Virus record (IMG/VR): IMGVR_UViG_3300020034_000027 | Span: 1-48,225 of that record | DNA from: a virus | Length of the DNA: 48,225 nt | Direction: 5' to 3' (one strand) | Shown here: piece by piece, positions 1 through 48,225 of the stretch | Layout of the letters: each line of letters opens with the position of its first letter | Numbering within the stretch: position 1 is the stretch's first letter | Notes under the pieces: model-generated | The model's input: only the letters and a program-made list of their open reading frames with translations | What the model was told of the DNA's origin: nothing | Database searches by the model: none | Made by a program: the position numbers and the translations under genes

Positions 1-139
1 CGGTGGTCGGAAGGTCGTCGACAGCGGCACCACCGTTTGCAGTGGTGTCGATGACCAACGTTCCTTCGACCATCATGATAGACTTCTGAGCAGGACCACC
101 ATAAGTCCATGCCCGAACCCTAGTAAACGCGTTAGCCAT
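1..139 (-). CDS. Small virion protein downstream of capsid gene (5' part; wraps to 47911)
   Basis: The ATG is at 139-137, seven bases after the capsid gene stop, and the frame runs off the left end of the contig. Joining it to the frame at 47911-48225 through the terminal repeat gives a 106-residue protein starting MANAFTRVRAW. It is small, rich in Gly, Ala and Asp, and has no membrane segment or recognisable motif. Its place directly after the major capsid gene, before a terminator, suggests a head decoration or other abundant head protein. That is inference from position only. Bases 1, 3 and 7 differ from the other contig end, so the left copy reads Pro-Thr-Thr where the right copy reads Pro-Ala-Ser. 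Confidence 0.75.
   Translation of the reverse strand, partial: MANAFTRVRAWTYGGPAQKSIMMVEGTLVIDTTANGGAAVDDLPTT
8..133. repeat. Terminal direct repeat, left copy
   Basis: These 126 bases are identical to 48100-48225 in the same orientation. The offset is 48,092, and the late gene order runs through the junction without a break, so this is the overlap of a circular or circularly permuted assembly. A length just under 127 is what a k=127 de Bruijn assembler leaves. A true short terminal repeat cannot be excluded. Confidence 0.93.
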
Positions 140-145
140 TGTCGA

Positions 146-1549
146 TTATTCCTCGATGTAATTCTGAACGTTCTTAATGAGCATGTGGGCCTCGGGCATC
201 CAGAACTCGAGTCCCGCCTCCGTGCGGAACGTATCCTTACGGAAGTCGTCGCCACGATTCTGCTGGTTCTTCAGCAGTGTCGTATCACGGTCCGTAAGCG
301 GGCGATACTTGAGGTGCCAGATGTCCAAGATGAGCACCCAGTACGTCATAATCGGGTCCTCGTTGAACAGCGGGTGGCTGCACAGATTGAACGTCCCGAA
401 AGGCGTAATAATCCGAGTAACCGTGAGGCCATAGACCTTCGCACCAACCTCGACATTGAATGTCGTATTCCGCCGGAACATCTCATTGAAAGCAATGAGT
501 GCACCGCTGCCGAGAAGAATCAACTTCTCGTCGGTCTTGTTGGTGTGATACCGGCCAGTCTTCTCCGCCCACTGGGTAAATTTCTTCACCGAGATGGTGC
601 CGGAAGCGTTCGTGATAATACGCTTCAAATCATCCGTATCAGACGTACTAATCGCCTTGAACGAATAAGGAGCATACGTAACGCCATCTACCGCAATACC
701 AGTCGAGCCAGCATCCCAGAGTTCGAGGAACTCAATGATACCGCTAGACGTGCGAACTGACAAATCTTCCTGCGTAGTATCGAAGGAAGCACGGCTGGTG
801 GTGGAGCGGCGTCCAAACAGCAGCCAGCGTTCCAGACCAGTCATATGGTCAGTAACAGTGTCATGCGCCTTCTCGCGATACGGGCCAGTCTTGTCATACT
901 TCAGACCCATCTTCAGCACAGAGCCGGGGAAGACGAAGTGGTCCTCGAAGATTTGAGTCTGATTCTGAACCGGGAACGGCCGCTTGAAGCCAGTCGCTGT
1001 CTTGCCCGTTCCAGAGGAACCTTCACCATAAGCGGTGCCGATTACCCGGATGACATTGCCAGCAACAAAGTCAGCCGTCGCGAGCGTTGCAGCCCGAATC
1101 AGGCGAACCTTGATGTATCCAAGAAGTGCTTCTGAAGCAACCCCGCGGACGAGACCAATAATCCAGTATTGATGGCTGGTAGAGTCCAGCCGTAGCACCT
1201 GGCCAAGTTTCAAGTCCTTCGTCGAAGCCACCTTTATCCAAAGGTCCAGCGTCACCGCTTTAGCACCAGCGGTAACAATAGTACCATCATCCGCATCACC
1301 CGTCGAGGGCGCATCCAACGTAGTCGGATTTGTTCCTCTCAGTGTGGTCTGCGGAGACTGATAGCGTTTCTCATACCAGATAAAGAGCGAGTCGTTCGTC
1401 TCGTCCTCAGGTATCATTGACAAAATACCAGTCAACGGGCACTTCCCATTGGGGTATGAATGCAGAATCTGACGGCGATGGTTATAAAACCGGTCGCCTT
1501 CAGCCGCGAACTTTGCAGAGGACGGAAGTCCTAGGATTGAATCAGCCAT
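146..1549 (-). CDS. Major capsid protein (N4 gp56-like)
   Basis: A 467-residue protein read leftward, placed after portal and scaffold genes, which is the standard position of a major capsid gene. The N-terminal part has the pattern FIWYEKRYQ around residue 55, which I associate with the N4 gp56 family of HK97-fold capsid proteins. The C-terminal half is rich in beta-type sequence and ends MLIKNVQNYIEE. There is no clear Shine-Dalgarno site; the start follows an A-rich stretch. The next gene starts 6 bases after the stop and a terminator follows two genes later at 47625, so the capsid segment ends its own transcript. Capsid role is strong from synteny; the family name is less certain. Confidence 0.85.
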   Translation of the reverse strand: MADSILGLPSSAKFAAEGDRFYNHRRQILHSYPNGKCPLTGILSMIPEDETNDSLFIWYEKRYQSPQTTLRGTNPTTLDAPSTGDADDGTIVTAGAKAVTLDLWIKVASTKDLKLGQVLRLDSTSHQYWIIGLVRGVASEALLGYIKVRLIRAATLATADFVAGNVIRVIGTAYGEGSSGTGKTATGFKRPFPVQNQTQIFEDHFVFPGSVLKMGLKYDKTGPYREKAHDTVTDHMTGLERWLLFGRRSTTSRASFDTTQEDLSVRTSSGIIEFLELWDAGSTGIAVDGVTYAPYSFKAISTSDTDDLKRIITNASGTISVKKFTQWAEKTGRYHTNKTDEKLILLGSGALIAFNEMFRRNTTFNVEVGAKVYGLTVTRIITPFGTFNLCSHPLFNEDPIMTYWVLILDIWHLKYRPLTDRDTTLLKNQQNRGDDFRKDTFRTEAGLEFWMPEAHMLIKNVQNYIEE

Positions 1550-1562
1550 TTTTAACTATTGC

Positions 1563-2618
1563 TTAGCGGCCAGAATAGATGTCCGCGTCAGCATTATTAG
1601 GTTTACCTTTGCCACTATGTTGATCCCCTCCGCTCCGTCCAGAAGAAGAGAAACGATTCGGGCTGGGGACACCAGACCTACGTTCCTCACCTTCGGCACC
1701 GTGGTTCGCTTGGGGCTTACCAATCTTAATTCCCATCGCTTGCAGTTTCTTGCGAGCAAGAATTGCAACCTCTCGGAAAATTTGTTTTTGTGACTTGCCA
1801 TTACCGTCAACTTCCTCAGCCGCGGCTTTTACAAACAAGTCATACTTCGCCAGGTCCTTATACTCTGTATAGAACGTTTGCTTAGTCCCGTTCAGCTTGC
1901 TCTCGTTGTGATGTTGAATCAGCGGTTCGATAGCCGCCACAAACTCCTTCTCCTTCTTCTTCATCAACATGCTAGCCAACGAGTACGCATTCTTAACGGT
2001 AGCATTTGCAAAGTTCTGCAAAGCCTTCATACGGACCTTAGGGTCCTCGTGTCCGATTTGAGCAACCAAGTCTTCAGTTACTTCCACCGGATTCACCATC
2101 GCCCGAATCTGCTCAGCTGTCAGCGGAGCCTCTTCCCTCTGTTGACGATTGTCTCCACGCTGACCTACGAGAGCAGCGAGGTCCTCAGGAGCTATGCGAA
2201 GAACTGTCTCCTTCGTCTTCTTCTTACCCTTCTTAATCGGGTCACCATTCTCATCAAGTTCTTCCTCTCCTTCCTCACCCTCTTCTACATCTCCATCCTC
2301 ACCTTCCTCGCCTTCGTCTAACTCGTCGGTAAAGTCATCTCCCTCTTCACCTTCTTCTCCTTCCACTTCCAAGTCATCTCCCTCCTCAGGTTCTCCTTCT
2401 GCCTCTTCTTTCTTACCTTTGGCGGGCTTACCTCCCTTGTCTCCTTTGTCTCCTTTGTCAGCCTTATCTCCAGCACCGCGGCCAGGAATCGGTACATAAA
2501 AATTCTCATCTTTACCGGCAGGACTAGAACCGTCGCCAGAGCCAGCGCCAGGTCCGTTACCAGCCAGGTCGACTGGGATACAAAGCATATGAAGTAGGGA
2601 ACTATTCAGCGTAATCAT
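1563..2618 (-). CDS. Scaffolding-type protein with long acidic tract
   Basis: 351 residues. After a short N-terminal stretch come Gly/Asp/Lys repeats (KGDKGDKGG), then from about residue 70 to 135 an almost pure Glu/Asp/Gly tract, then a charged helical region (residues 145-290). The tail, about residues 300-351, is Gly/Ser/Arg-rich. Low-complexity acidic sequence plus helices, located between portal and major capsid genes, is typical of capsid scaffolding proteins, which bind capsid subunits during assembly and leave before packaging. The open frame on the opposite strand at 2194-2499 is only the shadow of the acidic repeats. No protease is seen, so scaffold removal would be by exit or host proteolysis. 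Confidence 0.75.
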   Translation of the reverse strand: MITLNSSLLHMLCIPVDLAGNGPGAGSGDGSSPAGKDENFYVPIPGRGAGDKADKGDKGDKGGKPAKGKKEEAEGEPEEGDDLEVEGEEGEEGDDFTDELDEGEEGEDGDVEEGEEGEEELDENGDPIKKGKKKTKETVLRIAPEDLAALVGQRGDNRQQREEAPLTAEQIRAMVNPVEVTEDLVAQIGHEDPKVRMKALQNFANATVKNAYSLASMLMKKKEKEFVAAIEPLIQHHNESKLNGTKQTFYTEYKDLAKYDLFVKAAAEEVDGNGKSQKQIFREVAILARKKLQAMGIKIGKPQANHGAEGEERRSGVPSPNRFSSSGRSGGDQHSGKGKPNNADADIYSGR

Positions 2619-2619
2619 A

Positions 2620-2871
2620 TTAATCCTTTTCTGTTCTTGTGGTTTTCACGAGATTGTTGATTGTGTTGGGAATTTGGTCAACAAGCTCAAGTAATTTCTT
2701 AGAAGCGCCAAACATCTGTTCGCGCTCGATTTGTTCGGCTAGAGTAGCCGGGATAATAGTAACTGCTTCATTCCTGATAGCGTTACCTTGACCCTTCAAA
2801 TACTCAAATAGCCACCTTCCAAACTGGGCATTCATCCCAGACTGAAGTTCGATTGCTTCTCTGTTAGTCAT
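2620..2871 (-). CDS. Small hypothetical protein between portal and scaffold
   Basis: 83 residues starting MTNREAIELQSG, largely helical and charged, with no membrane segment. Its ATGA start overlaps the portal stop by 4 bases, which points to translational coupling, and the scaffold gene starts one base after its stop. The conserved head-gene position suggests an assembly accessory protein. No family recognised. Confidence 0.75.
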   Translation of the reverse strand: MTNREAIELQSGMNAQFGRWLFEYLKGQGNAIRNEAVTIIPATLAEQIEREQMFGASKKLLELVDQIPNTINNLVKTTRTEKD

Positions 2872-4835
2872 TGTATCAGTCCCTTCAAAACTCCCTCGCC
2901 AGTCATATCAACAGGTTCAGCCCCTTGTCCAGCCAGGTCAGCCGCTACCTGATTTGGTACGACTTTTGGCGTTGGAGGTATTGCTGGACCAGGCGGTCCA
3001 AGGGGCTTCAAATCAAAGTCACGTAGATTCTTAATATTATACAACCGAGCGATGTGGTCGAGCAGTTTACTCGGGTCCTTATTCAACAGCGTCAGCGTAT
3101 TGGGATTCTGCACGAGCACTCCAAAAAGCTCCTGCAACACCCCAGCCTGAAACTGTCTATCCGTCGGCAGAGTCGCGTCATACGGGACAAAATCATACCC
3201 ACCAGCCAACTTCGCCGGGTCTGCAAAAATCGCCCCCTCGAACGGTGAATCCAACGAAGCAGCACCTACGATATTCTCATACACTTCTTTCGTTCGCCAC
3301 TGTCTCGTATTTGAAAGAATTTGTCTTCCAAGTGGCTCAATGCCCTGTAACCATGCAAGTGTAGCGTGCATCTTAAGCCGTGCAGCTGCACCAGCATTGA
3401 CGTTCCTAGCCTCCGTTGCAGACCGGCGACCAGCAGAATATTGTCCGAGCGCATTTTCATTCACTCCTGTTATGGTTTGAACTAGTGACATCAACATCCC
3501 CATGTCAGTCACATGTTGACTTGTCACATCATGCATGTCCAACTGCTTGATAACTCGGTTAATATCCCCTTGTCCACCAATGGTCCTGATGGTCATACTA
3601 CCATCCGTAATATCGTCCATCTGAACCTTGCTCGGGTCTACAATGAACCGGTTAGCGATAATTTTCTTAACATTCACAATGTGAGAGTTAAGAAAGAAAG
3701 TGGTAATATTCTGCAATTCACTAATCGTATCTGCCAGGCCAGGGTTGAAAAAAGAATCGTGGTCAGGTGAGAACTCGAACATCTCATGGCAGAATCGTCC
3801 ATGTAGATATCCCTTATTCTCAAACCTAATAACCTTCTGGTCATTCCCCAAAGTAATCAGCCACTTAATCGGCTTAGTCCCACTACCAAACTTAGCTCCG
3901 AACATCTCAGTAGCATTCTTCTCGGACAGAGAGACCTCCATCTCAGTCCGGATAATCTTATCAGACTTTGTATTATCCTTATCAGTAATGCCATCATTAA
4001 TCCCACCGTCATCATTAAATGGTCCGCTAACCCGCCGGGAACGCTCTTTATACAACTCCTTCCCCATCGTCCTCGGAATCTTATCCGTTCCCCAGTAAAT
4101 CTCACCCTCTTTCGCTTCTAGTGAGGACAAAGCTACTTCTTCCTCCGTTGCTACGAACATTCCATCTTGAAAGTTGGCCAGATTTACCGAAGGGTCAGGA
4201 TAGAAAGCGTAAGGAGAGATATTCGTAATCTTACTGCCCTGATACGATAGCACCTCCTGTACCGCTTCCTCTGTCTTCATCGGCACCTTCTTCCCAAAGA
4301 GTGAACCAAACATACTCCCAATGTTATAATCAGGAGTCTGACTAGCCACCCTCATCTTCACAAAGTCTTCCATCCACTCCACGCGGACAATGCCAATCCC
4401 ATGCTTGAGAGAATCGAGCAGCCAGTAATAAAGCTTGAGAATAAACTGCTGCTTCTCTAACTGGTAACTAAGGTCAGTAGTAACCGCGAAACTATTCCTC
4501 TCATCCTCCGGTCCATTCCCTCTCAACTCCAGCATGTTATCCCTCTGCGTATACGTTGAGAGAATAAAGCTAATGGCAGTCTGAATCTGCGCATACGTAA
4601 GCGGAACAATTACCTTCGGTGGCTCGCCGTCTTTCATCGAATCCGCATCGTCCTTGTCCAAAATCCTATACCCTCGGTAAATATACGAATTAGCGTCCCA
4701 CCCAGCATGATACTGGTTCATCTTATTAGCCGACGCTTTCATCCACTTCCTCGTCGACTCTACCACTTTCCGCTGGAACTCGCTGCTTTCAGAGTCCTGC
4801 TCCTGGAGCATACGATTGATTTTCTCTTGATTCAT
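2868..4835 (-). CDS. Portal protein
   Basis: 655 residues, the size usual for podovirus portals. The N-terminal half is helical and charged (QRKVVESTRKWMKASANKMN, then a YRGYRILD region). The middle has the alternating strands and helices of portal wing and stem. The C-terminal third ends in a Pro/Gly-rich tail (GPPGPAIPPTPK) that probably lies outside the crown. It is encoded upstream of scaffold and capsid and downstream of terminase with only virion-type genes between, as expected for the dodecameric ring through which DNA is packaged and ejected. No single diagnostic motif exists, so the call rests on size, composition and synteny. Confidence 0.8.
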   Translation of the reverse strand: MNQEKINRMLQEQDSESSEFQRKVVESTRKWMKASANKMNQYHAGWDANSYIYRGYRILDKDDADSMKDGEPPKVIVPLTYAQIQTAISFILSTYTQRDNMLELRGNGPEDERNSFAVTTDLSYQLEKQQFILKLYYWLLDSLKHGIGIVRVEWMEDFVKMRVASQTPDYNIGSMFGSLFGKKVPMKTEEAVQEVLSYQGSKITNISPYAFYPDPSVNLANFQDGMFVATEEEVALSSLEAKEGEIYWGTDKIPRTMGKELYKERSRRVSGPFNDDGGINDGITDKDNTKSDKIIRTEMEVSLSEKNATEMFGAKFGSGTKPIKWLITLGNDQKVIRFENKGYLHGRFCHEMFEFSPDHDSFFNPGLADTISELQNITTFFLNSHIVNVKKIIANRFIVDPSKVQMDDITDGSMTIRTIGGQGDINRVIKQLDMHDVTSQHVTDMGMLMSLVQTITGVNENALGQYSAGRRSATEARNVNAGAAARLKMHATLAWLQGIEPLGRQILSNTRQWRTKEVYENIVGAASLDSPFEGAIFADPAKLAGGYDFVPYDATLPTDRQFQAGVLQELFGVLVQNPNTLTLLNKDPSKLLDHIARLYNIKNLRDFDLKPLGPPGPAIPPTPKVVPNQVAADLAGQGAEPVDMTGEGVLKGLIQ

Positions 4836-4838
4836 AAG

Positions 4839-5186
4839 TTAGCAGACGACAGTAGGTGGAACTCGAGTTGGTAAATAGTAAGGGAACTTAAATCCTAACT
4901 TCTTGCACAAAAAGACGTTATAGCCTCCCACTCGCGAGGTGCCGTATTTCCTAGAGTATTCGACCCAAACGGCGAATTCATCTTTCTCAGATGTTGCTGG
5001 CCGCATCTCAAGTAAGCGCCGAGGTTTATTTGCTCTAGTAAAAGCGGACCCTTCTCCAGCGAAGTGGGAGATAAGACGGTGGTGTAAAAATCGGCTGAAC
5101 CCAACATAATACGTCCCTCTTTCGCAGGCGAGGACGTAGACCCAGAACGTCGTCTCCTTGAGTCGTTTTGCGGTAGCGAGGAGCAC
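4839..5186 (-). CDS. GIY-YIG nuclease domain protein
   Basis: 115 residues. Residues 14-30 carry the family signature in the form WVYVLACERGTYYVGFS (VYVL then YYVG), followed by basic residues and H/F positions of the small UvrC/YhbQ-type GIY-YIG fold. A catalytic glutamate would be the one in EFAVWVEYSRKYG. The start chosen is GTG at 5186, inside palindrome 5184-5208. These domains cut DNA as homing or repair nucleases. As a free-standing gene inside a head operon it may be a homing endonuclease cargo or a packaging-related nuclease; the latter is inference. Confidence 0.75.
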   Translation of the reverse strand: MLLATAKRLKETTFWVYVLACERGTYYVGFSRFLHHRLISHFAGEGSAFTRANKPRRLLEMRPATSEKDEFAVWVEYSRKYGTSRVGGYNVFLCKKLGFKFPYYLPTRVPPTVVC

Positions 5187-5208
5187 ATTATTAAAATTTG
5201 ATAAAGTT
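5184..5208. promoter_or_regulatory. 25-bp palindrome, copy 1
   Basis: Matches the repeated element with arms AACTTTAT and ATAAAGTT around a 9-bp centre YAAAWTTTR. The left arm here is CACATTAT. It fills the gap between the response-regulator stop codon (5208) and the GTG start (5186) of the GIY-YIG gene. Confidence 0.85.
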
Positions 5209-5654
5209 CAATGAGGCGTTATCGGATTAATACCTAACACTCTCAACAACTTAAACAATCCCTTCAAAGTCGGTGTCGATGGCTTAATCGCGAAGACTAC
5301 AAGGCCAAACAAACTAGCCTCTTCAATAATCTGTGGAGTAACTAAACCCGAGAAAACCACTACTGGGGTATCTGGACGATACCTACTAATTGCTTTCATT
5401 ACCTCTTTACCTCCCACCATCGGTAAGTTATAATCAAGTATCACCAAATCAAATTTCCAGTTAATATCCATCACTCTATCCACTGCTTCCTTACCATCCT
5501 TCGCTACTGCTGGCACACAATTGTAACCAGTCATCACCGTAGTGAGCAGATTCGCAAACAAGAGGTCATCCTCCACTATAAGTATCTCCCTCGGTTTGGA
5601 AACCAGCTTCAACCACTCCGCGTGAGGGTCTCTGATTTGTTTTACTTCTTCCAT
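5208..5654 (-). CDS. Receiver-only response regulator (CheY-like)
   Basis: 148 residues from an ATG that overlaps the upstream stop. The frame extends further upstream, but the overlap and loss of similarity argue against a longer start. A complete receiver domain spans about residues 22-140: acidic pocket E28-D29-D30 (ILIVEDD), phosphoacceptor D74 (VILDYNLP), Ser102 (VVVFSG) in the conserved Thr/Ser position, and K124-P125 (FAIKPS). There is no output domain. Host receivers of this kind signal through phosphorylation by histidine kinases. Inside a phage late operon this protein could tap, drain or mimic a host two-component pathway; that role is inference. Confidence 0.88.
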   Translation of the reverse strand: MEEVKQIRDPHAEWLKLVSKPREILIVEDDLLFANLLTTVMTGYNCVPAVAKDGKEAVDRVMDINWKFDLVILDYNLPMVGGKEVMKAISRYRPDTPVVVFSGLVTPQIIEEASLFGLVVFAIKPSTPTLKGLFKLLRVLGINPITPH

Positions 5655-5971
5655 AACTCTACAACTTTCACTATAAATGCTCCCCCAGCCGCTGTCCCTA
5701 CCCAAATAAAAAACTTCAGAGGTATACCAAATATAGTTTTTCTAGTCGACTCAATTAACTTCTCATGCTCTACGCTAATATTATGTACAATAATAACCTT
5801 CTCAGCCAACCACCGGGTCTCTTTCCTCAAAATCGAAATGTCTTTCCTCAACCCCGTCAGCGTCAGCGCCATTAACCTAGTCGGCTCATCCAGTTTCGAC
5901 AACGTAAACGGGTCTATGTCCGGTACATCAGCTTGAAAGTCAGGCATTGCTTGTAACTCTTTTAATTCCAT
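5642..5971 (-). CDS. Small protein with coiled coil and C-terminal membrane segment
   Basis: 109 residues. Residues 25-85 are charged and helical, probably coiled coil. Residues about 87-104 (PLKFFIWVGTAAGGAFIVKVV) form one membrane segment, with a short basic cytoplasmic-type end (ELWKK). The gene overlaps the response regulator start by 13 bases and follows the lipoprotein gene by 10 bases. Such proteins in late operons are often annotated as holin- or spanin-associated, but nothing here proves a lysis role. Confidence 0.75.
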   Translation of the reverse strand: MELKELQAMPDFQADVPDIDPFTLSKLDEPTRLMALTLTGLRKDISILRKETRWLAEKVIIVHNISVEHEKLIESTRKTIFGIPLKFFIWVGTAAGGAFIVKVVELWKK

Positions 5972-5981
5972 TTGTGACCAT

Positions 5982-6248
5982 TTACTTAGGTGGGGGTTCG
6001 TAACCTCGTAAAGATATCTTAATCAAAGGTATCCAGGCGTTACTGTGAGTAATTTCCAAGTCACCAGAAGTAATCTGGTCACCACTCTTAACTACATTAG
6101 TACCCTTAACAACAGTACTACTAAACTTTCCGGTCACTGTCGCATCAACTGTCTTCCAACTTCCGTTGGGAATAGCGTTAGCCAGGTCCATCTGGATGGA
6201 AGCACATCCAGACAGACCAAGCAGGCAAAGTAGAAGCAAAGCTCTCAC
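5982..6248 (-). CDS. Small predicted lipoprotein
   Basis: 88 residues from a GTG start at 6248, one base after the upstream stop, with an AAGAAAGAG ribosome site inside the end of the previous gene. The N-terminus MRALLLLCLLGLSGCAS is a lipoprotein signal with lipobox LSGC, so Cys15 would become the lipidated residue. The mature part is a short beta-rich domain ending in a Pro-rich YEPPPK tail. A longer frame extends to 6329 but would bury the signal. It may be an outer spanin-like or superinfection-exclusion lipoprotein. Neither is supported beyond the signal and its location next to a secreted Ig-like protein. Confidence 0.8.
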   Translation of the reverse strand: MRALLLLCLLGLSGCASIQMDLANAIPNGSWKTVDATVTGKFSSTVVKGTNVVKSGDQITSGDLEITHSNAWIPLIKISLRGYEPPPK

Positions 6249-6249
6249 G

Positions 6250-6648
6250 TTACTCTTTCTTAGTTGTGAATGGAACGGGAGCGCCAGTCCCCGAAGTGGC
6301 CAGCGGTGGTCGTGACTGGTCCTGCACAACCACGTTAACCGTCACCGTAATCGAGACCTTATTCGGCGAAGTCTGCAATGACATCACATACTGGGGGCTA
6401 GTCGCTGACCCAATAGTATTAGTAGCCTTAACCGAGTAGCTTCCAATCGTCTCAGGCCCCGTCGTCAACGTGAGAGTTGCCCCATCAGCTACCTTAACAG
6501 AATCCTTAAACCACTGAAAAGTGGGAGCAGGGTTACCGTCGGAGGTTGCTGTCAACGTAATGCTCGTCCCCGGTGGGAAACTCTCCCCAGGCGGCTGTGC
6601 GAACACAGAGGCAGTTAAAAAAACCAGACCAATTATTAGTTTCTTCAT
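6250..6648 (-). CDS. Secreted immunoglobulin-like domain protein
   Basis: 132 residues beginning with a classical signal peptide, MKKLIIGLVFLTASVFA, cleaved probably after FA. Residues 25-95 match an I-set/Ig fold: PPGTSITLTA, then FQWFKDSVKV with the core Trp, then GSYSVKATNTIGSA with the Tyr motif. The ATG at 6648 is preferred over GTG 6660 because it places the signal peptide at the N-terminus and has AAGGAG 11 bases upstream. Ig domains on phages usually sit on virions and bind carbohydrate. One with its own export signal, followed by a lipoprotein gene, may instead act in the infected cell envelope. Confidence 0.8.
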   Translation of the reverse strand: MKKLIIGLVFLTASVFAQPPGESFPPGTSITLTATSDGNPAPTFQWFKDSVKVADGATLTLTTGPETIGSYSVKATNTIGSATSPQYVMSLQTSPNKVSITVTVNVVVQDQSRPPLATSGTGAPVPFTTKKE

Positions 6649-6652
6649 AAAA

Positions 6653-7588
6653 TTAAACACTCCTTCCGAGCGCAGCTTGCAAAGTTTGAACTCTATTCTT
6701 GAGTAGTAAATACCTAGACTCTAACCCTCCAAGTGAAACAATCCCAAAGAACGAATTGAAGTGGCTAGAGGAATAACCAACCACTCCTTCTTGGTTATAC
6801 CCCATGAAATAAACTTCATTCGTTGAACAGTTATCGTTAATACACAAAGTACCGTTTCTATATTCACCACGTTGACCCATAGACACAAAACTGTATGGAG
6901 CTTCCAGTGGGTCGCCTCCAGAGAAAATTGTCCTAGACCTTGACAGATAGAGAAAGCCTAACGGGTCAAAAACAGGATACCCCTCAGCAACTCCAATGAA
7001 AGCGTAGTCCTCTACGTTAGAATCGCCTTCCTGCACGTAAATCTTCCCATCGCCATAGAAGGCAGCAAAGTCAATATCCAGTGCACCATCAAAGCAACCA
7101 TGAGACCAAACGTCAGTCGGAACGAAAGCGTTCCTGTCATAGATAACAAGACCGTGTTCAGCCGGGTCTAAATCAGACCCAAGTACTCCCGAGCCCAACG
7201 CAGTATTAGTCCCCAGTCCTTTCCACCCAGTCGCCTGTGCGTACGTAGGCGCTCCCTTCTTACTATAACTCCAGGAATGTCCACTTGAGAATCTCTTACC
7301 CTTAATCAGCCCAGCAGTCTCATTACTGCCAAGAGCGGGACAGAAATCAAGCATGTCATTCCAATTCCCATCAGTCTTACACCCCAAGACAAACTCATTA
7401 TACGCTGTCTGTGCCTCAGCGCTAATCGTCGCACCAGCTCCGGTAATTCTATCAAAGTAATCCTGAGCCTCCGAGTCAACTTCGACTTCACCGACCGCAG
7501 AGTCAGCAAGCAGAGCAATCCGCTTGCTGACTCCATTCGTCCTTTCAAACAGGCACCTTTGCCCGCCGCTGTTGATAACGAATCTCAC
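6653..7588 (-). CDS. Virion-associated or adhesion-type protein, unknown family
   Basis: 311 residues from a GTG that overlaps the previous stop. Residues 40-90 hold a compact segment (DYFDRITGAGATISAEAQTA, then NEFVLGCKTDGNW) that I recognise as recurring in phage tail and receptor-interaction proteins. The rest is Gly-, Tyr- and Phe-rich beta sequence with repeated YGDGKIY and FMGYNQEG-type strands. It is probably a tail or surface protein. Confidence 0.7.
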   Translation of the reverse strand: MRFVINSGGQRCLFERTNGVSKRIALLADSAVGEVEVDSEAQDYFDRITGAGATISAEAQTAYNEFVLGCKTDGNWNDMLDFCPALGSNETAGLIKGKRFSSGHSWSYSKKGAPTYAQATGWKGLGTNTALGSGVLGSDLDPAEHGLVIYDRNAFVPTDVWSHGCFDGALDIDFAAFYGDGKIYVQEGDSNVEDYAFIGVAEGYPVFDPLGFLYLSRSRTIFSGGDPLEAPYSFVSMGQRGEYRNGTLCINDNCSTNEVYFMGYNQEGVVGYSSSHFNSFFGIVSLGGLESRYLLLKNRVQTLQAALGRSV

Positions 7589-7986
7589 GGTTCAACAACG
7601 TAAATCGAGAGTGCCGCAGCCACCCCCATGTTAGGAATCTCACACCAGATGTACAAATAAGTTCCTATGCAAGAGAATAAATCGGACATTTTCGCTTTAT
7701 CGTCAAGCGGAGCAGGGCCAGGCACCAGAGACATTTTCTTCGCGCTCTGCCGGAGTAGTGCGGGAGCAGCAGCCGCCGCTACTGAGAGCGTCGACACTGC
7801 CCACCAAATCTCCAACCCTTGTCTCTCATCTTGCCTGACCCCATCTCCGTTAACAACCCGGGCTTCAATAACAGCTGCCGTTGTGCCCGCCGTGAGTGTC
7901 GTCTTCGTTGGGAACTTGTCGCTCCCTACGTTAGAGCCAGTCCCAACGGACTGAGCATTATTAGCAGTTGTTACTGTGTTAGCCAT
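7585..7986 (-). CDS. Small structural-type protein
   Basis: 133 residues, MANTVTTANNAQ start, Ala/Thr-rich with alternating small hydrophobic strands and no membrane segment. It sits in a tightly packed late gene row (4-base overlap with the next gene) between terminase and tail-like genes. Probably a minor virion protein. Confidence 0.7.
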   Translation of the reverse strand: MANTVTTANNAQSVGTGSNVGSDKFPTKTTLTAGTTAAVIEARVVNGDGVRQDERQGLEIWWAVSTLSVAAAAAPALLRQSAKKMSLVPGPAPLDDKAKMSDLFSCIGTYLYIWCEIPNMGVAAALSIYVVEP

Positions 7987-7987
7987 G

Positions 7988-8515
7988 TTAGGTGTTCTTT
8001 ACTGCTTCGTTCTCCGGAAGCGGATGTGTCGGGTGCCTATTCTCAACTGGGCGAGAAGCGGAGGGTACGGGACTCGGCTTAGCAACAACCGACTTCGGGT
8101 TGGTAAGAGTCTTCTCCTTCCTACTCTCAATCTCCTCTGCCGCGTCCTTGTCCAGCCGGGTCTTCGTCTCCTCAGACGTCTCAAGAACAACAGTGCCATG
8201 TTTATTAATCTGCTTCAACCTGGCCAGACGCTTGTTCTCGGGCAGTCCGATTCGAGCAGCCGCCAGCTCCAACTCAGGACCGACTCCACCCGTAGCGGGC
8301 AAGCCCTTCGGCCGAAGACGTTCCTGCTTAAGACTTTCCGTCAGAGCAATCGTCTCCTTATCGTCGAGATGTTCATAGCCAGGAATCTTCTCCAGCTTTA
8401 CTGCTTTCAAAGCGCCGAACTTGCCAGCAGCAAAGTCCTCCGCTGAAATAACGACCTCTTCAAACGCATCGTCGCGACCATTCCGACGTTTCAGATAGAT
8501 ATCATATGCACTCAT
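7988..8515 (-). CDS. Hypothetical late protein with charged C-terminal tail
   Basis: 175 residues. The N-terminal 130 residues are charged and helical (KTRLDKDAAEEIESRKEK). The last 40 are Pro/Ser-rich and look disordered. It lies one base downstream of the large terminase gene and one base upstream of the next gene. No family recognised. The frames on the plus strand here are shadows. Confidence 0.72.
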   Translation of the reverse strand: MSAYDIYLKRRNGRDDAFEEVVISAEDFAAGKFGALKAVKLEKIPGYEHLDDKETIALTESLKQERLRPKGLPATGGVGPELELAAARIGLPENKRLARLKQINKHGTVVLETSEETKTRLDKDAAEEIESRKEKTLTNPKSVVAKPSPVPSASRPVENRHPTHPLPENEAVKNT

Positions 8516-8516
8516 T

Positions 8517-10160
8517 TTATATTTTAGTTAAGTTACCTACAGGTCCTAAGTTCAATTTTAAGTGTTCCTTGTTAACCTTCAAAGCTTTCTCGTTCGTAAA
8601 CTGCTGTGCCTTAGCAAAGATGGCCGGGTAGTAAGTTAAATCGTCATGAATAACCAATCTCCTCATGCACTCAATCATATGGTCATTCTTGTCTTCCGGG
8701 ACGTTGTCCTTATTAAAGTAATGATTGTACATCTCCCACCTCAGTCTGACGCAGCGCTTGTGAATACGTACCTTCCTCTTCCGCTGACCAAGCAACTGTT
8801 GAGTCTTCAAAATCGCATCCTCCTTACGCTTGCTGGCCGGAGTCAGCGACAGCTTCTCCTCGGCAAACATATCAGCGTATGTCTTCCCACTTCCCTGGTC
8901 CTCATTCCAAGCGGCTGGTTCACACAGCGCATAGTGAACTCTCACTCCCACCATCCTTTTCTTAATCGCCGTCGCCAGTGAATCTCTCTCCGGATGCACC
9001 TCATCCTTCCCACTAATCAGTCCCTTCTGCCAAATCTCGTCGTAGAAATCAATATCACCATCCTTCGATATCGCTACGAACAAAACGGCATGAGGAGTCT
9101 GCGGATGCGTGTCAATCGAATACGCAACCATATAGTCCTGCAGCGGTGGTCTATCCGGAAACGGCCAGCTACCAATAGCTTCCACGTCATGCGCCACAGG
9201 ACTATACTGACTAAAGACTAATCTCCCATACGCTAACGGAGTTCCAGCTCGTCTCGAAGCCCTCTCGTCCTCTGGTAACTGACTGAGATAGAGTTCTTTA
9301 TCCTCTTCAGACAGAGTCGGATTATCATCCATCGTCGCTTCAAACCACCAGTACAAGTGGGGCTGATTCTTCGCGTTCTCCAACATCTCATTATACATCC
9401 AAACTTCCTTAATCGGGGTGAGTAGCCACCAGGAGAACCCACCTCTATCAATCAGTCCTCTCGAAACCGCTGACCACAGTTCTTTCATCACCGGCTCATC
9501 AATGTGAATGAAGTCCCAATCACTCGACTCGAAGCTAGCCGGAGCCTGTTTGAAACTCTTAACCGTATCAAAGTAGATAATAGACTCCCTAGGCTGGCCA
9601 TTCACATCAGAAATAACCGTCACCTGGTCGATAATACCCTTCTCGTTCCGATGTCTCTTCTTAATGAAGTCCTCCGGCAGGAACTCAATGAACTTTCCCT
9701 GTCTCTCCAGGGAGTCATCATTCGTAAATATCTCCTTAATCTTATCCCAGTCCTCTCCAACCACTAGACCCTTCACTCCATGTTTTGGAATTCCAAGAGT
9801 TCTAAGCGGGTGGCCGACGGGAAAGAACGGCCGATACCCAATCAGCCAGCAGCAGTCTTCCACCACTCCCAGCGTCGACTTACCGAAGCGGTTCCCACAA
9901 TACCCAGCCCGCCTCTTCTTATTCGACTGCTCGAAGAACTTCATCTGTTTCGGCGAGGGCACAAAGTACCATAACTTCCTCTTCCTATAGTTCTCTTCTC
10001 GAATAGCCTCCAGTCTGAGCATCTCCTTCTTAACCTCAAATATCTCTTTCTCCACCGCCTCAGCGGACAAACCTCCCTCCTCCACATTATCAAAATTTGA
10101 TAAAGTTTTCGGAGCCTCCTCAACAGGCCAGGCAGCCCTCCCACCACTAAGAATAATCAT
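8517..10160 (-). CDS. terL: Terminase large subunit
   Basis: 547 residues. ATPase domain: Walker A GYCGNRFGKST at about residues 86-96, and Walker B plus catalytic carboxylate in FIHIDEP near residue 220. The C-terminal RNase H-like nuclease begins with an acidic strand in YSIDTH near residue 349 and has further acidic motifs after FYDEIW. The protein drives ATP-dependent DNA translocation through the portal and cuts the concatemer. Its ATGA start overlaps the TerS stop, so the two are coupled. A 25-bp palindrome lies inside codons 18-26, which is unusual for a coding region. Confidence 0.93.
   Translation of the reverse strand: MIILSGGRAAWPVEEAPKTLSNFDNVEEGGLSAEAVEKEIFEVKKEMLRLEAIREENYRKRKLWYFVPSPKQMKFFEQSNKKRRAGYCGNRFGKSTLGVVEDCCWLIGYRPFFPVGHPLRTLGIPKHGVKGLVVGEDWDKIKEIFTNDDSLERQGKFIEFLPEDFIKKRHRNEKGIIDQVTVISDVNGQPRESIIYFDTVKSFKQAPASFESSDWDFIHIDEPVMKELWSAVSRGLIDRGGFSWWLLTPIKEVWMYNEMLENAKNQPHLYWWFEATMDDNPTLSEEDKELYLSQLPEDERASRRAGTPLAYGRLVFSQYSPVAHDVEAIGSWPFPDRPPLQDYMVAYSIDTHPQTPHAVLFVAISKDGDIDFYDEIWQKGLISGKDEVHPERDSLATAIKKRMVGVRVHYALCEPAAWNEDQGSGKTYADMFAEEKLSLTPASKRKEDAILKTQQLLGQRKRKVRIHKRCVRLRWEMYNHYFNKDNVPEDKNDHMIECMRRLVIHDDLTYYPAIFAKAQQFTNEKALKVNKEHLKLNLGPVGNLTKI
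10083..10107. promoter_or_regulatory. 25-bp palindrome, copy 2 (inside terL)
   Basis: Left arm CACATTAT, right arm ATAAAGTT, centre CAAAATTTG. It lies within the first 26 codons of terL and encodes part of a KTLSNFDNVE stretch, so the element is kept although it constrains protein sequence. Confidence 0.88.
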
Positions 10161-10669
10161 AGCGCCCTACTCTTCAGCAGTTTCTTCTGTAGTGCCTCCA
10201 GTCTTTCCAACCTCTCCTGCTGAGCGGTAAGCGCCTTATCCACCTGCTCCATATCAGTCACGTTCCCCGTGAGATTCCTGCTCTCAATAACCTGCGTTGC
10301 CTTCCCACTTGCCCTATCTAATATATCAAAAGTAATCTTAGACACCACAGCATCACTCGTACTCTTCATGAGTAACCGGAGCTGCGTATCCAGCGCCATG
10401 TTCGCCATCCTCTTAACTCTCGCCATCGGGTCAGGACAAACAGACGTCTGCAACTTAATAATCAACTCAATCGCGTCGTCCTTCCTAATCAACTTACTAA
10501 CTTCCTCCTTGTCCACTCCCAGCTTCCTACTAATCTGCTCCACCGGTTCTCCCAACGCAGTCAGCAGACAAATCATCTTAATATCCCTCGGGTCCAGTTT
10601 CTGTTCTGGCTTAACCGGGTCTAGCTCGAACACATCGAGCATCGTCTTCTTTGCCAATTTCATACTCAA
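10157..10669 (-). CDS. terS: Terminase small subunit (probable)
   Basis: 170 residues directly upstream of and overlapping terL. The middle contains a helix-turn-helix-like stretch, GEPVEQISRKLGVDKEEVSKLIR (about residues 37-59), as expected for DNA recognition by small terminases. A C-terminal coiled coil (QQERLERLEALQKKLLK) could mediate ring assembly. A strong terminator at 10678-10709 lies just upstream, so terS-terL may begin a separate late transcript. Confidence 0.8.
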   Translation of the reverse strand: MSMKLAKKTMLDVFELDPVKPEQKLDPRDIKMICLLTALGEPVEQISRKLGVDKEEVSKLIRKDDAIELIIKLQTSVCPDPMARVKRMANMALDTQLRLLMKSTSDAVVSKITFDILDRASGKATQVIESRNLTGNVTDMEQVDKALTAQQERLERLEALQKKLLKSRAL

Positions 10670-10677
10670 AAACGAGA

Positions 10678-10709
10678 AAGGGTACCCGCCTCAACAAGCG
10701 GGTACCCTT
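10678..10709 (-). terminator. Rho-independent terminator
   Basis: A perfect 12-bp stem (AAGGGTACCCGC with its complement) and an 8-base loop. On the minus strand it is followed by TTCTCGTTTTT. It ends the transcript of the Ig-like gene at 10724-11323 and precedes terS. Confidence 0.85.
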
Positions 10710-10723
10710 CCCTCATTGTCACT

Positions 10724-11323
10724 TCAGCTAGGCTTCAACTCAGGAGTCCCTACAGACAACCCAAGATTCTTCGCAGTCGCACCGGATACCGTGAGTCGGA
10801 TGACCTCAGAAAGGGTCTCTACTCCTTCACCAATATCCGCATCTGCTTCAACCAGAATCTCCGTGTCACCAGGAGACTCACCGCTAACCAACATCGCCGA
10901 CAGTCCATCCGCCTCCGGTTTGACCGTAGCATCGCCAGAGACCACCGTCCACTGTGGCGCACCATCAACCGCGACCGGCTTGCCCGCATCAGTCTTCGGC
11001 GTCAACGTTACTTTAACCTGCTGCTCATTTGTAATTTTGATATCCATATGCGTCTTCTTAGTTTCTTTTTTATTTGTGACTAGACCAATGGTCCAATCGA
11101 ACTTAAACTTCTTCTTCGGACCAATCCGAATCAACCTCGCCAGGAACTGTTCCACCTCCTTCAGGTCCTCCTTCGTCGCCAGGTGATGATGGCTGAGATG
11201 CAAACTCCTCAGCGCCTCCGCCACCTCCTTCACCCCACAGCCCAGCTTCTCGGCCAGGTTCTCCGCCAGATTAAACCACATCTTCTCGTTTATCATATTG
11301 TTCTTTTTAAATATGCCAAACAT
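10724..11323 (-). CDS. Fusion of a small helical protein and a phage Ig-like domain
   Basis: 199 residues from ATG 11323. Residues 1-65 resemble a small phage protein (NLAENLAEKLG, then LRSLHLSHHHLA). Residues about 93-190 form an Ig/BIG-like domain (MDIKITNEQQVKVTLTP, APQWTVVSGDATV, GDTEILVEADADIGEG) of the kind seen on many phage virions. The join holds a run of six or seven A before an internal ATG, so the two parts could also be made separately. The open frame continues without a stop, hence one gene is annotated. A terminator follows the stop. Confidence 0.75.
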   Translation of the reverse strand: MFGIFKKNNMINEKMWFNLAENLAEKLGCGVKEVAEALRSLHLSHHHLATKEDLKEVEQFLARLIRIGPKKKFKFDWTIGLVTNKKETKKTHMDIKITNEQQVKVTLTPKTDAGKPVAVDGAPQWTVVSGDATVKPEADGLSAMLVSGESPGDTEILVEADADIGEGVETLSEVIRLTVSGATAKNLGLSVGTPELKPS

Positions 11324-11368
11324 GATTGCAACCCGGGCACTCAAAGGATGGCGTGCGGAGCCCGCTGG

Positions 11369-11599
11369 CTACCACGCTATAAACCCATTGCCACCCAACC
11401 CAAGCAGAGCGTTAATCAGCAGCACCACTCCCACCACTGCGATGATTATCTTCCCCACCTTATTAAACGGAGTCGGCACCCCACAGTAGTCAATCAACCA
11501 CGTGAGTAACCAGCAGACCAGCCCAATGACCACCAGCCAGACTACAAAATTAACCAGTCCGCTCCCACTCACCACCTGCACAGCAATTATATTATTCAT
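11369..11599 (-). CDS. Two-segment membrane protein, holin candidate
   Basis: 76 residues. Residues 15-36 (VNFVVWLVVIGLVCWLLTWLI) and about 50-68 (IIIAVVGVVLLINALLGL) are membrane segments joined by DYCGVPTPFNKVGK. This layout is common among small phage membrane proteins called class II holin-like. The frame stays open upstream to about 11712 and reads as another hydrophobic segment, but without ATG, GTG or TTG. A rare start codon or a decayed N-terminus is possible. No endolysin is found nearby, so the lysis role is tentative. Confidence 0.75.
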   Translation of the reverse strand: MNNIIAVQVVSGSGLVNFVVWLVVIGLVCWLLTWLIDYCGVPTPFNKVGKIIIAVVGVVLLINALLGLGGNGFIAW

Positions 11600-11718
11600 A
11601 AAGTTAACAAAGCTTAAAAGGATAACAACGAGGATAATACCGAGGGTTCGGGCTACGAAGCCAGTTGGTTCATCAGCACAGATATTGATGGCATCCGCGA
11701 GCGTGCTGCCGAGCTAGT

Positions 11719-11889
11719 CTACTTAACCCCCACCACCCTAGTCGCCTCCACCTTAACTTTCTCCCCAGAGAGTACCGCAGCAAACGCCCTCCCCAACCTA
11801 CTTCTCCTCATATGAACCAGGAGAGCAGGAGTCGGTTCGGCCAGGTGAACTTTCCCCGTGACTATCGAAGCTGCGGGCTGAGTGGACAT
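11719..11889 (-). CDS. Small basic late protein
   Basis: 56 residues starting MSTQPAASIVTG, with basic and Val-rich C-terminal half (RRSRLGRAFAAVLSGEK, ending VVGVK). It has an ATG start and clean stop and lies in line with the minus-strand late genes; coding is inferred from composition and packing. No family recognised. Confidence 0.6.
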   Translation of the reverse strand: MSTQPAASIVTGKVHLAEPTPALLVHMRRSRLGRAFAAVLSGEKVKVEATRVVGVK

Positions 11890-11910
11890 GGTGCCGGCTT
11901 ATGCAAGCGG

Positions 11911-11994
11911 CTATGTTCGCACATTCCCTACGGCAAAGCAAGGAGATTCGCCGCCGGCGTGAGGACATATTTCCTTTCCTACTTTTCTTTTCAT
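11911..11994 (-). CDS. Possible 27-residue peptide
   Basis: An ATG at 11994 is preceded by a good ribosome site (AAAGAGG, 4 bases spacing). It encodes a short basic peptide with Cys, Gly and Pro (KEICPHAGGESPC). It would be the first gene of the leftward late block. The strong site supports it; its length does not, so confidence is low. Confidence 0.38.
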   Translation of the reverse strand: MKRKVGKEICPHAGGESPCFAVGNVRT

Positions 11995-12147
11995 TTAACC
12001 TCTTTTTCGTTATTCTGAAAACCCGCTGCGCTGATATAACAAACATAATAAAACTCGATGGGAAGGGTACCCCTTTATGGGGTACTCTATCTTATGGTAT
12101 GGAGGCTCGGCAAAAAGCAAATGAGTTGCAACAAGAAACTGGGCATG

Positions 12148-12180
12148 AAAAACCCCTAAGCCTTTGGAGCCTAGGGGTTT
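12148..12180 (-). terminator. Terminator of the solitary gene 12186-12539
   Basis: On the minus strand AAACCCCTAGGC pairs with GGCTTAGGGG after a short loop and is followed directly by TTTTT. It begins 6 bases beyond the stop of the 12186-12539 gene and isolates that gene from the late operon. Confidence 0.82.
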
Positions 12181-12185
12181 GCCTG

Positions 12186-12539
12186 CTAGAGTTTCAGGAT
12201 AGAAAGCGAAGGGAGGACCTTGGTTCCGCCCATGGTTTCCCAATAGATGCCAACGCTACGTGCTTTGGCTTCTCCCTCGAATTGTAGAGAGCAGGAAGCG
12301 AGAGCTTGTTTTAGAGCGGAGGCATTGGAAATGGACAGGAGTTCGAAAGCCTCCGCTACCTGCTCTGGCGTTCTGCCATGCTTGTAATGAAGCTCAGCAA
12401 GCTTGGCAGCGAAGAGAGCAACAGCGGCTTGCGGCGCGCCATTGATTACTAGAGTCTCGCCTAGTTCGCCTGGAGCGCAAAGCTGGCAGAGAGCGGAGGC
12501 AATTTTACCTGAACCCGTGGGTTTGATTTCGTATTTCAT
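12186..12539 (-). CDS. Solitary gene at the divergent control region, possible regulator
   Basis: 117 residues, MKYEIKPTGSGK start, mostly short helices rich in Ala and Leu. The segment GRTPEQVAEAFELLSI then NASALKQAL (residues 55-80) could form a helix-turn-helix, but the match is weak. It forms its own transcription unit: a 450-bp control region with one 25-bp palindrome upstream and its own terminator downstream, between the two main operons. That is the usual place for a phage repressor or switch protein. Function is not established. Confidence 0.72.
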   Translation of the reverse strand: MKYEIKPTGSGKIASALCQLCAPGELGETLVINGAPQAAVALFAAKLAELHYKHGRTPEQVAEAFELLSISNASALKQALASCSLQFEGEAKARSVGIYWETMGGTKVLPSLSILKL

Positions 12540-12621
12540 TTGCTAGAGAGCGAAAGGGTGCGGAATTGCAATCCCTATCGCAATACCAGCCTAGCGGGAA
12601 ATTGCGGGAAAGCAAGCAGAA

Positions 12622-12646
12622 AACTTTATCATAATTTAATAAAGTT
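12622..12646. promoter_or_regulatory. 25-bp palindrome, copy 3 (divergent region)
   Basis: Both arms are perfect (AACTTTAT and ATAAAGTT), with centre CATAATTTA. It lies 83 bp upstream of the solitary minus-strand gene and about 350 bp upstream of the first early gene, in a position to act on either side. Confidence 0.88.
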
Positions 12647-12783
12647 CTAGGATTTGGCATGACATCTGCTAACAAATTGAGAATGAATCTCAAAGCCGGG
12701 CACTTATCATTCTCTGCACATCATCCAGAGCCGATAAGCGTCGAGAATAGGATAATAGACATGAAGCTCTACTCTTATTATAT

Positions 12784-12928
12784 ATACAGAGTAATAGTAG
12801 TACGATATATGAGCTTCTATCTATTATTATTACTCTGTAATCAAATATAGGGATATGGGTATATGTATATATTATAATAATAATAATTTAATTACATATG
12901 CACAGAAGCAATCAATTACTCTGTAATC
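12784..12928. repeat. Three ATTAC-TCT-GTAAT operator-like repeats
   Basis: The short palindrome ATTACTCTGTAAT occurs at about 12829-12841 and 12915-12927. An inverted near-copy (ACAGAGTAATA) lies at 12786-12796. A separate inverted pair, GAAGCTC at 12763-12769 and GAGCTTC at 12811-12817, interleaves with them. The spacing and AT-rich setting suggest binding sites for a dimeric regulator or origin iterons. Confidence 0.6.
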
Positions 12929-12944
12929 CTCTCAAGAGTTGAAT

Positions 12945-12978
12945 AACATACTTGCTTGTGCTCTCAGGTTCTGATATG
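12945..12978 (+). promoter_or_regulatory. Bipartite promoter-like motif, copy 1
   Basis: AACATACTTGC, 12 bases, then GTTCTGATATG. The same two blocks with the same spacing occur at 16899-16932, where one base of the first block differs. The second block contains a TGATAT -10-like box. The start codon of the first early gene lies 15 bases downstream, so transcription would begin just before or at the gene. Confidence 0.65.
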
Positions 12979-12992
12979 GTGCTCGCGAACTT

Positions 12993-14060
12993 ATGAAATA
13001 TCAAAAATGGTCTGGGGAGTTTAGGGAGTATTTAATGGCGAATTATGTGTATGATAGGGAAAGCGGGTTTGTTACGAGGAAGTATTATGGCAAGAGAGGA
13101 CCGAAGAGAGAGGGGCCAATTGGGACGGTTTCGAAGAGTAAGGAGTTACTTATTAATATAATGTGGGAAGGAGTGCAGATTACAGTTAGACTGGCAAAGC
13201 TGGCTGCTTTTTTGGAGACTGGTGTGGTTTATGAAAGGGTTATGAAGAAAGATTGTAATAACATGAATAATAAGTGGGACAATCTGATTCCGCTTGGTCC
13301 GGAGGATACTGATGGGAGTATAGCTAAGTTGAACGAAGAATCAGTTGCTGAGTTTAAGAGGAGGAAGTATGAGTTGGAGAAGATGTTAGATGATAAGAAG
13401 AAAGAAGAGTACGAGGCAGAACAGAAAGCAGTAGCGGAGCATAAGGCACAAGGGAAGAAAGAGGAGCCGGTTAATCCGAACATAGAGACAACTGACGAGC
13501 CAACTAAGAAGTTTCAAGCTCACTTGGCTTTGCAGGCATTACGAACTGCTAAGAGAGATGAGTATGTGATGAATCATCCGCTTATCCTAGCTGTTGGTGA
13601 GCTGAAGGCTAAGTACGACCTGCTTGCACAACCCACTGCACATCTCAACGGTCTCCATACAGGGATTAAATACAGTGATGCGAAGCTGTTCCTGGCTAGT
13701 TGTGAGAAGGCGACTGGCTTTGTAGCCGGGCTTCTCAGAACCCATTTGGAAGGGCTTAACAGACCACTAGAGAAGTGGGAGCAGGACGCGCTGACGCTGG
13801 TGAAGCTGATGAGTGCGGTGGAGAGAAATGTGATGAGTCAGAGGGAGCTGGATGGCTGGTTAGCTAATTATAAGTGGAACGACGAGCCGTGGACTGAGGA
13901 GTTTGGGACAATGACAGTGCAGATGAGTGATTCTTTTAGAGCAGAGCTGGCCACCCTGGAGAATGAGTACAGAATGACAGAGGAAATGGTCTGGGCGGAA
14001 GCTGATGAGAAGTTCAGGAGAAGGACAATAGAAGAAATAATGACTAAGCTGGCTTCGTAG
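12993..14060 (+). CDS. First early protein, degenerate HNH-like domain plus helical body
   Basis: 355 residues. Residues 10-100 follow the layout of phage HNH proteins: a YDRESGFVTRK strand pair, a GPIGTV turn, RLAKLAAFLETG, then KKDCNNMNNKWDNLIPL, which matches the usual H-x-D-G-N-x-x-N-N-x-x-x-N-L block. The His that should begin this block is Lys, so nuclease activity is doubtful. Residues 110-165 are a Lys/Glu-rich coil. The rest is helical (residues 180-355). As the first gene behind a promoter-like motif, it is probably made at once on infection and may be a DNA-binding takeover or regulatory protein. Confidence 0.75.
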   Translation: MKYQKWSGEFREYLMANYVYDRESGFVTRKYYGKRGPKREGPIGTVSKSKELLINIMWEGVQITVRLAKLAAFLETGVVYERVMKKDCNNMNNKWDNLIPLGPEDTDGSIAKLNEESVAEFKRRKYELEKMLDDKKKEEYEAEQKAVAEHKAQGKKEEPVNPNIETTDEPTKKFQAHLALQALRTAKRDEYVMNHPLILAVGELKAKYDLLAQPTAHLNGLHTGIKYSDAKLFLASCEKATGFVAGLLRTHLEGLNRPLEKWEQDALTLVKLMSAVERNVMSQRELDGWLANYKWNDEPWTEEFGTMTVQMSDSFRAELATLENEYRMTEEMVWAEADEKFRRRTIEEIMTKLAS

Positions 14061-14121
14061 CCGACTCTATGAAATTGCCAACACTGTAAACAATGCCCTC
14101 GCTGAGTGGAGAGTAATAAGG

Positions 14122-14146
14122 AACTTTATTAAAATTTAATAATGTT
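14122..14146. promoter_or_regulatory. 25-bp palindrome, copy 4
   Basis: Left arm AACTTTAT, right arm ATAATGTT, centre TAAAATTTA. The ATG inside the right arm (14142) is a possible start codon of the following small frame. Confidence 0.88.
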
Positions 14147-14270
14147 TGGGAGGATGCAAGGATGTGGAGGATTTAGCTTGCAAGTCGAAGGGATTTCTGA
14201 TTGTCTGCTGGCTGGCCGGATTCATGCTCACTTTGAGAGGAAAGAGCCGGCCAATAAACAATATGACTAA
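14142..14270 (+). CDS. Possible 42-residue leader peptide
   Basis: The frame begins with the ATG inside the palindrome's right arm (next in-frame ATG at 14154) and ends TAA eight bases into the following gene. The overlap suggests translational coupling. The peptide is Gly-rich at the start and charged at the end and matches nothing known to me. An alternative is that this stretch is the 5' part of a longer TTG-started version of the next gene. Confidence 0.35.
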   Translation: MFGRMQGCGGFSLQVEGISDCLLAGRIHAHFERKEPANKQYD

Positions 14271-14493
14271 AGAAGAAGTTATTAAACTGGTTGCAATGTA
14301 TCTTGTAGCCATCGGACCATCTGGCTCGCCCTCTAGCTATGTGTGGATGGCGATTGATAAGAACATGGAGGATGTTTACCGTCATAATCTAATCATCGGT
14401 AACCTTGAGAGGCAAGGAATACTAACTAATAAGAACCACTTTCTCAAATTGACCGAGAAGGGTTTGGCGATGCTAACTAGGCTGCTAACATGA
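14263..14493 (+). CDS. Small winged-helix-like early protein
   Basis: 76 residues from ATG 14263. The order is helix (MTKEEVIKLVAMYLV), helix (PSSYVWMAIDKNM), recognition-like helix (VYRHNLIIGNLERQGIL), then a beta hairpin (FLKLTEKGLAML). This is the layout of a winged-helix DNA-binding domain. The frame is open upstream to a TTG at 14146, but that part looks non-coding. The next gene overlaps its stop by 4 bases. Confidence 0.65.
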   Translation: MTKEEVIKLVAMYLVAIGPSGSPSSYVWMAIDKNMEDVYRHNLIIGNLERQGILTNKNHFLKLTEKGLAMLTRLLT

Positions 14494-14675
14494 AAATAAT
14501 CAAAGTCAGAATATCCAACGCTAATTATAAACGCCTGGCTGAAGTTGCTAAGGCTTGGGGATTACAGAAAGCAGGTGATTATTTAGCAGCCTTGATAAAG
14601 ACTAAATTCAAAGGAGAGAAAGAAAGTGCTTATTTTAAGAGAGTTAACGACATTGTTAAACAATATGAAAACTAA
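14490..14675 (+). CDS. Ribbon-helix-helix-like small protein
   Basis: 61 residues. An N-terminal strand (KIIKVRISNANY) is followed by two helices (KRLAEVAKAWGL and KAGDYLAALIKTKF), the arrangement of Arc/MetJ-type ribbon-helix-helix DNA binders, which act as dimers on palindromic sites. It overlaps the previous gene by 4 bases. It is therefore one candidate for the factor that reads the 25-bp palindromes; this link is inference. Confidence 0.65.
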   Translation: MKIIKVRISNANYKRLAEVAKAWGLQKAGDYLAALIKTKFKGEKESAYFKRVNDIVKQYEN

Positions 14676-14732
14676 ATCTGAAGGTGCGACTCGCCCGATT
14701 TCGCACGCAGTTTATATAACGCACATTAACAG

Positions 14733-14966
14733 ATGAAAGAAATACCACTCTGGTTCCCTAAAGCTCTAGCGGGTGCTATGGTCAAAGATTACTTCAACTC
14801 TCTCACTAAAGAACAGCAGAATGAAGTTGAGGCTCATTTAGAAACTAACAACAACCCACCCGCCTGGTTCCTCGACGGGTTAACTAAGCTAGGTCTAAAA
14901 CTAAAGGAGAAACAGATAACATGCCAACACCAGAATCAAAGTTCTCAGAAGCCTACTTTGCCTTGA
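14733..14966 (+). CDS. Small early protein, unknown
   Basis: 77 residues, MKEIPLWFPKAL start, helical, with a Gln-rich tail inside the 46-base overlap with the next gene. A short inverted pair (GTGCGA at 14684, TCGCAC at 14701) lies upstream between genes. No family recognised. Confidence 0.65.
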   Translation: MKEIPLWFPKALAGAMVKDYFNSLTKEQQNEVEAHLETNNNPPAWFLDGLTKLGLKLKEKQITCQHQNQSSQKPTLP

Positions 14967-15295
14967 GGGAAGTGGGAGTAGTATTAACTAGAACAAGGGA
15001 GGGAGAGTATCTCGTGAAGATTAAGAACTCACCACCGGGAACTGGCTACTACGGGACTAATATAGAAGACGCTTATGTTACTGGTATGGCCATGGTTGAA
15101 CAACAGAAGCTGGTCGAAGGCAGTGCTCTCTTTCGTACTCAGTTAATAATGGTAGTGCAGATGATTGAGCGAGTCGATAAGGATAAGTTAGCAGCCATGC
15201 CTCACCTGAAAGACTGCTTGGAAAACGCTATGACTGCTTGCAATCTAAACCTCATGGTGCTCGCACCCAAGGAACCTAATGCCAAAGGGAGTTAA
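14921..15295 (+). CDS. Early hypothetical protein
   Basis: 124 residues. The N-terminal half is an alpha/beta unit (YFALREVGVVLTRTREGEYL, then GTNIEDAYVTGMAM). The C-terminal half is helical (LIMVVQMIERVDKDKLAAMP). It has AAAGGAG upstream of the ATG. It overlaps both neighbours. No family recognised. Confidence 0.75.
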   Translation: MPTPESKFSEAYFALREVGVVLTRTREGEYLVKIKNSPPGTGYYGTNIEDAYVTGMAMVEQQKLVEGSALFRTQLIMVVQMIERVDKDKLAAMPHLKDCLENAMTACNLNLMVLAPKEPNAKGS

Positions 15296-15551
15296 GGGGA
15301 GTGGTGAGTCTGGCCGCTCTGTCACCATGGAGGACATAGGTGGGAGGACTTATCTCTGCTTCTACGAGGGTAGTAAGCTGTGTGCCACCATCCCAATCGA
15401 TAGGGCGAAGAGACTAGACTTCCCATACAACGGCTGGGCTACTAACTGGAGGCAAGGTATGCCAGTTAAGCTGCTCAACAAGAAGGTGGATGATTTTGAC
15501 TCAGGTAAACTAAAATGGGGAAAGCCTCACAAACAAAGTAAATACAAGTGA
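15279..15551 (+). CDS. Early hypothetical protein
   Basis: 90 residues from ATG 15279. An internal ATG at residue 17 (MEDIGGRTYLCFYEG) would also serve. Beta-rich middle, basic C-terminus (GKPHKQSKYK). It overlaps the genes before and after it by 17 and 4 bases, as is usual in this cluster. Confidence 0.65.
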   Translation: MPKGVKGSGESGRSVTMEDIGGRTYLCFYEGSKLCATIPIDRAKRLDFPYNGWATNWRQGMPVKLLNKKVDDFDSGKLKWGKPHKQSKYK

Positions 15552-15778
15552 TTATATTCAAAGACATAGATGATAAGGATTGTATGATTCTGGCCACTAA
15601 AGTGGCTGGGATAACACAGACTCGGTTAGCTCTGGTTAACCAAAAGAAAGATTACACAGACTGCTGTGTCATCTACACCTGCGATATCAACCCTGGCTCT
15701 GGTCTCATTGTCCGGGGGAGTCTTAAGCAGGTGATGGATAAGCTGTATCCTACCAATAACTACATTGCCCCACTGTGA
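15548..15778 (+). CDS. Early hypothetical protein
   Basis: 76 residues from a GTG start that overlaps the previous stop (GTGA). It contains alternating strands and two adjacent Cys (DCCVIYTCD). No motif recognised. Confidence 0.65.
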   Translation: MIIFKDIDDKDCMILATKVAGITQTRLALVNQKKDYTDCCVIYTCDINPGSGLIVRGSLKQVMDKLYPTNNYIAPL

Positions 15779-16005
15779 ACGTCGACTCTATTATCCGTAA
15801 CGCAGAGAATCAGGTAGCTGCTGCGTTGAAGAACAAAGTGGAGAGACTTATCTCCGCTACTAAGAACCGGGATACCCTGTTGATGCAAATCAACCAGCTC
15901 ACCGCTGACCTCAATCGTATTGTTAGCAACAAGGTGAAGGTAGCCGCTCTGCCTGCACTGCCACCGAAGAATCGTGTCGCTGAAGACCCAACTCAACTAG
16001 AATAA
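15775..16005 (+). CDS. Small coiled-coil early protein
   Basis: 76 residues from GTG 15775, overlapping the previous stop by 4 bases. Residues 5-55 are one long helix with heptad spacing (NAENQVAAALKNKVERL, then LLMQINQLTADLNRIV), followed by a Pro-rich tail. Probably oligomeric; function unknown. Confidence 0.7.
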   Translation: MNVDSIIRNAENQVAAALKNKVERLISATKNRDTLLMQINQLTADLNRIVSNKVKVAALPALPPKNRVAEDPTQLE

Positions 16006-16006
16006 C

Positions 16007-16180
16007 ATGACAGCTAAACAACGCGCATTAATACCAGAGCTGCTCGCTAAGTACAAACGGGAGACTCGTCGAACTGGCCAGTCAATTCCCATGCCGAACA
16101 TTAATAATCTGCATCACTACTACTTCGTCAATCAATTCACCGTTCGCCCTCACTGGCGTAGTAGGCCGGTGAGACGATAA
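16007..16180 (+). CDS. 57-residue basic early protein
   Basis: The ATG follows the previous stop by one base and the frame ends in TAA at 16178-16180, inside the first bases of palindrome 16179-16203. The peptide is basic and aromatic (KRETRRTGQSIPMP, LHHYYFVNQF) with an Arg-rich end. Gene packing supports it. Confidence 0.6.
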   Translation: MTAKQRALIPELLAKYKRETRRTGQSIPMPNINNLHHYYFVNQFTVRPHWRSRPVRR

Positions 16181-16203
16181 CTTTATCAAAATTTAATAAA
16201 GTT
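16179..16203. promoter_or_regulatory. 25-bp palindrome, copy 5
   Basis: Both arms perfect (AACTTTAT and ATAAAGTT), centre CAAAATTTA. It fills the gap between the stop at 16180 and the ATG at 16205. Confidence 0.9.
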
Positions 16204-16204
16204 T

Positions 16205-16363
16205 ATGTTTGCTCACTCACAATATCTAGGCGATGGCGTCTATGCACATTTCGATGGATATCATGTAGTGTTGACCACTGGTAATCATGACCCAGCTAAA
16301 GCGAGTAATACAATCTGCTTGGAACCAGCGGTGATAAGTGATTTTAGACAGGTACCTCACTAG
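16205..16363 (+). CDS. YLGDGVYA-type small phage protein
   Basis: 52 residues. It contains YLGDGVYAHFDGYHVVLTTG and ends in an NTICLEPAV segment, a pattern I recognise from many small uncharacterised phage proteins (YLGDGVY...LTTG...N.I.LEP). The start codon comes two bases after palindrome copy 5, with no Shine-Dalgarno site. Function unknown. Confidence 0.8.
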   Translation: MFAHSQYLGDGVYAHFDGYHVVLTTGNHDPAKASNTICLEPAVISDFRQVPH

Positions 16364-16401
16364 GTTAAAAGATTTGTTAAAACAAGAGACGAAGGAATAA
16401 C

Positions 16402-16647
16402 ATGGAAATCAAAGTCAAAAAGAAAGTTATCGTTACCACCGAAGGCTCAGTCTCACTGGCGAAGGGCTTCTTAATCACTCTTCTAAAAGAGGCGTATATC
16501 ATTCCACATGGCACGGAAGATAAGCAGATTACCATCAAGATAAAAGTGCCTGGCGGTGGGGATTACTCCAACTGTGACCTAGAGCTAGACGATGATAAAC
16601 ACCCACTGCTAGTTGAGTGGAAAATAGTAAAGGAGAACGAAGAATGA
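16402..16647 (+). CDS. Early hypothetical beta-rich protein
   Basis: 81 residues, start preceded by GAAGGA. Alternating strands (MEIKVKKKVIVTTEG, KQITIKIKVPGGG) and an acidic end. The stop overlaps the next ATG (ATGA). Confidence 0.7.
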   Translation: MEIKVKKKVIVTTEGSVSLAKGFLITLLKEAYIIPHGTEDKQITIKIKVPGGGDYSNCDLELDDDKHPLLVEWKIVKENEE

Positions 16648-16886
16648 TTTGGTACTACCGAAAGGAAGGCGCTCACATCAAAGTGAAGTGCTACATCAAT
16701 GGTGCTCTCGCGGGAGAGCTGACCTTTCGTGATGGAGAGTTTTACAATTTCACTCGTCATTATCAGGAACAACAATACCTTCCCTCACATCCGGCTTTAA
16801 TAACATTTGTTAATGAAGACAGTGAGGATAAGAAAAAACACGATAAGCTTTCTTACGGGAAGACCTATCCTGGTCAAGGAAGTTGA
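16644..16886 (+). CDS. Early hypothetical protein
   Basis: 80 residues from the ATG that overlaps the previous stop. A longer frame from 16617 lacks support. Beta-rich, with YRKEGAHIKVKCYINGAL and a charged C-terminus. The 100-base gap downstream holds a perfect hairpin and a promoter-like motif. Confidence 0.68.
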   Translation: MIWYYRKEGAHIKVKCYINGALAGELTFRDGEFYNFTRHYQEQQYLPSHPALITFVNEDSEDKKKHDKLSYGKTYPGQGS

Positions 16887-16895
16887 GCCACCTAG

Positions 16896-16927
16896 CAGAA
16901 CATGCTTGCATATTATAGCATGTTCTG
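16896..16927. repeat. Perfect 10-bp inverted repeat
   Basis: CAGAACATGC at 16896-16905 and its complement at 16918-16927, with a 12-base AT-rich loop. A second small hairpin (TGCTC at 16931-16935, GAGCA at 16944-16948) follows. There is no T-run, so it is not a classic terminator. It overlaps the promoter-like motif 16899-16932 and could be an operator on it. Confidence 0.7.
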
Positions 16928-16932
16928 ATATG
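16899..16932 (+). promoter_or_regulatory. Bipartite promoter-like motif, copy 2
   Basis: AACATGCTTGC, 12 bases, then GTTCTGATATG, the same blocks and spacing as 12945-12978. It lies in an intergenic gap 54 bases upstream of the gene at 16987, as expected for an internal early promoter. Confidence 0.65.
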
Positions 16933-16986
16933 CTCCCTTTCGTGAGCAGGATTCCAATTTAACCTAGAAATGCGAATCAACAATCT

Positions 16987-17532
16987 ATGAGTGATAAATA
17001 TATAAGTGGGGATGGCTTTCGCCCCATGGTCTTGCCGGATTCCGGTGAGGAGTTACTTGAAGGCAGGCAGTATGTCCTCACTCCGCTCGCGAGAGTAATA
17101 CTGCTTGAGGCTTATGGGCTGGGTAATATCCCGACCATCGTGGAATGCGTCCACCGGAAGATAGCTGCTACTATTGTTCTCACTAGAACGATTAATTTAG
17201 AGACTGGCCAGGTAAGTAAGAGCCGCTTAAAACTCCAGCCGCAGGCAGCCTCCTTCCGTGCGTTTCTGCAAAAGGGGAGGGTAGTGAGATTTGAACTCGA
17301 CATTAAGAAGCTGGATGAGTTGGCTCCGTTCTATAGTGATAGCCACAAAATCCCACAAATGGAGGAGGATTGGTTTGCCACGAGGTGCCTGCCTCCGCTC
17401 AATCGGAAGTTCCGAGGCTGCACTCTCCGCTGGTGGGACAAGGGAGCAGAGGTTAAGCTAGGCGGTTCATTCAAACCCTACATGCGGCGTAAGCAAGCGG
17501 TGGATTTGTCGATACTGGATTTGTCAAAATGA
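16987..17532 (+). CDS. Early hypothetical protein
   Basis: 181 residues. Mixed alpha/beta with a basic character; a central strand-rich block (AATIVLTRTINLETGQV) and a C-terminal FKPYMRRKQAVD segment. It follows promoter-like motif copy 2 and overlaps the next gene by 4 bases (ATGA). No family recognised. Confidence 0.75.
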   Translation: MSDKYISGDGFRPMVLPDSGEELLEGRQYVLTPLARVILLEAYGLGNIPTIVECVHRKIAATIVLTRTINLETGQVSKSRLKLQPQAASFRAFLQKGRVVRFELDIKKLDELAPFYSDSHKIPQMEEDWFATRCLPPLNRKFRGCTLRWWDKGAEVKLGGSFKPYMRRKQAVDLSILDLSK

Positions 17533-17789
17533 AACTTCAACCTGGCGATAAGCTGGTTAAACACTATGCCATCTTCGACGGAGAGAAGCAGATTACAAAG
17601 TGGCAGCGGAATAGACAGAACTGCTTCGCTGCCATGTCAAGAAGTTCCACCATCGAGCGGAAACCTTACATCCTCAGAGAGAAACTGTTCCTCCACCGTC
17701 CAGAAGAGAAAGAGACCGCTCCACCCAAAGAACGCCATCTACTGCAAAAGGTGGAAGATGAAAAAGTATCGGGAGAGAGTGTTGGCTAA
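17529..17789 (+). CDS. Early hypothetical protein
   Basis: 86 residues, MKLQPGDKLVKHY start, charged with many Lys and Glu. The ATGA overlap with the upstream gene supports this frame over the competing one at 17566-17808. It is the last gene before the roughly 750-nt RNA-like region. Confidence 0.62.
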   Translation: MKLQPGDKLVKHYAIFDGEKQITKWQRNRQNCFAAMSRSSTIERKPYILREKLFLHRPEEKETAPPKERHLLQKVEDEKVSGESVG

Positions 17790-17820
17790 AATTACCGCTG
17801 CTGAATAAAGTAGCCGGTGC

Positions 17821-18567
17821 TAGACAGTAGGCCCTATCCTCTTTGTTGGGGATAGGGCCGCTCTAGTGCGTTGGGTTGCTGCTAACTTTAGGAAAAGAAG
17901 CAGTCGCTGGTTAGATGCTAACAAATCCATAAAAATAAGTCGGATGAGTTTGTGCTAGAGAAACTAACCAGCGTTAGGCACAGTGTCACGGGCTGCTTCC
18001 TTAACGGGCTGATGGCCTTCGGGACTTCTGGTTCAAATCCGGGCTGTGCCACCAATTTTGTTCTTTGACTTATATCACAAGGAAACGCGGACGCAGGTAG
18101 GGAACGGCTGGTGAAGAACGCGGACTCTGCTTGGATAATCGGTTTCCTTGTGAGTAACCCATCCTTGAGCACAGGATGTCGACGGCAATCATAAGTCCGG
18201 CGATAGTAGGCTTAGCGGAGTCGGTGTTCGAAACCTGCCTCCGCTTCACTTTCCGTTACGAGAAGTCATTCTGGAGTAGGACTCCAATGAGGGCACCATC
18301 AAACGGCGGGACAGGGATAACCCGTTAAAAGGAGCCGCAAGGTTTCTGACCCTAGGTTTCTAGAGCTACCGTTAAAGACTCTAAGGTTCAATGCAACCAA
18401 AGCAGCCACCTGGTAGTGTGGTTAAAGCCCGGAGACACTGGATGTCGCTCCGTTAACAATGTGTATCTTCCCGTCGAATATCCTTGCTATGCGCGACGTA
18501 AACTAAGAGAAGTAAGGGCCTGGGACTGCAGGCTTGTGGGGTATACCTCACCCGTCCACTTTACTTT
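17821..18567 (+). ncRNA. Candidate large structured noncoding RNA (GOLLD/ROOL-like class)
   Basis: About 750 nt with no supported gene but many perfect inverted repeats in order. Examples: 17830-17839 with 17850-17859 (10 bp); 17905-17914 with 17964-17973 (10 bp, with further nested pairing); 17977-17983 with 18044-18050 (7 bp, tRNA-like, CCA end); 18076-18086 with 18142-18152 (11 bp); 18160-18165 with 18173-18178; 18214-18220 with 18239-18245 (7 bp); 18266-18290 (two-part hairpin); 18302-18306 with 18322-18326; 18361-18365 with 18379-18383; 18420-18457; 18510-18515 with 18561-18566, enclosing two further hairpins. A long RNA in a phage with an embedded tRNA-like part is reminiscent of GOLLD and ROOL RNAs. 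The class assignment is inference; I cannot match a consensus from memory. Confidence 0.6.
17977..18054 (+). tRNA. tRNA-like module with encoded CCA, not a canonical cloverleaf
   Basis: GGCACAG at 17977 pairs with CTGTGCC at 18044 (7-bp acceptor stem), followed by ACCA. A T-arm with the canonical GGTTCAAATCC core precedes the 3' strand. The 43 bases between lack a foldable D arm and anticodon stem, and instead hold a CC-TTCG-GG hairpin and two ACGGGCTG copies. It may be a decayed tRNA or a tRNA mimic used for RNase P/CCA processing of the larger RNA. No anticodon is assigned. Confidence 0.5.
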
Positions 18568-18663
18568 ATGATTATATCAGAGATACCTTTGATTTGCATC
18601 TGTGTAATCACATTTGTGATAGGTATCATAATCGGCTTAATGTTAGATGACGACAGCAAATAA
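18568..18663 (+). CDS. 31-residue membrane peptide
   Basis: ATG 18568, stop TAA 18661. The peptide starts MIISEIPLICICVITF and continues VIGIIIGLML before an acidic end (DDDSK), so it is one membrane segment with a charged tail. It follows the RNA region directly and the next ATG comes 3 bases after its stop. Small single-segment proteins of this kind are common early phage genes; role unknown. Confidence 0.55.
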   Translation: MIISEIPLICICVITFVIGIIIGLMLDDDSK

Positions 18664-18666
18664 TTT

Positions 18667-18813
18667 ATGCCCAAACAAAACTCGCCAGCGAAACATAAAA
18701 CGCCTAATTACAAGCAGGTTGCAATTGTCTCAGGTCCACCTCACGATAGATTTCTAGAGTGGATTTGGAAAGAACAGCCTCTTCGAGCGACAAGAAAAGA
18801 CTTGCATTCTTGA
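18667..18813 (+). CDS. 48-residue basic small protein
   Basis: ATG 18667, stop 18811-18813. It starts MPKQNSPAKHKTPNYKQ and contains FLEWIWKEQPLRATRKD. Spacing of 3 bases from the upstream gene suggests a shared transcript. No family recognised. Confidence 0.5.
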   Translation: MPKQNSPAKHKTPNYKQVAIVSGPPHDRFLEWIWKEQPLRATRKDLHS

Positions 18814-18874
18814 TTAATCTTCCTAGTCTCACTCGCATAATGAAGTCAGTCACCTACTCCTGATGTTGGATAGA

Positions 18875-18991
18875 ATGGAGGCGGTAACGCCCCAGAACTC
18901 TACCCAGAAGGGAGAAAATGAGGTGCAACAAGTAGGCGCAAATGACCAGTGCCGTCATGAGAGCAGGTATTCCTGCAAAGAGACTAGCTAA
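18875..18991 (+). CDS. Possible 38-residue small protein
   Basis: ATG 18875 to TAA 18989-18991, hydrophilic and Gln/Asn/Cys-containing (QNSTQKGENEVQQVG). Only a weak GGA lies upstream. It ends just before the terminator at 18995, which supports a transcribed gene there, but composition alone is not decisive. Confidence 0.4.
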   Translation: MEAVTPQNSTQKGENEVQQVGANDQCRHESRYSCKETS

Positions 18992-18994
18992 GAG

Positions 18995-19035
18995 CCGGCT
19001 GACTCACAAGCCCTATTTGCTACTTAGTCAGCCGG
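18995..19035 (+). terminator. Rho-independent terminator after the RNA and small-gene region
   Basis: CCGGCTGACT at 18995-19004 pairs perfectly with 19026-19035, followed by TTTCCATTTTATT. It closes the transcript that carries the noncoding RNA and the three small frames after it. Confidence 0.85.
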
Positions 19036-19095
19036 TTTCCATTTTATTGTACCTCTTAGGTGCAATCGTAAACAAAACAACCCACAGTAAGTGAT

Positions 19096-19677
19096 ATGAA
19101 AAACGAAACAAAAGAACTGCTCGGCTTCAACGTCCAGGTGACTGGCATCTGCGAAACCTTGCAGGAGTGCATTGAAAAGTCGGGTAGTGAAGAAGCGGTG
19201 AGGAAGGATTACATTAATAATGTCCTCGCTCATTCCCACTACACCATCCTCCGTCGGAATATCGTGAGCGTGCTGGTCAAGGAGACCGGGCTCAAGCAGA
19301 AGACGATGAAGGAAAAGACCGGTGATAAAGAGAAGGAAGTTATCATCGAGAAGGACGCTGCTTACATTGCCCGGCTCGAAACTGAGCTTGGCTCTCTCAA
19401 GCAGTATGAGAGCAAAATCAACAGCGTCTGCGCTGCTATCCCAGTGGATTACACCCCTGGCACACGTGGCGCTGGCGGCGCTGGTGTACCGGCGAAGAAG
19501 TGGCTGGCTTACTATGACCAACTGGTCACCGAAGAGAAGCTGGACGCCTTCTGTCAGAAGTACGAAATCGATGGTAGTATGCCCGAGGACGAACTCAAGT
19601 TCGCCGTTGCTGGCAAGGTGCGCGAGATTGTCGTGGCACAGCAGGAAGCCGCGGCACAGGCTGCGTTGAACGTCTGA
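19096..19677 (+). CDS. Abundant-type early protein, unknown
   Basis: 193 residues flanked by terminators on both sides (18995-19035 and 19704-19734), so it is a single-gene transcript, like a strongly expressed protein. Residues 60-115 are a Lys/Glu-rich coiled coil (KTMKEKTGDKEKEVIIEKD). A Gly-rich linker (GTRGAGGAGVP) leads to a helical C-terminus. It could be a nucleic-acid or assembly protein. No family recognised. Confidence 0.78.
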   Translation: MKNETKELLGFNVQVTGICETLQECIEKSGSEEAVRKDYINNVLAHSHYTILRRNIVSVLVKETGLKQKTMKEKTGDKEKEVIIEKDAAYIARLETELGSLKQYESKINSVCAAIPVDYTPGTRGAGGAGVPAKKWLAYYDQLVTEEKLDAFCQKYEIDGSMPEDELKFAVAGKVREIVVAQQEAAAQAALNV

Positions 19678-19703
19678 TATCAACCAACTCCCGCTAGCGA
19701 TAG

Positions 19704-19734
19704 CCCTCCCTGTGAAAATGGGGAGGGTTTCTTT
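19704..19734 (+). terminator. Rho-independent terminator
   Basis: CCCTCCC pairs with GGGAGGG across a 10-base loop, then TTTCTTT. It ends the single-gene unit 19096-19677. Confidence 0.87.
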
Positions 19735-19738
19735 ATGT

Positions 19739-19879
19739 ATGGGCAATTCCCCACTTTTTCCCGATTGGTTGGTGAATCTCTGGTTAACAGTGGAAGGATT
19801 CTTTTACTTAACAATGCTGGCGCTCGGTCTCATCCTGTTGACGCTGGGAGCGATAAGGTTATTCAGGAGGAAGAAATGA
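19739..19879 (+). CDS. 46-residue single-span membrane protein
   Basis: ATG 19739 to TGA 19877-19879. Residues about 19-40 form a membrane helix (EGFFYLTMLALGLILLTLGA) closed by a basic RLFRRKK end, the topology of a cytoplasmic C-terminus. Its stop overlaps the ATG of the next gene (ATGA). An overlapping frame starting four bases earlier is rejected as a shadow. Role unknown; small-holin or regulator type. Confidence 0.68.
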   Translation: MGNSPLFPDWLVNLWLTVEGFFYLTMLALGLILLTLGAIRLFRRKK

Positions 19880-20280
19880 GTTATATCGACCACTTTATAG
19901 ACGCTAAGAAACCACTGTGCCGCCCGCGAGCGGTGGCTGTCGAGGAGGATTGGGAACTACTCTGCCACGTCTTCCCTGAGCCAGGTTTCCGCTCTTTCTT
20001 TCTTGGCCACATAGTTTCTAAATTAGCAAAGGAGTTAAAAGCAAATGGAATCAACGACTACTTCGATAGACAGTCCAGACCTGAGTTCACCACCATTACC
20101 GGATTCCTGTCCGGTATCAAGTTTGTTCGGGCAGCGGAAGCAGTTGGGAGTAAGGATAACCCAAATGAGCGACGAGGAGTTGGAGTTAATGGTGAAGAAG
20201 TTCAGGACCGCTCGGGAGAGCCCACAAATACTGAAGAGTCTCCTAGCGGGGAAGACGAAAGCCGCTCAGAAGAAACCTGA
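19876..20280 (+). CDS. Early hypothetical protein
   Basis: 134 residues from the ATG with AGGAGG seven bases upstream. Residues 1-85 look folded (MSYIDHFIDAKK, GFRSFFLGHIVSKLAKEL, NDYFDRQSRPEFTT). The last 45 residues are polar and low-complexity, and a second gene is read in another frame over the same bases from 20165. The 3' part may therefore be poorly constrained. Confidence 0.68.
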   Translation: MSYIDHFIDAKKPLCRPRAVAVEEDWELLCHVFPEPGFRSFFLGHIVSKLAKELKANGINDYFDRQSRPEFTTITGFLSGIKFVRAAEAVGSKDNPNERRGVGVNGEEVQDRSGEPTNTEESPSGEDESRSEET

Positions 20281-20302
20281 CCTTAGTATCCTAGGGCTAT
20301 AA
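20165..20302 (+). CDS. Small helical early protein overlapping the previous gene
   Basis: 45 residues starting MSDEELELMVKKFR, with AAGGA 8 bases upstream. A longer frame from 20045 (85 residues) also has an AAGGAG site. Helical, Lys-rich, ending LSILGL. It overlaps the preceding gene by 116 bases in a different frame, and its stop touches palindrome copy 6. Confidence 0.6.
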   Translation: MSDEELELMVKKFRTARESPQILKSLLAGKTKAAQKKPDLSILGL

Positions 20303-20326
20303 ACTTTATTAAAATTTGATAATGTT
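20302..20326. promoter_or_regulatory. 25-bp palindrome, copy 6
   Basis: Left arm AACTTTAT, right arm ATAATGTT, centre TAAAATTTG. It runs from the upstream stop codon to the ATG of the Cas4-like gene at 20327 with no spacer on either side. Confidence 0.9.
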
Positions 20327-21334
20327 ATGATATTCACTCCAAACTTTCTCTCGCATATCCACAAGTCCGGCTTTGCTGAACAAATCAGAAAGGGCGTTCT
20401 CACTATCGATAACAGTGAGTATTGTACATGGAACTCCTGCTTCACAATGGGGCTATATAGTGGTGGCCTGAGGAGGGTGGGAGCGAAGAGTCGGGCACCG
20501 CTCGCTTTCGGTGGCGCTGTCCACGCGGGTCTAGACGCCTATCTTAAAGCCTGGTCACTTAAGAAAGATGTCCACCCAGATGACCCGGCTGAAGGTTGGC
20601 GGGCGTTGGCACTAGCGGATGCAGCGGTAACCAAACTGGACAGCCTAGGAGATGCGAGGAGAAACACCCGTGTGTTACTCTCTCTACTCGAGAGTTATAT
20701 CCTCCAATACTCTCGTATGCCGTCGATACAATTCAACATCTTCAAAATCGACAACAAACCGGCGGTAGAACAATCCTTCTCAATACCACTCGGGGAAGTG
20801 GAGATAACCTTCGAAGGGAGAACTTATGCTCTTACTATCATGTGGTCAGGAAAGATTGATGTGCTTTCAAACTATGAACGAGCAATCGCTCCAGTGGACC
20901 ATAAAACTACGACCGTTATGGGAGAGAAATTCGTGGACGATAAGGAGCGCAGCAGTCAGATGCTTGGATACACATTTGCCGCTCGTTATCTCGCAAAGTT
21001 ACTATTCGATAACATGCCGGTGTTCGGTGTGCGGATTAATGCACTTGCTATGCGTCAGACCGGATTCGAGTTTAAGATGTTTGACATCCCATATCCCGAG
21101 TGGAAAATCGCAGAGTGGCAAAGAGAGACAATTCAGAGTATCAGGGACCTTGTGTCTGCCCTTGACAAGTTCCTCGGAAGCGGACAAAGTGTTCCAAATA
21201 GGGAGCATTGCGTTACTAAATACGGAAAGTGCGCCTACTTCGATGTTTGTGATACTCCTCCAACAATGCGAGACAGAATGATTTTCGATGACTCTTATTA
21301 TTTCATCTCCGAGTGGAGCCCGCTTAATGAATGA
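20327..21334 (+). CDS. Cas4/RecB-like PD-(D/E)XK nuclease
   Basis: 335 residues. Nuclease motifs in order: GGAVHAGLDAYL (His, near residue 65), GKIDVL (Asp), PVDHKTTT (D-x-K, near residue 190), and the SSQMLGYTFAARYL QxxxY helix. Cysteines early (CTWNSC) and late (HCVTKYGKCAYFDVC) are arranged as in Cas4/AddB proteins with a 4Fe-4S cluster. It would be a single-strand exonuclease in replication or recombination. It is the first of a tight run with a RecA-like ATPase and SSB-like protein. The start abuts palindrome copy 6 and lacks a Shine-Dalgarno site. Confidence 0.88.
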   Translation: MIFTPNFLSHIHKSGFAEQIRKGVLTIDNSEYCTWNSCFTMGLYSGGLRRVGAKSRAPLAFGGAVHAGLDAYLKAWSLKKDVHPDDPAEGWRALALADAAVTKLDSLGDARRNTRVLLSLLESYILQYSRMPSIQFNIFKIDNKPAVEQSFSIPLGEVEITFEGRTYALTIMWSGKIDVLSNYERAIAPVDHKTTTVMGEKFVDDKERSSQMLGYTFAARYLAKLLFDNMPVFGVRINALAMRQTGFEFKMFDIPYPEWKIAEWQRETIQSIRDLVSALDKFLGSGQSVPNREHCVTKYGKCAYFDVCDTPPTMRDRMIFDDSYYFISEWSPLNE

Positions 21335-21533
21335 GATACTTTTTATTAAGTTTCAGTCGCCAACTGGCTGTCGTATCTTAGTGAACCTGGCCAAGGTCCA
21401 CCGTATTTACGAAGACTCCGAGCAGAGATGCTTTGTTAAGTTTAATGATGGTGAGGTTGAAATTAGCGGGACTATTGAAGATGCCCTGAAGAACATCATT
21501 CAAGCCACCAGAGACCCAAGACTTTATGCCTGA
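21327..21533 (+). CDS. Small hypothetical protein
   Basis: 68 residues from the ATG overlapping the nuclease stop by 8 bases. Mostly beta (ILFIKFQSPTGCRILVNLA, then RCFVKFNDGEVEI). It overlaps the next gene by 8 bases. Confidence 0.7.
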   Translation: MNEILFIKFQSPTGCRILVNLAKVHRIYEDSEQRCFVKFNDGEVEISGTIEDALKNIIQATRDPRLYA

Positions 21534-21732
21534 ATTACTAAAATTGACAGTGGTATTTGATACGGTGTCTACCGCGAAGATAATCCAGCTAACAAAGCGG
21601 CTGGGCTATCCGAAGGACTTAGACACCATCGGTAAAGCACTTGGCCTGCTCGATGTGCTAGACCAGGTTAAGGACAGCGAGGGTTGTATTACGGTAGTTA
21701 ACTGCGGTGTAACTCAGAAGCTGAAGCTATGA
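21526..21732 (+). CDS. Small hypothetical protein
   Basis: 68 residues, MPELLKLTVVFDTV start, alpha/beta. Overlaps both neighbours (8 and 4 bases) in the recombination gene run. No family recognised. Confidence 0.7.
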   Translation: MPELLKLTVVFDTVSTAKIIQLTKRLGYPKDLDTIGKALGLLDVLDQVKDSEGCITVVNCGVTQKLKL

Positions 21733-22508
21733 GTGAACCAATCATATACGACTCACTCGACACAGCTCTCAAGCCGGTTACTCTCCTCCTGAAAGGAGAC
21801 AGCGGGTCTGGGAAGACGTGGAAGGCTGCTCACTTTCCTCGCCCGGTTATCTGGAACTGGGATAATAATCTGTCTGGCTTGCGGAAGTTGCCAGCAGAGA
21901 TACGTCGGGTTATCAAAATCAAAGACCCACGAAAGGACAAGAAGGGAAACCAGATTAAGGACATTGAGGTCTGGGGCAACTTCATCCATCAGCTAGAAGA
22001 AGTGGGAAGCGATAAGAGTGTGGGAACGCTGATTCAGGATTCCCTCACCACTATGGCAGAAGCTCTGATGGACAAGATTCTGAAGACAGACGACCCAGGG
22101 AAGGCAGTGGAGATTCAGCAGTGGGGTGAGTTCTCTCGTTACATGAAATGGCTGGGTGAGCACCTCCTCTGCGCTAACGACCTCGATAAGCACGTGGTCT
22201 TCCTAGCTCATGAGACCATACTCCAGGAGAAACTGACTAACAAAGTCCGTTACCTCCTTTCCATTGGCGGACAAACAAAAAGCAACTTCGACCTCTATTT
22301 CACCGATGTCTGGCGAGTCTACACTAAACCAACTAAAGACGCTAAAAAACCTGGAGGAGTCGACTATTGGGTCAGAACTCTCCCAAATGATTATCACACG
22401 GCTAAGGCTTCTCTGGTCCTCCCACCTGACTTCGACTGGGACGTTGAATTCCCTAGCATACTTAAACAACTCAATGAAGGACTCCCGTATGCCCCTGTTA
22501 CAGCTTGA
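21729..22508 (+). CDS. Sak4/RecA-like recombination ATPase
   Basis: 259 residues. Walker A LKGDSGSGKTWKAA at about residues 22-35; the Walker B-like strand is followed by IQDSLTTMAEAL near residue 102. The short RecA core without N- or C-terminal extras matches phage Sak4-type proteins that work with a phage SSB in single-strand annealing or strand exchange. Its neighbours, a Cas4-like nuclease and an SSB-like protein, support this. Confidence 0.82.
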   Translation: MSEPIIYDSLDTALKPVTLLLKGDSGSGKTWKAAHFPRPVIWNWDNNLSGLRKLPAEIRRVIKIKDPRKDKKGNQIKDIEVWGNFIHQLEEVGSDKSVGTLIQDSLTTMAEALMDKILKTDDPGKAVEIQQWGEFSRYMKWLGEHLLCANDLDKHVVFLAHETILQEKLTNKVRYLLSIGGQTKSNFDLYFTDVWRVYTKPTKDAKKPGGVDYWVRTLPNDYHTAKASLVLPPDFDWDVEFPSILKQLNEGLPYAPVTA

Positions 22509-22746
22509 AAAGGTTGATGTCTACGAGTGGCATCACTATGATATGGATTATAACCAGGCTAATAAGCTCTGTCACACAGGCTACTGTGATAAAATAAAAG
22601 TGCTTGTTAAGCTGAAGAATGGGAAGTATGAAGGACATGAATTCACTCCTCCACCGACCAATATCAGGTTGAAACTCTTTCTAGAGTCAGAGGTAGCTAG
22701 AGAGGTTTCCGCTTTGGAAGACAAGCAGAAACCCACTGAACTTTAA
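22489..22746 (+). CDS. Small hypothetical protein in recombination cluster
   Basis: 85 residues from the ATG with GAAGGA upstream, overlapping the ATPase by 20 bases. A longer frame from 22264 lies wholly within the ATPase gene and is rejected. Beta-rich with aromatic residues (VYEWHHYDMDYNQANKL). Confidence 0.65.
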   Translation: MPLLQLEKVDVYEWHHYDMDYNQANKLCHTGYCDKIKVLVKLKNGKYEGHEFTPPPTNIRLKLFLESEVAREVSALEDKQKPTEL

Positions 22747-22787
22747 GCCTTACCAAAGGCTGCACATAAAACAAAAACAAAACAACA

Positions 22788-23258
22788 GTGAAACTAAACG
22801 TAAAATCGCTAAAAGACGTCGAGATTGGGATACCGATTATCGCGGAAGGGGTGTACCACGCCCGCATTGACAAAGTAGGACTGAAGGAGAATAACAAGGG
22901 AGATGGCAATAACCTAGTTATTATGTATCGTATCCTGGACAATTCCGTCTACGGATACAAGGACGGGAAGGAGATTGTGAACAGGGGCCAGGTTTGTGTC
23001 ACTCGCAATTACTCCATGGTTCCCACTCCGGACTATGACCCCGACAAGGCTATGAAAGAGTTGGCTGTCGCAGTTAAACACCCGCCAGAAGATGACCTGG
23101 AAGACTCGCACCTGCTCAATAAGATTGTGATGATTAAGGTCGAGCACAAGGAAGAACAGAAAGACACAAAGACTGGCAAGACATACCCGGAAGGAAATGA
23201 CGTCCGTCGGGTAACTCCACTCCCGGACGACGACACCTTCACTCCACCTCCGTTCTAA
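22788..23258 (+). CDS. Single-stranded DNA-binding-type protein (DUF669-like)
   Basis: 156 residues from a GTG start. Residues 1-90 are beta-rich with basic positions, as in OB folds (GVYHARIDKVGLKEN, NLVIMYRILDN). The end is acidic with a hydrophobic tip (DDDTFTPPPF), like the partner-binding tail of SSB proteins. It directly follows the RecA-like ATPase operon and is closed by a terminator. DUF669-type phage SSB is my best guess. Confidence 0.72.
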   Translation: MKLNVKSLKDVEIGIPIIAEGVYHARIDKVGLKENNKGDGNNLVIMYRILDNSVYGYKDGKEIVNRGQVCVTRNYSMVPTPDYDPDKAMKELAVAVKHPPEDDLEDSHLLNKIVMIKVEHKEEQKDTKTGKTYPEGNDVRRVTPLPDDDTFTPPPF

Positions 23259-23283
23259 CTCTTCCAGCGTACCCCGTCAACTG

Positions 23284-23309
23284 GCCCGCTCTCGTAACTG
23301 GGAGCGGGC
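23284..23309 (+). terminator. Rho-independent terminator after SSB-like gene
   Basis: GCCCGCTC pairs with GAGCGGGC over a 10-base loop and is followed by TTCTT. It separates the recombination cluster from the nucleotide-metabolism genes. Confidence 0.85.
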
Positions 23310-23321
23310 TTCTTAGGTACA

Positions 23322-23666
23322 ATGATTCCCGTAATTTTAGAAAGTCCTTTTGGTTCATTCGATAAAGCAGTAGTTAAAGAGAATATCAGATACGGTAGAG
23401 CATGTATGAGAGATTGTATACTACGTCGTGAAGCTCCATTCGCTAGTCATCTGCTTTATACTCAGCCAGGTGTCCTGAACGACTCAGACCCAATAGAGAG
23501 AAAGTTGGGTCTGGAAACAGGTTTCATCTGGCGACGACTAGCTAAGAAAACAGTTGTCTATGCTGACCGTGGTATCTCTCTTGGTATGCAAATAGGGATA
23601 GCTGACTCTGAGAGTAGAAATATTCCAGTTGAAACTCGTTACCTTCGTGGTGAGTGGGATAAATAA
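23322..23666 (+). CDS. DUF7768-type nucleotide-related protein
   Basis: 114 residues. I recognise the pattern VILESPFGSF, then RYGRACMRDCILR, APFASHLLYTQPGVLND and GISLGMQIGI as a widespread phage and bacterial family (DUF4406/DUF7768-like). Its fold resembles nucleoside 2-deoxyribosyltransferases. The LESPF and Asp/His positions would line the nucleotide pocket. Located with MazG-like genes, it may adjust deoxynucleotide pools or signal nucleotides. Exact substrate unknown. Confidence 0.72.
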   Translation: MIPVILESPFGSFDKAVVKENIRYGRACMRDCILRREAPFASHLLYTQPGVLNDSDPIERKLGLETGFIWRRLAKKTVVYADRGISLGMQIGIADSESRNIPVETRYLRGEWDK

Positions 23667-23667
23667 T

Positions 23668-24042
23668 ATGCAAACCAAAGTAGCTGAAAGTGAAATGATA
23701 GACGCTGGGATTCGCACGAGAATCCTGGCCGGTCTTGCTCTCGGTGAGCGGGAAGCACATAAGATTTCCCGTCGATTCGGCCACTGGGACAAAGAGAGGA
23801 ACTTCCCTGAGGTCTTTTGTAAGATTTACCAAGATGCGGGAATTGCGCTGGAGACTATCACAGTCGGCGACGGCCCGTCTAAGCGGTTGGATGAATTCTC
23901 TCGTGCAGAGGAGGCCCTGGCCGACATTATCATCCGCATCTTCGACATCTCCCAAGGGATGAACCTGAACGTCGCCTGCTGTGTCATCGCGAAGATGGAC
24001 TTTAACCATGCTCAATCTAAACTAGTTAAAAAAGAATTCTAA
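23668..24042 (+). CDS. MazG-like phosphohydrolase-type protein
   Basis: 124 residues from ATG 23668. The C-terminal segment, EALADIIIRIFDISQGMN then VIAKMDFNHAQ, matches the E-x-x-D helix of the phage all-alpha NTP-pyrophosphatase (MazG-like) family, including the usual KM.FN motif. The family hydrolyses NTPs or dNTPs with Mg. A longer frame from 23629 is less likely. Confidence 0.65.
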   Translation: MQTKVAESEMIDAGIRTRILAGLALGEREAHKISRRFGHWDKERNFPEVFCKIYQDAGIALETITVGDGPSKRLDEFSRAEEALADIIIRIFDISQGMNLNVACCVIAKMDFNHAQSKLVKKEF

Positions 24043-24342
24043 ATGTCGAAAATTTCAATATACAAAAATCCTGCTTACTATCTTTCCTATGGTAAAGACG
24101 ACCCGCTGCTGCTTGATGTAGAAGTGAAGATAATCAAGCAGGAAGTAGGTTTCTCAGTGGAGATAATTAAGTGTATCGTCCACCAGAGCGAAGAGTTTGT
24201 ACTCTTCCTCATCCAGAATATGTCTACCGATGGTATGAACATAGTCTCAGAGAGAGTTAGCTCTCTTCTGGTAGCAGAGTTACTTCCCTCCCTCTTTACT
24301 CTCTTCTACGCTGGCGAAATACAAGTCGATGAAACCAAGTGA
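24043..24342 (+). CDS. Small hypothetical protein upstream of ParB-methyltransferase
   Basis: 99 residues, start directly after the previous stop; overlaps the next gene by 14 bases. Beta strands in the first half, helical and hydrophobic in the second (LLVAELLPSLFTLFYAGEI). No family recognised. Confidence 0.7.
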   Translation: MSKISIYKNPAYYLSYGKDDPLLLDVEVKIIKQEVGFSVEIIKCIVHQSEEFVLFLIQNMSTDGMNIVSERVSSLLVAELLPSLFTLFYAGEIQVDETK

Positions 24343-25825
24343 ATTAGTTCCATTCGAGTCTATCCTCATTGAAGACCGGCTGAGGGTTTCCGTCAACAGC
24401 GTGCCAGAGCTGGCTGCGTCTATCCTGGAAAATGGACTCTTCCACCCTCCAGTGGTCGAGGAACAAGCGGATGGTAAGTATCGCCTGCTCGCTGGCGGAC
24501 GAAGGATGGCTGCTCTAACTTTATTAAAATCTGATAAAGTTCATGGAGCGGATTTCCAGTTGATACCAGTCACCATCTTCAACCGGCTCTCGGATGACCA
24601 GCGAATAGTGGTAGAGCTAGAAGAGAACATCCAACGGGAGAGCATGACCTGGCAGGAGACGGTCATTGGCATCTACAAGTATCACAAAGCCAAGAAGCGA
24701 ACTGCTCTCATGGAGGGTGATAACTGGACACAGAGCATGACTGGTAAGTTGCTGAACATGGTTCAAGCTCAAGTCAGCACAGCTATAACCGTAGCCGAGT
24801 TGCTACTCAACAAAGATGAAGAAATCACAAAAGCGGAAAACCTATTCGACGCCTGTAAAGTACTCGCTGGAAGAGACCTTGACCTTATTCAAGCCGAACA
24901 AATGCGACGAATCCATCTTCGACGTGCGGAGCAAGATGCTAAAGGAGGTCGACCGACTAATGGGAGTACCGAAGGACTTCTTGCTCCACGCGACCGAGGA
25001 GAGGTCAGCGTTGGAGGCCAGGTCAATCTGTCAGAAAATCTCGGAGGCACAGGTTCGCAAGCTGATTCGTTACAAAAGCCTGGTCGACTACGATTCACGC
25101 CGTCAGATGTGGCTGCCTTCTACCACCACGGGTCTGCACTTGAACTGCTTCCACTGCTTGCTAAGACTACTCTCATAAATCACATCGTCTGCGACCCACC
25201 TTATGCTATCAACATGGATAACCTCTCGCAAGAGAGCGTGGAGAGAATACAAGATACGCACCAGGTCGAGGATAACCTTCGACTCATTCCTGAATTTATC
25301 CGCGTCGCTTATGACACAATTGCAGAAGACGGATTCCTCTGTATGTGGTACGACCTTGACCACCACGAAAAAATCGCTGGGTGGGCGAAGGCCGTCGGCT
25401 GGCGAGTGCAGAGATGGCCTCTCACATGGTGTAAAACAACGTCTTGTTCGAACCAGCAATCGCAATGCAACATTACTAAGTCAACTGAGGTATGTTATTT
25501 CATGCGGAGAAGTGAAAAGTCTATGCTTAAAACCAAGCAGTCTAAGAATTACATACTTGCTCCGGCTGTCAGCACAGCAACTCACCCTTTCCCTAAACCG
25601 TATGAAGTTTGGCGGTATCTTATTGAATCTGTCTCGACCGAGGGTCAAAATGTTGTTGACCCATTCGCAGGCGAGGGGAGTTGTCTTGCCGCTGCTTTCA
25701 AACTTGGGAGGATGCCAATTGGTATTGAACTGGATAAGAAACATATCGCTAGCGGAGTCAACTACGTAGCTGAGCAGATTAACCAAAGAAATATTCTCGA
25801 CGATGTCCTCACTCCACCTATTTAA
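24329..25825 (+). CDS. ParB-like domain fused to a DNA methyltransferase
   Basis: 498 residues. Residues 1-125 are a ParB N-terminal domain: LRVSVNSVPELAASI, LLAGGRRMAAL (the GxRR nucleotide-binding pattern) and ELEENIQRE. Residues 270-490 are a beta-class amino-methyltransferase: motif IV DPPY at about 289-292, then the AdoMet motif VDPFAGEGSCLAA near residue 443. The enzyme would methylate adenine N6 or cytosine N4, with the ParB part giving target choice or CTP/DNA binding. Such fusions are known in phages. One 25-bp palindrome lies within the ParB-coding part. The methylated sequence cannot be told from this window. Confidence 0.88.
   Translation: MKPSELVPFESILIEDRLRVSVNSVPELAASILENGLFHPPVVEEQADGKYRLLAGGRRMAALTLLKSDKVHGADFQLIPVTIFNRLSDDQRIVVELEENIQRESMTWQETVIGIYKYHKAKKRTALMEGDNWTQSMTGKLLNMVQAQVSTAITVAELLLNKDEEITKAENLFDACKVLAGRDLDLIQAEQMRRIHLRRAEQDAKGGRPTNGSTEGLLAPRDRGEVSVGGQVNLSENLGGTGSQADSLQKPGRLRFTPSDVAAFYHHGSALELLPLLAKTTLINHIVCDPPYAINMDNLSQESVERIQDTHQVEDNLRLIPEFIRVAYDTIAEDGFLCMWYDLDHHEKIAGWAKAVGWRVQRWPLTWCKTTSCSNQQSQCNITKSTEVCYFMRRSEKSMLKTKQSKNYILAPAVSTATHPFPKPYEVWRYLIESVSTEGQNVVDPFAGEGSCLAAAFKLGRMPIGIELDKKHIASGVNYVAEQINQRNILDDVLTPPI
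24517..24541. promoter_or_regulatory. 25-bp palindrome, copy 7 (inside ParB-methyltransferase gene)
   Basis: Arms perfect (AACTTTAT and ATAAAGTT); the centre TAAAATCTG has one change from consensus. It lies in coding sequence about 190 bases from the start, with no gene beginning after it. Confidence 0.85.
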
Positions 25826-26123
25826 CGGATTAACCTTTGAAGAGGTTGAGATTCTTGACCTTATACAGGAGGAGGCCGCTGAGGTTATTCAAGCCATAGC
25901 AAAGGTCAAACGCCACGGTTTCTTCGCTGCTACACAAGATGCTACATACAATAACAGACGAGACCTGGAGAAAGAATTAGGGCACTTCTTGCTTTCGATT
26001 AGTTTGTTAACCAATCTTAACCAGATTAGTATATCTCGTATCGATTCTCACAGAGCACAGAAAAGAATTGAACTAGAAAATAATCCTCACTACCTCCACC
26101 ATGTCATCCTACCCCCAATTTGA
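25803..26123 (+). CDS. MazG-like NTP pyrophosphohydrolase
   Basis: 106 residues. EEVEILDLIQEEAAEVIQA (E-x-x-E motif, residues 11-29) and NRRDLEKELGHFLLSISLL (the second E-x-x-D/H helix) form the metal site of all-alpha NTP pyrophosphatases. It removes pyrophosphate from NTPs or dNTPs. Overlaps the methyltransferase gene by 23 bases and the ligase gene by 23. Confidence 0.75.
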   Translation: MSSLHLFNGLTFEEVEILDLIQEEAAEVIQAIAKVKRHGFFAATQDATYNNRRDLEKELGHFLLSISLLTNLNQISISRIDSHRAQKRIELENNPHYLHHVILPPI

Positions 26124-26946
26124 ATGTCAGGATTACGTGGAGGTAGCTACTCCCGACGCTCTCATCCCTCCGATAAATCCAGCAGATTGTTTACTGCAAA
26201 TCAAATACGATGGGATTTGGGCCAAGGTAGTCATCCTCGACGACATCGCTACTGTCTACTCCAAAACCGGTGAATACAAGAAATCTTTCACGATTGGTAG
26301 GACATTACCCATCACTTCCCGACAGCCTATCGTCCTCATCGGTGAGTTCATGTTTGGCTCTCAGTGGAGTAAACAGCGGGACCTGTCTGGCAAGCTGTTC
26401 ATATTTGACTGTCTACTCCGAGAAGGAGAGGACCTTAGTCAGCTTCCCTATAAAAGACGCTACGTTACCGCTAACTCAATCTGCCAGGAACTCGGTGAGC
26501 CATTCTTTATTGTGCCCTGCTACAGTCTCTCCAAGCTCGGTGAGTTTTGGATACAGCTACGGGATAGTTATGAAGGTATTATTGTTCGAAGCTGGAGTTC
26601 TACTTGGACTGCTGTTCTGCAAAAACTCAAGTTCACTGTCGAAGATGATTTCATCATTACTGGGTGGGTAGAGGGTAAAGGGAAACATCAAGGCAGGCTA
26701 GGTGCGTTTGAGCTGTCTCAATACGACGAGAACGGGAAGCTGGTGAAGGTTATGAACTGCGGAGGAGGATTCACTGATGAGATGAGAGACTACTTCTGGG
26801 GACGTAGAGAACTGACACTTTTCACGGTCTGCCTAGTCTCCGGTAAAGGCCGCTTCCACGACGGTTCTCTCCGTAATCCAAATTTCGAAAGGTTGAGAGA
26901 CGATAAACTAACCACCGATTGCACGCTAAAAAGACAGTCAAGATAG
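26101..26946 (+). CDS. ATP-dependent DNA ligase
   Basis: 281 residues. Motif I LLQIKYDGIWAKV gives the adenylated Lys (about residue 35). Motif III-like GEFMFG (near 83), motif IV YEGIIVR (near 159) and motif V LQKLKF follow. The C-terminal part (FIITGWVEGKGKHQGRLGAFEL) is the OB domain. It seals nicks using ATP, consistent with a phage-encoded replication set. Confidence 0.88.
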   Translation: MSSYPQFECQDYVEVATPDALIPPINPADCLLQIKYDGIWAKVVILDDIATVYSKTGEYKKSFTIGRTLPITSRQPIVLIGEFMFGSQWSKQRDLSGKLFIFDCLLREGEDLSQLPYKRRYVTANSICQELGEPFFIVPCYSLSKLGEFWIQLRDSYEGIIVRSWSSTWTAVLQKLKFTVEDDFIITGWVEGKGKHQGRLGAFELSQYDENGKLVKVMNCGGGFTDEMRDYFWGRRELTLFTVCLVSGKGRFHDGSLRNPNFERLRDDKLTTDCTLKRQSR

Positions 26947-27134
26947 TAGACTCGGATGCTGAATACACCTTCCAAGTTAACTTGGAGCACAAGCGGATTG
27001 AGTTAATTCTCCGTGAGTACCCAGGTCTAGGCCACCACATCATCGGGATGAACCTAGTTCCTGACATGGTTCAAATATCACTTTATAAAAGTCTCTCTAA
27101 CCTATTAAATGAATATCAAACCGCCGGTCCCTGA
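26919..27134 (+). CDS. Small hypothetical protein
   Basis: 71 residues from a TTG start inside the ligase 3' end; no ATG fits. An alpha/beta piece (KTVKIVDSDAEYTFQVNLE, then GMNLVPDMVQISLYKSL). It overlaps the polymerase gene by 26 bases. Start uncertain. Confidence 0.5.
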   Translation: MHAKKTVKIVDSDAEYTFQVNLEHKRIELILREYPGLGHHIIGMNLVPDMVQISLYKSLSNLLNEYQTAGP

Positions 27135-29580
27135 AGAGACCAGCCAACAGCAAAATGTTCCTATCTATCTTCCTCCAGTACTCTTTAATGGGGTATACGT
27201 TATTGGGGACTTCCCTTATGATGGAAGAACTAGTCTACCTTTCGCGAATGCACACTATGGTACGCTGAAAGGTCTGTGTAGGACGGCGAAACTAAACTTT
27301 GATGAGTGTGTCCAAACGAACTTAGTTCCCTTCTTCCCCGCTAACGCTTTTATCAGCGTCGAACAGCAGGCTTATGTCACCCAAAGTCTCGAGCAGATAG
27401 TAGAGACTTTTAAGACTCACCCGCCCAAGGCGTTTATATTTCTTGGCCGTCAGACTCTCCGGCATTTCAAGCGAGGTGCGGATGGAGTTGACTCCGAGAG
27501 GGGTGCTCCCTTTCTCTGGCAGGGTATTCCCTCAATAGCCACTTTCCATCCGAGGGAACTATACTCCCAATTCGACTACTATGCCGTCGTTGAAAGTGAC
27601 TTTGGCAAAGCAGCCAGGTATGCCATCAACGGCTGGACAGAAGAGAAGCTGGAGATAACTTATGCACCAACCTTTCCCGAGTGTGTCCGGTTCCTACAGA
27701 TGCTCATTGAACGCCGTCCTTATATCTCTACGGACTGGGAATCGGTGGACTCCATCCTTGGAAAGTATAGTCTGGCTACCTGTATTGGATTTGGTATCAA
27801 TGGAAAGAAAGCTTTTGTTATACCGTTTGTCCGCGAAGGGGGTAAGCATTACTTTTCACTCGAAGAGGAAATCGTTATATGGCGTCTCGTGGCTAAGGCA
27901 CTAGAGAGCTGCCCTCAACTAGGACACAACATCTGTCAATATGACCACTGGTTTGCCGCCTACCACTGCAAAATTCTTATGCACGCAGTGGATGATACCA
28001 TGTTCGCCTTCTGGGAAATCTACACGGAGCTTGAAAAGTCTCTCAGTTTCTGTGCATCTATACATCTCGATGTCTCTTATTGGAAAAACGAACTCAAGCT
28101 CGCCAGGAGTGGAAAAGTACCGCGAGACCGTGAATTCATTTATAACGGGCGTGATAACTGCGTTACCATACAGGTCGCACAGTCAACTGGAAAGGAGATT
28201 AAGGAACTGCCCCCTGCCGTTCGTGCGCACTATAAATTCAACATACGGTGCTCTCGCATATTTCAGTATATGTCGCTACGAGGATGTGTCGTTGATAGAG
28301 ATAAACTGCGGGATAGGGTTTCTAAACTTACACTCGAAACGGCGAGTGAGGCCAAACTCCTGGAGGAACAAGCAGGGAGAAAAATAAAAGTCACTTCGCC
28401 TAAGCAGATGAAGGAGTGGCTCTATCGAGACCTTCGTCTACCAGTTCGTTACAAGCCGGTTAAGCAAGATGACGGTTCGATTGAGGAGAAGGAGACTGCT
28501 GATTTCCTGGCCCTCGCTTACACCGCCCGCGAATATCCTGACCTACCAGCCCTTATGACCGCTGCCCTGCTGCGTAAAAAAATCAAAAGACTATCTTCCC
28601 TCAATGCAATACGTCTTGGCCCAAACGGAGAATGTTACTGGAATTTTAACCTCATTGGCACTGAAACAGGGCGAGCTTCTGGTTATAAGCCCTACTGCGG
28701 CCTGGGTGTTCAGCCCCAAAACGTCGATAGAAGAGATAGAGACCTTTTCACGGCAGGTTACGGCATGGTTTGGGGTAAATGCGACCTTGAAGGTGCAGAT
28801 GCTTGGACGGTTGCAGGACAACTCTCGCTTCTCGGCGACGATACTATGCTCAAAGACCTTCTTAGTGGTCTTAAGCCAGCACAAATCCTCTCCCTCGCAA
28901 CTATCGTGGGGGAAGAGGTTATTGGCTGGAGTCAAGAAAAACTTAAACCGCTTCTTAAACTCCACAAACCGTTCCTGAAAACCAAGGAGGGTAAGCAGAT
29001 TTACGATACGGATAAATCAGTTAGTCATGGCACTAACTACATGATGACTGCTCCGACAATGCACATCACCATTTTTCAAAAGTCGAAAGCGGAGTTATTT
29101 GTCCCAATTAAACAATGTGAGAAAAAACGCCTGCTCTACCTCAAGCGGTATCCAGGTCTGGAGAAGCTGTATGCCCACATTCCCACTCTCATCAATAGCC
29201 ACGGATACATTGATTGTCCTTCCGGTATGCGCCGCGTGTTTTTTGGTCGCGCTGATAATCATCGTACAAGGGTGGGTCTATCACTCATCCCGCAGAACAA
29301 TACCGCATACGCTACTAATCGTGCTTTGCATAACCTCTATTTCGACGATTACAACCGTCGTGATAAGACTACTTCTCTCATAATCCAACCAATGAATCAG
29401 GTCCACGATGAGTGCGACCTAGCTTTCCATGAAAACGAAATCGAAAGAGTTCGCGAAATCTTCACGAAAGCCACGGACTTCGATAGCGAAGTTTGGGGCA
29501 CCCACTTCAAAATCCCCTTTGACCCCAATTATGGTCCCAACTGGGGAGAGTGTGAAACTGGGATTTACGGAGACGAGTGA
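27109..29580 (+). CDS. Family A DNA polymerase with N-terminal uracil-DNA glycosylase-like domain
   Basis: 823 residues. Residues about 15-165 follow the UDG pattern: VIGDFPYDGRTSLPFA, then KAFIFLGRQTLRHF, an RG turn, and PSIATFHPRELY. The 3'-5' exonuclease has D-x-E in YISTDWESV (near 206), an N/D in LGHNICQYDHW (near 275) and YNGRDNC (near 345). Polymerase motif A is KCDLEGADAW (near 556), motif B a KSVSHGTNY-type helix (near 635) and motif C NQVHDECDL (near 763). The fusion would couple synthesis to uracil handling. Activity of the UDG part is unproven, since its water-activating residue is not clear to me. Confidence 0.9.
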   Translation: MNIKPPVPEETSQQQNVPIYLPPVLFNGVYVIGDFPYDGRTSLPFANAHYGTLKGLCRTAKLNFDECVQTNLVPFFPANAFISVEQQAYVTQSLEQIVETFKTHPPKAFIFLGRQTLRHFKRGADGVDSERGAPFLWQGIPSIATFHPRELYSQFDYYAVVESDFGKAARYAINGWTEEKLEITYAPTFPECVRFLQMLIERRPYISTDWESVDSILGKYSLATCIGFGINGKKAFVIPFVREGGKHYFSLEEEIVIWRLVAKALESCPQLGHNICQYDHWFAAYHCKILMHAVDDTMFAFWEIYTELEKSLSFCASIHLDVSYWKNELKLARSGKVPRDREFIYNGRDNCVTIQVAQSTGKEIKELPPAVRAHYKFNIRCSRIFQYMSLRGCVVDRDKLRDRVSKLTLETASEAKLLEEQAGRKIKVTSPKQMKEWLYRDLRLPVRYKPVKQDDGSIEEKETADFLALAYTAREYPDLPALMTAALLRKKIKRLSSLNAIRLGPNGECYWNFNLIGTETGRASGYKPYCGLGVQPQNVDRRDRDLFTAGYGMVWGKCDLEGADAWTVAGQLSLLGDDTMLKDLLSGLKPAQILSLATIVGEEVIGWSQEKLKPLLKLHKPFLKTKEGKQIYDTDKSVSHGTNYMMTAPTMHITIFQKSKAELFVPIKQCEKKRLLYLKRYPGLEKLYAHIPTLINSHGYIDCPSGMRRVFFGRADNHRTRVGLSLIPQNNTAYATNRALHNLYFDDYNRRDKTTSLIIQPMNQVHDECDLAFHENEIERVREIFTKATDFDSEVWGTHFKIPFDPNYGPNWGECETGIYGDE

Positions 29581-29752
29581 CTATGGAAGCCCACAAGCCT
29601 TTGTCATTAGGTCTTCTATTAACACACAGATGTTAGTTAGAATTAAAACAGGAGAGTCTTCCTATCAAGACATGTGGATAGAAGAGGCAATAGTCTGGCA
29701 GCCTTTAACCATAACTAAACAGAACCTATCAATTAGACATTACGGGAAATAA
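29552..29752 (+). CDS. Small hypothetical protein
   Basis: 66 residues from a GTG (MKLGFTETSDYGS), with GGGGAG upstream, overlapping the polymerase end by 29 bases. Beta-rich. The longer frame from 29429 lies in the polymerase gene. The DnaQ-like gene starts 2 bases after its stop. Confidence 0.55.
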   Translation: MKLGFTETSDYGSPQAFVIRSSINTQMLVRIKTGESSYQDMWIEEAIVWQPLTITKQNLSIRHYGK

Positions 29753-29753
29753 C

Positions 29754-30365
29754 ATGTACCTCTTCCTAGACACAGAAACCAGCGACCCAGTAGCCCAGCG
29801 GGTAGTTCAGCTATCCGCTATTTTAACCGATAAAGATGGGAATGAACTAGAAGTTCTCGACCATCTTATCTATCCGGACGGGTGGTATATCTGCGACCGC
29901 TTCGTTGGGTATCATGGGATAACACAGCAGATGTGCTATGACCAGGGAGTGCCAATGTTACAAGTCCTGGCTAAGTTGAACCTTATGCTGGTCAAGACTA
30001 AGCTGATAATCTGCCACAACTTCACCTTCGATTCTTCCAGGGTGCTGAATGAATTTAACATCTACACTATCCCATCTCCCTTCACTAAGATGGCCGGCTT
30101 CTGCACGATGAAAGAGGGAACTCCGATTTGTCAACTCCCTGCTTCACGCGGCTCTGGCTACAAGTGGCCCAAGCTGCAAGAGATACACAAGCACTATTTC
30201 GGAGCAGAGTTCGAAGGAGACCACAACGCTCTCTACGATGCTCGTGCTACCAAGCGGGTGTTCTTCGCCATGAGACCACCAGTCCCGGAAAACCTGCCAG
30301 TAGTCGAGTCTGCCAAGCCGCCAGAAGCAGACGATTTCAGCTCAGAAAACATTATTAAAATTTGA
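29754..30365 (+). CDS. DnaQ-like 3'-5' exonuclease
   Basis: 203 residues. DEDDh motifs: FLDTETS (residues 4-10), CHNFTFDSSRV (near 87-97) and GDHNALYDARAT (near 155-166), with His and Asp in the last. It would proofread or trim DNA, perhaps with the polymerase. The last codons run into palindrome copy 8, so the protein ends in a motif-encoded ENIIKI. Confidence 0.85.
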   Translation: MYLFLDTETSDPVAQRVVQLSAILTDKDGNELEVLDHLIYPDGWYICDRFVGYHGITQQMCYDQGVPMLQVLAKLNLMLVKTKLIICHNFTFDSSRVLNEFNIYTIPSPFTKMAGFCTMKEGTPICQLPASRGSGYKWPKLQEIHKHYFGAEFEGDHNALYDARATKRVFFAMRPPVPENLPVVESAKPPEADDFSSENIIKI

Positions 30366-30372
30366 TAAAGTT
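30348..30372. promoter_or_regulatory. 25-bp palindrome, copy 8
   Basis: Left arm AACATTAT, right arm ATAAAGTT, centre TAAAATTTG. It covers the end of the exonuclease gene and stops directly before the ATG at 30373. Confidence 0.9.
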
Positions 30373-30738
30373 ATGAATAGAACACAGTTTTTCGAGGAGA
30401 CTAGAATTCTAACCCAGGAGAGGACTAAACTTCTCACCACTAAAGGCAAAGCTTACTCTGGCGACGATGACGCCTTCGCCAACTTTAAATCAGAGGGTGA
30501 TGACCTGGGACTGACTAAGTACCAAATCTGGTCCGTCTACGCTTTTAAGCACATCGGGACTATTAAGCGGGCAATTAAAGTCAATCCTATACACCCAGTC
30601 GATAACAGTGAGGGTCTACGTGGACGTATTAAAGACGCCATTAACTACTTAGAACTCCTTAACGGAATGCTGAAAGAAGACGAAAGGAAAGTTGAAAGAG
30701 AAGTAGAAAAAGATGAAGACCCAAGAACTGGCCATTGA
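30373..30738 (+). CDS. DUF1599-like (nucleotide modification-associated) protein
   Basis: 121 residues. The blocks KGKAYSGDDDAFANFK, QIWSVYAFKHIGTI and GLRGRIKDAINYLELL follow the pattern I know from DUF1599 and nucleotide-modification-associated domains of phages, an all-helical fold related to MazG-type enzymes. It probably acts on nucleotides. Confidence 0.75.
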   Translation: MNRTQFFEETRILTQERTKLLTTKGKAYSGDDDAFANFKSEGDDLGLTKYQIWSVYAFKHIGTIKRAIKVNPIHPVDNSEGLRGRIKDAINYLELLNGMLKEDERKVEREVEKDEDPRTGH

Positions 30739-30928
30739 ACTAAGTAACCTCTTCGGAGGTAACGGCAGGTCGACCAACGAGCAGCTAGTCCTCGTGGAGG
30801 AACTGCTTGAAAAGTGGAAGAAAGAACTTCTCCGTGATGCCCACTACCAAATTGTCTCTATTAAATCACTGGCACAAAGCGAGCGGGTCCGCGACGCCTG
30901 TCGGGAATCAATGAAACCTGATGCCTAA
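30713..30928 (+). CDS. Small helical protein
   Basis: 71 residues, MKTQELAIELSNLFGG start, helical and charged. Overlaps the previous gene by 26 bases and the next by 8. No family recognised. Confidence 0.65.
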   Translation: MKTQELAIELSNLFGGNGRSTNEQLVLVEELLEKWKKELLRDAHYQIVSIKSLAQSERVRDACRESMKPDA

Positions 30929-32318
30929 CTTCTTTCAACTATACGCCGCATATGCCGACGGGACTGAACCTCCTGCTAATTTCCACGCTTGGAGTGCTTT
31001 GGGTGCTATCAGTGCACTACTTGGTAAAAAGTGTCAAATCCCACAAGGGCATTTTACCGTTTTCCCCAATCTGTATATTGTTCTTGTGGGCACTCCTGGC
31101 ACTAGAAAGAGTACTGCTATGAACATAGCCAAGAGGCTTGTTAGGCTAGTGAAGGAAGTGCCAGTAGCAGCAGAGTCAAGTAGTAGGGAAGCCCTAATCG
31201 ACTTTATGGCAGCTAACAAAGTCATGGCAACTCAAGCGGGCCAGGACATCTCCTATTGGCAGGCTAGTTCGTTCGGAACAGAGTTAGAGCAATTTCTCGG
31301 CGGTAAACACATCAACACCCAAATGGTCGGTTTTCTCACTGCCATCTGGGATGAACCCATCTTCAAAGAAGCAACGAGAAAAGGGGGATTTGTTACCATC
31401 AATAATCCCTACTTCTCAATGCTCGGCTGCTGTACTCCTAGCTGGGTTACGGACAAGCTGAGAAACGACGTCATTACTGATGGCTTCTCTCGCCGAGTCA
31501 TCTTTGCCCTAGAAAGTGAGCGAGCCTGCTTAAATGACTGGCCACAGAACACCCCTGAAAAGCTTGAAATGTTAGCAGTTCTAGCCAACGAAAGTCAACG
31601 TATCTTCCAAATCATCGGTCAGTATGAGCTTACCAAGCCAGCTCGTCTCTACTACAAAGATAAGTATGCTAAAATCCAAGACGAAGCGAAGGAATATAGC
31701 GAGAAAATACAAAGCTATTTTACTTCAAAACATGAACTTGCACTTAAAATTGCAATGTGCCTTGGTGCAGGCATTGACTCATCGCGGGTTATTACCGAAG
31801 ACGTTATACGAGCAGCATTTGACTTTCTTGGCCAGAGTGAACGATGTCTTGAAGTCGTATTCTCGGGAATTGGAAGAAATGAACTTAAAGCTCTTTCCGA
31901 AAAAGGACTAGATAAGATTCGTCAACTCGGGAAAGCGGGCATGACAAAAGCCCAGTTCGTCGGGGCCATGTATCATGACCTTAACAAAGCTGAGCTTGAC
32001 GAAACGTGGGAGGTATTATTAACTACCGGCCAGACAACGCCGACAAGTCTAAGTTCGGCCCAAGATGCCCCACGCGTCCGGGCGACTGTATTAAACCCGC
32101 TGCCTCCGGCCGCAAACCTGCTTGAGTTAGTGCGTCATTTAGAATTGAAGACTGAAGAGAAGATGGCAACGACTCAAGCTTTTGAGATAAGAGGTCATCT
32201 TGCCCCAGAGACAAAGCAACTTCTAGACTCTTTAGCAGAGAGGAGGTCTTTGCAGGCACGCGGGATTTTACTGAAGGGAACGTCTTCTCAAGTCGCTGCC
32301 GTTCAGCCGACCCTTTGA
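30921..32318 (+). CDS. DUF3987-like P-loop ATPase
   Basis: 465 residues. Walker A is LVGTPGTRKSTAMN near residue 55, with a second acidic strand in ISYWQASSFGTELEQFL. The start FFQLYAAYADGTEPPANFHAWSALGAI is familiar from DUF3987-type phage primase/helicase-linked proteins. The last 98 codons run antisense to the end of the 32023-39333 gene. The C-terminal part from about residue 370 is polar and low-complexity and may not be constrained. It is the last early gene. Confidence 0.7.
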   Translation: MPNFFQLYAAYADGTEPPANFHAWSALGAISALLGKKCQIPQGHFTVFPNLYIVLVGTPGTRKSTAMNIAKRLVRLVKEVPVAAESSSREALIDFMAANKVMATQAGQDISYWQASSFGTELEQFLGGKHINTQMVGFLTAIWDEPIFKEATRKGGFVTINNPYFSMLGCCTPSWVTDKLRNDVITDGFSRRVIFALESERACLNDWPQNTPEKLEMLAVLANESQRIFQIIGQYELTKPARLYYKDKYAKIQDEAKEYSEKIQSYFTSKHELALKIAMCLGAGIDSSRVITEDVIRAAFDFLGQSERCLEVVFSGIGRNELKALSEKGLDKIRQLGKAGMTKAQFVGAMYHDLNKAELDETWEVLLTTGQTTPTSLSSAQDAPRVRATVLNPLPPAANLLELVRHLELKTEEKMATTQAFEIRGHLAPETKQLLDSLAERRSLQARGILLKGTSSQVAAVQPTL

Positions 32319-35300
32319 GGGAAGCGGGCTTGGTAACTCTGCCTTCAAACTCCTCAAGCTGGTCGGTGATAGCCTGGACAAACTCGCTCCTATCCTGCAG
32401 TCCGCTTACGGAACTCAAGTAATCAGAGAACATCTGGTTCGCTTTTAACAACGCCTCCTCATCTCCTCCAGTGTAAAAATCATCCAAATGCTTACTAATA
32501 TTTCTCACAACACGCTGATACTCATCGGCACTCTTCTTATTACTCTTGTAAATCTCGCTGTTAAACTGGCGCTGCTTAGACACCTGCGTAGGGGTGAATC
32601 CTGCCAGAGTAGCGACGGAACCTGAGATTCCAAGTGGGTCACTAACAGGCTGCTGATTCTTGTCGACCACTGTTCCCTTGGAGAGCACATCAAACACCCT
32701 CAGTGCCTGGCTGAGAAAAGCAGGTGCTGCACTTCTGGTGGCACTCCACCACTGCTGAGGGTTGAATGGGTCTGCTTTGATTTCACCGATTCCGTCCACC
32801 ACCCGGCCAATCATACCCGCTGCTGGTCCACCGAATTGCTCAGCGGTAATTGGCTGACCAGCTTGGTAACGAATGAGCGGAGAACCCAGCCCGATTGAGT
32901 TGCTAGCGTCGACTCCGAAGATATTCGGTATTCCTCCTAGCACTCCATCAGAAACTCGGTCAGCGAAGTTAGCCAGGCCAGTCTTATCCTCCTCGTCATC
33001 GGAGAGTGAAGTCATCGCAGTAACCATTCCCTCTCTCATTGCACGTTTGAGGGATATACCAGTCATCTCTTCAAAGACTGCTTCCGCTGTAGCTGCACCA
33101 ATCATTCCCATTGAACCAGAGAAAGCGAGCAGGTGAGCCATTCCGGTATAGAAAGCCTTCTTGTCATTACTGCTCCCCTGCTGGAAACCCTTCTTCCAGA
33201 ACGAGTAAAGCTGGCTGATATGATTCAGGGTAAACGACTGCATTGCAGACAAGACCGAAACTGGTCCATGCCAGATTGTCCCTCCACTCTTAATCATGAA
33301 ACCTGGCCGGTTAGGCTTGTCTCCAACAAAGTTTACATAATTCGTAAATTTACTGGCTTCCCCGTAGAGAGTTCGCATATCACTAACCCCATCTGCCCTC
33401 TGTTTCAGCAGACTTGCAATGAATGTAGTTTTTCTGTTTGCTCCTTCTGCTGCGGCGGAAGTGCTCTGCATGAACCGCTCAAAAGCCTTGAGTGACTGTG
33501 TTCCCAAGTAACTAATCTTCTTCCCGAATGTCTTCGTCCCCTCACTCTGAGCATTAATAGAGTCGAGAGCATTCTGCAAATCCACACTCTCATGAATTGG
33601 GTTCTCCAGTGCCGTCTGAAAAGATATACCATCGCGTTCAGCTTGTTTCAAGAGAATGTCAATGGTCTGGTCCCCGGTGGTACCCTTGAAACCGTACTTA
33701 GCAGCGAGCTTGGCACCTTTAGCGAAATGACCATAGGAGGAGAGTCCGCCACCGTCGGAGACCATTTGACTAATCCCGTTAAGTGGGATTTGCACCGCGT
33801 TCTGTACAACATGACGGAAGCTACCGCCGAGATAGTAGTAAAAAATAGCTTTCCTGAGAGTGTTGAACTCTGTTTGGTTACTCAGGGTGTAATTGAGTTC
33901 ATCCTCCATTCTCTTACGCATTTCAGGATTCGAATCGAGTTCTTCCCGCTCCAGGTGGAGTTCTCCCCGAGCACGGGTGACCTTCTTGTTCCCGGATACC
34001 GTGTTGAAATCCATATATTCAACGATGTTCGGAAGGAAGTCATTCCGGTCGAACCCGGGGACTAAGTAACGGCGCTCTTTGAACTTGTCTCCTTTGACCG
34101 CTAAGACATCCTTAATTTCCTCCTCGAGTGGTTGGAAGCGGCGCTCTAAGTCAGACATAGCCGTGAGAAGACTCTCTCTCTGAGCTGGGTCCATATCGAG
34201 AGTCTGGTCAGACAAGTGGCCAATCAACTCTCCAAGTTGCTGCTTCGCTCTGTCACGAACCCCCTTCAGCTTGTCAGGACTAAAGATGCGAGCCCTCTGA
34301 CGCAGTTCCTCTTTGTCCATGAGTTCGTAGTCAGCCGGAGCGAACTGATTTGCAGCGATGTAATCATCTGCCTGTTTCTTACTATCGAAGCCCTTGAATT
34401 CCTTAACCTTGGCGAACTCCTCGCCAAATTCACTCTTTTCGTAGACACGAAGCAGGAAGCGGCCACGTCTCGTCATCGGAGCGTAGCCAGCGTCTTTAGT
34501 AATAAACTTCGACTGTGCTCGCAGGGCAGCCATACGAACCATCGCCTCTCCGACTGAACTAATGAAATTATCCGGACCAGGTTGGATAGGAATTGCCCCA
34601 GTGAACTCCTGCCTAATCGCCTGGTCAAACATCAACGAGAACTGTTCCTGCTCTGCTTGGAGTTGGTTAACGTTCTGCTCCAGAACACCCTGCAACTCCA
34701 GGTCAGGATTCGGCTGGCGATTCTCCAGGTCAAGTCGCTTCTTATAGACATCCAGCTCATACCTCTTCGAACCGAACTCATTCGCCATCTGCCCCAACCT
34801 CTCCACCTTCTGTGAAACTCCCTCAGCGTTTTGTTTCTTATTCGCACGGAAGAAGACTTTGGCAATTTGGTAGTTATCCGTCGCCTCTTGTTTCCTGTGC
34901 TGCTCAGCGGCTACTCTCTCCGGTAGTTTACGAAATCCCTCGAAGAAAGTGGCTTCCTCGGGCGTCATTCCATACTTTGATATCATGTCCTTAACCTGAA
35001 CAAGGTCCGCATCAGTCACATCCCTTTTAGATGATGAAAGTCTCTCTCTAATATTCTGGTTTTCCTCGAAGATTTTGGACGAAGTTTCGAGCCACTTCTG
35101 CCCTCGGGGGTTGGAAGGATTAGCCACTTCTTTAACAAACTTACCATACCGTTCGAGCGCCTGCTGACGAGATAGGTCACCTGCCTCGTTCTGACCGATG
35201 CTGGAAAGGTGTTCATAAACCTCAGATTGAGTGTTAGGACGAAAATTGTGCAGATTCCAGAAATGCTCAGCGGTGTAGGGCTGGTCCCTCGTACGGAAGA

Positions 35301-38300
35301 GAGCAGAGTAGAAGTAGTCTTCATACTTACTCTGCCCGACTCCCATTGCTTTCTTGAACAAGTCACCAGCAAAGCTGTGCAACTCACCGCCCCCACCCTT
35401 CGGTAGTGAACCGCCCATGTCCTTCCTAAAAGTGGGCAGATTGGAGACGAAGTTACCTTCGTCGAACCTGGAAGTCCGGTTCAGTCCCAAAACTGCCTGA
35501 AGATTGTCGTCCGCTAATTTACTAACATGCTTGCTCATCAAGTTAGCAAAATCACTAACCCTCTTACCTGCCTCTGGCAATAACATATGACTGATACTAG
35601 GATAGTCACTCCCGAAGTACTTCTTGATACTCTTCGTAAATGCCTGCATAACCCTAACGAGGGGCATTGGCAAGTACTTATACCAGTCTGGCGATTGGTT
35701 GTTGATTCTATAGTGTTCCGCACTGGCCTCCATCAACCCCGCTGCAAACTCGTGCGCGACTTTCTCCTTATAACGTGGGTCGGCTTTATCGAACTTAGTT
35801 CCCGCCAGGTACTCCGGGTCGAACTGCTCACCGAGCCCGAGTTTTCGTTTAATTTCGGAGAAAATAGCCAGCCGGTTACCTGCACCCAAATCATTACTGC
35901 TGGAAATGAATGCGGTGTAGGCTTCTGGGTCATTAAGCCGAACGTCGTCAATGGCCCCGTGAGTCAACTCATGCGAGAGCTTTGTAACTGCGTCGGACAG
36001 AGTTTTAATATGCTCGACTGACAACTTAATATCCCTCGTATCTAAGCTGATTTCTCCAACGAGACCGGGGTCACTAAAGCGGCCTTGGGTGATGATTCCC
36101 CTTTCACCCTTGATAGCGTCGAGAAAATTGAGCAGCGGCTCCACATCCTCTCGTTTGCCACCCACGACTGAGTTGAGGATTTCTTCCTCAGTCATCTTCT
36201 TGCGACCGTACCTCTTCGTCCGCTCTAGCCGCAGGGTGTTCTCTAGAGAGGTCTGCTTATCCGCGTCATAGAGACTGAAGAGTTTCCTCACTTCTGGTGA
36301 GGGATTCGAGATGTCGTAGAGGCGAGCAGTGATGTTTGTCTTCGGCTTTCCATTCTCACGAAGGATTGGAGAACCGACCTTTCTATCTTGTGTTTGGTCA
36401 GGCCCCCTACCTTCATAGACGGATTTGTGTTCACCAAAATCCACCCGCTGTCCCTTGCTCCTCGTCAGCTTCTCCGCAATCGCAGGTAGACGCTGGTCAT
36501 AGGCAGCACGCATTCCTTTCTCCTGTGGAATGATATACGTCCCTCCCGGTCCGCCAGGGGAGACACCATCCATACGAATCTGGTCATGACCCTCCGTCAT
36601 CATCGCCGTCGGTGCGTCGGAGATAGCAATGTACTTCGCACCAATCTCTCTAGCGTGTTGAATGATGGCTTTTACTGCTAGAGATTCATAATGTTCGAGA
36701 AGTGGATGTTGAGAGGTTTTTGGCGAATCCTTGCCCATGTTCTCTCTCTGTTCAGGAGTTAAAGTAGAAAGTGCGGCTTCTCTCTGTTCCCTACGACTTT
36801 CTATCTTTTTCTTTTCCTGTGCTAACCGTTGTGCCCAATCACCTTGTATCTCAAAGGCATGAAAAACCTTATCGCCTGCGGAAGCACCTGAAATACGAGT
36901 GGCATGTTCCGCTGTTAGTATCTCTTCATGCCCACGAGCAGAAAAGAGAACGTTTTTGTCGGAGTCGCCAAAGTGAGGACCTTTGAATAAAACTTCTTCT
37001 CTGGCGGGGACACCAGTGTATTGTTCCCCAGCAGGACCTTTTCTAGGTTTAATTTCAGGTATTTGCTTAACTGGAACCCGCCCCAAAATATCTACCGCGC
37101 GGGGCATCTTGTCGAGTGGCTTTGGCTCCACGTTATACCGGCCAGTAGCTGCGTCGCTATCACCTATAGGATGATGTCCCATTCTATCTGAGTCTATAGC
37201 GCGATGAAGTTCCTCTGCCAATTCTAACGCCGGAGATGGCAGGTCGTCGTGCAGGACTTTTTTACCTTCTCTAGTTTGATAATGCGTAATGTTACCATTG
37301 TCATCGTAGATAGGAGTGTAACCCTCTGTCTCGAGTCGATGTTCAAATTGACCTAAATTCTCTTGAGCACTGGGACCGGGCAGCAGTTTCTTCGTCTCAA
37401 TCTCCGGTGTATTCTCCCTTATCCACTTGGTAAACTCAGCCGCTTTAATCTTGCCGGTCGGCTTAGAATACTGTGCATGTAGAGCGTCATAGTCAGTTCC
37501 CTTAGGAATAACTTCCCACTTTCCATTTTTTTGAATGTATTGCCCTGTGGGAGAATCAGCGGGTGGCTTAGGTAGAGTCGCCTTAAACTCATCCGAAAGC
37601 GGGTCTCCTCTCCCCTGGTGAATCAGCTCATCGATTTGAGTATATCCAGCAGCCTTCGGACCATACTCAGGTCCATAAACTGTGTACATATACACCGGCT
37701 CAACTTTATCAGATTTTAATAAAGTTTCGATTCCACGGTCCTTATAATGTTCCCAGAGAGCGGAAGGACTCCAGTCCTTCACAGCCTGCACTAACCCCTT
37801 CGCACTAATCTCAGCGTTCGCATCAGTCTGGAATCGGGGACCCTTACTCCCTTTCGCCTCCATTGACTTATTAAACATATCCAACACATGATTTGTAAAC
37901 GACAGCTCATTCTGGCCATCGTCCATTGGAGTAAACAAGGATTGCAACTTCTGCAAACCATCGTTCCTAACTCTCCACTTAATCACATCTTCATTCTTCT
38001 CGGTAGAGATAACATCATCACCAATGGCCATATCCCCGAGAGACTTAAGAACCGCTCGTTCGTTATTATCCCCAAGCACCACCGCCGCCTTCTCAGTCCC
38101 ACGTTTGTCTCTCAATACCGCTGCAAACCCGCTCGGCTTAACCGGCTTAGTGGGAGTACCGTAACCAAGCAGCATCCCGAGTGAGTTGGCCTGAATCGCA
38201 CCTTCGATGACTGGCGGACTAGTCATACCCTCATTATAGAGGTAGAGATTCCCGTTCGTCGGGCTCGTATACGACATATAACCAGGCATTGTCGTGTCAT

Positions 38301-39333
38301 CTAAATTCGGATTACTCCCCTTTGGAATCTCCATCACTGCTTTCTTGCCCTTACTGACCAAGTAGAGCTGTGACTGCAAGGTTGCAGTAGTCTCCGGAAC
38401 AGTAGAGAAGTCGGTTGGGTCGTACTGCTTATTCTTCTGCTCCTTCAACTTGGAGATTCTGTCCTCCATGGAAGTCAGTCGACTCGTAAGGTCTTTCTCC
38501 CTAGCCAGGTCAATTTCCGTCTTCTCACTCGAAGGCTTCTTCAGCAAGTCGGCATATTCCTGTTGGTCAGTTTTATGAAGAGTGTCAGTGTAATCGGGGA
38601 TGTTATTTCTAACTTCCTCTCGCTTAGCAATACGGTTGCTGGTCCCCTCGACCACATGGTCAATGGCTGCGCTGACTATTGTCTGACCAGCCAGGTAAGA
38701 AAGCGGGTTAGCTGGGTCACTAATAAAATCAGCAAGACCGCCAGGAGAAGTTGCAATGCCCAAAGCGTCACCAGGAATGGAGCCAATAGCACTGCCAACG
38801 GTTCCGCCAACCATTCCCTTAAGTCCTTTTCCGCCCATTTTAGAACGTCCATATTCAGCTCCTTTGATTCCACCGGCTAGTGAGAGTAGAGAACTGGCAG
38901 CACTACCAAGAGCGGCAGTGTCACTACCAGTTTCAGCCTTAGTGCGGCCGTAAGAGAGGGCAGCACCGGTTCCAAAACCAAGGTAACGTGGAACGCCTTT
39001 AAACGCTCCAGCTAGCATATTAACTCCCAGTTCTGGTGCTGAAGACACTAAATTCCCCGCAGTCTTCCCAGCCACTCTAGCCATCAGACTCTGGTCACCA
39101 CCGAGAAATTGGGTTAGTCCCTCCTCCACACCCTGGCCAGCGTGGGAGAAGGGTGCAGTAACTGCATTAACCCCCCTCAAAAGGGCGCTGCTCTCCTGGA
39201 CAGGCTTAAGGCTTTCATTGCCCGTCTTCTCGTAGAGCAAATCAGCTAACTCTTGGTCATTGAGCGAGTCAAGACCAGGGTTCTTCTGCCTGACATTTCC
39301 AAGCAGGTCAGTCGCTTCACGTAGAGTGGCCAT
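32023..39333 (-). CDS. Giant internal/ejection protein with zinc metallopeptidase motif
   Basis: 2,436 residues, the largest gene. Residues 90-200 are Gly/Ala-rich and could insert in membranes (GGIKGAEYGRSKMGG). Residues about 780-1015 (FGDSDKNVLFSARGHEEI, KVFHAFEIQGDWAQRL, AREIGAKYIAISDAPTAM) resemble a domain found in large polyvalent phage proteins. At about 1120 is LSHELTHGAID, an HEXXH zinc site, with a possible third ligand in AHEFAAGLMEA, the gluzincin arrangement. The rest is helical with hydrophobic patches. Its place at the end of the virion gene row fits an ejected internal protein. Its last 296 bases overlap the convergent ATPase gene. Confidence 0.8.
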   Translation of the reverse strand: MATLREATDLLGNVRQKNPGLDSLNDQELADLLYEKTGNESLKPVQESSALLRGVNAVTAPFSHAGQGVEEGLTQFLGGDQSLMARVAGKTAGNLVSSAPELGVNMLAGAFKGVPRYLGFGTGAALSYGRTKAETGSDTAALGSAASSLLSLAGGIKGAEYGRSKMGGKGLKGMVGGTVGSAIGSIPGDALGIATSPGGLADFISDPANPLSYLAGQTIVSAAIDHVVEGTSNRIAKREEVRNNIPDYTDTLHKTDQQEYADLLKKPSSEKTEIDLAREKDLTSRLTSMEDRISKLKEQKNKQYDPTDFSTVPETTATLQSQLYLVSKGKKAVMEIPKGSNPNLDDTTMPGYMSYTSPTNGNLYLYNEGMTSPPVIEGAIQANSLGMLLGYGTPTKPVKPSGFAAVLRDKRGTEKAAVVLGDNNERAVLKSLGDMAIGDDVISTEKNEDVIKWRVRNDGLQKLQSLFTPMDDGQNELSFTNHVLDMFNKSMEAKGSKGPRFQTDANAEISAKGLVQAVKDWSPSALWEHYKDRGIETLLKSDKVEPVYMYTVYGPEYGPKAAGYTQIDELIHQGRGDPLSDEFKATLPKPPADSPTGQYIQKNGKWEVIPKGTDYDALHAQYSKPTGKIKAAEFTKWIRENTPEIETKKLLPGPSAQENLGQFEHRLETEGYTPIYDDNGNITHYQTREGKKVLHDDLPSPALELAEELHRAIDSDRMGHHPIGDSDAATGRYNVEPKPLDKMPRAVDILGRVPVKQIPEIKPRKGPAGEQYTGVPAREEVLFKGPHFGDSDKNVLFSARGHEEILTAEHATRISGASAGDKVFHAFEIQGDWAQRLAQEKKKIESRREQREAALSTLTPEQRENMGKDSPKTSQHPLLEHYESLAVKAIIQHAREIGAKYIAISDAPTAMMTEGHDQIRMDGVSPGGPGGTYIIPQEKGMRAAYDQRLPAIAEKLTRSKGQRVDFGEHKSVYEGRGPDQTQDRKVGSPILRENGKPKTNITARLYDISNPSPEVRKLFSLYDADKQTSLENTLRLERTKRYGRKKMTEEEILNSVVGGKREDVEPLLNFLDAIKGERGIITQGRFSDPGLVGEISLDTRDIKLSVEHIKTLSDAVTKLSHELTHGAIDDVRLNDPEAYTAFISSSNDLGAGNRLAIFSEIKRKLGLGEQFDPEYLAGTKFDKADPRYKEKVAHEFAAGLMEASAEHYRINNQSPDWYKYLPMPLVRVMQAFTKSIKKYFGSDYPSISHMLLPEAGKRVSDFANLMSKHVSKLADDNLQAVLGLNRTSRFDEGNFVSNLPTFRKDMGGSLPKGGGGELHSFAGDLFKKAMGVGQSKYEDYFYSALFRTRDQPYTAEHFWNLHNFRPNTQSEVYEHLSSIGQNEAGDLSRQQALERYGKFVKEVANPSNPRGQKWLETSSKIFEENQNIRERLSSSKRDVTDADLVQVKDMISKYGMTPEEATFFEGFRKLPERVAAEQHRKQEATDNYQIAKVFFRANKKQNAEGVSQKVERLGQMANEFGSKRYELDVYKKRLDLENRQPNPDLELQGVLEQNVNQLQAEQEQFSLMFDQAIRQEFTGAIPIQPGPDNFISSVGEAMVRMAALRAQSKFITKDAGYAPMTRRGRFLLRVYEKSEFGEEFAKVKEFKGFDSKKQADDYIAANQFAPADYELMDKEELRQRARIFSPDKLKGVRDRAKQQLGELIGHLSDQTLDMDPAQRESLLTAMSDLERRFQPLEEEIKDVLAVKGDKFKERRYLVPGFDRNDFLPNIVEYMDFNTVSGNKKVTRARGELHLEREELDSNPEMRKRMEDELNYTLSNQTEFNTLRKAIFYYYLGGSFRHVVQNAVQIPLNGISQMVSDGGGLSSYGHFAKGAKLAAKYGFKGTTGDQTIDILLKQAERDGISFQTALENPIHESVDLQNALDSINAQSEGTKTFGKKISYLGTQSLKAFERFMQSTSAAAEGANRKTTFIASLLKQRADGVSDMRTLYGEASKFTNYVNFVGDKPNRPGFMIKSGGTIWHGPVSVLSAMQSFTLNHISQLYSFWKKGFQQGSSNDKKAFYTGMAHLLAFSGSMGMIGAATAEAVFEEMTGISLKRAMREGMVTAMTSLSDDEEDKTGLANFADRVSDGVLGGIPNIFGVDASNSIGLGSPLIRYQAGQPITAEQFGGPAAGMIGRVVDGIGEIKADPFNPQQWWSATRSAAPAFLSQALRVFDVLSKGTVVDKNQQPVSDPLGISGSVATLAGFTPTQVSKQRQFNSEIYKSNKKSADEYQRVVRNISKHLDDFYTGGDEEALLKANQMFSDYLSSVSGLQDRSEFVQAITDQLEEFEGRVTKPASLKGSAERQRLEKTFPSVKSRVPAKTSSLLKSLEVALSLGQDDLLSQKLESLPSSLQSSILNDALTQAGLRPEAAGLIQSPGRVGHLGPNLDLSALSGR
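37702..37726. promoter_or_regulatory. 25-bp palindrome, copy 9 (inside giant gene)
   Basis: Perfect arms (AACTTTAT and ATAAAGTT), centre CAGATTTTA, within coding sequence near residue 540 of the giant protein and far from any start codon. Confidence 0.85.
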
Positions 39334-40832
39334 TATTTCACCAGGTCAGAGAGATTCTTGAGCTTACCACTGGCGTCCAGTTTCTTCTTATCCGCAGCAG
39401 CTCGTGCTCGATTCGCTTCACTGTTAGCTCCAGCTCCGTTAGGCATTTTGATAAGCCCACCTTGAATTAGAGCTTGAAGTATATCCGGCTTCTCCTGTCC
39501 AATTCTTCCCTTTCTAATACTAGAAATGGCCTCCGGGTCAGCATTGACTCCCTTGGCTTTAAGTGCGCCTGGGTCGATGTCAGGGTACTTCTCAAGCAGG
39601 TCATTCAAGAACTTCTGCTGTTGCATCTCAGGAGTAATTTTCTGATTTGCTGCACCTGCTCCAATTTCCTGCATACGGAAACCGTGCTCTGCTCCAAGTC
39701 TCTCCATAGCATCTTTCTGACCACCTGCAGCAATGTCTTTATGACCCAGTAGGTCAGCCAGGATTTTATCCTGTGGCGACATCGGCTGCTGGAACGCAGC
39801 CATCTTGCCAGCGAAGTTACTGCTATCCGTAGCTGTCCTATCTTCCGCTGCCATCTTACCGGCTACGCCTTCCCGCTCGGTTAGACGATTCTGCGCTTGA
39901 TACAAGTCCTCTTCCTGCCTATCAAGTCTAGTCGGGTCAATTGGACCTGAACCAGCTACAAGGAACTTAAGCAGAGACCTTCCGAAACCACTCTTCGGCT
40001 GGCTTCTCTGAGTTACGTTCTTCCCCAAGTCGGCCAGAGTCTTAGCTGTCTCCGGATGCTCAGTACGGGTAGGAGCAACTCGGTCAGGCTTTCCGAGCAG
40101 TTGTGCCAACTCTGGCGGAACATCAGAAGTGGCCGGGACAAGCATCTCGGGCGGAACATCTGCCTCTTCCGGTCCCTGTCCCTCTTGTTCATCAGGTACC
40201 ACAGTATTCGGGTCGCCGATATTCAAAGTAACCGGAGCAGGCGCAGGTCCTTCGACTCCAGCCTGACCAAGCAGCGATTGAAGTTCCTCAGGAGAGTACG
40301 TGTTCCCTTGTCCTTGAGCGGCTGGACTAGCTGCTCCCGCTCCTTGTCCGTTGTAGTCAGGAGGTAAACGAATCGGGCCAGTAGACTTTGTGTCTAACTT
40401 CCCACCTTGCTCGTCATACCCAAGTTCAGCCAGCGAGGGTAAGCGGTCAGAGTACTTATTACTCCTACGTTTCTCCTCTGCTTGTGCTCCCAGAGCAGTA
40501 TCCACCGCGTCATTAGCAAACGCTATAGCTCCAAGTGGACCTGCTGCTTTTCCTGCAAGTCCGCCTACTCCCCTCATCAGCGAACCAGCGCCACCGAGTG
40601 ACTCCGCAAACACTCCTCCACCAATCTTCCTTGGAACATTGCCCATGCTAGGACTACCAGCAGGGAAATTATGCGGTACGTTAACCGGACCACGAACAGG
40701 TCCTTGCATTCCTGCTTGACCAGCGGAGGAGATGTTAGGAACTTGTCCGCTAGGTCCTCTCGGAGTGTCCTTTCCCTGCTGACGGAGAAGTTCGTCGATT
40801 ATATCCTGTAAACCTGGAAATTGAGCGGCCAT
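39333..40832 (-). CDS. Internal virion-type protein
   Basis: 499 residues. Pro/Gly-rich and disordered at the N-terminus (residues 15-70), then Gly/Ala-rich (SLGGAGSLMRGVGGLAGKAA, possibly membrane-active), followed by helical segments and a Lys-rich end. Its stop overlaps the giant gene start by 1 base and palindrome copy 10 abuts its ATG. Ejection-apparatus protein is the likely role. Confidence 0.75.
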   Translation of the reverse strand: MAAQFPGLQDIIDELLRQQGKDTPRGPSGQVPNISSAGQAGMQGPVRGPVNVPHNFPAGSPSMGNVPRKIGGGVFAESLGGAGSLMRGVGGLAGKAAGPLGAIAFANDAVDTALGAQAEEKRRSNKYSDRLPSLAELGYDEQGGKLDTKSTGPIRLPPDYNGQGAGAASPAAQGQGNTYSPEELQSLLGQAGVEGPAPAPVTLNIGDPNTVVPDEQEGQGPEEADVPPEMLVPATSDVPPELAQLLGKPDRVAPTRTEHPETAKTLADLGKNVTQRSQPKSGFGRSLLKFLVAGSGPIDPTRLDRQEEDLYQAQNRLTEREGVAGKMAAEDRTATDSSNFAGKMAAFQQPMSPQDKILADLLGHKDIAAGGQKDAMERLGAEHGFRMQEIGAGAANQKITPEMQQQKFLNDLLEKYPDIDPGALKAKGVNADPEAISSIRKGRIGQEKPDILQALIQGGLIKMPNGAGANSEANRARAAADKKKLDASGKLKNLSDLVK

Positions 40833-40857
40833 AACTTTATTAAATTTTGATAATGTT
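40833..40857. promoter_or_regulatory. 25-bp palindrome, copy 10
   Basis: Left arm AACTTTAT, right arm ATAATGTT on the plus strand, centre TAAATTTTG. It lies directly upstream of the ATG (40832) of the minus-strand internal protein gene. Confidence 0.9.
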
Positions 40858-40859
40858 TA

Positions 40860-41513
40860 TTAGACCCCGTAAGACGCTCCGCCAGAAATAGTCGACGATG
40901 AGGAACTCGCCTTCGTATTCGAAGTAGCCTCCGCGATACGCTTTGCCGTCGCGTCGTCCACAATCTTTTCCCCACGCAACATAGAGAGAATCTGCGCGCC
41001 GAGACTTTGACCTTGATTGGAAAGTCCAGCCAGGCCACTCGCTCCGCCAACCCTGGCAGTAGTCGCCCTGTTCGCTGCGTCATTAAACGCACCATAGCGA
41101 AGATTGGAGTTGTTGTTCTCCTGCTGATTGGTAAACTCGGAAGCTATCTTGTCCTGATTGTAGAGGTTCGCTCCAGTACCTCCTCGAAACCCTCCCGCTC
41201 TACTCTGAGCCAGCCGGTTAGAAAACTGACTATTGGCCGCTTGGTCTCCTGTGCGAATAATATTCTCCACCTCAGGATTAACCTTACTCGCGTCGCTAGC
41301 CAGACTCCTATACGCACCAGCAGCCTCTTCACCATAGCCAGCACTAGACCCAGCCTGGCCAATGAGAGAGTTAAGAACCTGCTGTCCCTCAGGGGTATTA
41401 AAGTCTGACGTTCGAAGTGTGTTTCTCAGAGAGTTCTGCTCTTCGTTCTGAGCAGACTTCGTATCCGACTCCGATGAAGACTTTGTCTGACTAGCATTTA
41501 CGCTTGCACCCAT
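40860..41513 (-). CDS. Ser/Ala/Gly-rich internal virion protein
   Basis: 217 residues, very rich in Ser, Ala, Gly, Asn and Gln (SQTKSSSESDTKSAQNEEQN start; SRAGGFRGGTGANLYNQD in the middle; poly-Ser near the end). The middle is helical. Position between an acetyltransferase-like gene and other internal proteins parallels the core gene cluster of T7-type phages. Confidence 0.72.
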   Translation of the reverse strand: MGASVNASQTKSSSESDTKSAQNEEQNSLRNTLRTSDFNTPEGQQVLNSLIGQAGSSAGYGEEAAGAYRSLASDASKVNPEVENIIRTGDQAANSQFSNRLAQSRAGGFRGGTGANLYNQDKIASEFTNQQENNNSNLRYGAFNDAANRATTARVGGASGLAGLSNQGQSLGAQILSMLRGEKIVDDATAKRIAEATSNTKASSSSSTISGGASYGV

Positions 41514-41514
41514 A

Positions 41515-41949
41515 TTATTGTAGATTAAATTTGTATAGTGTGGCTACTTTCGTAGCGCCGAATTTACTTAGCCATCTCTCATAAGACTTTTCAGTTCTTG
41601 TAGATTGTGTGTAGATAGTGGTATAACCTTCTTCTATCGACCACTTGGAAAGGTCCTTAAGTAGTTGATGAGTCTCATCCCGATAATCCTTGTTCATGTA
41701 AAACAGCCAGAATACCGCAGATGGTTTATCGTTAGGGAGCAAGGTTACGAAATAGAGTAACTCTCCCTTCTCGTTCAACAGTCCCCAATAGTAATTCTTA
41801 CCAGGATTGAAAAGTTGAACTAGCTTAGCTAGGAACTCATCCGTACCCAATTCAGGTTCCCATCGTCCGTCTAAGTTCTCATGAATACGAACTAATTCCG
41901 GCACATACTTCGCCAGCTCAGAAATAGAAGTGATTGGATTAATTTTCAC
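41515..41949 (-). CDS. GNAT acetyltransferase-like internal protein
   Basis: 144 residues from a GTG start. A GNAT layout is visible: NPGKNYYWGLLNEKGELLYF strands, VFWLFYMNKDYRDETHQLL (strand and helix where acetyl-CoA would bind), and TQSTRTEKSYERWLSKFG before the last strand. No clear Q/RxxGxG/A loop is seen, so it may lack activity. Acetyltransferase-fold proteins occur among internal proteins of T7-like phages. Confidence 0.68.
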   Translation of the reverse strand: MKINPITSISELAKYVPELVRIHENLDGRWEPELGTDEFLAKLVQLFNPGKNYYWGLLNEKGELLYFVTLLPNDKPSAVFWLFYMNKDYRDETHQLLKDLSKWSIEEGYTTIYTQSTRTEKSYERWLSKFGATKVATLYKFNLQ

Positions 41950-41952
41950 AAG

Positions 41953-43200
41953 TTATGGGCCTAACCTGCAACAAGTGAAAATCTGCATTTGAACAGTTTT
42001 ACTACCCGAGGCTTGATAAAAGAAAAACTCTAGATAGTCAGTTGGGACTAAATTCATCATAAACATTAAGACCTGTTGGTCAGTGGTCGCGTTATCAGTA
42101 GCTTTATTGTTAGTAAAGATAAAGAAAGACCCATTTAACCTAGCCCCGTACTGAACAGACCCATTGCCAGTTGTATTTGCATAAAAATGAGCACAAAATT
42201 GCCATAGTCCGCCTTGTCCAGTAGGACAAGTAATTCTAGTGGGACTGCCAGAAGAGAATACACCATATAAATTAGAAGTCTCCGTATCAAACTCAATCCA
42301 AGTAGCTGCACCTGAAGTCGATGTTTGATTCGCAGCTCTTCGTAATTCAGTATAATTAGTAGGTCCGCTAGAGCCACCTCCACCAACAGCAAACTTCATC
42401 ATTAACCAACTGGTCCCGTTACAATGTATAATCGCTGCCTCACCCTGAGCAAGAGTTTTTGTAGCAGCTGAGCTGGTTGCGTCTCTAATAGTCTCTGCTG
42501 AGTCAGGGTCAATAGTGATAACTCCCGAACCACTATTAAAGATTACGCAAGAGAAATGAGCCCCAAGAGTGGCAGCAGCCGTTAACGCAATTGTAAAAGT
42601 TCCAGAAGTACATTCAAAAATGTATCCTCTATCAGCTAAAGCTACGGTAAAACCGGCCGTTTTTGCTACTCTAATATCCAAAGGTCCACCAATCATCTGT
42701 TGGCCAGACCTAGCAGGAACTGTTTGAACAGTAGTCCCTAATGCACCTGTGACAGGACTAATAACAATACTTCCAGTAGTAGCATTTTCTAAACTGACCC
42801 CTCCCACGCTAACTCCAGCCTCACCAAGCATTAACTTAGAGACGCCATCTGTTCTAATGCCAGCAGCAACTTTAACGTCTGCATCGTCATTACCCAGTAA
42901 TACACTATCGGCAGTAAGGTCACCGCCAAGGTTAGTAACAGTTCCCGAAGCGGTAATTTCAGCAAAGATTTCATCAAGTGCTTCTTGCACAGTCACCGCG
43001 GTCAACCCGGTAACCGTATTGTCATAGTTAATATCACTCGCCGAGTCCAACTGTGGATTAACCATAGGCTGGACAAAGATAGCCCACGCTGTCCCAGTGT
43101 CAAAATAGACCGTTTGGTCTGCGCTGAAAAGTCTACCCTTGATGCCAGCGTCAGGTCTATCTTGAATTGACCCGGATAGAATAATTTGTTCTAGAATCAT
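41953..43200 (-). CDS. Tail fibre-like protein with jelly-roll type C-terminus
   Basis: 415 residues. The N-terminal 100 residues include a repeat-type stretch (TVTGLTAVTVQEALDEIF) seen in phage fibre attachment regions. The middle is a beta-rich shaft with Gly/Thr/Ala repeats. The last 140 residues (WIEFDTETSNLYGVF, WQFCAHFYANTTGNG, DYLEFFFYQASGS) look like a C1q/TNF-like jelly-roll head. It would bind the host surface. The C-terminus overlaps nothing. Confidence 0.75.
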   Translation of the reverse strand: MILEQIILSGSIQDRPDAGIKGRLFSADQTVYFDTGTAWAIFVQPMVNPQLDSASDINYDNTVTGLTAVTVQEALDEIFAEITASGTVTNLGGDLTADSVLLGNDDADVKVAAGIRTDGVSKLMLGEAGVSVGGVSLENATTGSIVISPVTGALGTTVQTVPARSGQQMIGGPLDIRVAKTAGFTVALADRGYIFECTSGTFTIALTAAATLGAHFSCVIFNSGSGVITIDPDSAETIRDATSSAATKTLAQGEAAIIHCNGTSWLMMKFAVGGGGSSGPTNYTELRRAANQTSTSGAATWIEFDTETSNLYGVFSSGSPTRITCPTGQGGLWQFCAHFYANTTGNGSVQYGARLNGSFFIFTNNKATDNATTDQQVLMFMMNLVPTDYLEFFFYQASGSKTVQMQIFTCCRLGP

Positions 43201-43439
43201 GGATTAGGTATTCCTATCACCATCACAATATCACCGCCAGCAAAAACCGGTTCTCCGCCAGCACAAAGCACTTCGTCGTGAACATTACTCCCAGTTACCG
43301 ACTCCGAGAGGGCCTCGTCCGTCTGGTCTCGAAGGTACTTATAAACATTTTCCAACTCTTCTCGAAGTTCAGGAACAGTCTCTTCGTCCCCTCGGACCGA
43401 CTTAAAAGGGTATGTCTTTTTATTCTTCAGGAGCCCCAT
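43197..43439 (-). CDS. Small linker or chaperone-type tail protein
   Basis: 80 residues, charged helical N-terminus (PELREELENVYKYLRDQTDE) and Gly/Val-rich end. Stop overlaps the fibre start by 4 bases, and the start overlaps the nozzle gene. Probably a fibre-adaptor or assembly helper; inferred from position. Confidence 0.68.
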   Translation of the reverse strand: MGLLKNKKTYPFKSVRGDEETVPELREELENVYKYLRDQTDEALSESVTGSNVHDEVLCAGGEPVFAGGDIVMVIGIPNP

Positions 43440-44979
43440 CGACTTGGTCCTCCACTTTGATTAGAGAGAGTAATCTTAAATCGTCTACATTATCATCTTC
43501 CTCATTACTCCATTCGAATCTGAACCGAATATACTTTCCAACTCCGATGGCACGAATGAAGAAATTGAGTGAACTATCTGTGTCTCTATCGAGACTTTTG
43601 GGAGTACTCCAAGCGATTGGTGCTGATTGATTCGGCCGGGTACCGATGGAAAGCTGGATGTCCGGCTCGCCAGTTCCAACGTATTCCAGTAGTGCTTTGG
43701 TGATTTCATTGACTTGTCCGAAGGTTGCGAAGTAGAAATCGAAAGTTTCAATACGATGGTCGAAGGAAGTCTCATCCGCTTTCAGAACAGCGTCATCTGA
43801 CTTCAAAATCACTCCGTCAGCAGCGGCGAAGGGCTTGAACACGACGGGAAAACCCTCATTAGGGTCATCAATTACGTCATCAACATCGTCAGGGAACTCA
43901 GTATAGTCATCAATGACCTTATACCCACTCATCGCCACGAGTGGTGTGTCCATCCAAGCAGTAATTCCCTGTGGTTCTCTCTCACTCCACTTTTTTTCCT
44001 TGTAATTGTACACAATTGACCAGAGTGAGTCATCTGTCCTAGTATAAACCCAGAAAACCTGAGTCTTTCTCGTATCCAAGTAGCCACGAACACTCATATT
44101 CGCGACTATTTTGATGTTATTGATGAAACGTTGGAAAATAGGCTCACCAATTGACACCAACTGAAGACCATTCAACATATAAATGTCATCCTGCGCGATA
44201 AAGAAGTCAACTTCCCCTGCTCTCACTACTGCATTGTGAAAAATGTTACCAATGCCAGGGATGAGTGGCTCAAATCGGAACCCGCCAGGAAACCCAATGT
44301 CCTGTGCTATCCAAATACAATTCTCCGAGTAGCTAACCGGACTTCCTCTCTGATAAGACAGCCCGGTAATCTGTCTCGAGTCAGGTTCGAGCTGAAAAAA
44401 GTCTGCTTCACTCTCATTAGGATTAACTACAAAATCCTCTGGTGAATCTCTATCACTCCACCTAAACATCGCCAGCTCATTGTCGAGAAAGTCTCCCACA
44501 GCTCCCAGGAAAACATGCCCAGTAGCGATAATTCCATACCTCGCATACGGTGCTCCCTCAATCGGAGTGACTAGTTTCCGCTCGATTTTAACATAAGGAG
44601 ATTGCAGCTTGGTAACATACAAACAATCATACCACTGAATAATAACATAAGGGTCGCTGCTATCAAAGAACCCTTCATAAATCGGAGTTACTTCAAATAA
44701 CTCCGTCTCGAAGTTGAACCAGTAAACACTCGTCTTAGAGAACGCATAGAGATTGTAGAACTTTCTATTAGCTAACTGGTAATAACCGAAGCTAACAATC
44801 TTATCGCCAGTCTCCAATTCCAAGTCCTGAAATATTGAATACCCCTTACTAGCAAACAACCTTCCCAGCCGCGGCTCTATGTTGTTCAAAAAGAAGAAGA
44901 CGAGGATATCCGCGACTACGTCCGGGTTATACGTATCCACTCCCTCATTCAACTTGAACTGCTTTGGCTCGTGAATCAT
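43420..44979 (-). CDS. Tail nozzle-like beta-propeller protein
   Basis: 519 residues, almost wholly beta. Repeated blades of Trp/Tyr-containing strands (KTSVYWFNFETELFEV, GFPGGFRFEPLIPGIG, TQVFWVYTRTDDSLWSIVYN) fit a propeller as in the P22 gp10/T7 gp12-type tail nozzle. It follows adaptor and fibre-like genes, as in podovirus tails. Confidence 0.75.
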   Translation of the reverse strand: MIHEPKQFKLNEGVDTYNPDVVADILVFFFLNNIEPRLGRLFASKGYSIFQDLELETGDKIVSFGYYQLANRKFYNLYAFSKTSVYWFNFETELFEVTPIYEGFFDSSDPYVIIQWYDCLYVTKLQSPYVKIERKLVTPIEGAPYARYGIIATGHVFLGAVGDFLDNELAMFRWSDRDSPEDFVVNPNESEADFFQLEPDSRQITGLSYQRGSPVSYSENCIWIAQDIGFPGGFRFEPLIPGIGNIFHNAVVRAGEVDFFIAQDDIYMLNGLQLVSIGEPIFQRFINNIKIVANMSVRGYLDTRKTQVFWVYTRTDDSLWSIVYNYKEKKWSEREPQGITAWMDTPLVAMSGYKVIDDYTEFPDDVDDVIDDPNEGFPVVFKPFAAADGVILKSDDAVLKADETSFDHRIETFDFYFATFGQVNEITKALLEYVGTGEPDIQLSIGTRPNQSAPIAWSTPKSLDRDTDSSLNFFIRAIGVGKYIRFRFEWSNEEDDNVDDLRLLSLIKVEDQVDGAPEE

Positions 44980-45587
44980 AGAGTCGGGATTCTAACTACC
45001 TGGAAGATGCTCTCAAGCGGATTGTTCCGAATATTAACTGACATTGTCCCAGACCCAACGGTTAGTTCGTAGCGAATAGAAAGAGTCTGACCGGCAGAGA
45101 TATTGAATAGTCTATTAATAGCCAGGTCAGCATCGCTAACATCCGCTCCTCTGCTCAGCGTAGTCCTAGCTGCCAGAGAACCATCTAAATAGACCTTCAT
45201 AATGTGCATAATCGATGTCGGACTCGAGCTGGCATCCTCCTCGATTGTCAGCGCAGACATCAACATAAACAAGCCAGAATCAGGAGCAGTGAACTTAAAA
45301 GTACTAATACTATAATCACTCCCACTATCCAAATCCTCAGTATCAAACTCTACATTAACCTCCGACGCTCCAGCTACTACTGGCTGCGCTGTGCTCATGG
45401 TAGCGATGACTCTCGTGCGACTCAACAACGAGTTAAACTGCGCTTGCGGGCCAGCCAACTCATCACAAAGATACGCCTTAATCTGCCTAATTGCATTGTC
45501 CAGGATACTAATCGGCTCAGTCGCTCCATTTGGCGTGGCCGGGTCTAACGCACTAATGCCATCACCATCTGTATAATTGTAAGACAT
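44976..45587 (-). CDS. Fibre or appendage protein with jelly-roll-like domain
   Basis: 203 residues. The N-terminus (NYTDGDGISALDPATPNGA, then ISILDNAIRQIKAYL) is a stretch I recognise from phage appendage proteins. The C-terminal half has jelly-roll-like strands (SISTFKFTAPDSGLFMLMSA, IMHIMKVYLDGSL). It overlaps the nozzle gene by 4 bases. Confidence 0.7.
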   Translation of the reverse strand: MSYNYTDGDGISALDPATPNGATEPISILDNAIRQIKAYLCDELAGPQAQFNSLLSRTRVIATMSTAQPVVAGASEVNVEFDTEDLDSGSDYSISTFKFTAPDSGLFMLMSALTIEEDASSSPTSIMHIMKVYLDGSLAARTTLSRGADVSDADLAINRLFNISAGQTLSIRYELTVGSGTMSVNIRNNPLESIFQVVRIPTL

Positions 45588-45588
45588 G

Positions 45589-46893
45589 TTAGTTAAATAT
45601 AAAATTAGGAATACCTACAACCACTTTCTTTCCACGAAGAGCTTGAACCACATGTTCAACAACTTGTAAAACACTACTAGCAGTAAAATCCACATTAATA
45701 ACGTCTTCCGTCGGATTGCTGCCGTCAAAGTCTGATTTGGTTATGGGAATGCCAATTCTGTAAGAAGCCCCGATTTCCAAAGCGTCACACGAGCAAGCGA
45801 CAGTAACTTCAGTATAGATAAAAGTAAAATCTCCGGCTCCTCTTAACTCATATCGAGCGGTTTGAGATATTCCAAGAGTAGGTGTCTGTCTAGCTAACGC
45901 ATCAGCCTCCATGTCTTCAGAAGACAGAATAGTGTTCACGCTTCCTACACAATTAATAGATTGTCGACCAAAACCTGAAACGGTTGGACAACATCCTAAC
46001 CCTGTCACTGTTTTCTGAATGTTACTAACAGTTGCGTCAGAAGTATAAACAGGTTCTAACTGAACAACCAAATCTTCCAACGGAACGTAGATAGCCGGAG
46101 GATTACCGTTAGCGACGCCAGAGTTTCTTTCCGGTATGGTTCCACTTCCGTCCGGTCTAGTCCGGCTAGTTGTTAGCTGCTCAGTGTACGCTCCAGTAAG
46201 AATGTCATATTCTCTCCACTGGCTCCAAAGGTCGGTAAAAACTTCTCGACCAGCTTCGTAAACCCAAGACCCAACTCCATATCCAAATATCGCTTGTACG
46301 TGTATATCCAGGGTAAAAGTATGTCCTAAAGTAATACTAAAACTAGCAGGCACTGCGGAGGCTGCGTTATCTATACCTGCAAACCAAGGAGTGCTACCAG
46401 GGTCTATGTGAGCTCCGCTCACGTTAACCCAGGAAGCACTAATAAAAGTATAATGCGCGGTGTTCGTTGCGTAGTCGATACTATTTAACGCACAACTAAC
46501 AGAACCACTTGCTATCTCGTTGAAAAAGTAAAAAACAGGAAACAATCCACTCTGCCCACCAGAACCTGGATAAAGTGTCTCACAAGCGTTGCTAGCAGAA
46601 GTTTTGTCTAGGGCTAAAGAGCCAGTAATATCCTGTCTTCTATACCTTCTAGGCGGAATAGACGGAGTTAAGAACTCATCAAACCCAATAAGGGTGGCTG
46701 ATTTATCCCGACTAACGAAAGACGTCTCAATAAACGGCTGAGTGCCAAAAATTAACGGAGGTATCTTAGGAACCGGCGGAGTCGGAGGGAAAACCGGGCC
46801 GGGTCCAGGAGATATCAAATCGTTTTTACCTGCGACTTCTGCCGGAGTCTTACAGTTAGCCGTAACCGGTAGTGCTACCAGACATTGTGTCAT
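45589..46893 (-). CDS. Large beta-rich virion protein, unknown
   Basis: 434 residues. A Pro-rich N-terminus (PGPGPVFPPTPPVPKIPPL), then long beta domain with many Thr, Ser, Gly and eight or more Cys. It could bind receptors or decorate the tail. Start overlaps the adaptor stop (ATGA). No family recognised. Confidence 0.7.
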   Translation of the reverse strand: MTQCLVALPVTANCKTPAEVAGKNDLISPGPGPVFPPTPPVPKIPPLIFGTQPFIETSFVSRDKSATLIGFDEFLTPSIPPRRYRRQDITGSLALDKTSASNACETLYPGSGGQSGLFPVFYFFNEIASGSVSCALNSIDYATNTAHYTFISASWVNVSGAHIDPGSTPWFAGIDNAASAVPASFSITLGHTFTLDIHVQAIFGYGVGSWVYEAGREVFTDLWSQWREYDILTGAYTEQLTTSRTRPDGSGTIPERNSGVANGNPPAIYVPLEDLVVQLEPVYTSDATVSNIQKTVTGLGCCPTVSGFGRQSINCVGSVNTILSSEDMEADALARQTPTLGISQTARYELRGAGDFTFIYTEVTVACSCDALEIGASYRIGIPITKSDFDGSNPTEDVINVDFTASSVLQVVEHVVQALRGKKVVVGIPNFIFN

Positions 46894-47594
46894 TCTTGCG
46901 AAGTGTTAGGATTCATCATGATTTGACTATCCCAAGCAGCCAACCCAGCTAGATAAGACTTAACTTCCTCGTCTTTATAAGGATACGAAGAGTCTAATTT
47001 TAATGCAAACATCAGCTTCTTTAACGCTAACATGTGCACTACATCGGCCGCATAGTCCAAAAAGAAATTAGTGTCAGTACTATTCGCCATAGGGACAATC
47101 CAAATATGCAAATGGATTAACATCTCCTTCGCAGTAGTAGGCTTAGGGTAAAGACCTATCTTATTGCCCATTATGAACGCGATAAGGTCTGGCCGGAAAC
47201 TGTCTTCAATGGTAAATCCAATCTGCTGCTCGTCGTAAATTTGTGAATTGTCCGTATTCCTCGACCGTTCTAACTTCCTCCGCCTCGTCTGAAGCTGAGA
47301 ATACGTCATTATCTTAATCGGTTTACCCTGAATCTCGTCACTTGTCCTAGCTTGCTGAAGCGAAACCACGTCCCTCAAAAGCCCAGCACAAACCTCTCCC
47401 AAATCTACGTAAAGTTCGTTAGCCGGATAAGTAAACTGAGCTAAACTTTCGGTGTGAGAGAACGCATGGTCACGTTGAAGATAGATGACAGCATCGTTAA
47501 TAGCTGCTTTAGCTTCAGCTAACACATCCACTTCAGTCAACGGTCTATTAACCGTTCTCATCAACCTAGTATACGCAGATAAAAAATCAGCCAT
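46890..47594 (-). CDS. Head-tail adaptor-type protein
   Basis: 234 residues from ATG 47594; the upstream extension to 47660 is rejected since palindrome and terminator lie there. Helical, with the LAEAKAAINDAVIYLQRDHAF and EVCAGLLRDVVSLQQ stretches seen in many podovirus adaptor (T7 gp11-type) proteins. It would join portal to nozzle. The palindrome ends three bases before its ATG. Confidence 0.75.
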   Translation of the reverse strand: MADFLSAYTRLMRTVNRPLTEVDVLAEAKAAINDAVIYLQRDHAFSHTESLAQFTYPANELYVDLGEVCAGLLRDVVSLQQARTSDEIQGKPIKIMTYSQLQTRRRKLERSRNTDNSQIYDEQQIGFTIEDSFRPDLIAFIMGNKIGLYPKPTTAKEMLIHLHIWIVPMANSTDTNFFLDYAADVVHMLALKKLMFALKLDSSYPYKDEEVKSYLAGLAAWDSQIMMNPNTSQE

Positions 47595-47597
47595 AAA

Positions 47598-47622
47598 AAC
47601 TTTATTAGATTTTAATAAAGTG
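47598..47622. promoter_or_regulatory. 25-bp palindrome, copy 11
   Basis: Left arm AACTTTAT, right arm ATAAAGTG (one change), centre TAGATTTTA. It lies between the capsid-operon terminator (47625) and the ATG of the adaptor gene (47594). Confidence 0.85.
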
Positions 47623-47624
47623 AA

Positions 47625-47655
47625 AATCCCCAACAGCACAAAGCCGCTGGGGATT
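47625..47655 (-). terminator. Terminator after the capsid genes
   Basis: AATCCCCA pairs with TGGGGATT with partly paired inner arms; on the minus strand it is followed by TTTTCAC. It separates the capsid genes from the tail genes, as is common for the strongly expressed capsid segment. Confidence 0.78.
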
Positions 47656-47697
47656 CCCACACTGAGTTTTACGGATTAAATAAGACTCAGATAAGAT

Positions 47698-47910
47698 TTA
47701 CGTTTTATTCGTATATCCCGAACCGCCAGCGCCAAACGGCTGAGCACGGTTGGTGCTCATACCGCTAGGGTCATTGGTTGCCTTTTCGCCAGGCGTATCC
47801 TTGATATTCGACTCTTCGGGCTGAATGCCCTTGTAGTCATCGGGAGCAGTTCCTTTTTGAAACGGAATTGCTCCTTTGTTCACCACATCATAGTTCTTTG
47901 GAACTTTCAT
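47698..47910 (-). CDS. Small hydrophilic virion protein
   Basis: 70 residues, MKVPKNYDVVNKGAIPF start, rich in Gly, Asp, Asn and Pro, ending GAGGSGYTNKT. It starts one base after the previous gene's stop and precedes the terminator. Probably a minor head protein; unstructured. Confidence 0.68.
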   Translation of the reverse strand: MKVPKNYDVVNKGAIPFQKGTAPDDYKGIQPEESNIKDTPGEKATNDPSGMSTNRAQPFGAGGSGYTNKT

Positions 47911-48225
47911 TTAATAGTATCCTTGAATGCAGACTTTGTACGTATCGTTGGGAAGGTCTGCGAGCACCCCCAACGAAGCAATTCCACCAACGAGCAACGA
48001 ATCACCGGTATAATCCGGCGCTCCGAAGTAGATTTTATCTTCACCGTCGTTAGTAATACAAGCGATGCCGATAATCTGCTTAAGTCCGAACAAGCTGGCC
48101 GGAAGGTCGTCGACAGCGGCACCACCGTTTGCAGTGGTGTCGATGACCAACGTTCCTTCGACCATCATGATAGACTTCTGAGCAGGACCACCATAAGTCC
48201 ATGCCCGAACCCTAGTAAACGCGTT
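47911..48225 (-). CDS. Small virion protein downstream of capsid gene (3' part)
   Basis: Continuation of the gene that starts at 139 in the left end through the circular junction; 106 residues in total. The C-terminal part (QIIGIACITNDGEDKIYFGAP, then GVLADLPNDTYKVCIQGYY) is beta-rich. The start seen inside this end (ATG 48168) is internal, and the true start lies across the junction. Confidence 0.78.
   Translation of the reverse strand, partial: NAFTRVRAWTYGGPAQKSIMMVEGTLVIDTTANGGAAVDDLPASLFGLKQIIGIACITNDGEDKIYFGAPDYTGDSLLVGGIASLGVLADLPNDTYKVCIQGYY
48100..48225. repeat. Terminal direct repeat, right copy
   Basis: Identical to 8-133 over 126 bases. Just upstream, 48093-48099 differs from 1-7 at three positions, showing either read-edge error or real population variation. 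Confidence 0.93.

Follow-up and report, generated by a model that had tools for sequence, protein, structure and literature searches.

Noc is a ParB-family CTPase with a helix-turn-helix (HTH) whose specific sites are scattered around the replicon (PMC4331003). On a mobile element, plasmid RK2, the sliding clamp KorB uses CTP and loads onto DNA at palindromic OB sites (PMC11790492). Fusions of a ParB CTPase to an N6_N4 methyltransferase are reported to be frequent in phages, where an anti-defence or host-interaction role is no more than suggested for them (PMC12704722). Dispersed 17-bp palindromes, described as of unknown function, occur in Cluster O mycobacteriophages (Corndog, Firecracker), and the L5-type stoperators of Cluster A mycobacteriophages are asymmetric and oriented with transcription (PMC4351075).

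The window, that is, the whole stretch of DNA analysed here (48,225 nt), comes from a virus of bacteria and looks complete because it carries a 130-bp terminal repeat (4-133/48096-48225); tRNA and Rfam scans found nothing. Eleven copies of a 25-bp palindrome are present in it:

Site 1, 5184..5208, no strand, 25 bp, CACATTATTAAAATTTGATAAAGTT; overlaps the start of leftward 4839-5186 (GIY-YIG-like) or 4895-5188
Site 2, 10083..10107, no strand, 25 bp; 5' end of terL, in-frame GTG 10085 inside; aligns with sites of relatives G006 and G007
Site 3, 12622..12646, no strand, 25 bp; divergent region between leftward and rightward arms
Site 4, 14122..14146, no strand, 25 bp; early rightward arm, ATG 14142 inside
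Site 5, 16179..16203, no strand, 25 bp; ATG 16205 starts 1 bp after
Site 6, 20302..20326, no strand, 25 bp; abuts ATG 20327 of the exonuclease gene, where G007 also carries a site
Site 7, 24517..24541, no strand, 25 bp; within the parB-methyltransferase gene, encodes TLLKSDKV; a G007 site aligns with it
Site 8, 30348..30372, no strand, 25 bp; abuts ATG 30373, close upstream of the primase
Site 9, 37702..37726, no strand, 25 bp; within the gene for a 2436-aa protein
Site 10, 40833..40857, no strand, 25 bp; abuts ATG 40832 of leftward gene 39333-40832; G007 site 22195 lies in the same interval
Site 11, 47598..47622, no strand, 25 bp; intrinsic terminator on one side, ATG 47594 of an SU10-adaptor-like gene on the other

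All copies listed by the initial annotation were recovered at their coordinates, and its claim that the repetition is not due to chance was borne out by 100 dinucleotide shuffles of the genome, which gave 0 copies. When the window genome was scanned with a symmetric matrix, the weakest of the 11 sites scored 38 bits and the next-best position 3.3, with no intermediates. The sites are dyads of odd length, and their alignment to the symmetric matrix agrees with the T-to-A change that had been noticed in one arm of six copies, never in both: it falls at position 4 or 22 in 6/11 copies and at the two together in none. Seven copies had been said to touch or contain a start codon. Their positions are as claimed, but the start at 14142 is doubtful because the reading frame there has only 42 aa. 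Three sites had been placed inside genes, and those at 24517 and 37702 are truly intragenic. In contrast, the site at 10083 contains an in-frame GTG of terL (10085), and the terL reading frame of relative G007 closes a short way upstream of the site that aligns to it; the window site therefore need not be intragenic and is probably a further start-codon-associated site. As judged by eye, most genes of the window phage are missing an obvious Shine-Dalgarno (SD) sequence, so that its lack after a site is not special.

Relatives were located via their capsid protein and then searched de novo for each phage's own palindrome; for distant GenBank relatives a pattern scan was negative at first and the de novo search was required. 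Each of about 20 related phages has an odd-length 25-bp palindrome of its own, in 4-18 copies per contig, with a phage-specific sequence and a constant length and dyad. The sites thus survived the check on conservation, since their architecture is kept, and site sets are present even in relatives without a recognisable match to the window head genes. Orthologous positions include one inside the parB gene, one before the primase (G007, G002, G018, G019, G020 and Mel-JY34; compare site 8) and one before the SU10-adaptor gene, where the order terminator, site, ATG is found in four genomes (window, G006, G007 and G002). The gene for the 2436-aa protein also holds a site in G007, G002 and G018, in a different alignment column from site 9. 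An exact scan of IMG/VR for the window 25-mer gave 0 matches, and a degenerate scan gave 9 loci, mostly single copies on AT-rich contigs. A prophage search of GTDB genomes for the host returned one distant MAG contig only. Site similarity across phages follows the DNA polymerase tree best; similarity of the recognition helix adds weakly to it (partial Mantel 0.23, P 0.047, one of many tests). The apparent site families of G003, G005, Kuura and phiGD20-1 were rejected, as they resemble coding triplet repeats, and that of ctMlz233 is ambiguous.

We consider it probable that the 25-bp palindromes act as parS/NBS-like sites and are recognised by the ParB-methyltransferase that the phage itself encodes. 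This candidate reader has the following features:

24329..25825, + strand, ParB_N - HTH - N6/N4 DNA methyltransferase fusion, proposed site reader
24383..24634, + strand, ParB_N domain, residues 19-102, with an AGGRR nucleotide-binding box; ENIQR box just after
24725..24814, + strand, helix-turn-helix, residues ~133-162, WTQSMTGKLLNMVQAQVSTAITVAELLL
25175..25750, + strand, N6_N4 methyltransferase domain, residues 283-474, DPPY

The ParB_N domain matches PF02195 above the cut-off, and within the nucleotide-binding boxes (G-x-R-R and E-N-x-x-R) residues G56, R59, E99, N100 and R103 are invariant over 19 homologues. Profile positions 3-210 match Noc (7ng0) over the CTPase fold and HTH with E 5e-25, Noc being the best match of the N-terminal half among solved ParB-family structures. 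Residues 19-183 of the window protein align to ParB (4umk), similarity of the profile to KorB is weak (E 0.002), and the profile is also homologous to the methylases DpnA and CcrM. The putative methyltransferase domain matches PF01555 (E 2e-22) and shows DPPY in the alignment. Pfam HTH_ParB was hit only below threshold, and only in LS06. The nucleotide-binding boxes, a central HTH and multiple palindromes on the same replicon are features of the ParB/Noc type. PHROGs and Pfam scans of the large window proteins, other than the 203-aa protein at 44976-45587, turned up no ParA ATPase, the cognate partner in ParABS partition.

Among relatives with sites, the ParB-like protein has an HTH where its gene is covered. 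VS-ABTNL-3 has ParB_N and the methyltransferase but neither the HTH nor a site set; in Kuura, where the whole ParB-like protein is missing, there is nothing beyond coding-type repeats. As a forward prediction, phages were chosen by ParB homology alone and then searched for sites. Desulfofustis phage MD01 (LS06/MD01) yielded 9 sites (RCTATGTCCCAANTTGGGACATAGY), the unrelated Vibrio phage VneS_S3 14-16 copies of KTTTACTAWTAGTAAAM in 40 kb, and a gut scaffold GGTGCGACATCGTGTCGCACC ten times; Mel-JY34, in whose protein an HTH-like stretch is kept, yielded 5 weak sites, intergenic in 5/5. De novo search found no significant site family in the ParB-HTH contigs G032 and G035, and no clear one in prophage phiGD20-1 and scaffold H14, which both have ParB. 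In Cluster O mycobacteriophages there is an orphan ParB whose match to Spo0J extends through the HTH, and this protein may explain the 17-bp repeats of Corndog-type phages.

The reader would be an orphan (ParA-less) ParB nucleotide clamp in which an N6/N4 DNA methyltransferase replaces the C-terminal dimerisation domain. One dimer would bind per site, with each of the two HTH domains reading one 12-bp arm, as suggested by the symmetry, the lack of base-pair covariation and the phyletic co-occurrence. On the model of ParB, Noc and KorB, the clamp would close after loading and slide off the site. Window sites recur about every 4 kb across the whole genome and are spaced more evenly than random (P 0.003), and even spacing holds across 15 genomes (combined P 3e-11). 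Such spacing would let a clamp of modest sliding range cover all phage DNA and so bring the methyltransferase to it in cis, all along its length. Because of this genome-wide spacing, cis delivery appears to us the most likely use, although it is the least certain part of the proposal and is put forward tentatively. With the same reserve, the sites might be pictured as loading points, set out over the genome, of a CTP-gated methyltransferase clamp, so that self DNA is methylated in cis over its full length and the host spared. Methylation would identify phage DNA as self and shield it from host restriction, or would label it for replication or packaging.

A KorB-like effect on neighbouring genes may be an addition to this or the main use. 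In the latter case, the same ParB-methyltransferase would bind the sites chiefly to control transcription, as a roadblock, or as a clamp that represses or activates the operons starting there, with methylation secondary. KorB is itself a CTP clamp repressing at a distance (PMC11790492), sites tend to lie close to gene starts (median distance 14 bp versus 245 at random), several orthologous sites stand ahead of the same genes, and the arrangement at the SU10-adaptor-like gene recurs. However, window sites are also more even than random gene boundaries, some lie deep within genes and no KorA-like partner was seen. Moreover, an intergenic preference is expected anyway because the 25-mer contains stop codons in most frames; under the main proposal, adjacency to start codons would follow from the need to place such a stop-rich sequence in a compact genome that offers few gaps and in which most genes show no SD sequence. 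Altogether, transcription control as the main job is possible but rather unlikely. The preference for gene starts and the location of site 24517 and its G007 counterpart inside parB also fit gene control and are points against the main proposal.

Since most site-bearing phages share a replication module, the sites could be read by a different protein inherited together with them, which we regard as improbable. An example of such a reader would be an RHH-like protein (19735-20280 or 14490-14675) acting as phage-wide repressor or nucleoid protein. RHH-like proteins do adjoin sites, and by eye an RHH-like frame ahead of the exonuclease gene also occurs in G002, G019 and G020, but G007 has none there although its sites are nearly identical to those of the window. 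Apart from one sub-threshold hit, Pfam and PHROGs give no RHH family match, and such a reader does not predict sites in unrelated phages selected by ParB. Promoters of a phage-specific transcription machinery making leaderless mRNAs are very unlikely: sites stand immediately ahead of an ATG, once right after a terminator, but they are symmetric and not directional, as T7-like promoters would be, and among the proteins scanned neither an RNA polymerase nor a sigma factor of the phage was recognised. The -10 box proposed by the initial annotation is not conserved, relatives having unrelated sequence where the window has its GATAAT-like stretch, and in the SD-using LS06 intergenic sites lie upstream of the SD; the sigma70-type -10/leaderless reading was rejected. 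A virion RNA polymerase in the 2436-aa protein was also discarded, with no PDB, Pfam or PHROG support. RNA hairpins masking start codons, also proposed there, are refuted by arm pairing: the arms are able to pair, but complementary pairs (1560/2064) are fewer than for randomly paired half-sites (1636.5 +/- 12.6), and perfect arms number 0/172. Compensatory pairing and an Rfam family are missing, and folding energies lie within shuffles, not significantly better (z -1.5 to +0.3).

If the sites belong to the ParB-methyltransferase fusions, which are common in phages and for which a role is so far only suggested (PMC12704722), a testable prediction follows for about 20 genomes. If true, viral genome modification would join segregation, division and plasmid gene control among the tasks of CTP-gated clamps, the long-standing question of the Corndog repeats would have a candidate answer, and, more broadly, dispersed palindromes together with an orphan ParB would make up a way of coating the genome that is general in lytic phages and has largely gone unrecognised. 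The family also documents, in nature, how a DNA-binding specificity has drifted many times with the length of the sites, their copy number and their spacing over the genome retained.

Among known systems, L5-type stoperators share conserved dispersed sites close to gene boundaries. The initial annotation had proposed phage-wide operators comparable to them; what stands is a genome-wide set of dyad-symmetric candidate protein-binding sites, kept in about 20 relatives, with ParB among the proteins it listed, whereas stoperators in the strict sense are not supported, given that symmetry. Stoperators are bound by the lysogeny repressor in temperate phages, and SPbeta SPBRE, phiC31 CIR and the P1 C1 operators are likewise dispersed operators of lysogeny repressors; the genes scanned included neither a recognisable integrase nor a recognisable lysogeny repressor, though a diverged repressor may have escaped. 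Noc/NBS of Bacillus resembles the phage system, as predicted from sequence, in combining a ParB-family CTPase, an HTH and dispersed sites. Noc sites are shorter and chromosomal, and Noc has a membrane and division role and no methyltransferase, whereas the phage protein carries one and its 25-bp sites lie on the phage genome. KorB differs in being a transcriptional repressor with a KorA partner and only weakly similar in sequence, and its OB sites have 13 bp. That 25 bp exceeds known parS, NBS and OB lengths is an observation against reading by the ParB-methyltransferase. Cluster O phages share dispersed palindromes, many of them intragenic, an orphan ParB-like protein and no obvious temperate lifestyle, but their repeats are 17 bp, more numerous and denser at one end, and their ParB is without a methyltransferase domain. 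The reported phage fusions have a domain pair identical to that of the window protein, and recognition sites are not named for them in the part of that report available (PMC12704722). The fusion proteins were thus already known; what appears to be new here, as far as sequence comparison goes, is the HTH in many of them and the family-wide dispersed palindromes matched to an HTH-bearing ParB-methyltransferase.

A re-scan of the window recovered the eleven 25-mers of the initial annotation at exactly its coordinates, with the consensus AACTTTAT-Y-AAA-W-TTT-R-ATAAAGTT. The claim that they exceed chance also held, as no copy appeared in 100 dinucleotide shuffles, and with a symmetric weight matrix the weakest site reached 38 bits and the best other match 3.3 bits. 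A single T-to-A change (position 4 or 22) is present in six of the eleven copies and never at both positions together. The genome is probably complete, at about 48.1 kb, since the ends of the record share a near-identical repeat of 130 bp; on the circle, the spacing of the sites has a CV of 0.42 (P 0.003). Neither a tRNA nor a match to an Rfam family was found in the window.

Most relatives are metagenomic and have no host. Two of them came from a search with the window's major capsid protein. Contig G007 (48,210 bp, capsid 61% identical) carries 12 copies of a drifted version of the element, with the consensus KACTTTATCGAAWTTCGATAAAGTM, and contig G006 (13.5 kb, capsid 67% identical) carries four. 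The window and G007 are collinear, and the majority of sites lie at orthologous places:
before the exonuclease gene
near the primase gene
directly after an intrinsic terminator, before the SU10-adaptor-like gene
between 40860 and the giant gene
at the terL 5' end, in the same columns of the coding alignment
inside parB, in the same columns of the coding alignment

An unbiased search of the more distant relative G002 returned a 25-bp palindrome of its own, GTTTTTATAACT-N-AGTTATAAAAAC, and contigs G018, G019 and G020 each have their own as well, again at shared places, e.g. before the primase gene. The exact sequence of the site is therefore not conserved. Across the relatives, where the initial annotation had proposed to look for the sites, their length, dyad, dispersion and several of their positions are kept.

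Other genes of the window were recorded on the way, the last two by eye:
19735-20302, two genes in different frames that share most of their span, one for an RHH-like protein and the other for a small protein with the C-terminus DLSILGL; G002, G019 and G020 have the same overlap, and G007 retains only the second gene
5208-5705 (-), CheY-like receiver domain of a response regulator (PF00072, E 1e-15) inside the structural gene arm
6250-6660 (-), Ig-like domain protein among structural genes
4839-5186 (-), GIY-YIG-like endonuclease among structural genes
Most gene starts, also judged by eye, are without an obvious Shine-Dalgarno (SD) sequence and several have 'aataac' or similar ahead, which suggests that the host makes little use of SD sequences.

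Among the proteins common to the site-bearing phages is the candidate reader of the sites:
24329-25825 (+), protein with ParB_N and N6_N4 methyltransferase domains
In site-bearing phages, an alignment of relatives places a ParB/KorB-like helix-turn-helix (HTH) between these domains; the HTH is missing from the homologue of VS-ABTNL-3, a Vibrio phage with no site set. A profile of 19 homologues matched the CTPase fold and HTH of Noc (7ng0, profile positions 3-210, E 5e-25), as well as ParB/Spo0J, the methylases DpnA and CcrM and, weakly, KorB, and the alignment of the window protein alone to ParB 4umk extends across the HTH. The ParB nucleotide boxes are retained (G56, R59, E99, N100 and R103 invariant), and no ParA was recognised. 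With polymerase distance removed, site and recognition helix were weakly correlated (Mantel 0.23, P 0.047, one test among many).

GenBank phages were then searched with the ParB part alone. Desulfofustis phage LS06-2018-MD01 (LS06) proved to carry nine 25-bp palindromes, RCTATGTCCCAA-N-TTGGGACATAGY, and the same search turned up L081 (MT835532), a gut scaffold with ParB and HTH in which ten GGTGCGACATCGTGTCGCACC palindromes are dispersed over 28 kb. By accident it also supplied a positive control, a Listeria contig in which the canonical parS, TGTTTCACGTGAAACA, is present. Vibrio phage VneS_S3 is unrelated and was chosen since its ParB+HTH protein matched that of LS06; it carries KTTTACTAWTAGTAAAM in 14-16 copies over 40 kb, and the controls reached about a quarter of the objective. 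A ParB-HTH-methyltransferase profile gave 48 loci in IMG/VR, and a de novo palindrome search on the whole contigs of the strongest matches found 25-bp palindromes, 4-18 copies each, in G023 to G031, G033, G036 and G037, and no significant palindrome family in G032 and G035. Since several of these contigs show no match to the capsid, portal or terminase of the window phage, the sites track the replication and ParB module, not the virion module. The Mel-JY34 protein contains an HTH-like stretch, and the genome showed five weak sites, all intergenic and one before the primase gene; Kuura, which lacks the ParB-methyltransferase, showed only coding-type triplet repeats. L172 (ON073792, Yong-DA), with five perfect GTTCAGACGTCTGAAC copies, is recorded as a phage but may be a plasmid, as it has ParA, ParB, replication protein and polysaccharide genes and no named structural genes.

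Beta-class methyltransferases often dimerise, and the methyltransferase domain, a beta-class match, could form the dimer interface of a clamp. Going past the co-occurrence of sites and ParB, we infer that this clamp would load at a site, slide and methylate, with the whole genome in reach. A serious rival is that the same protein at the same sites acts mainly in transcription control, as KorB does, and the sites are indeed found near gene starts (median distance 14 bp, against 245 at random). Against this, most genomes above 44 kb have their sites spaced more evenly than at random (Fisher's combined test over 15 genomes, which are not fully independent, with G007 omitted as too near the window, P 3e-11), and in the window the spacing is likewise more regular than that of random gene starts. 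Even spacing favours a role needing the whole genome in reach over control of a few promoters.

The leaderless promoters with a -10 box suggested initially were rejected: the sites have dyad symmetry, relatives do not retain the supposed -10 and, in the SD-using LS06, intergenic sites lie upstream of the SD; the adjacency of sites to ATG in the window stems from short gaps in a genome with few SDs. The proposed hairpin hiding the start codon fails, as RNA pairing should make the arms covary and complementary pairs (1560 of 2064; 172 sites, 20 genomes) fall below the 1636.5 (sd 12.6) of randomly paired half-sites, with folding energies inside the shuffle range. Given this deficit and the absence of perfect palindromes (0/172), each arm behaves like a half-site of its own for a dimer. 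The avoidance of arm identity may come from instability of perfect palindromes or from a functional polarity. Single positions of the sites in G033 and G028 are heterotypic nearly every time, as if the sites were polar.

Dispersed sites for phage ParB-methyltransferases were not found described in the open-access literature. In a contig found by its DNA polymerase (G004, L029-L031), a non-palindromic element with the core CTGCCCCCGTCA is present about 19 times, counting both strands, and is nearer to stoperators in style. ParB, Noc and KorB are known clamps that load at palindromes and slide in a CTP-linked manner (PMC12704722, PMC11790492). Palindromes of the form TGTTCGG-N3-CCGAACA are dispersed in Cluster O mycobacteriophages; their describers left them without an assigned function and judged a role of the phages' ParB-like protein in genome stability unlikely (PMC4351075). 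In Firecracker, 30 palindrome copies were regained de novo in 41 kb, and gp94 consists of ParB_N, without a methyltransferase, followed by an HTH alignable to Spo0J.
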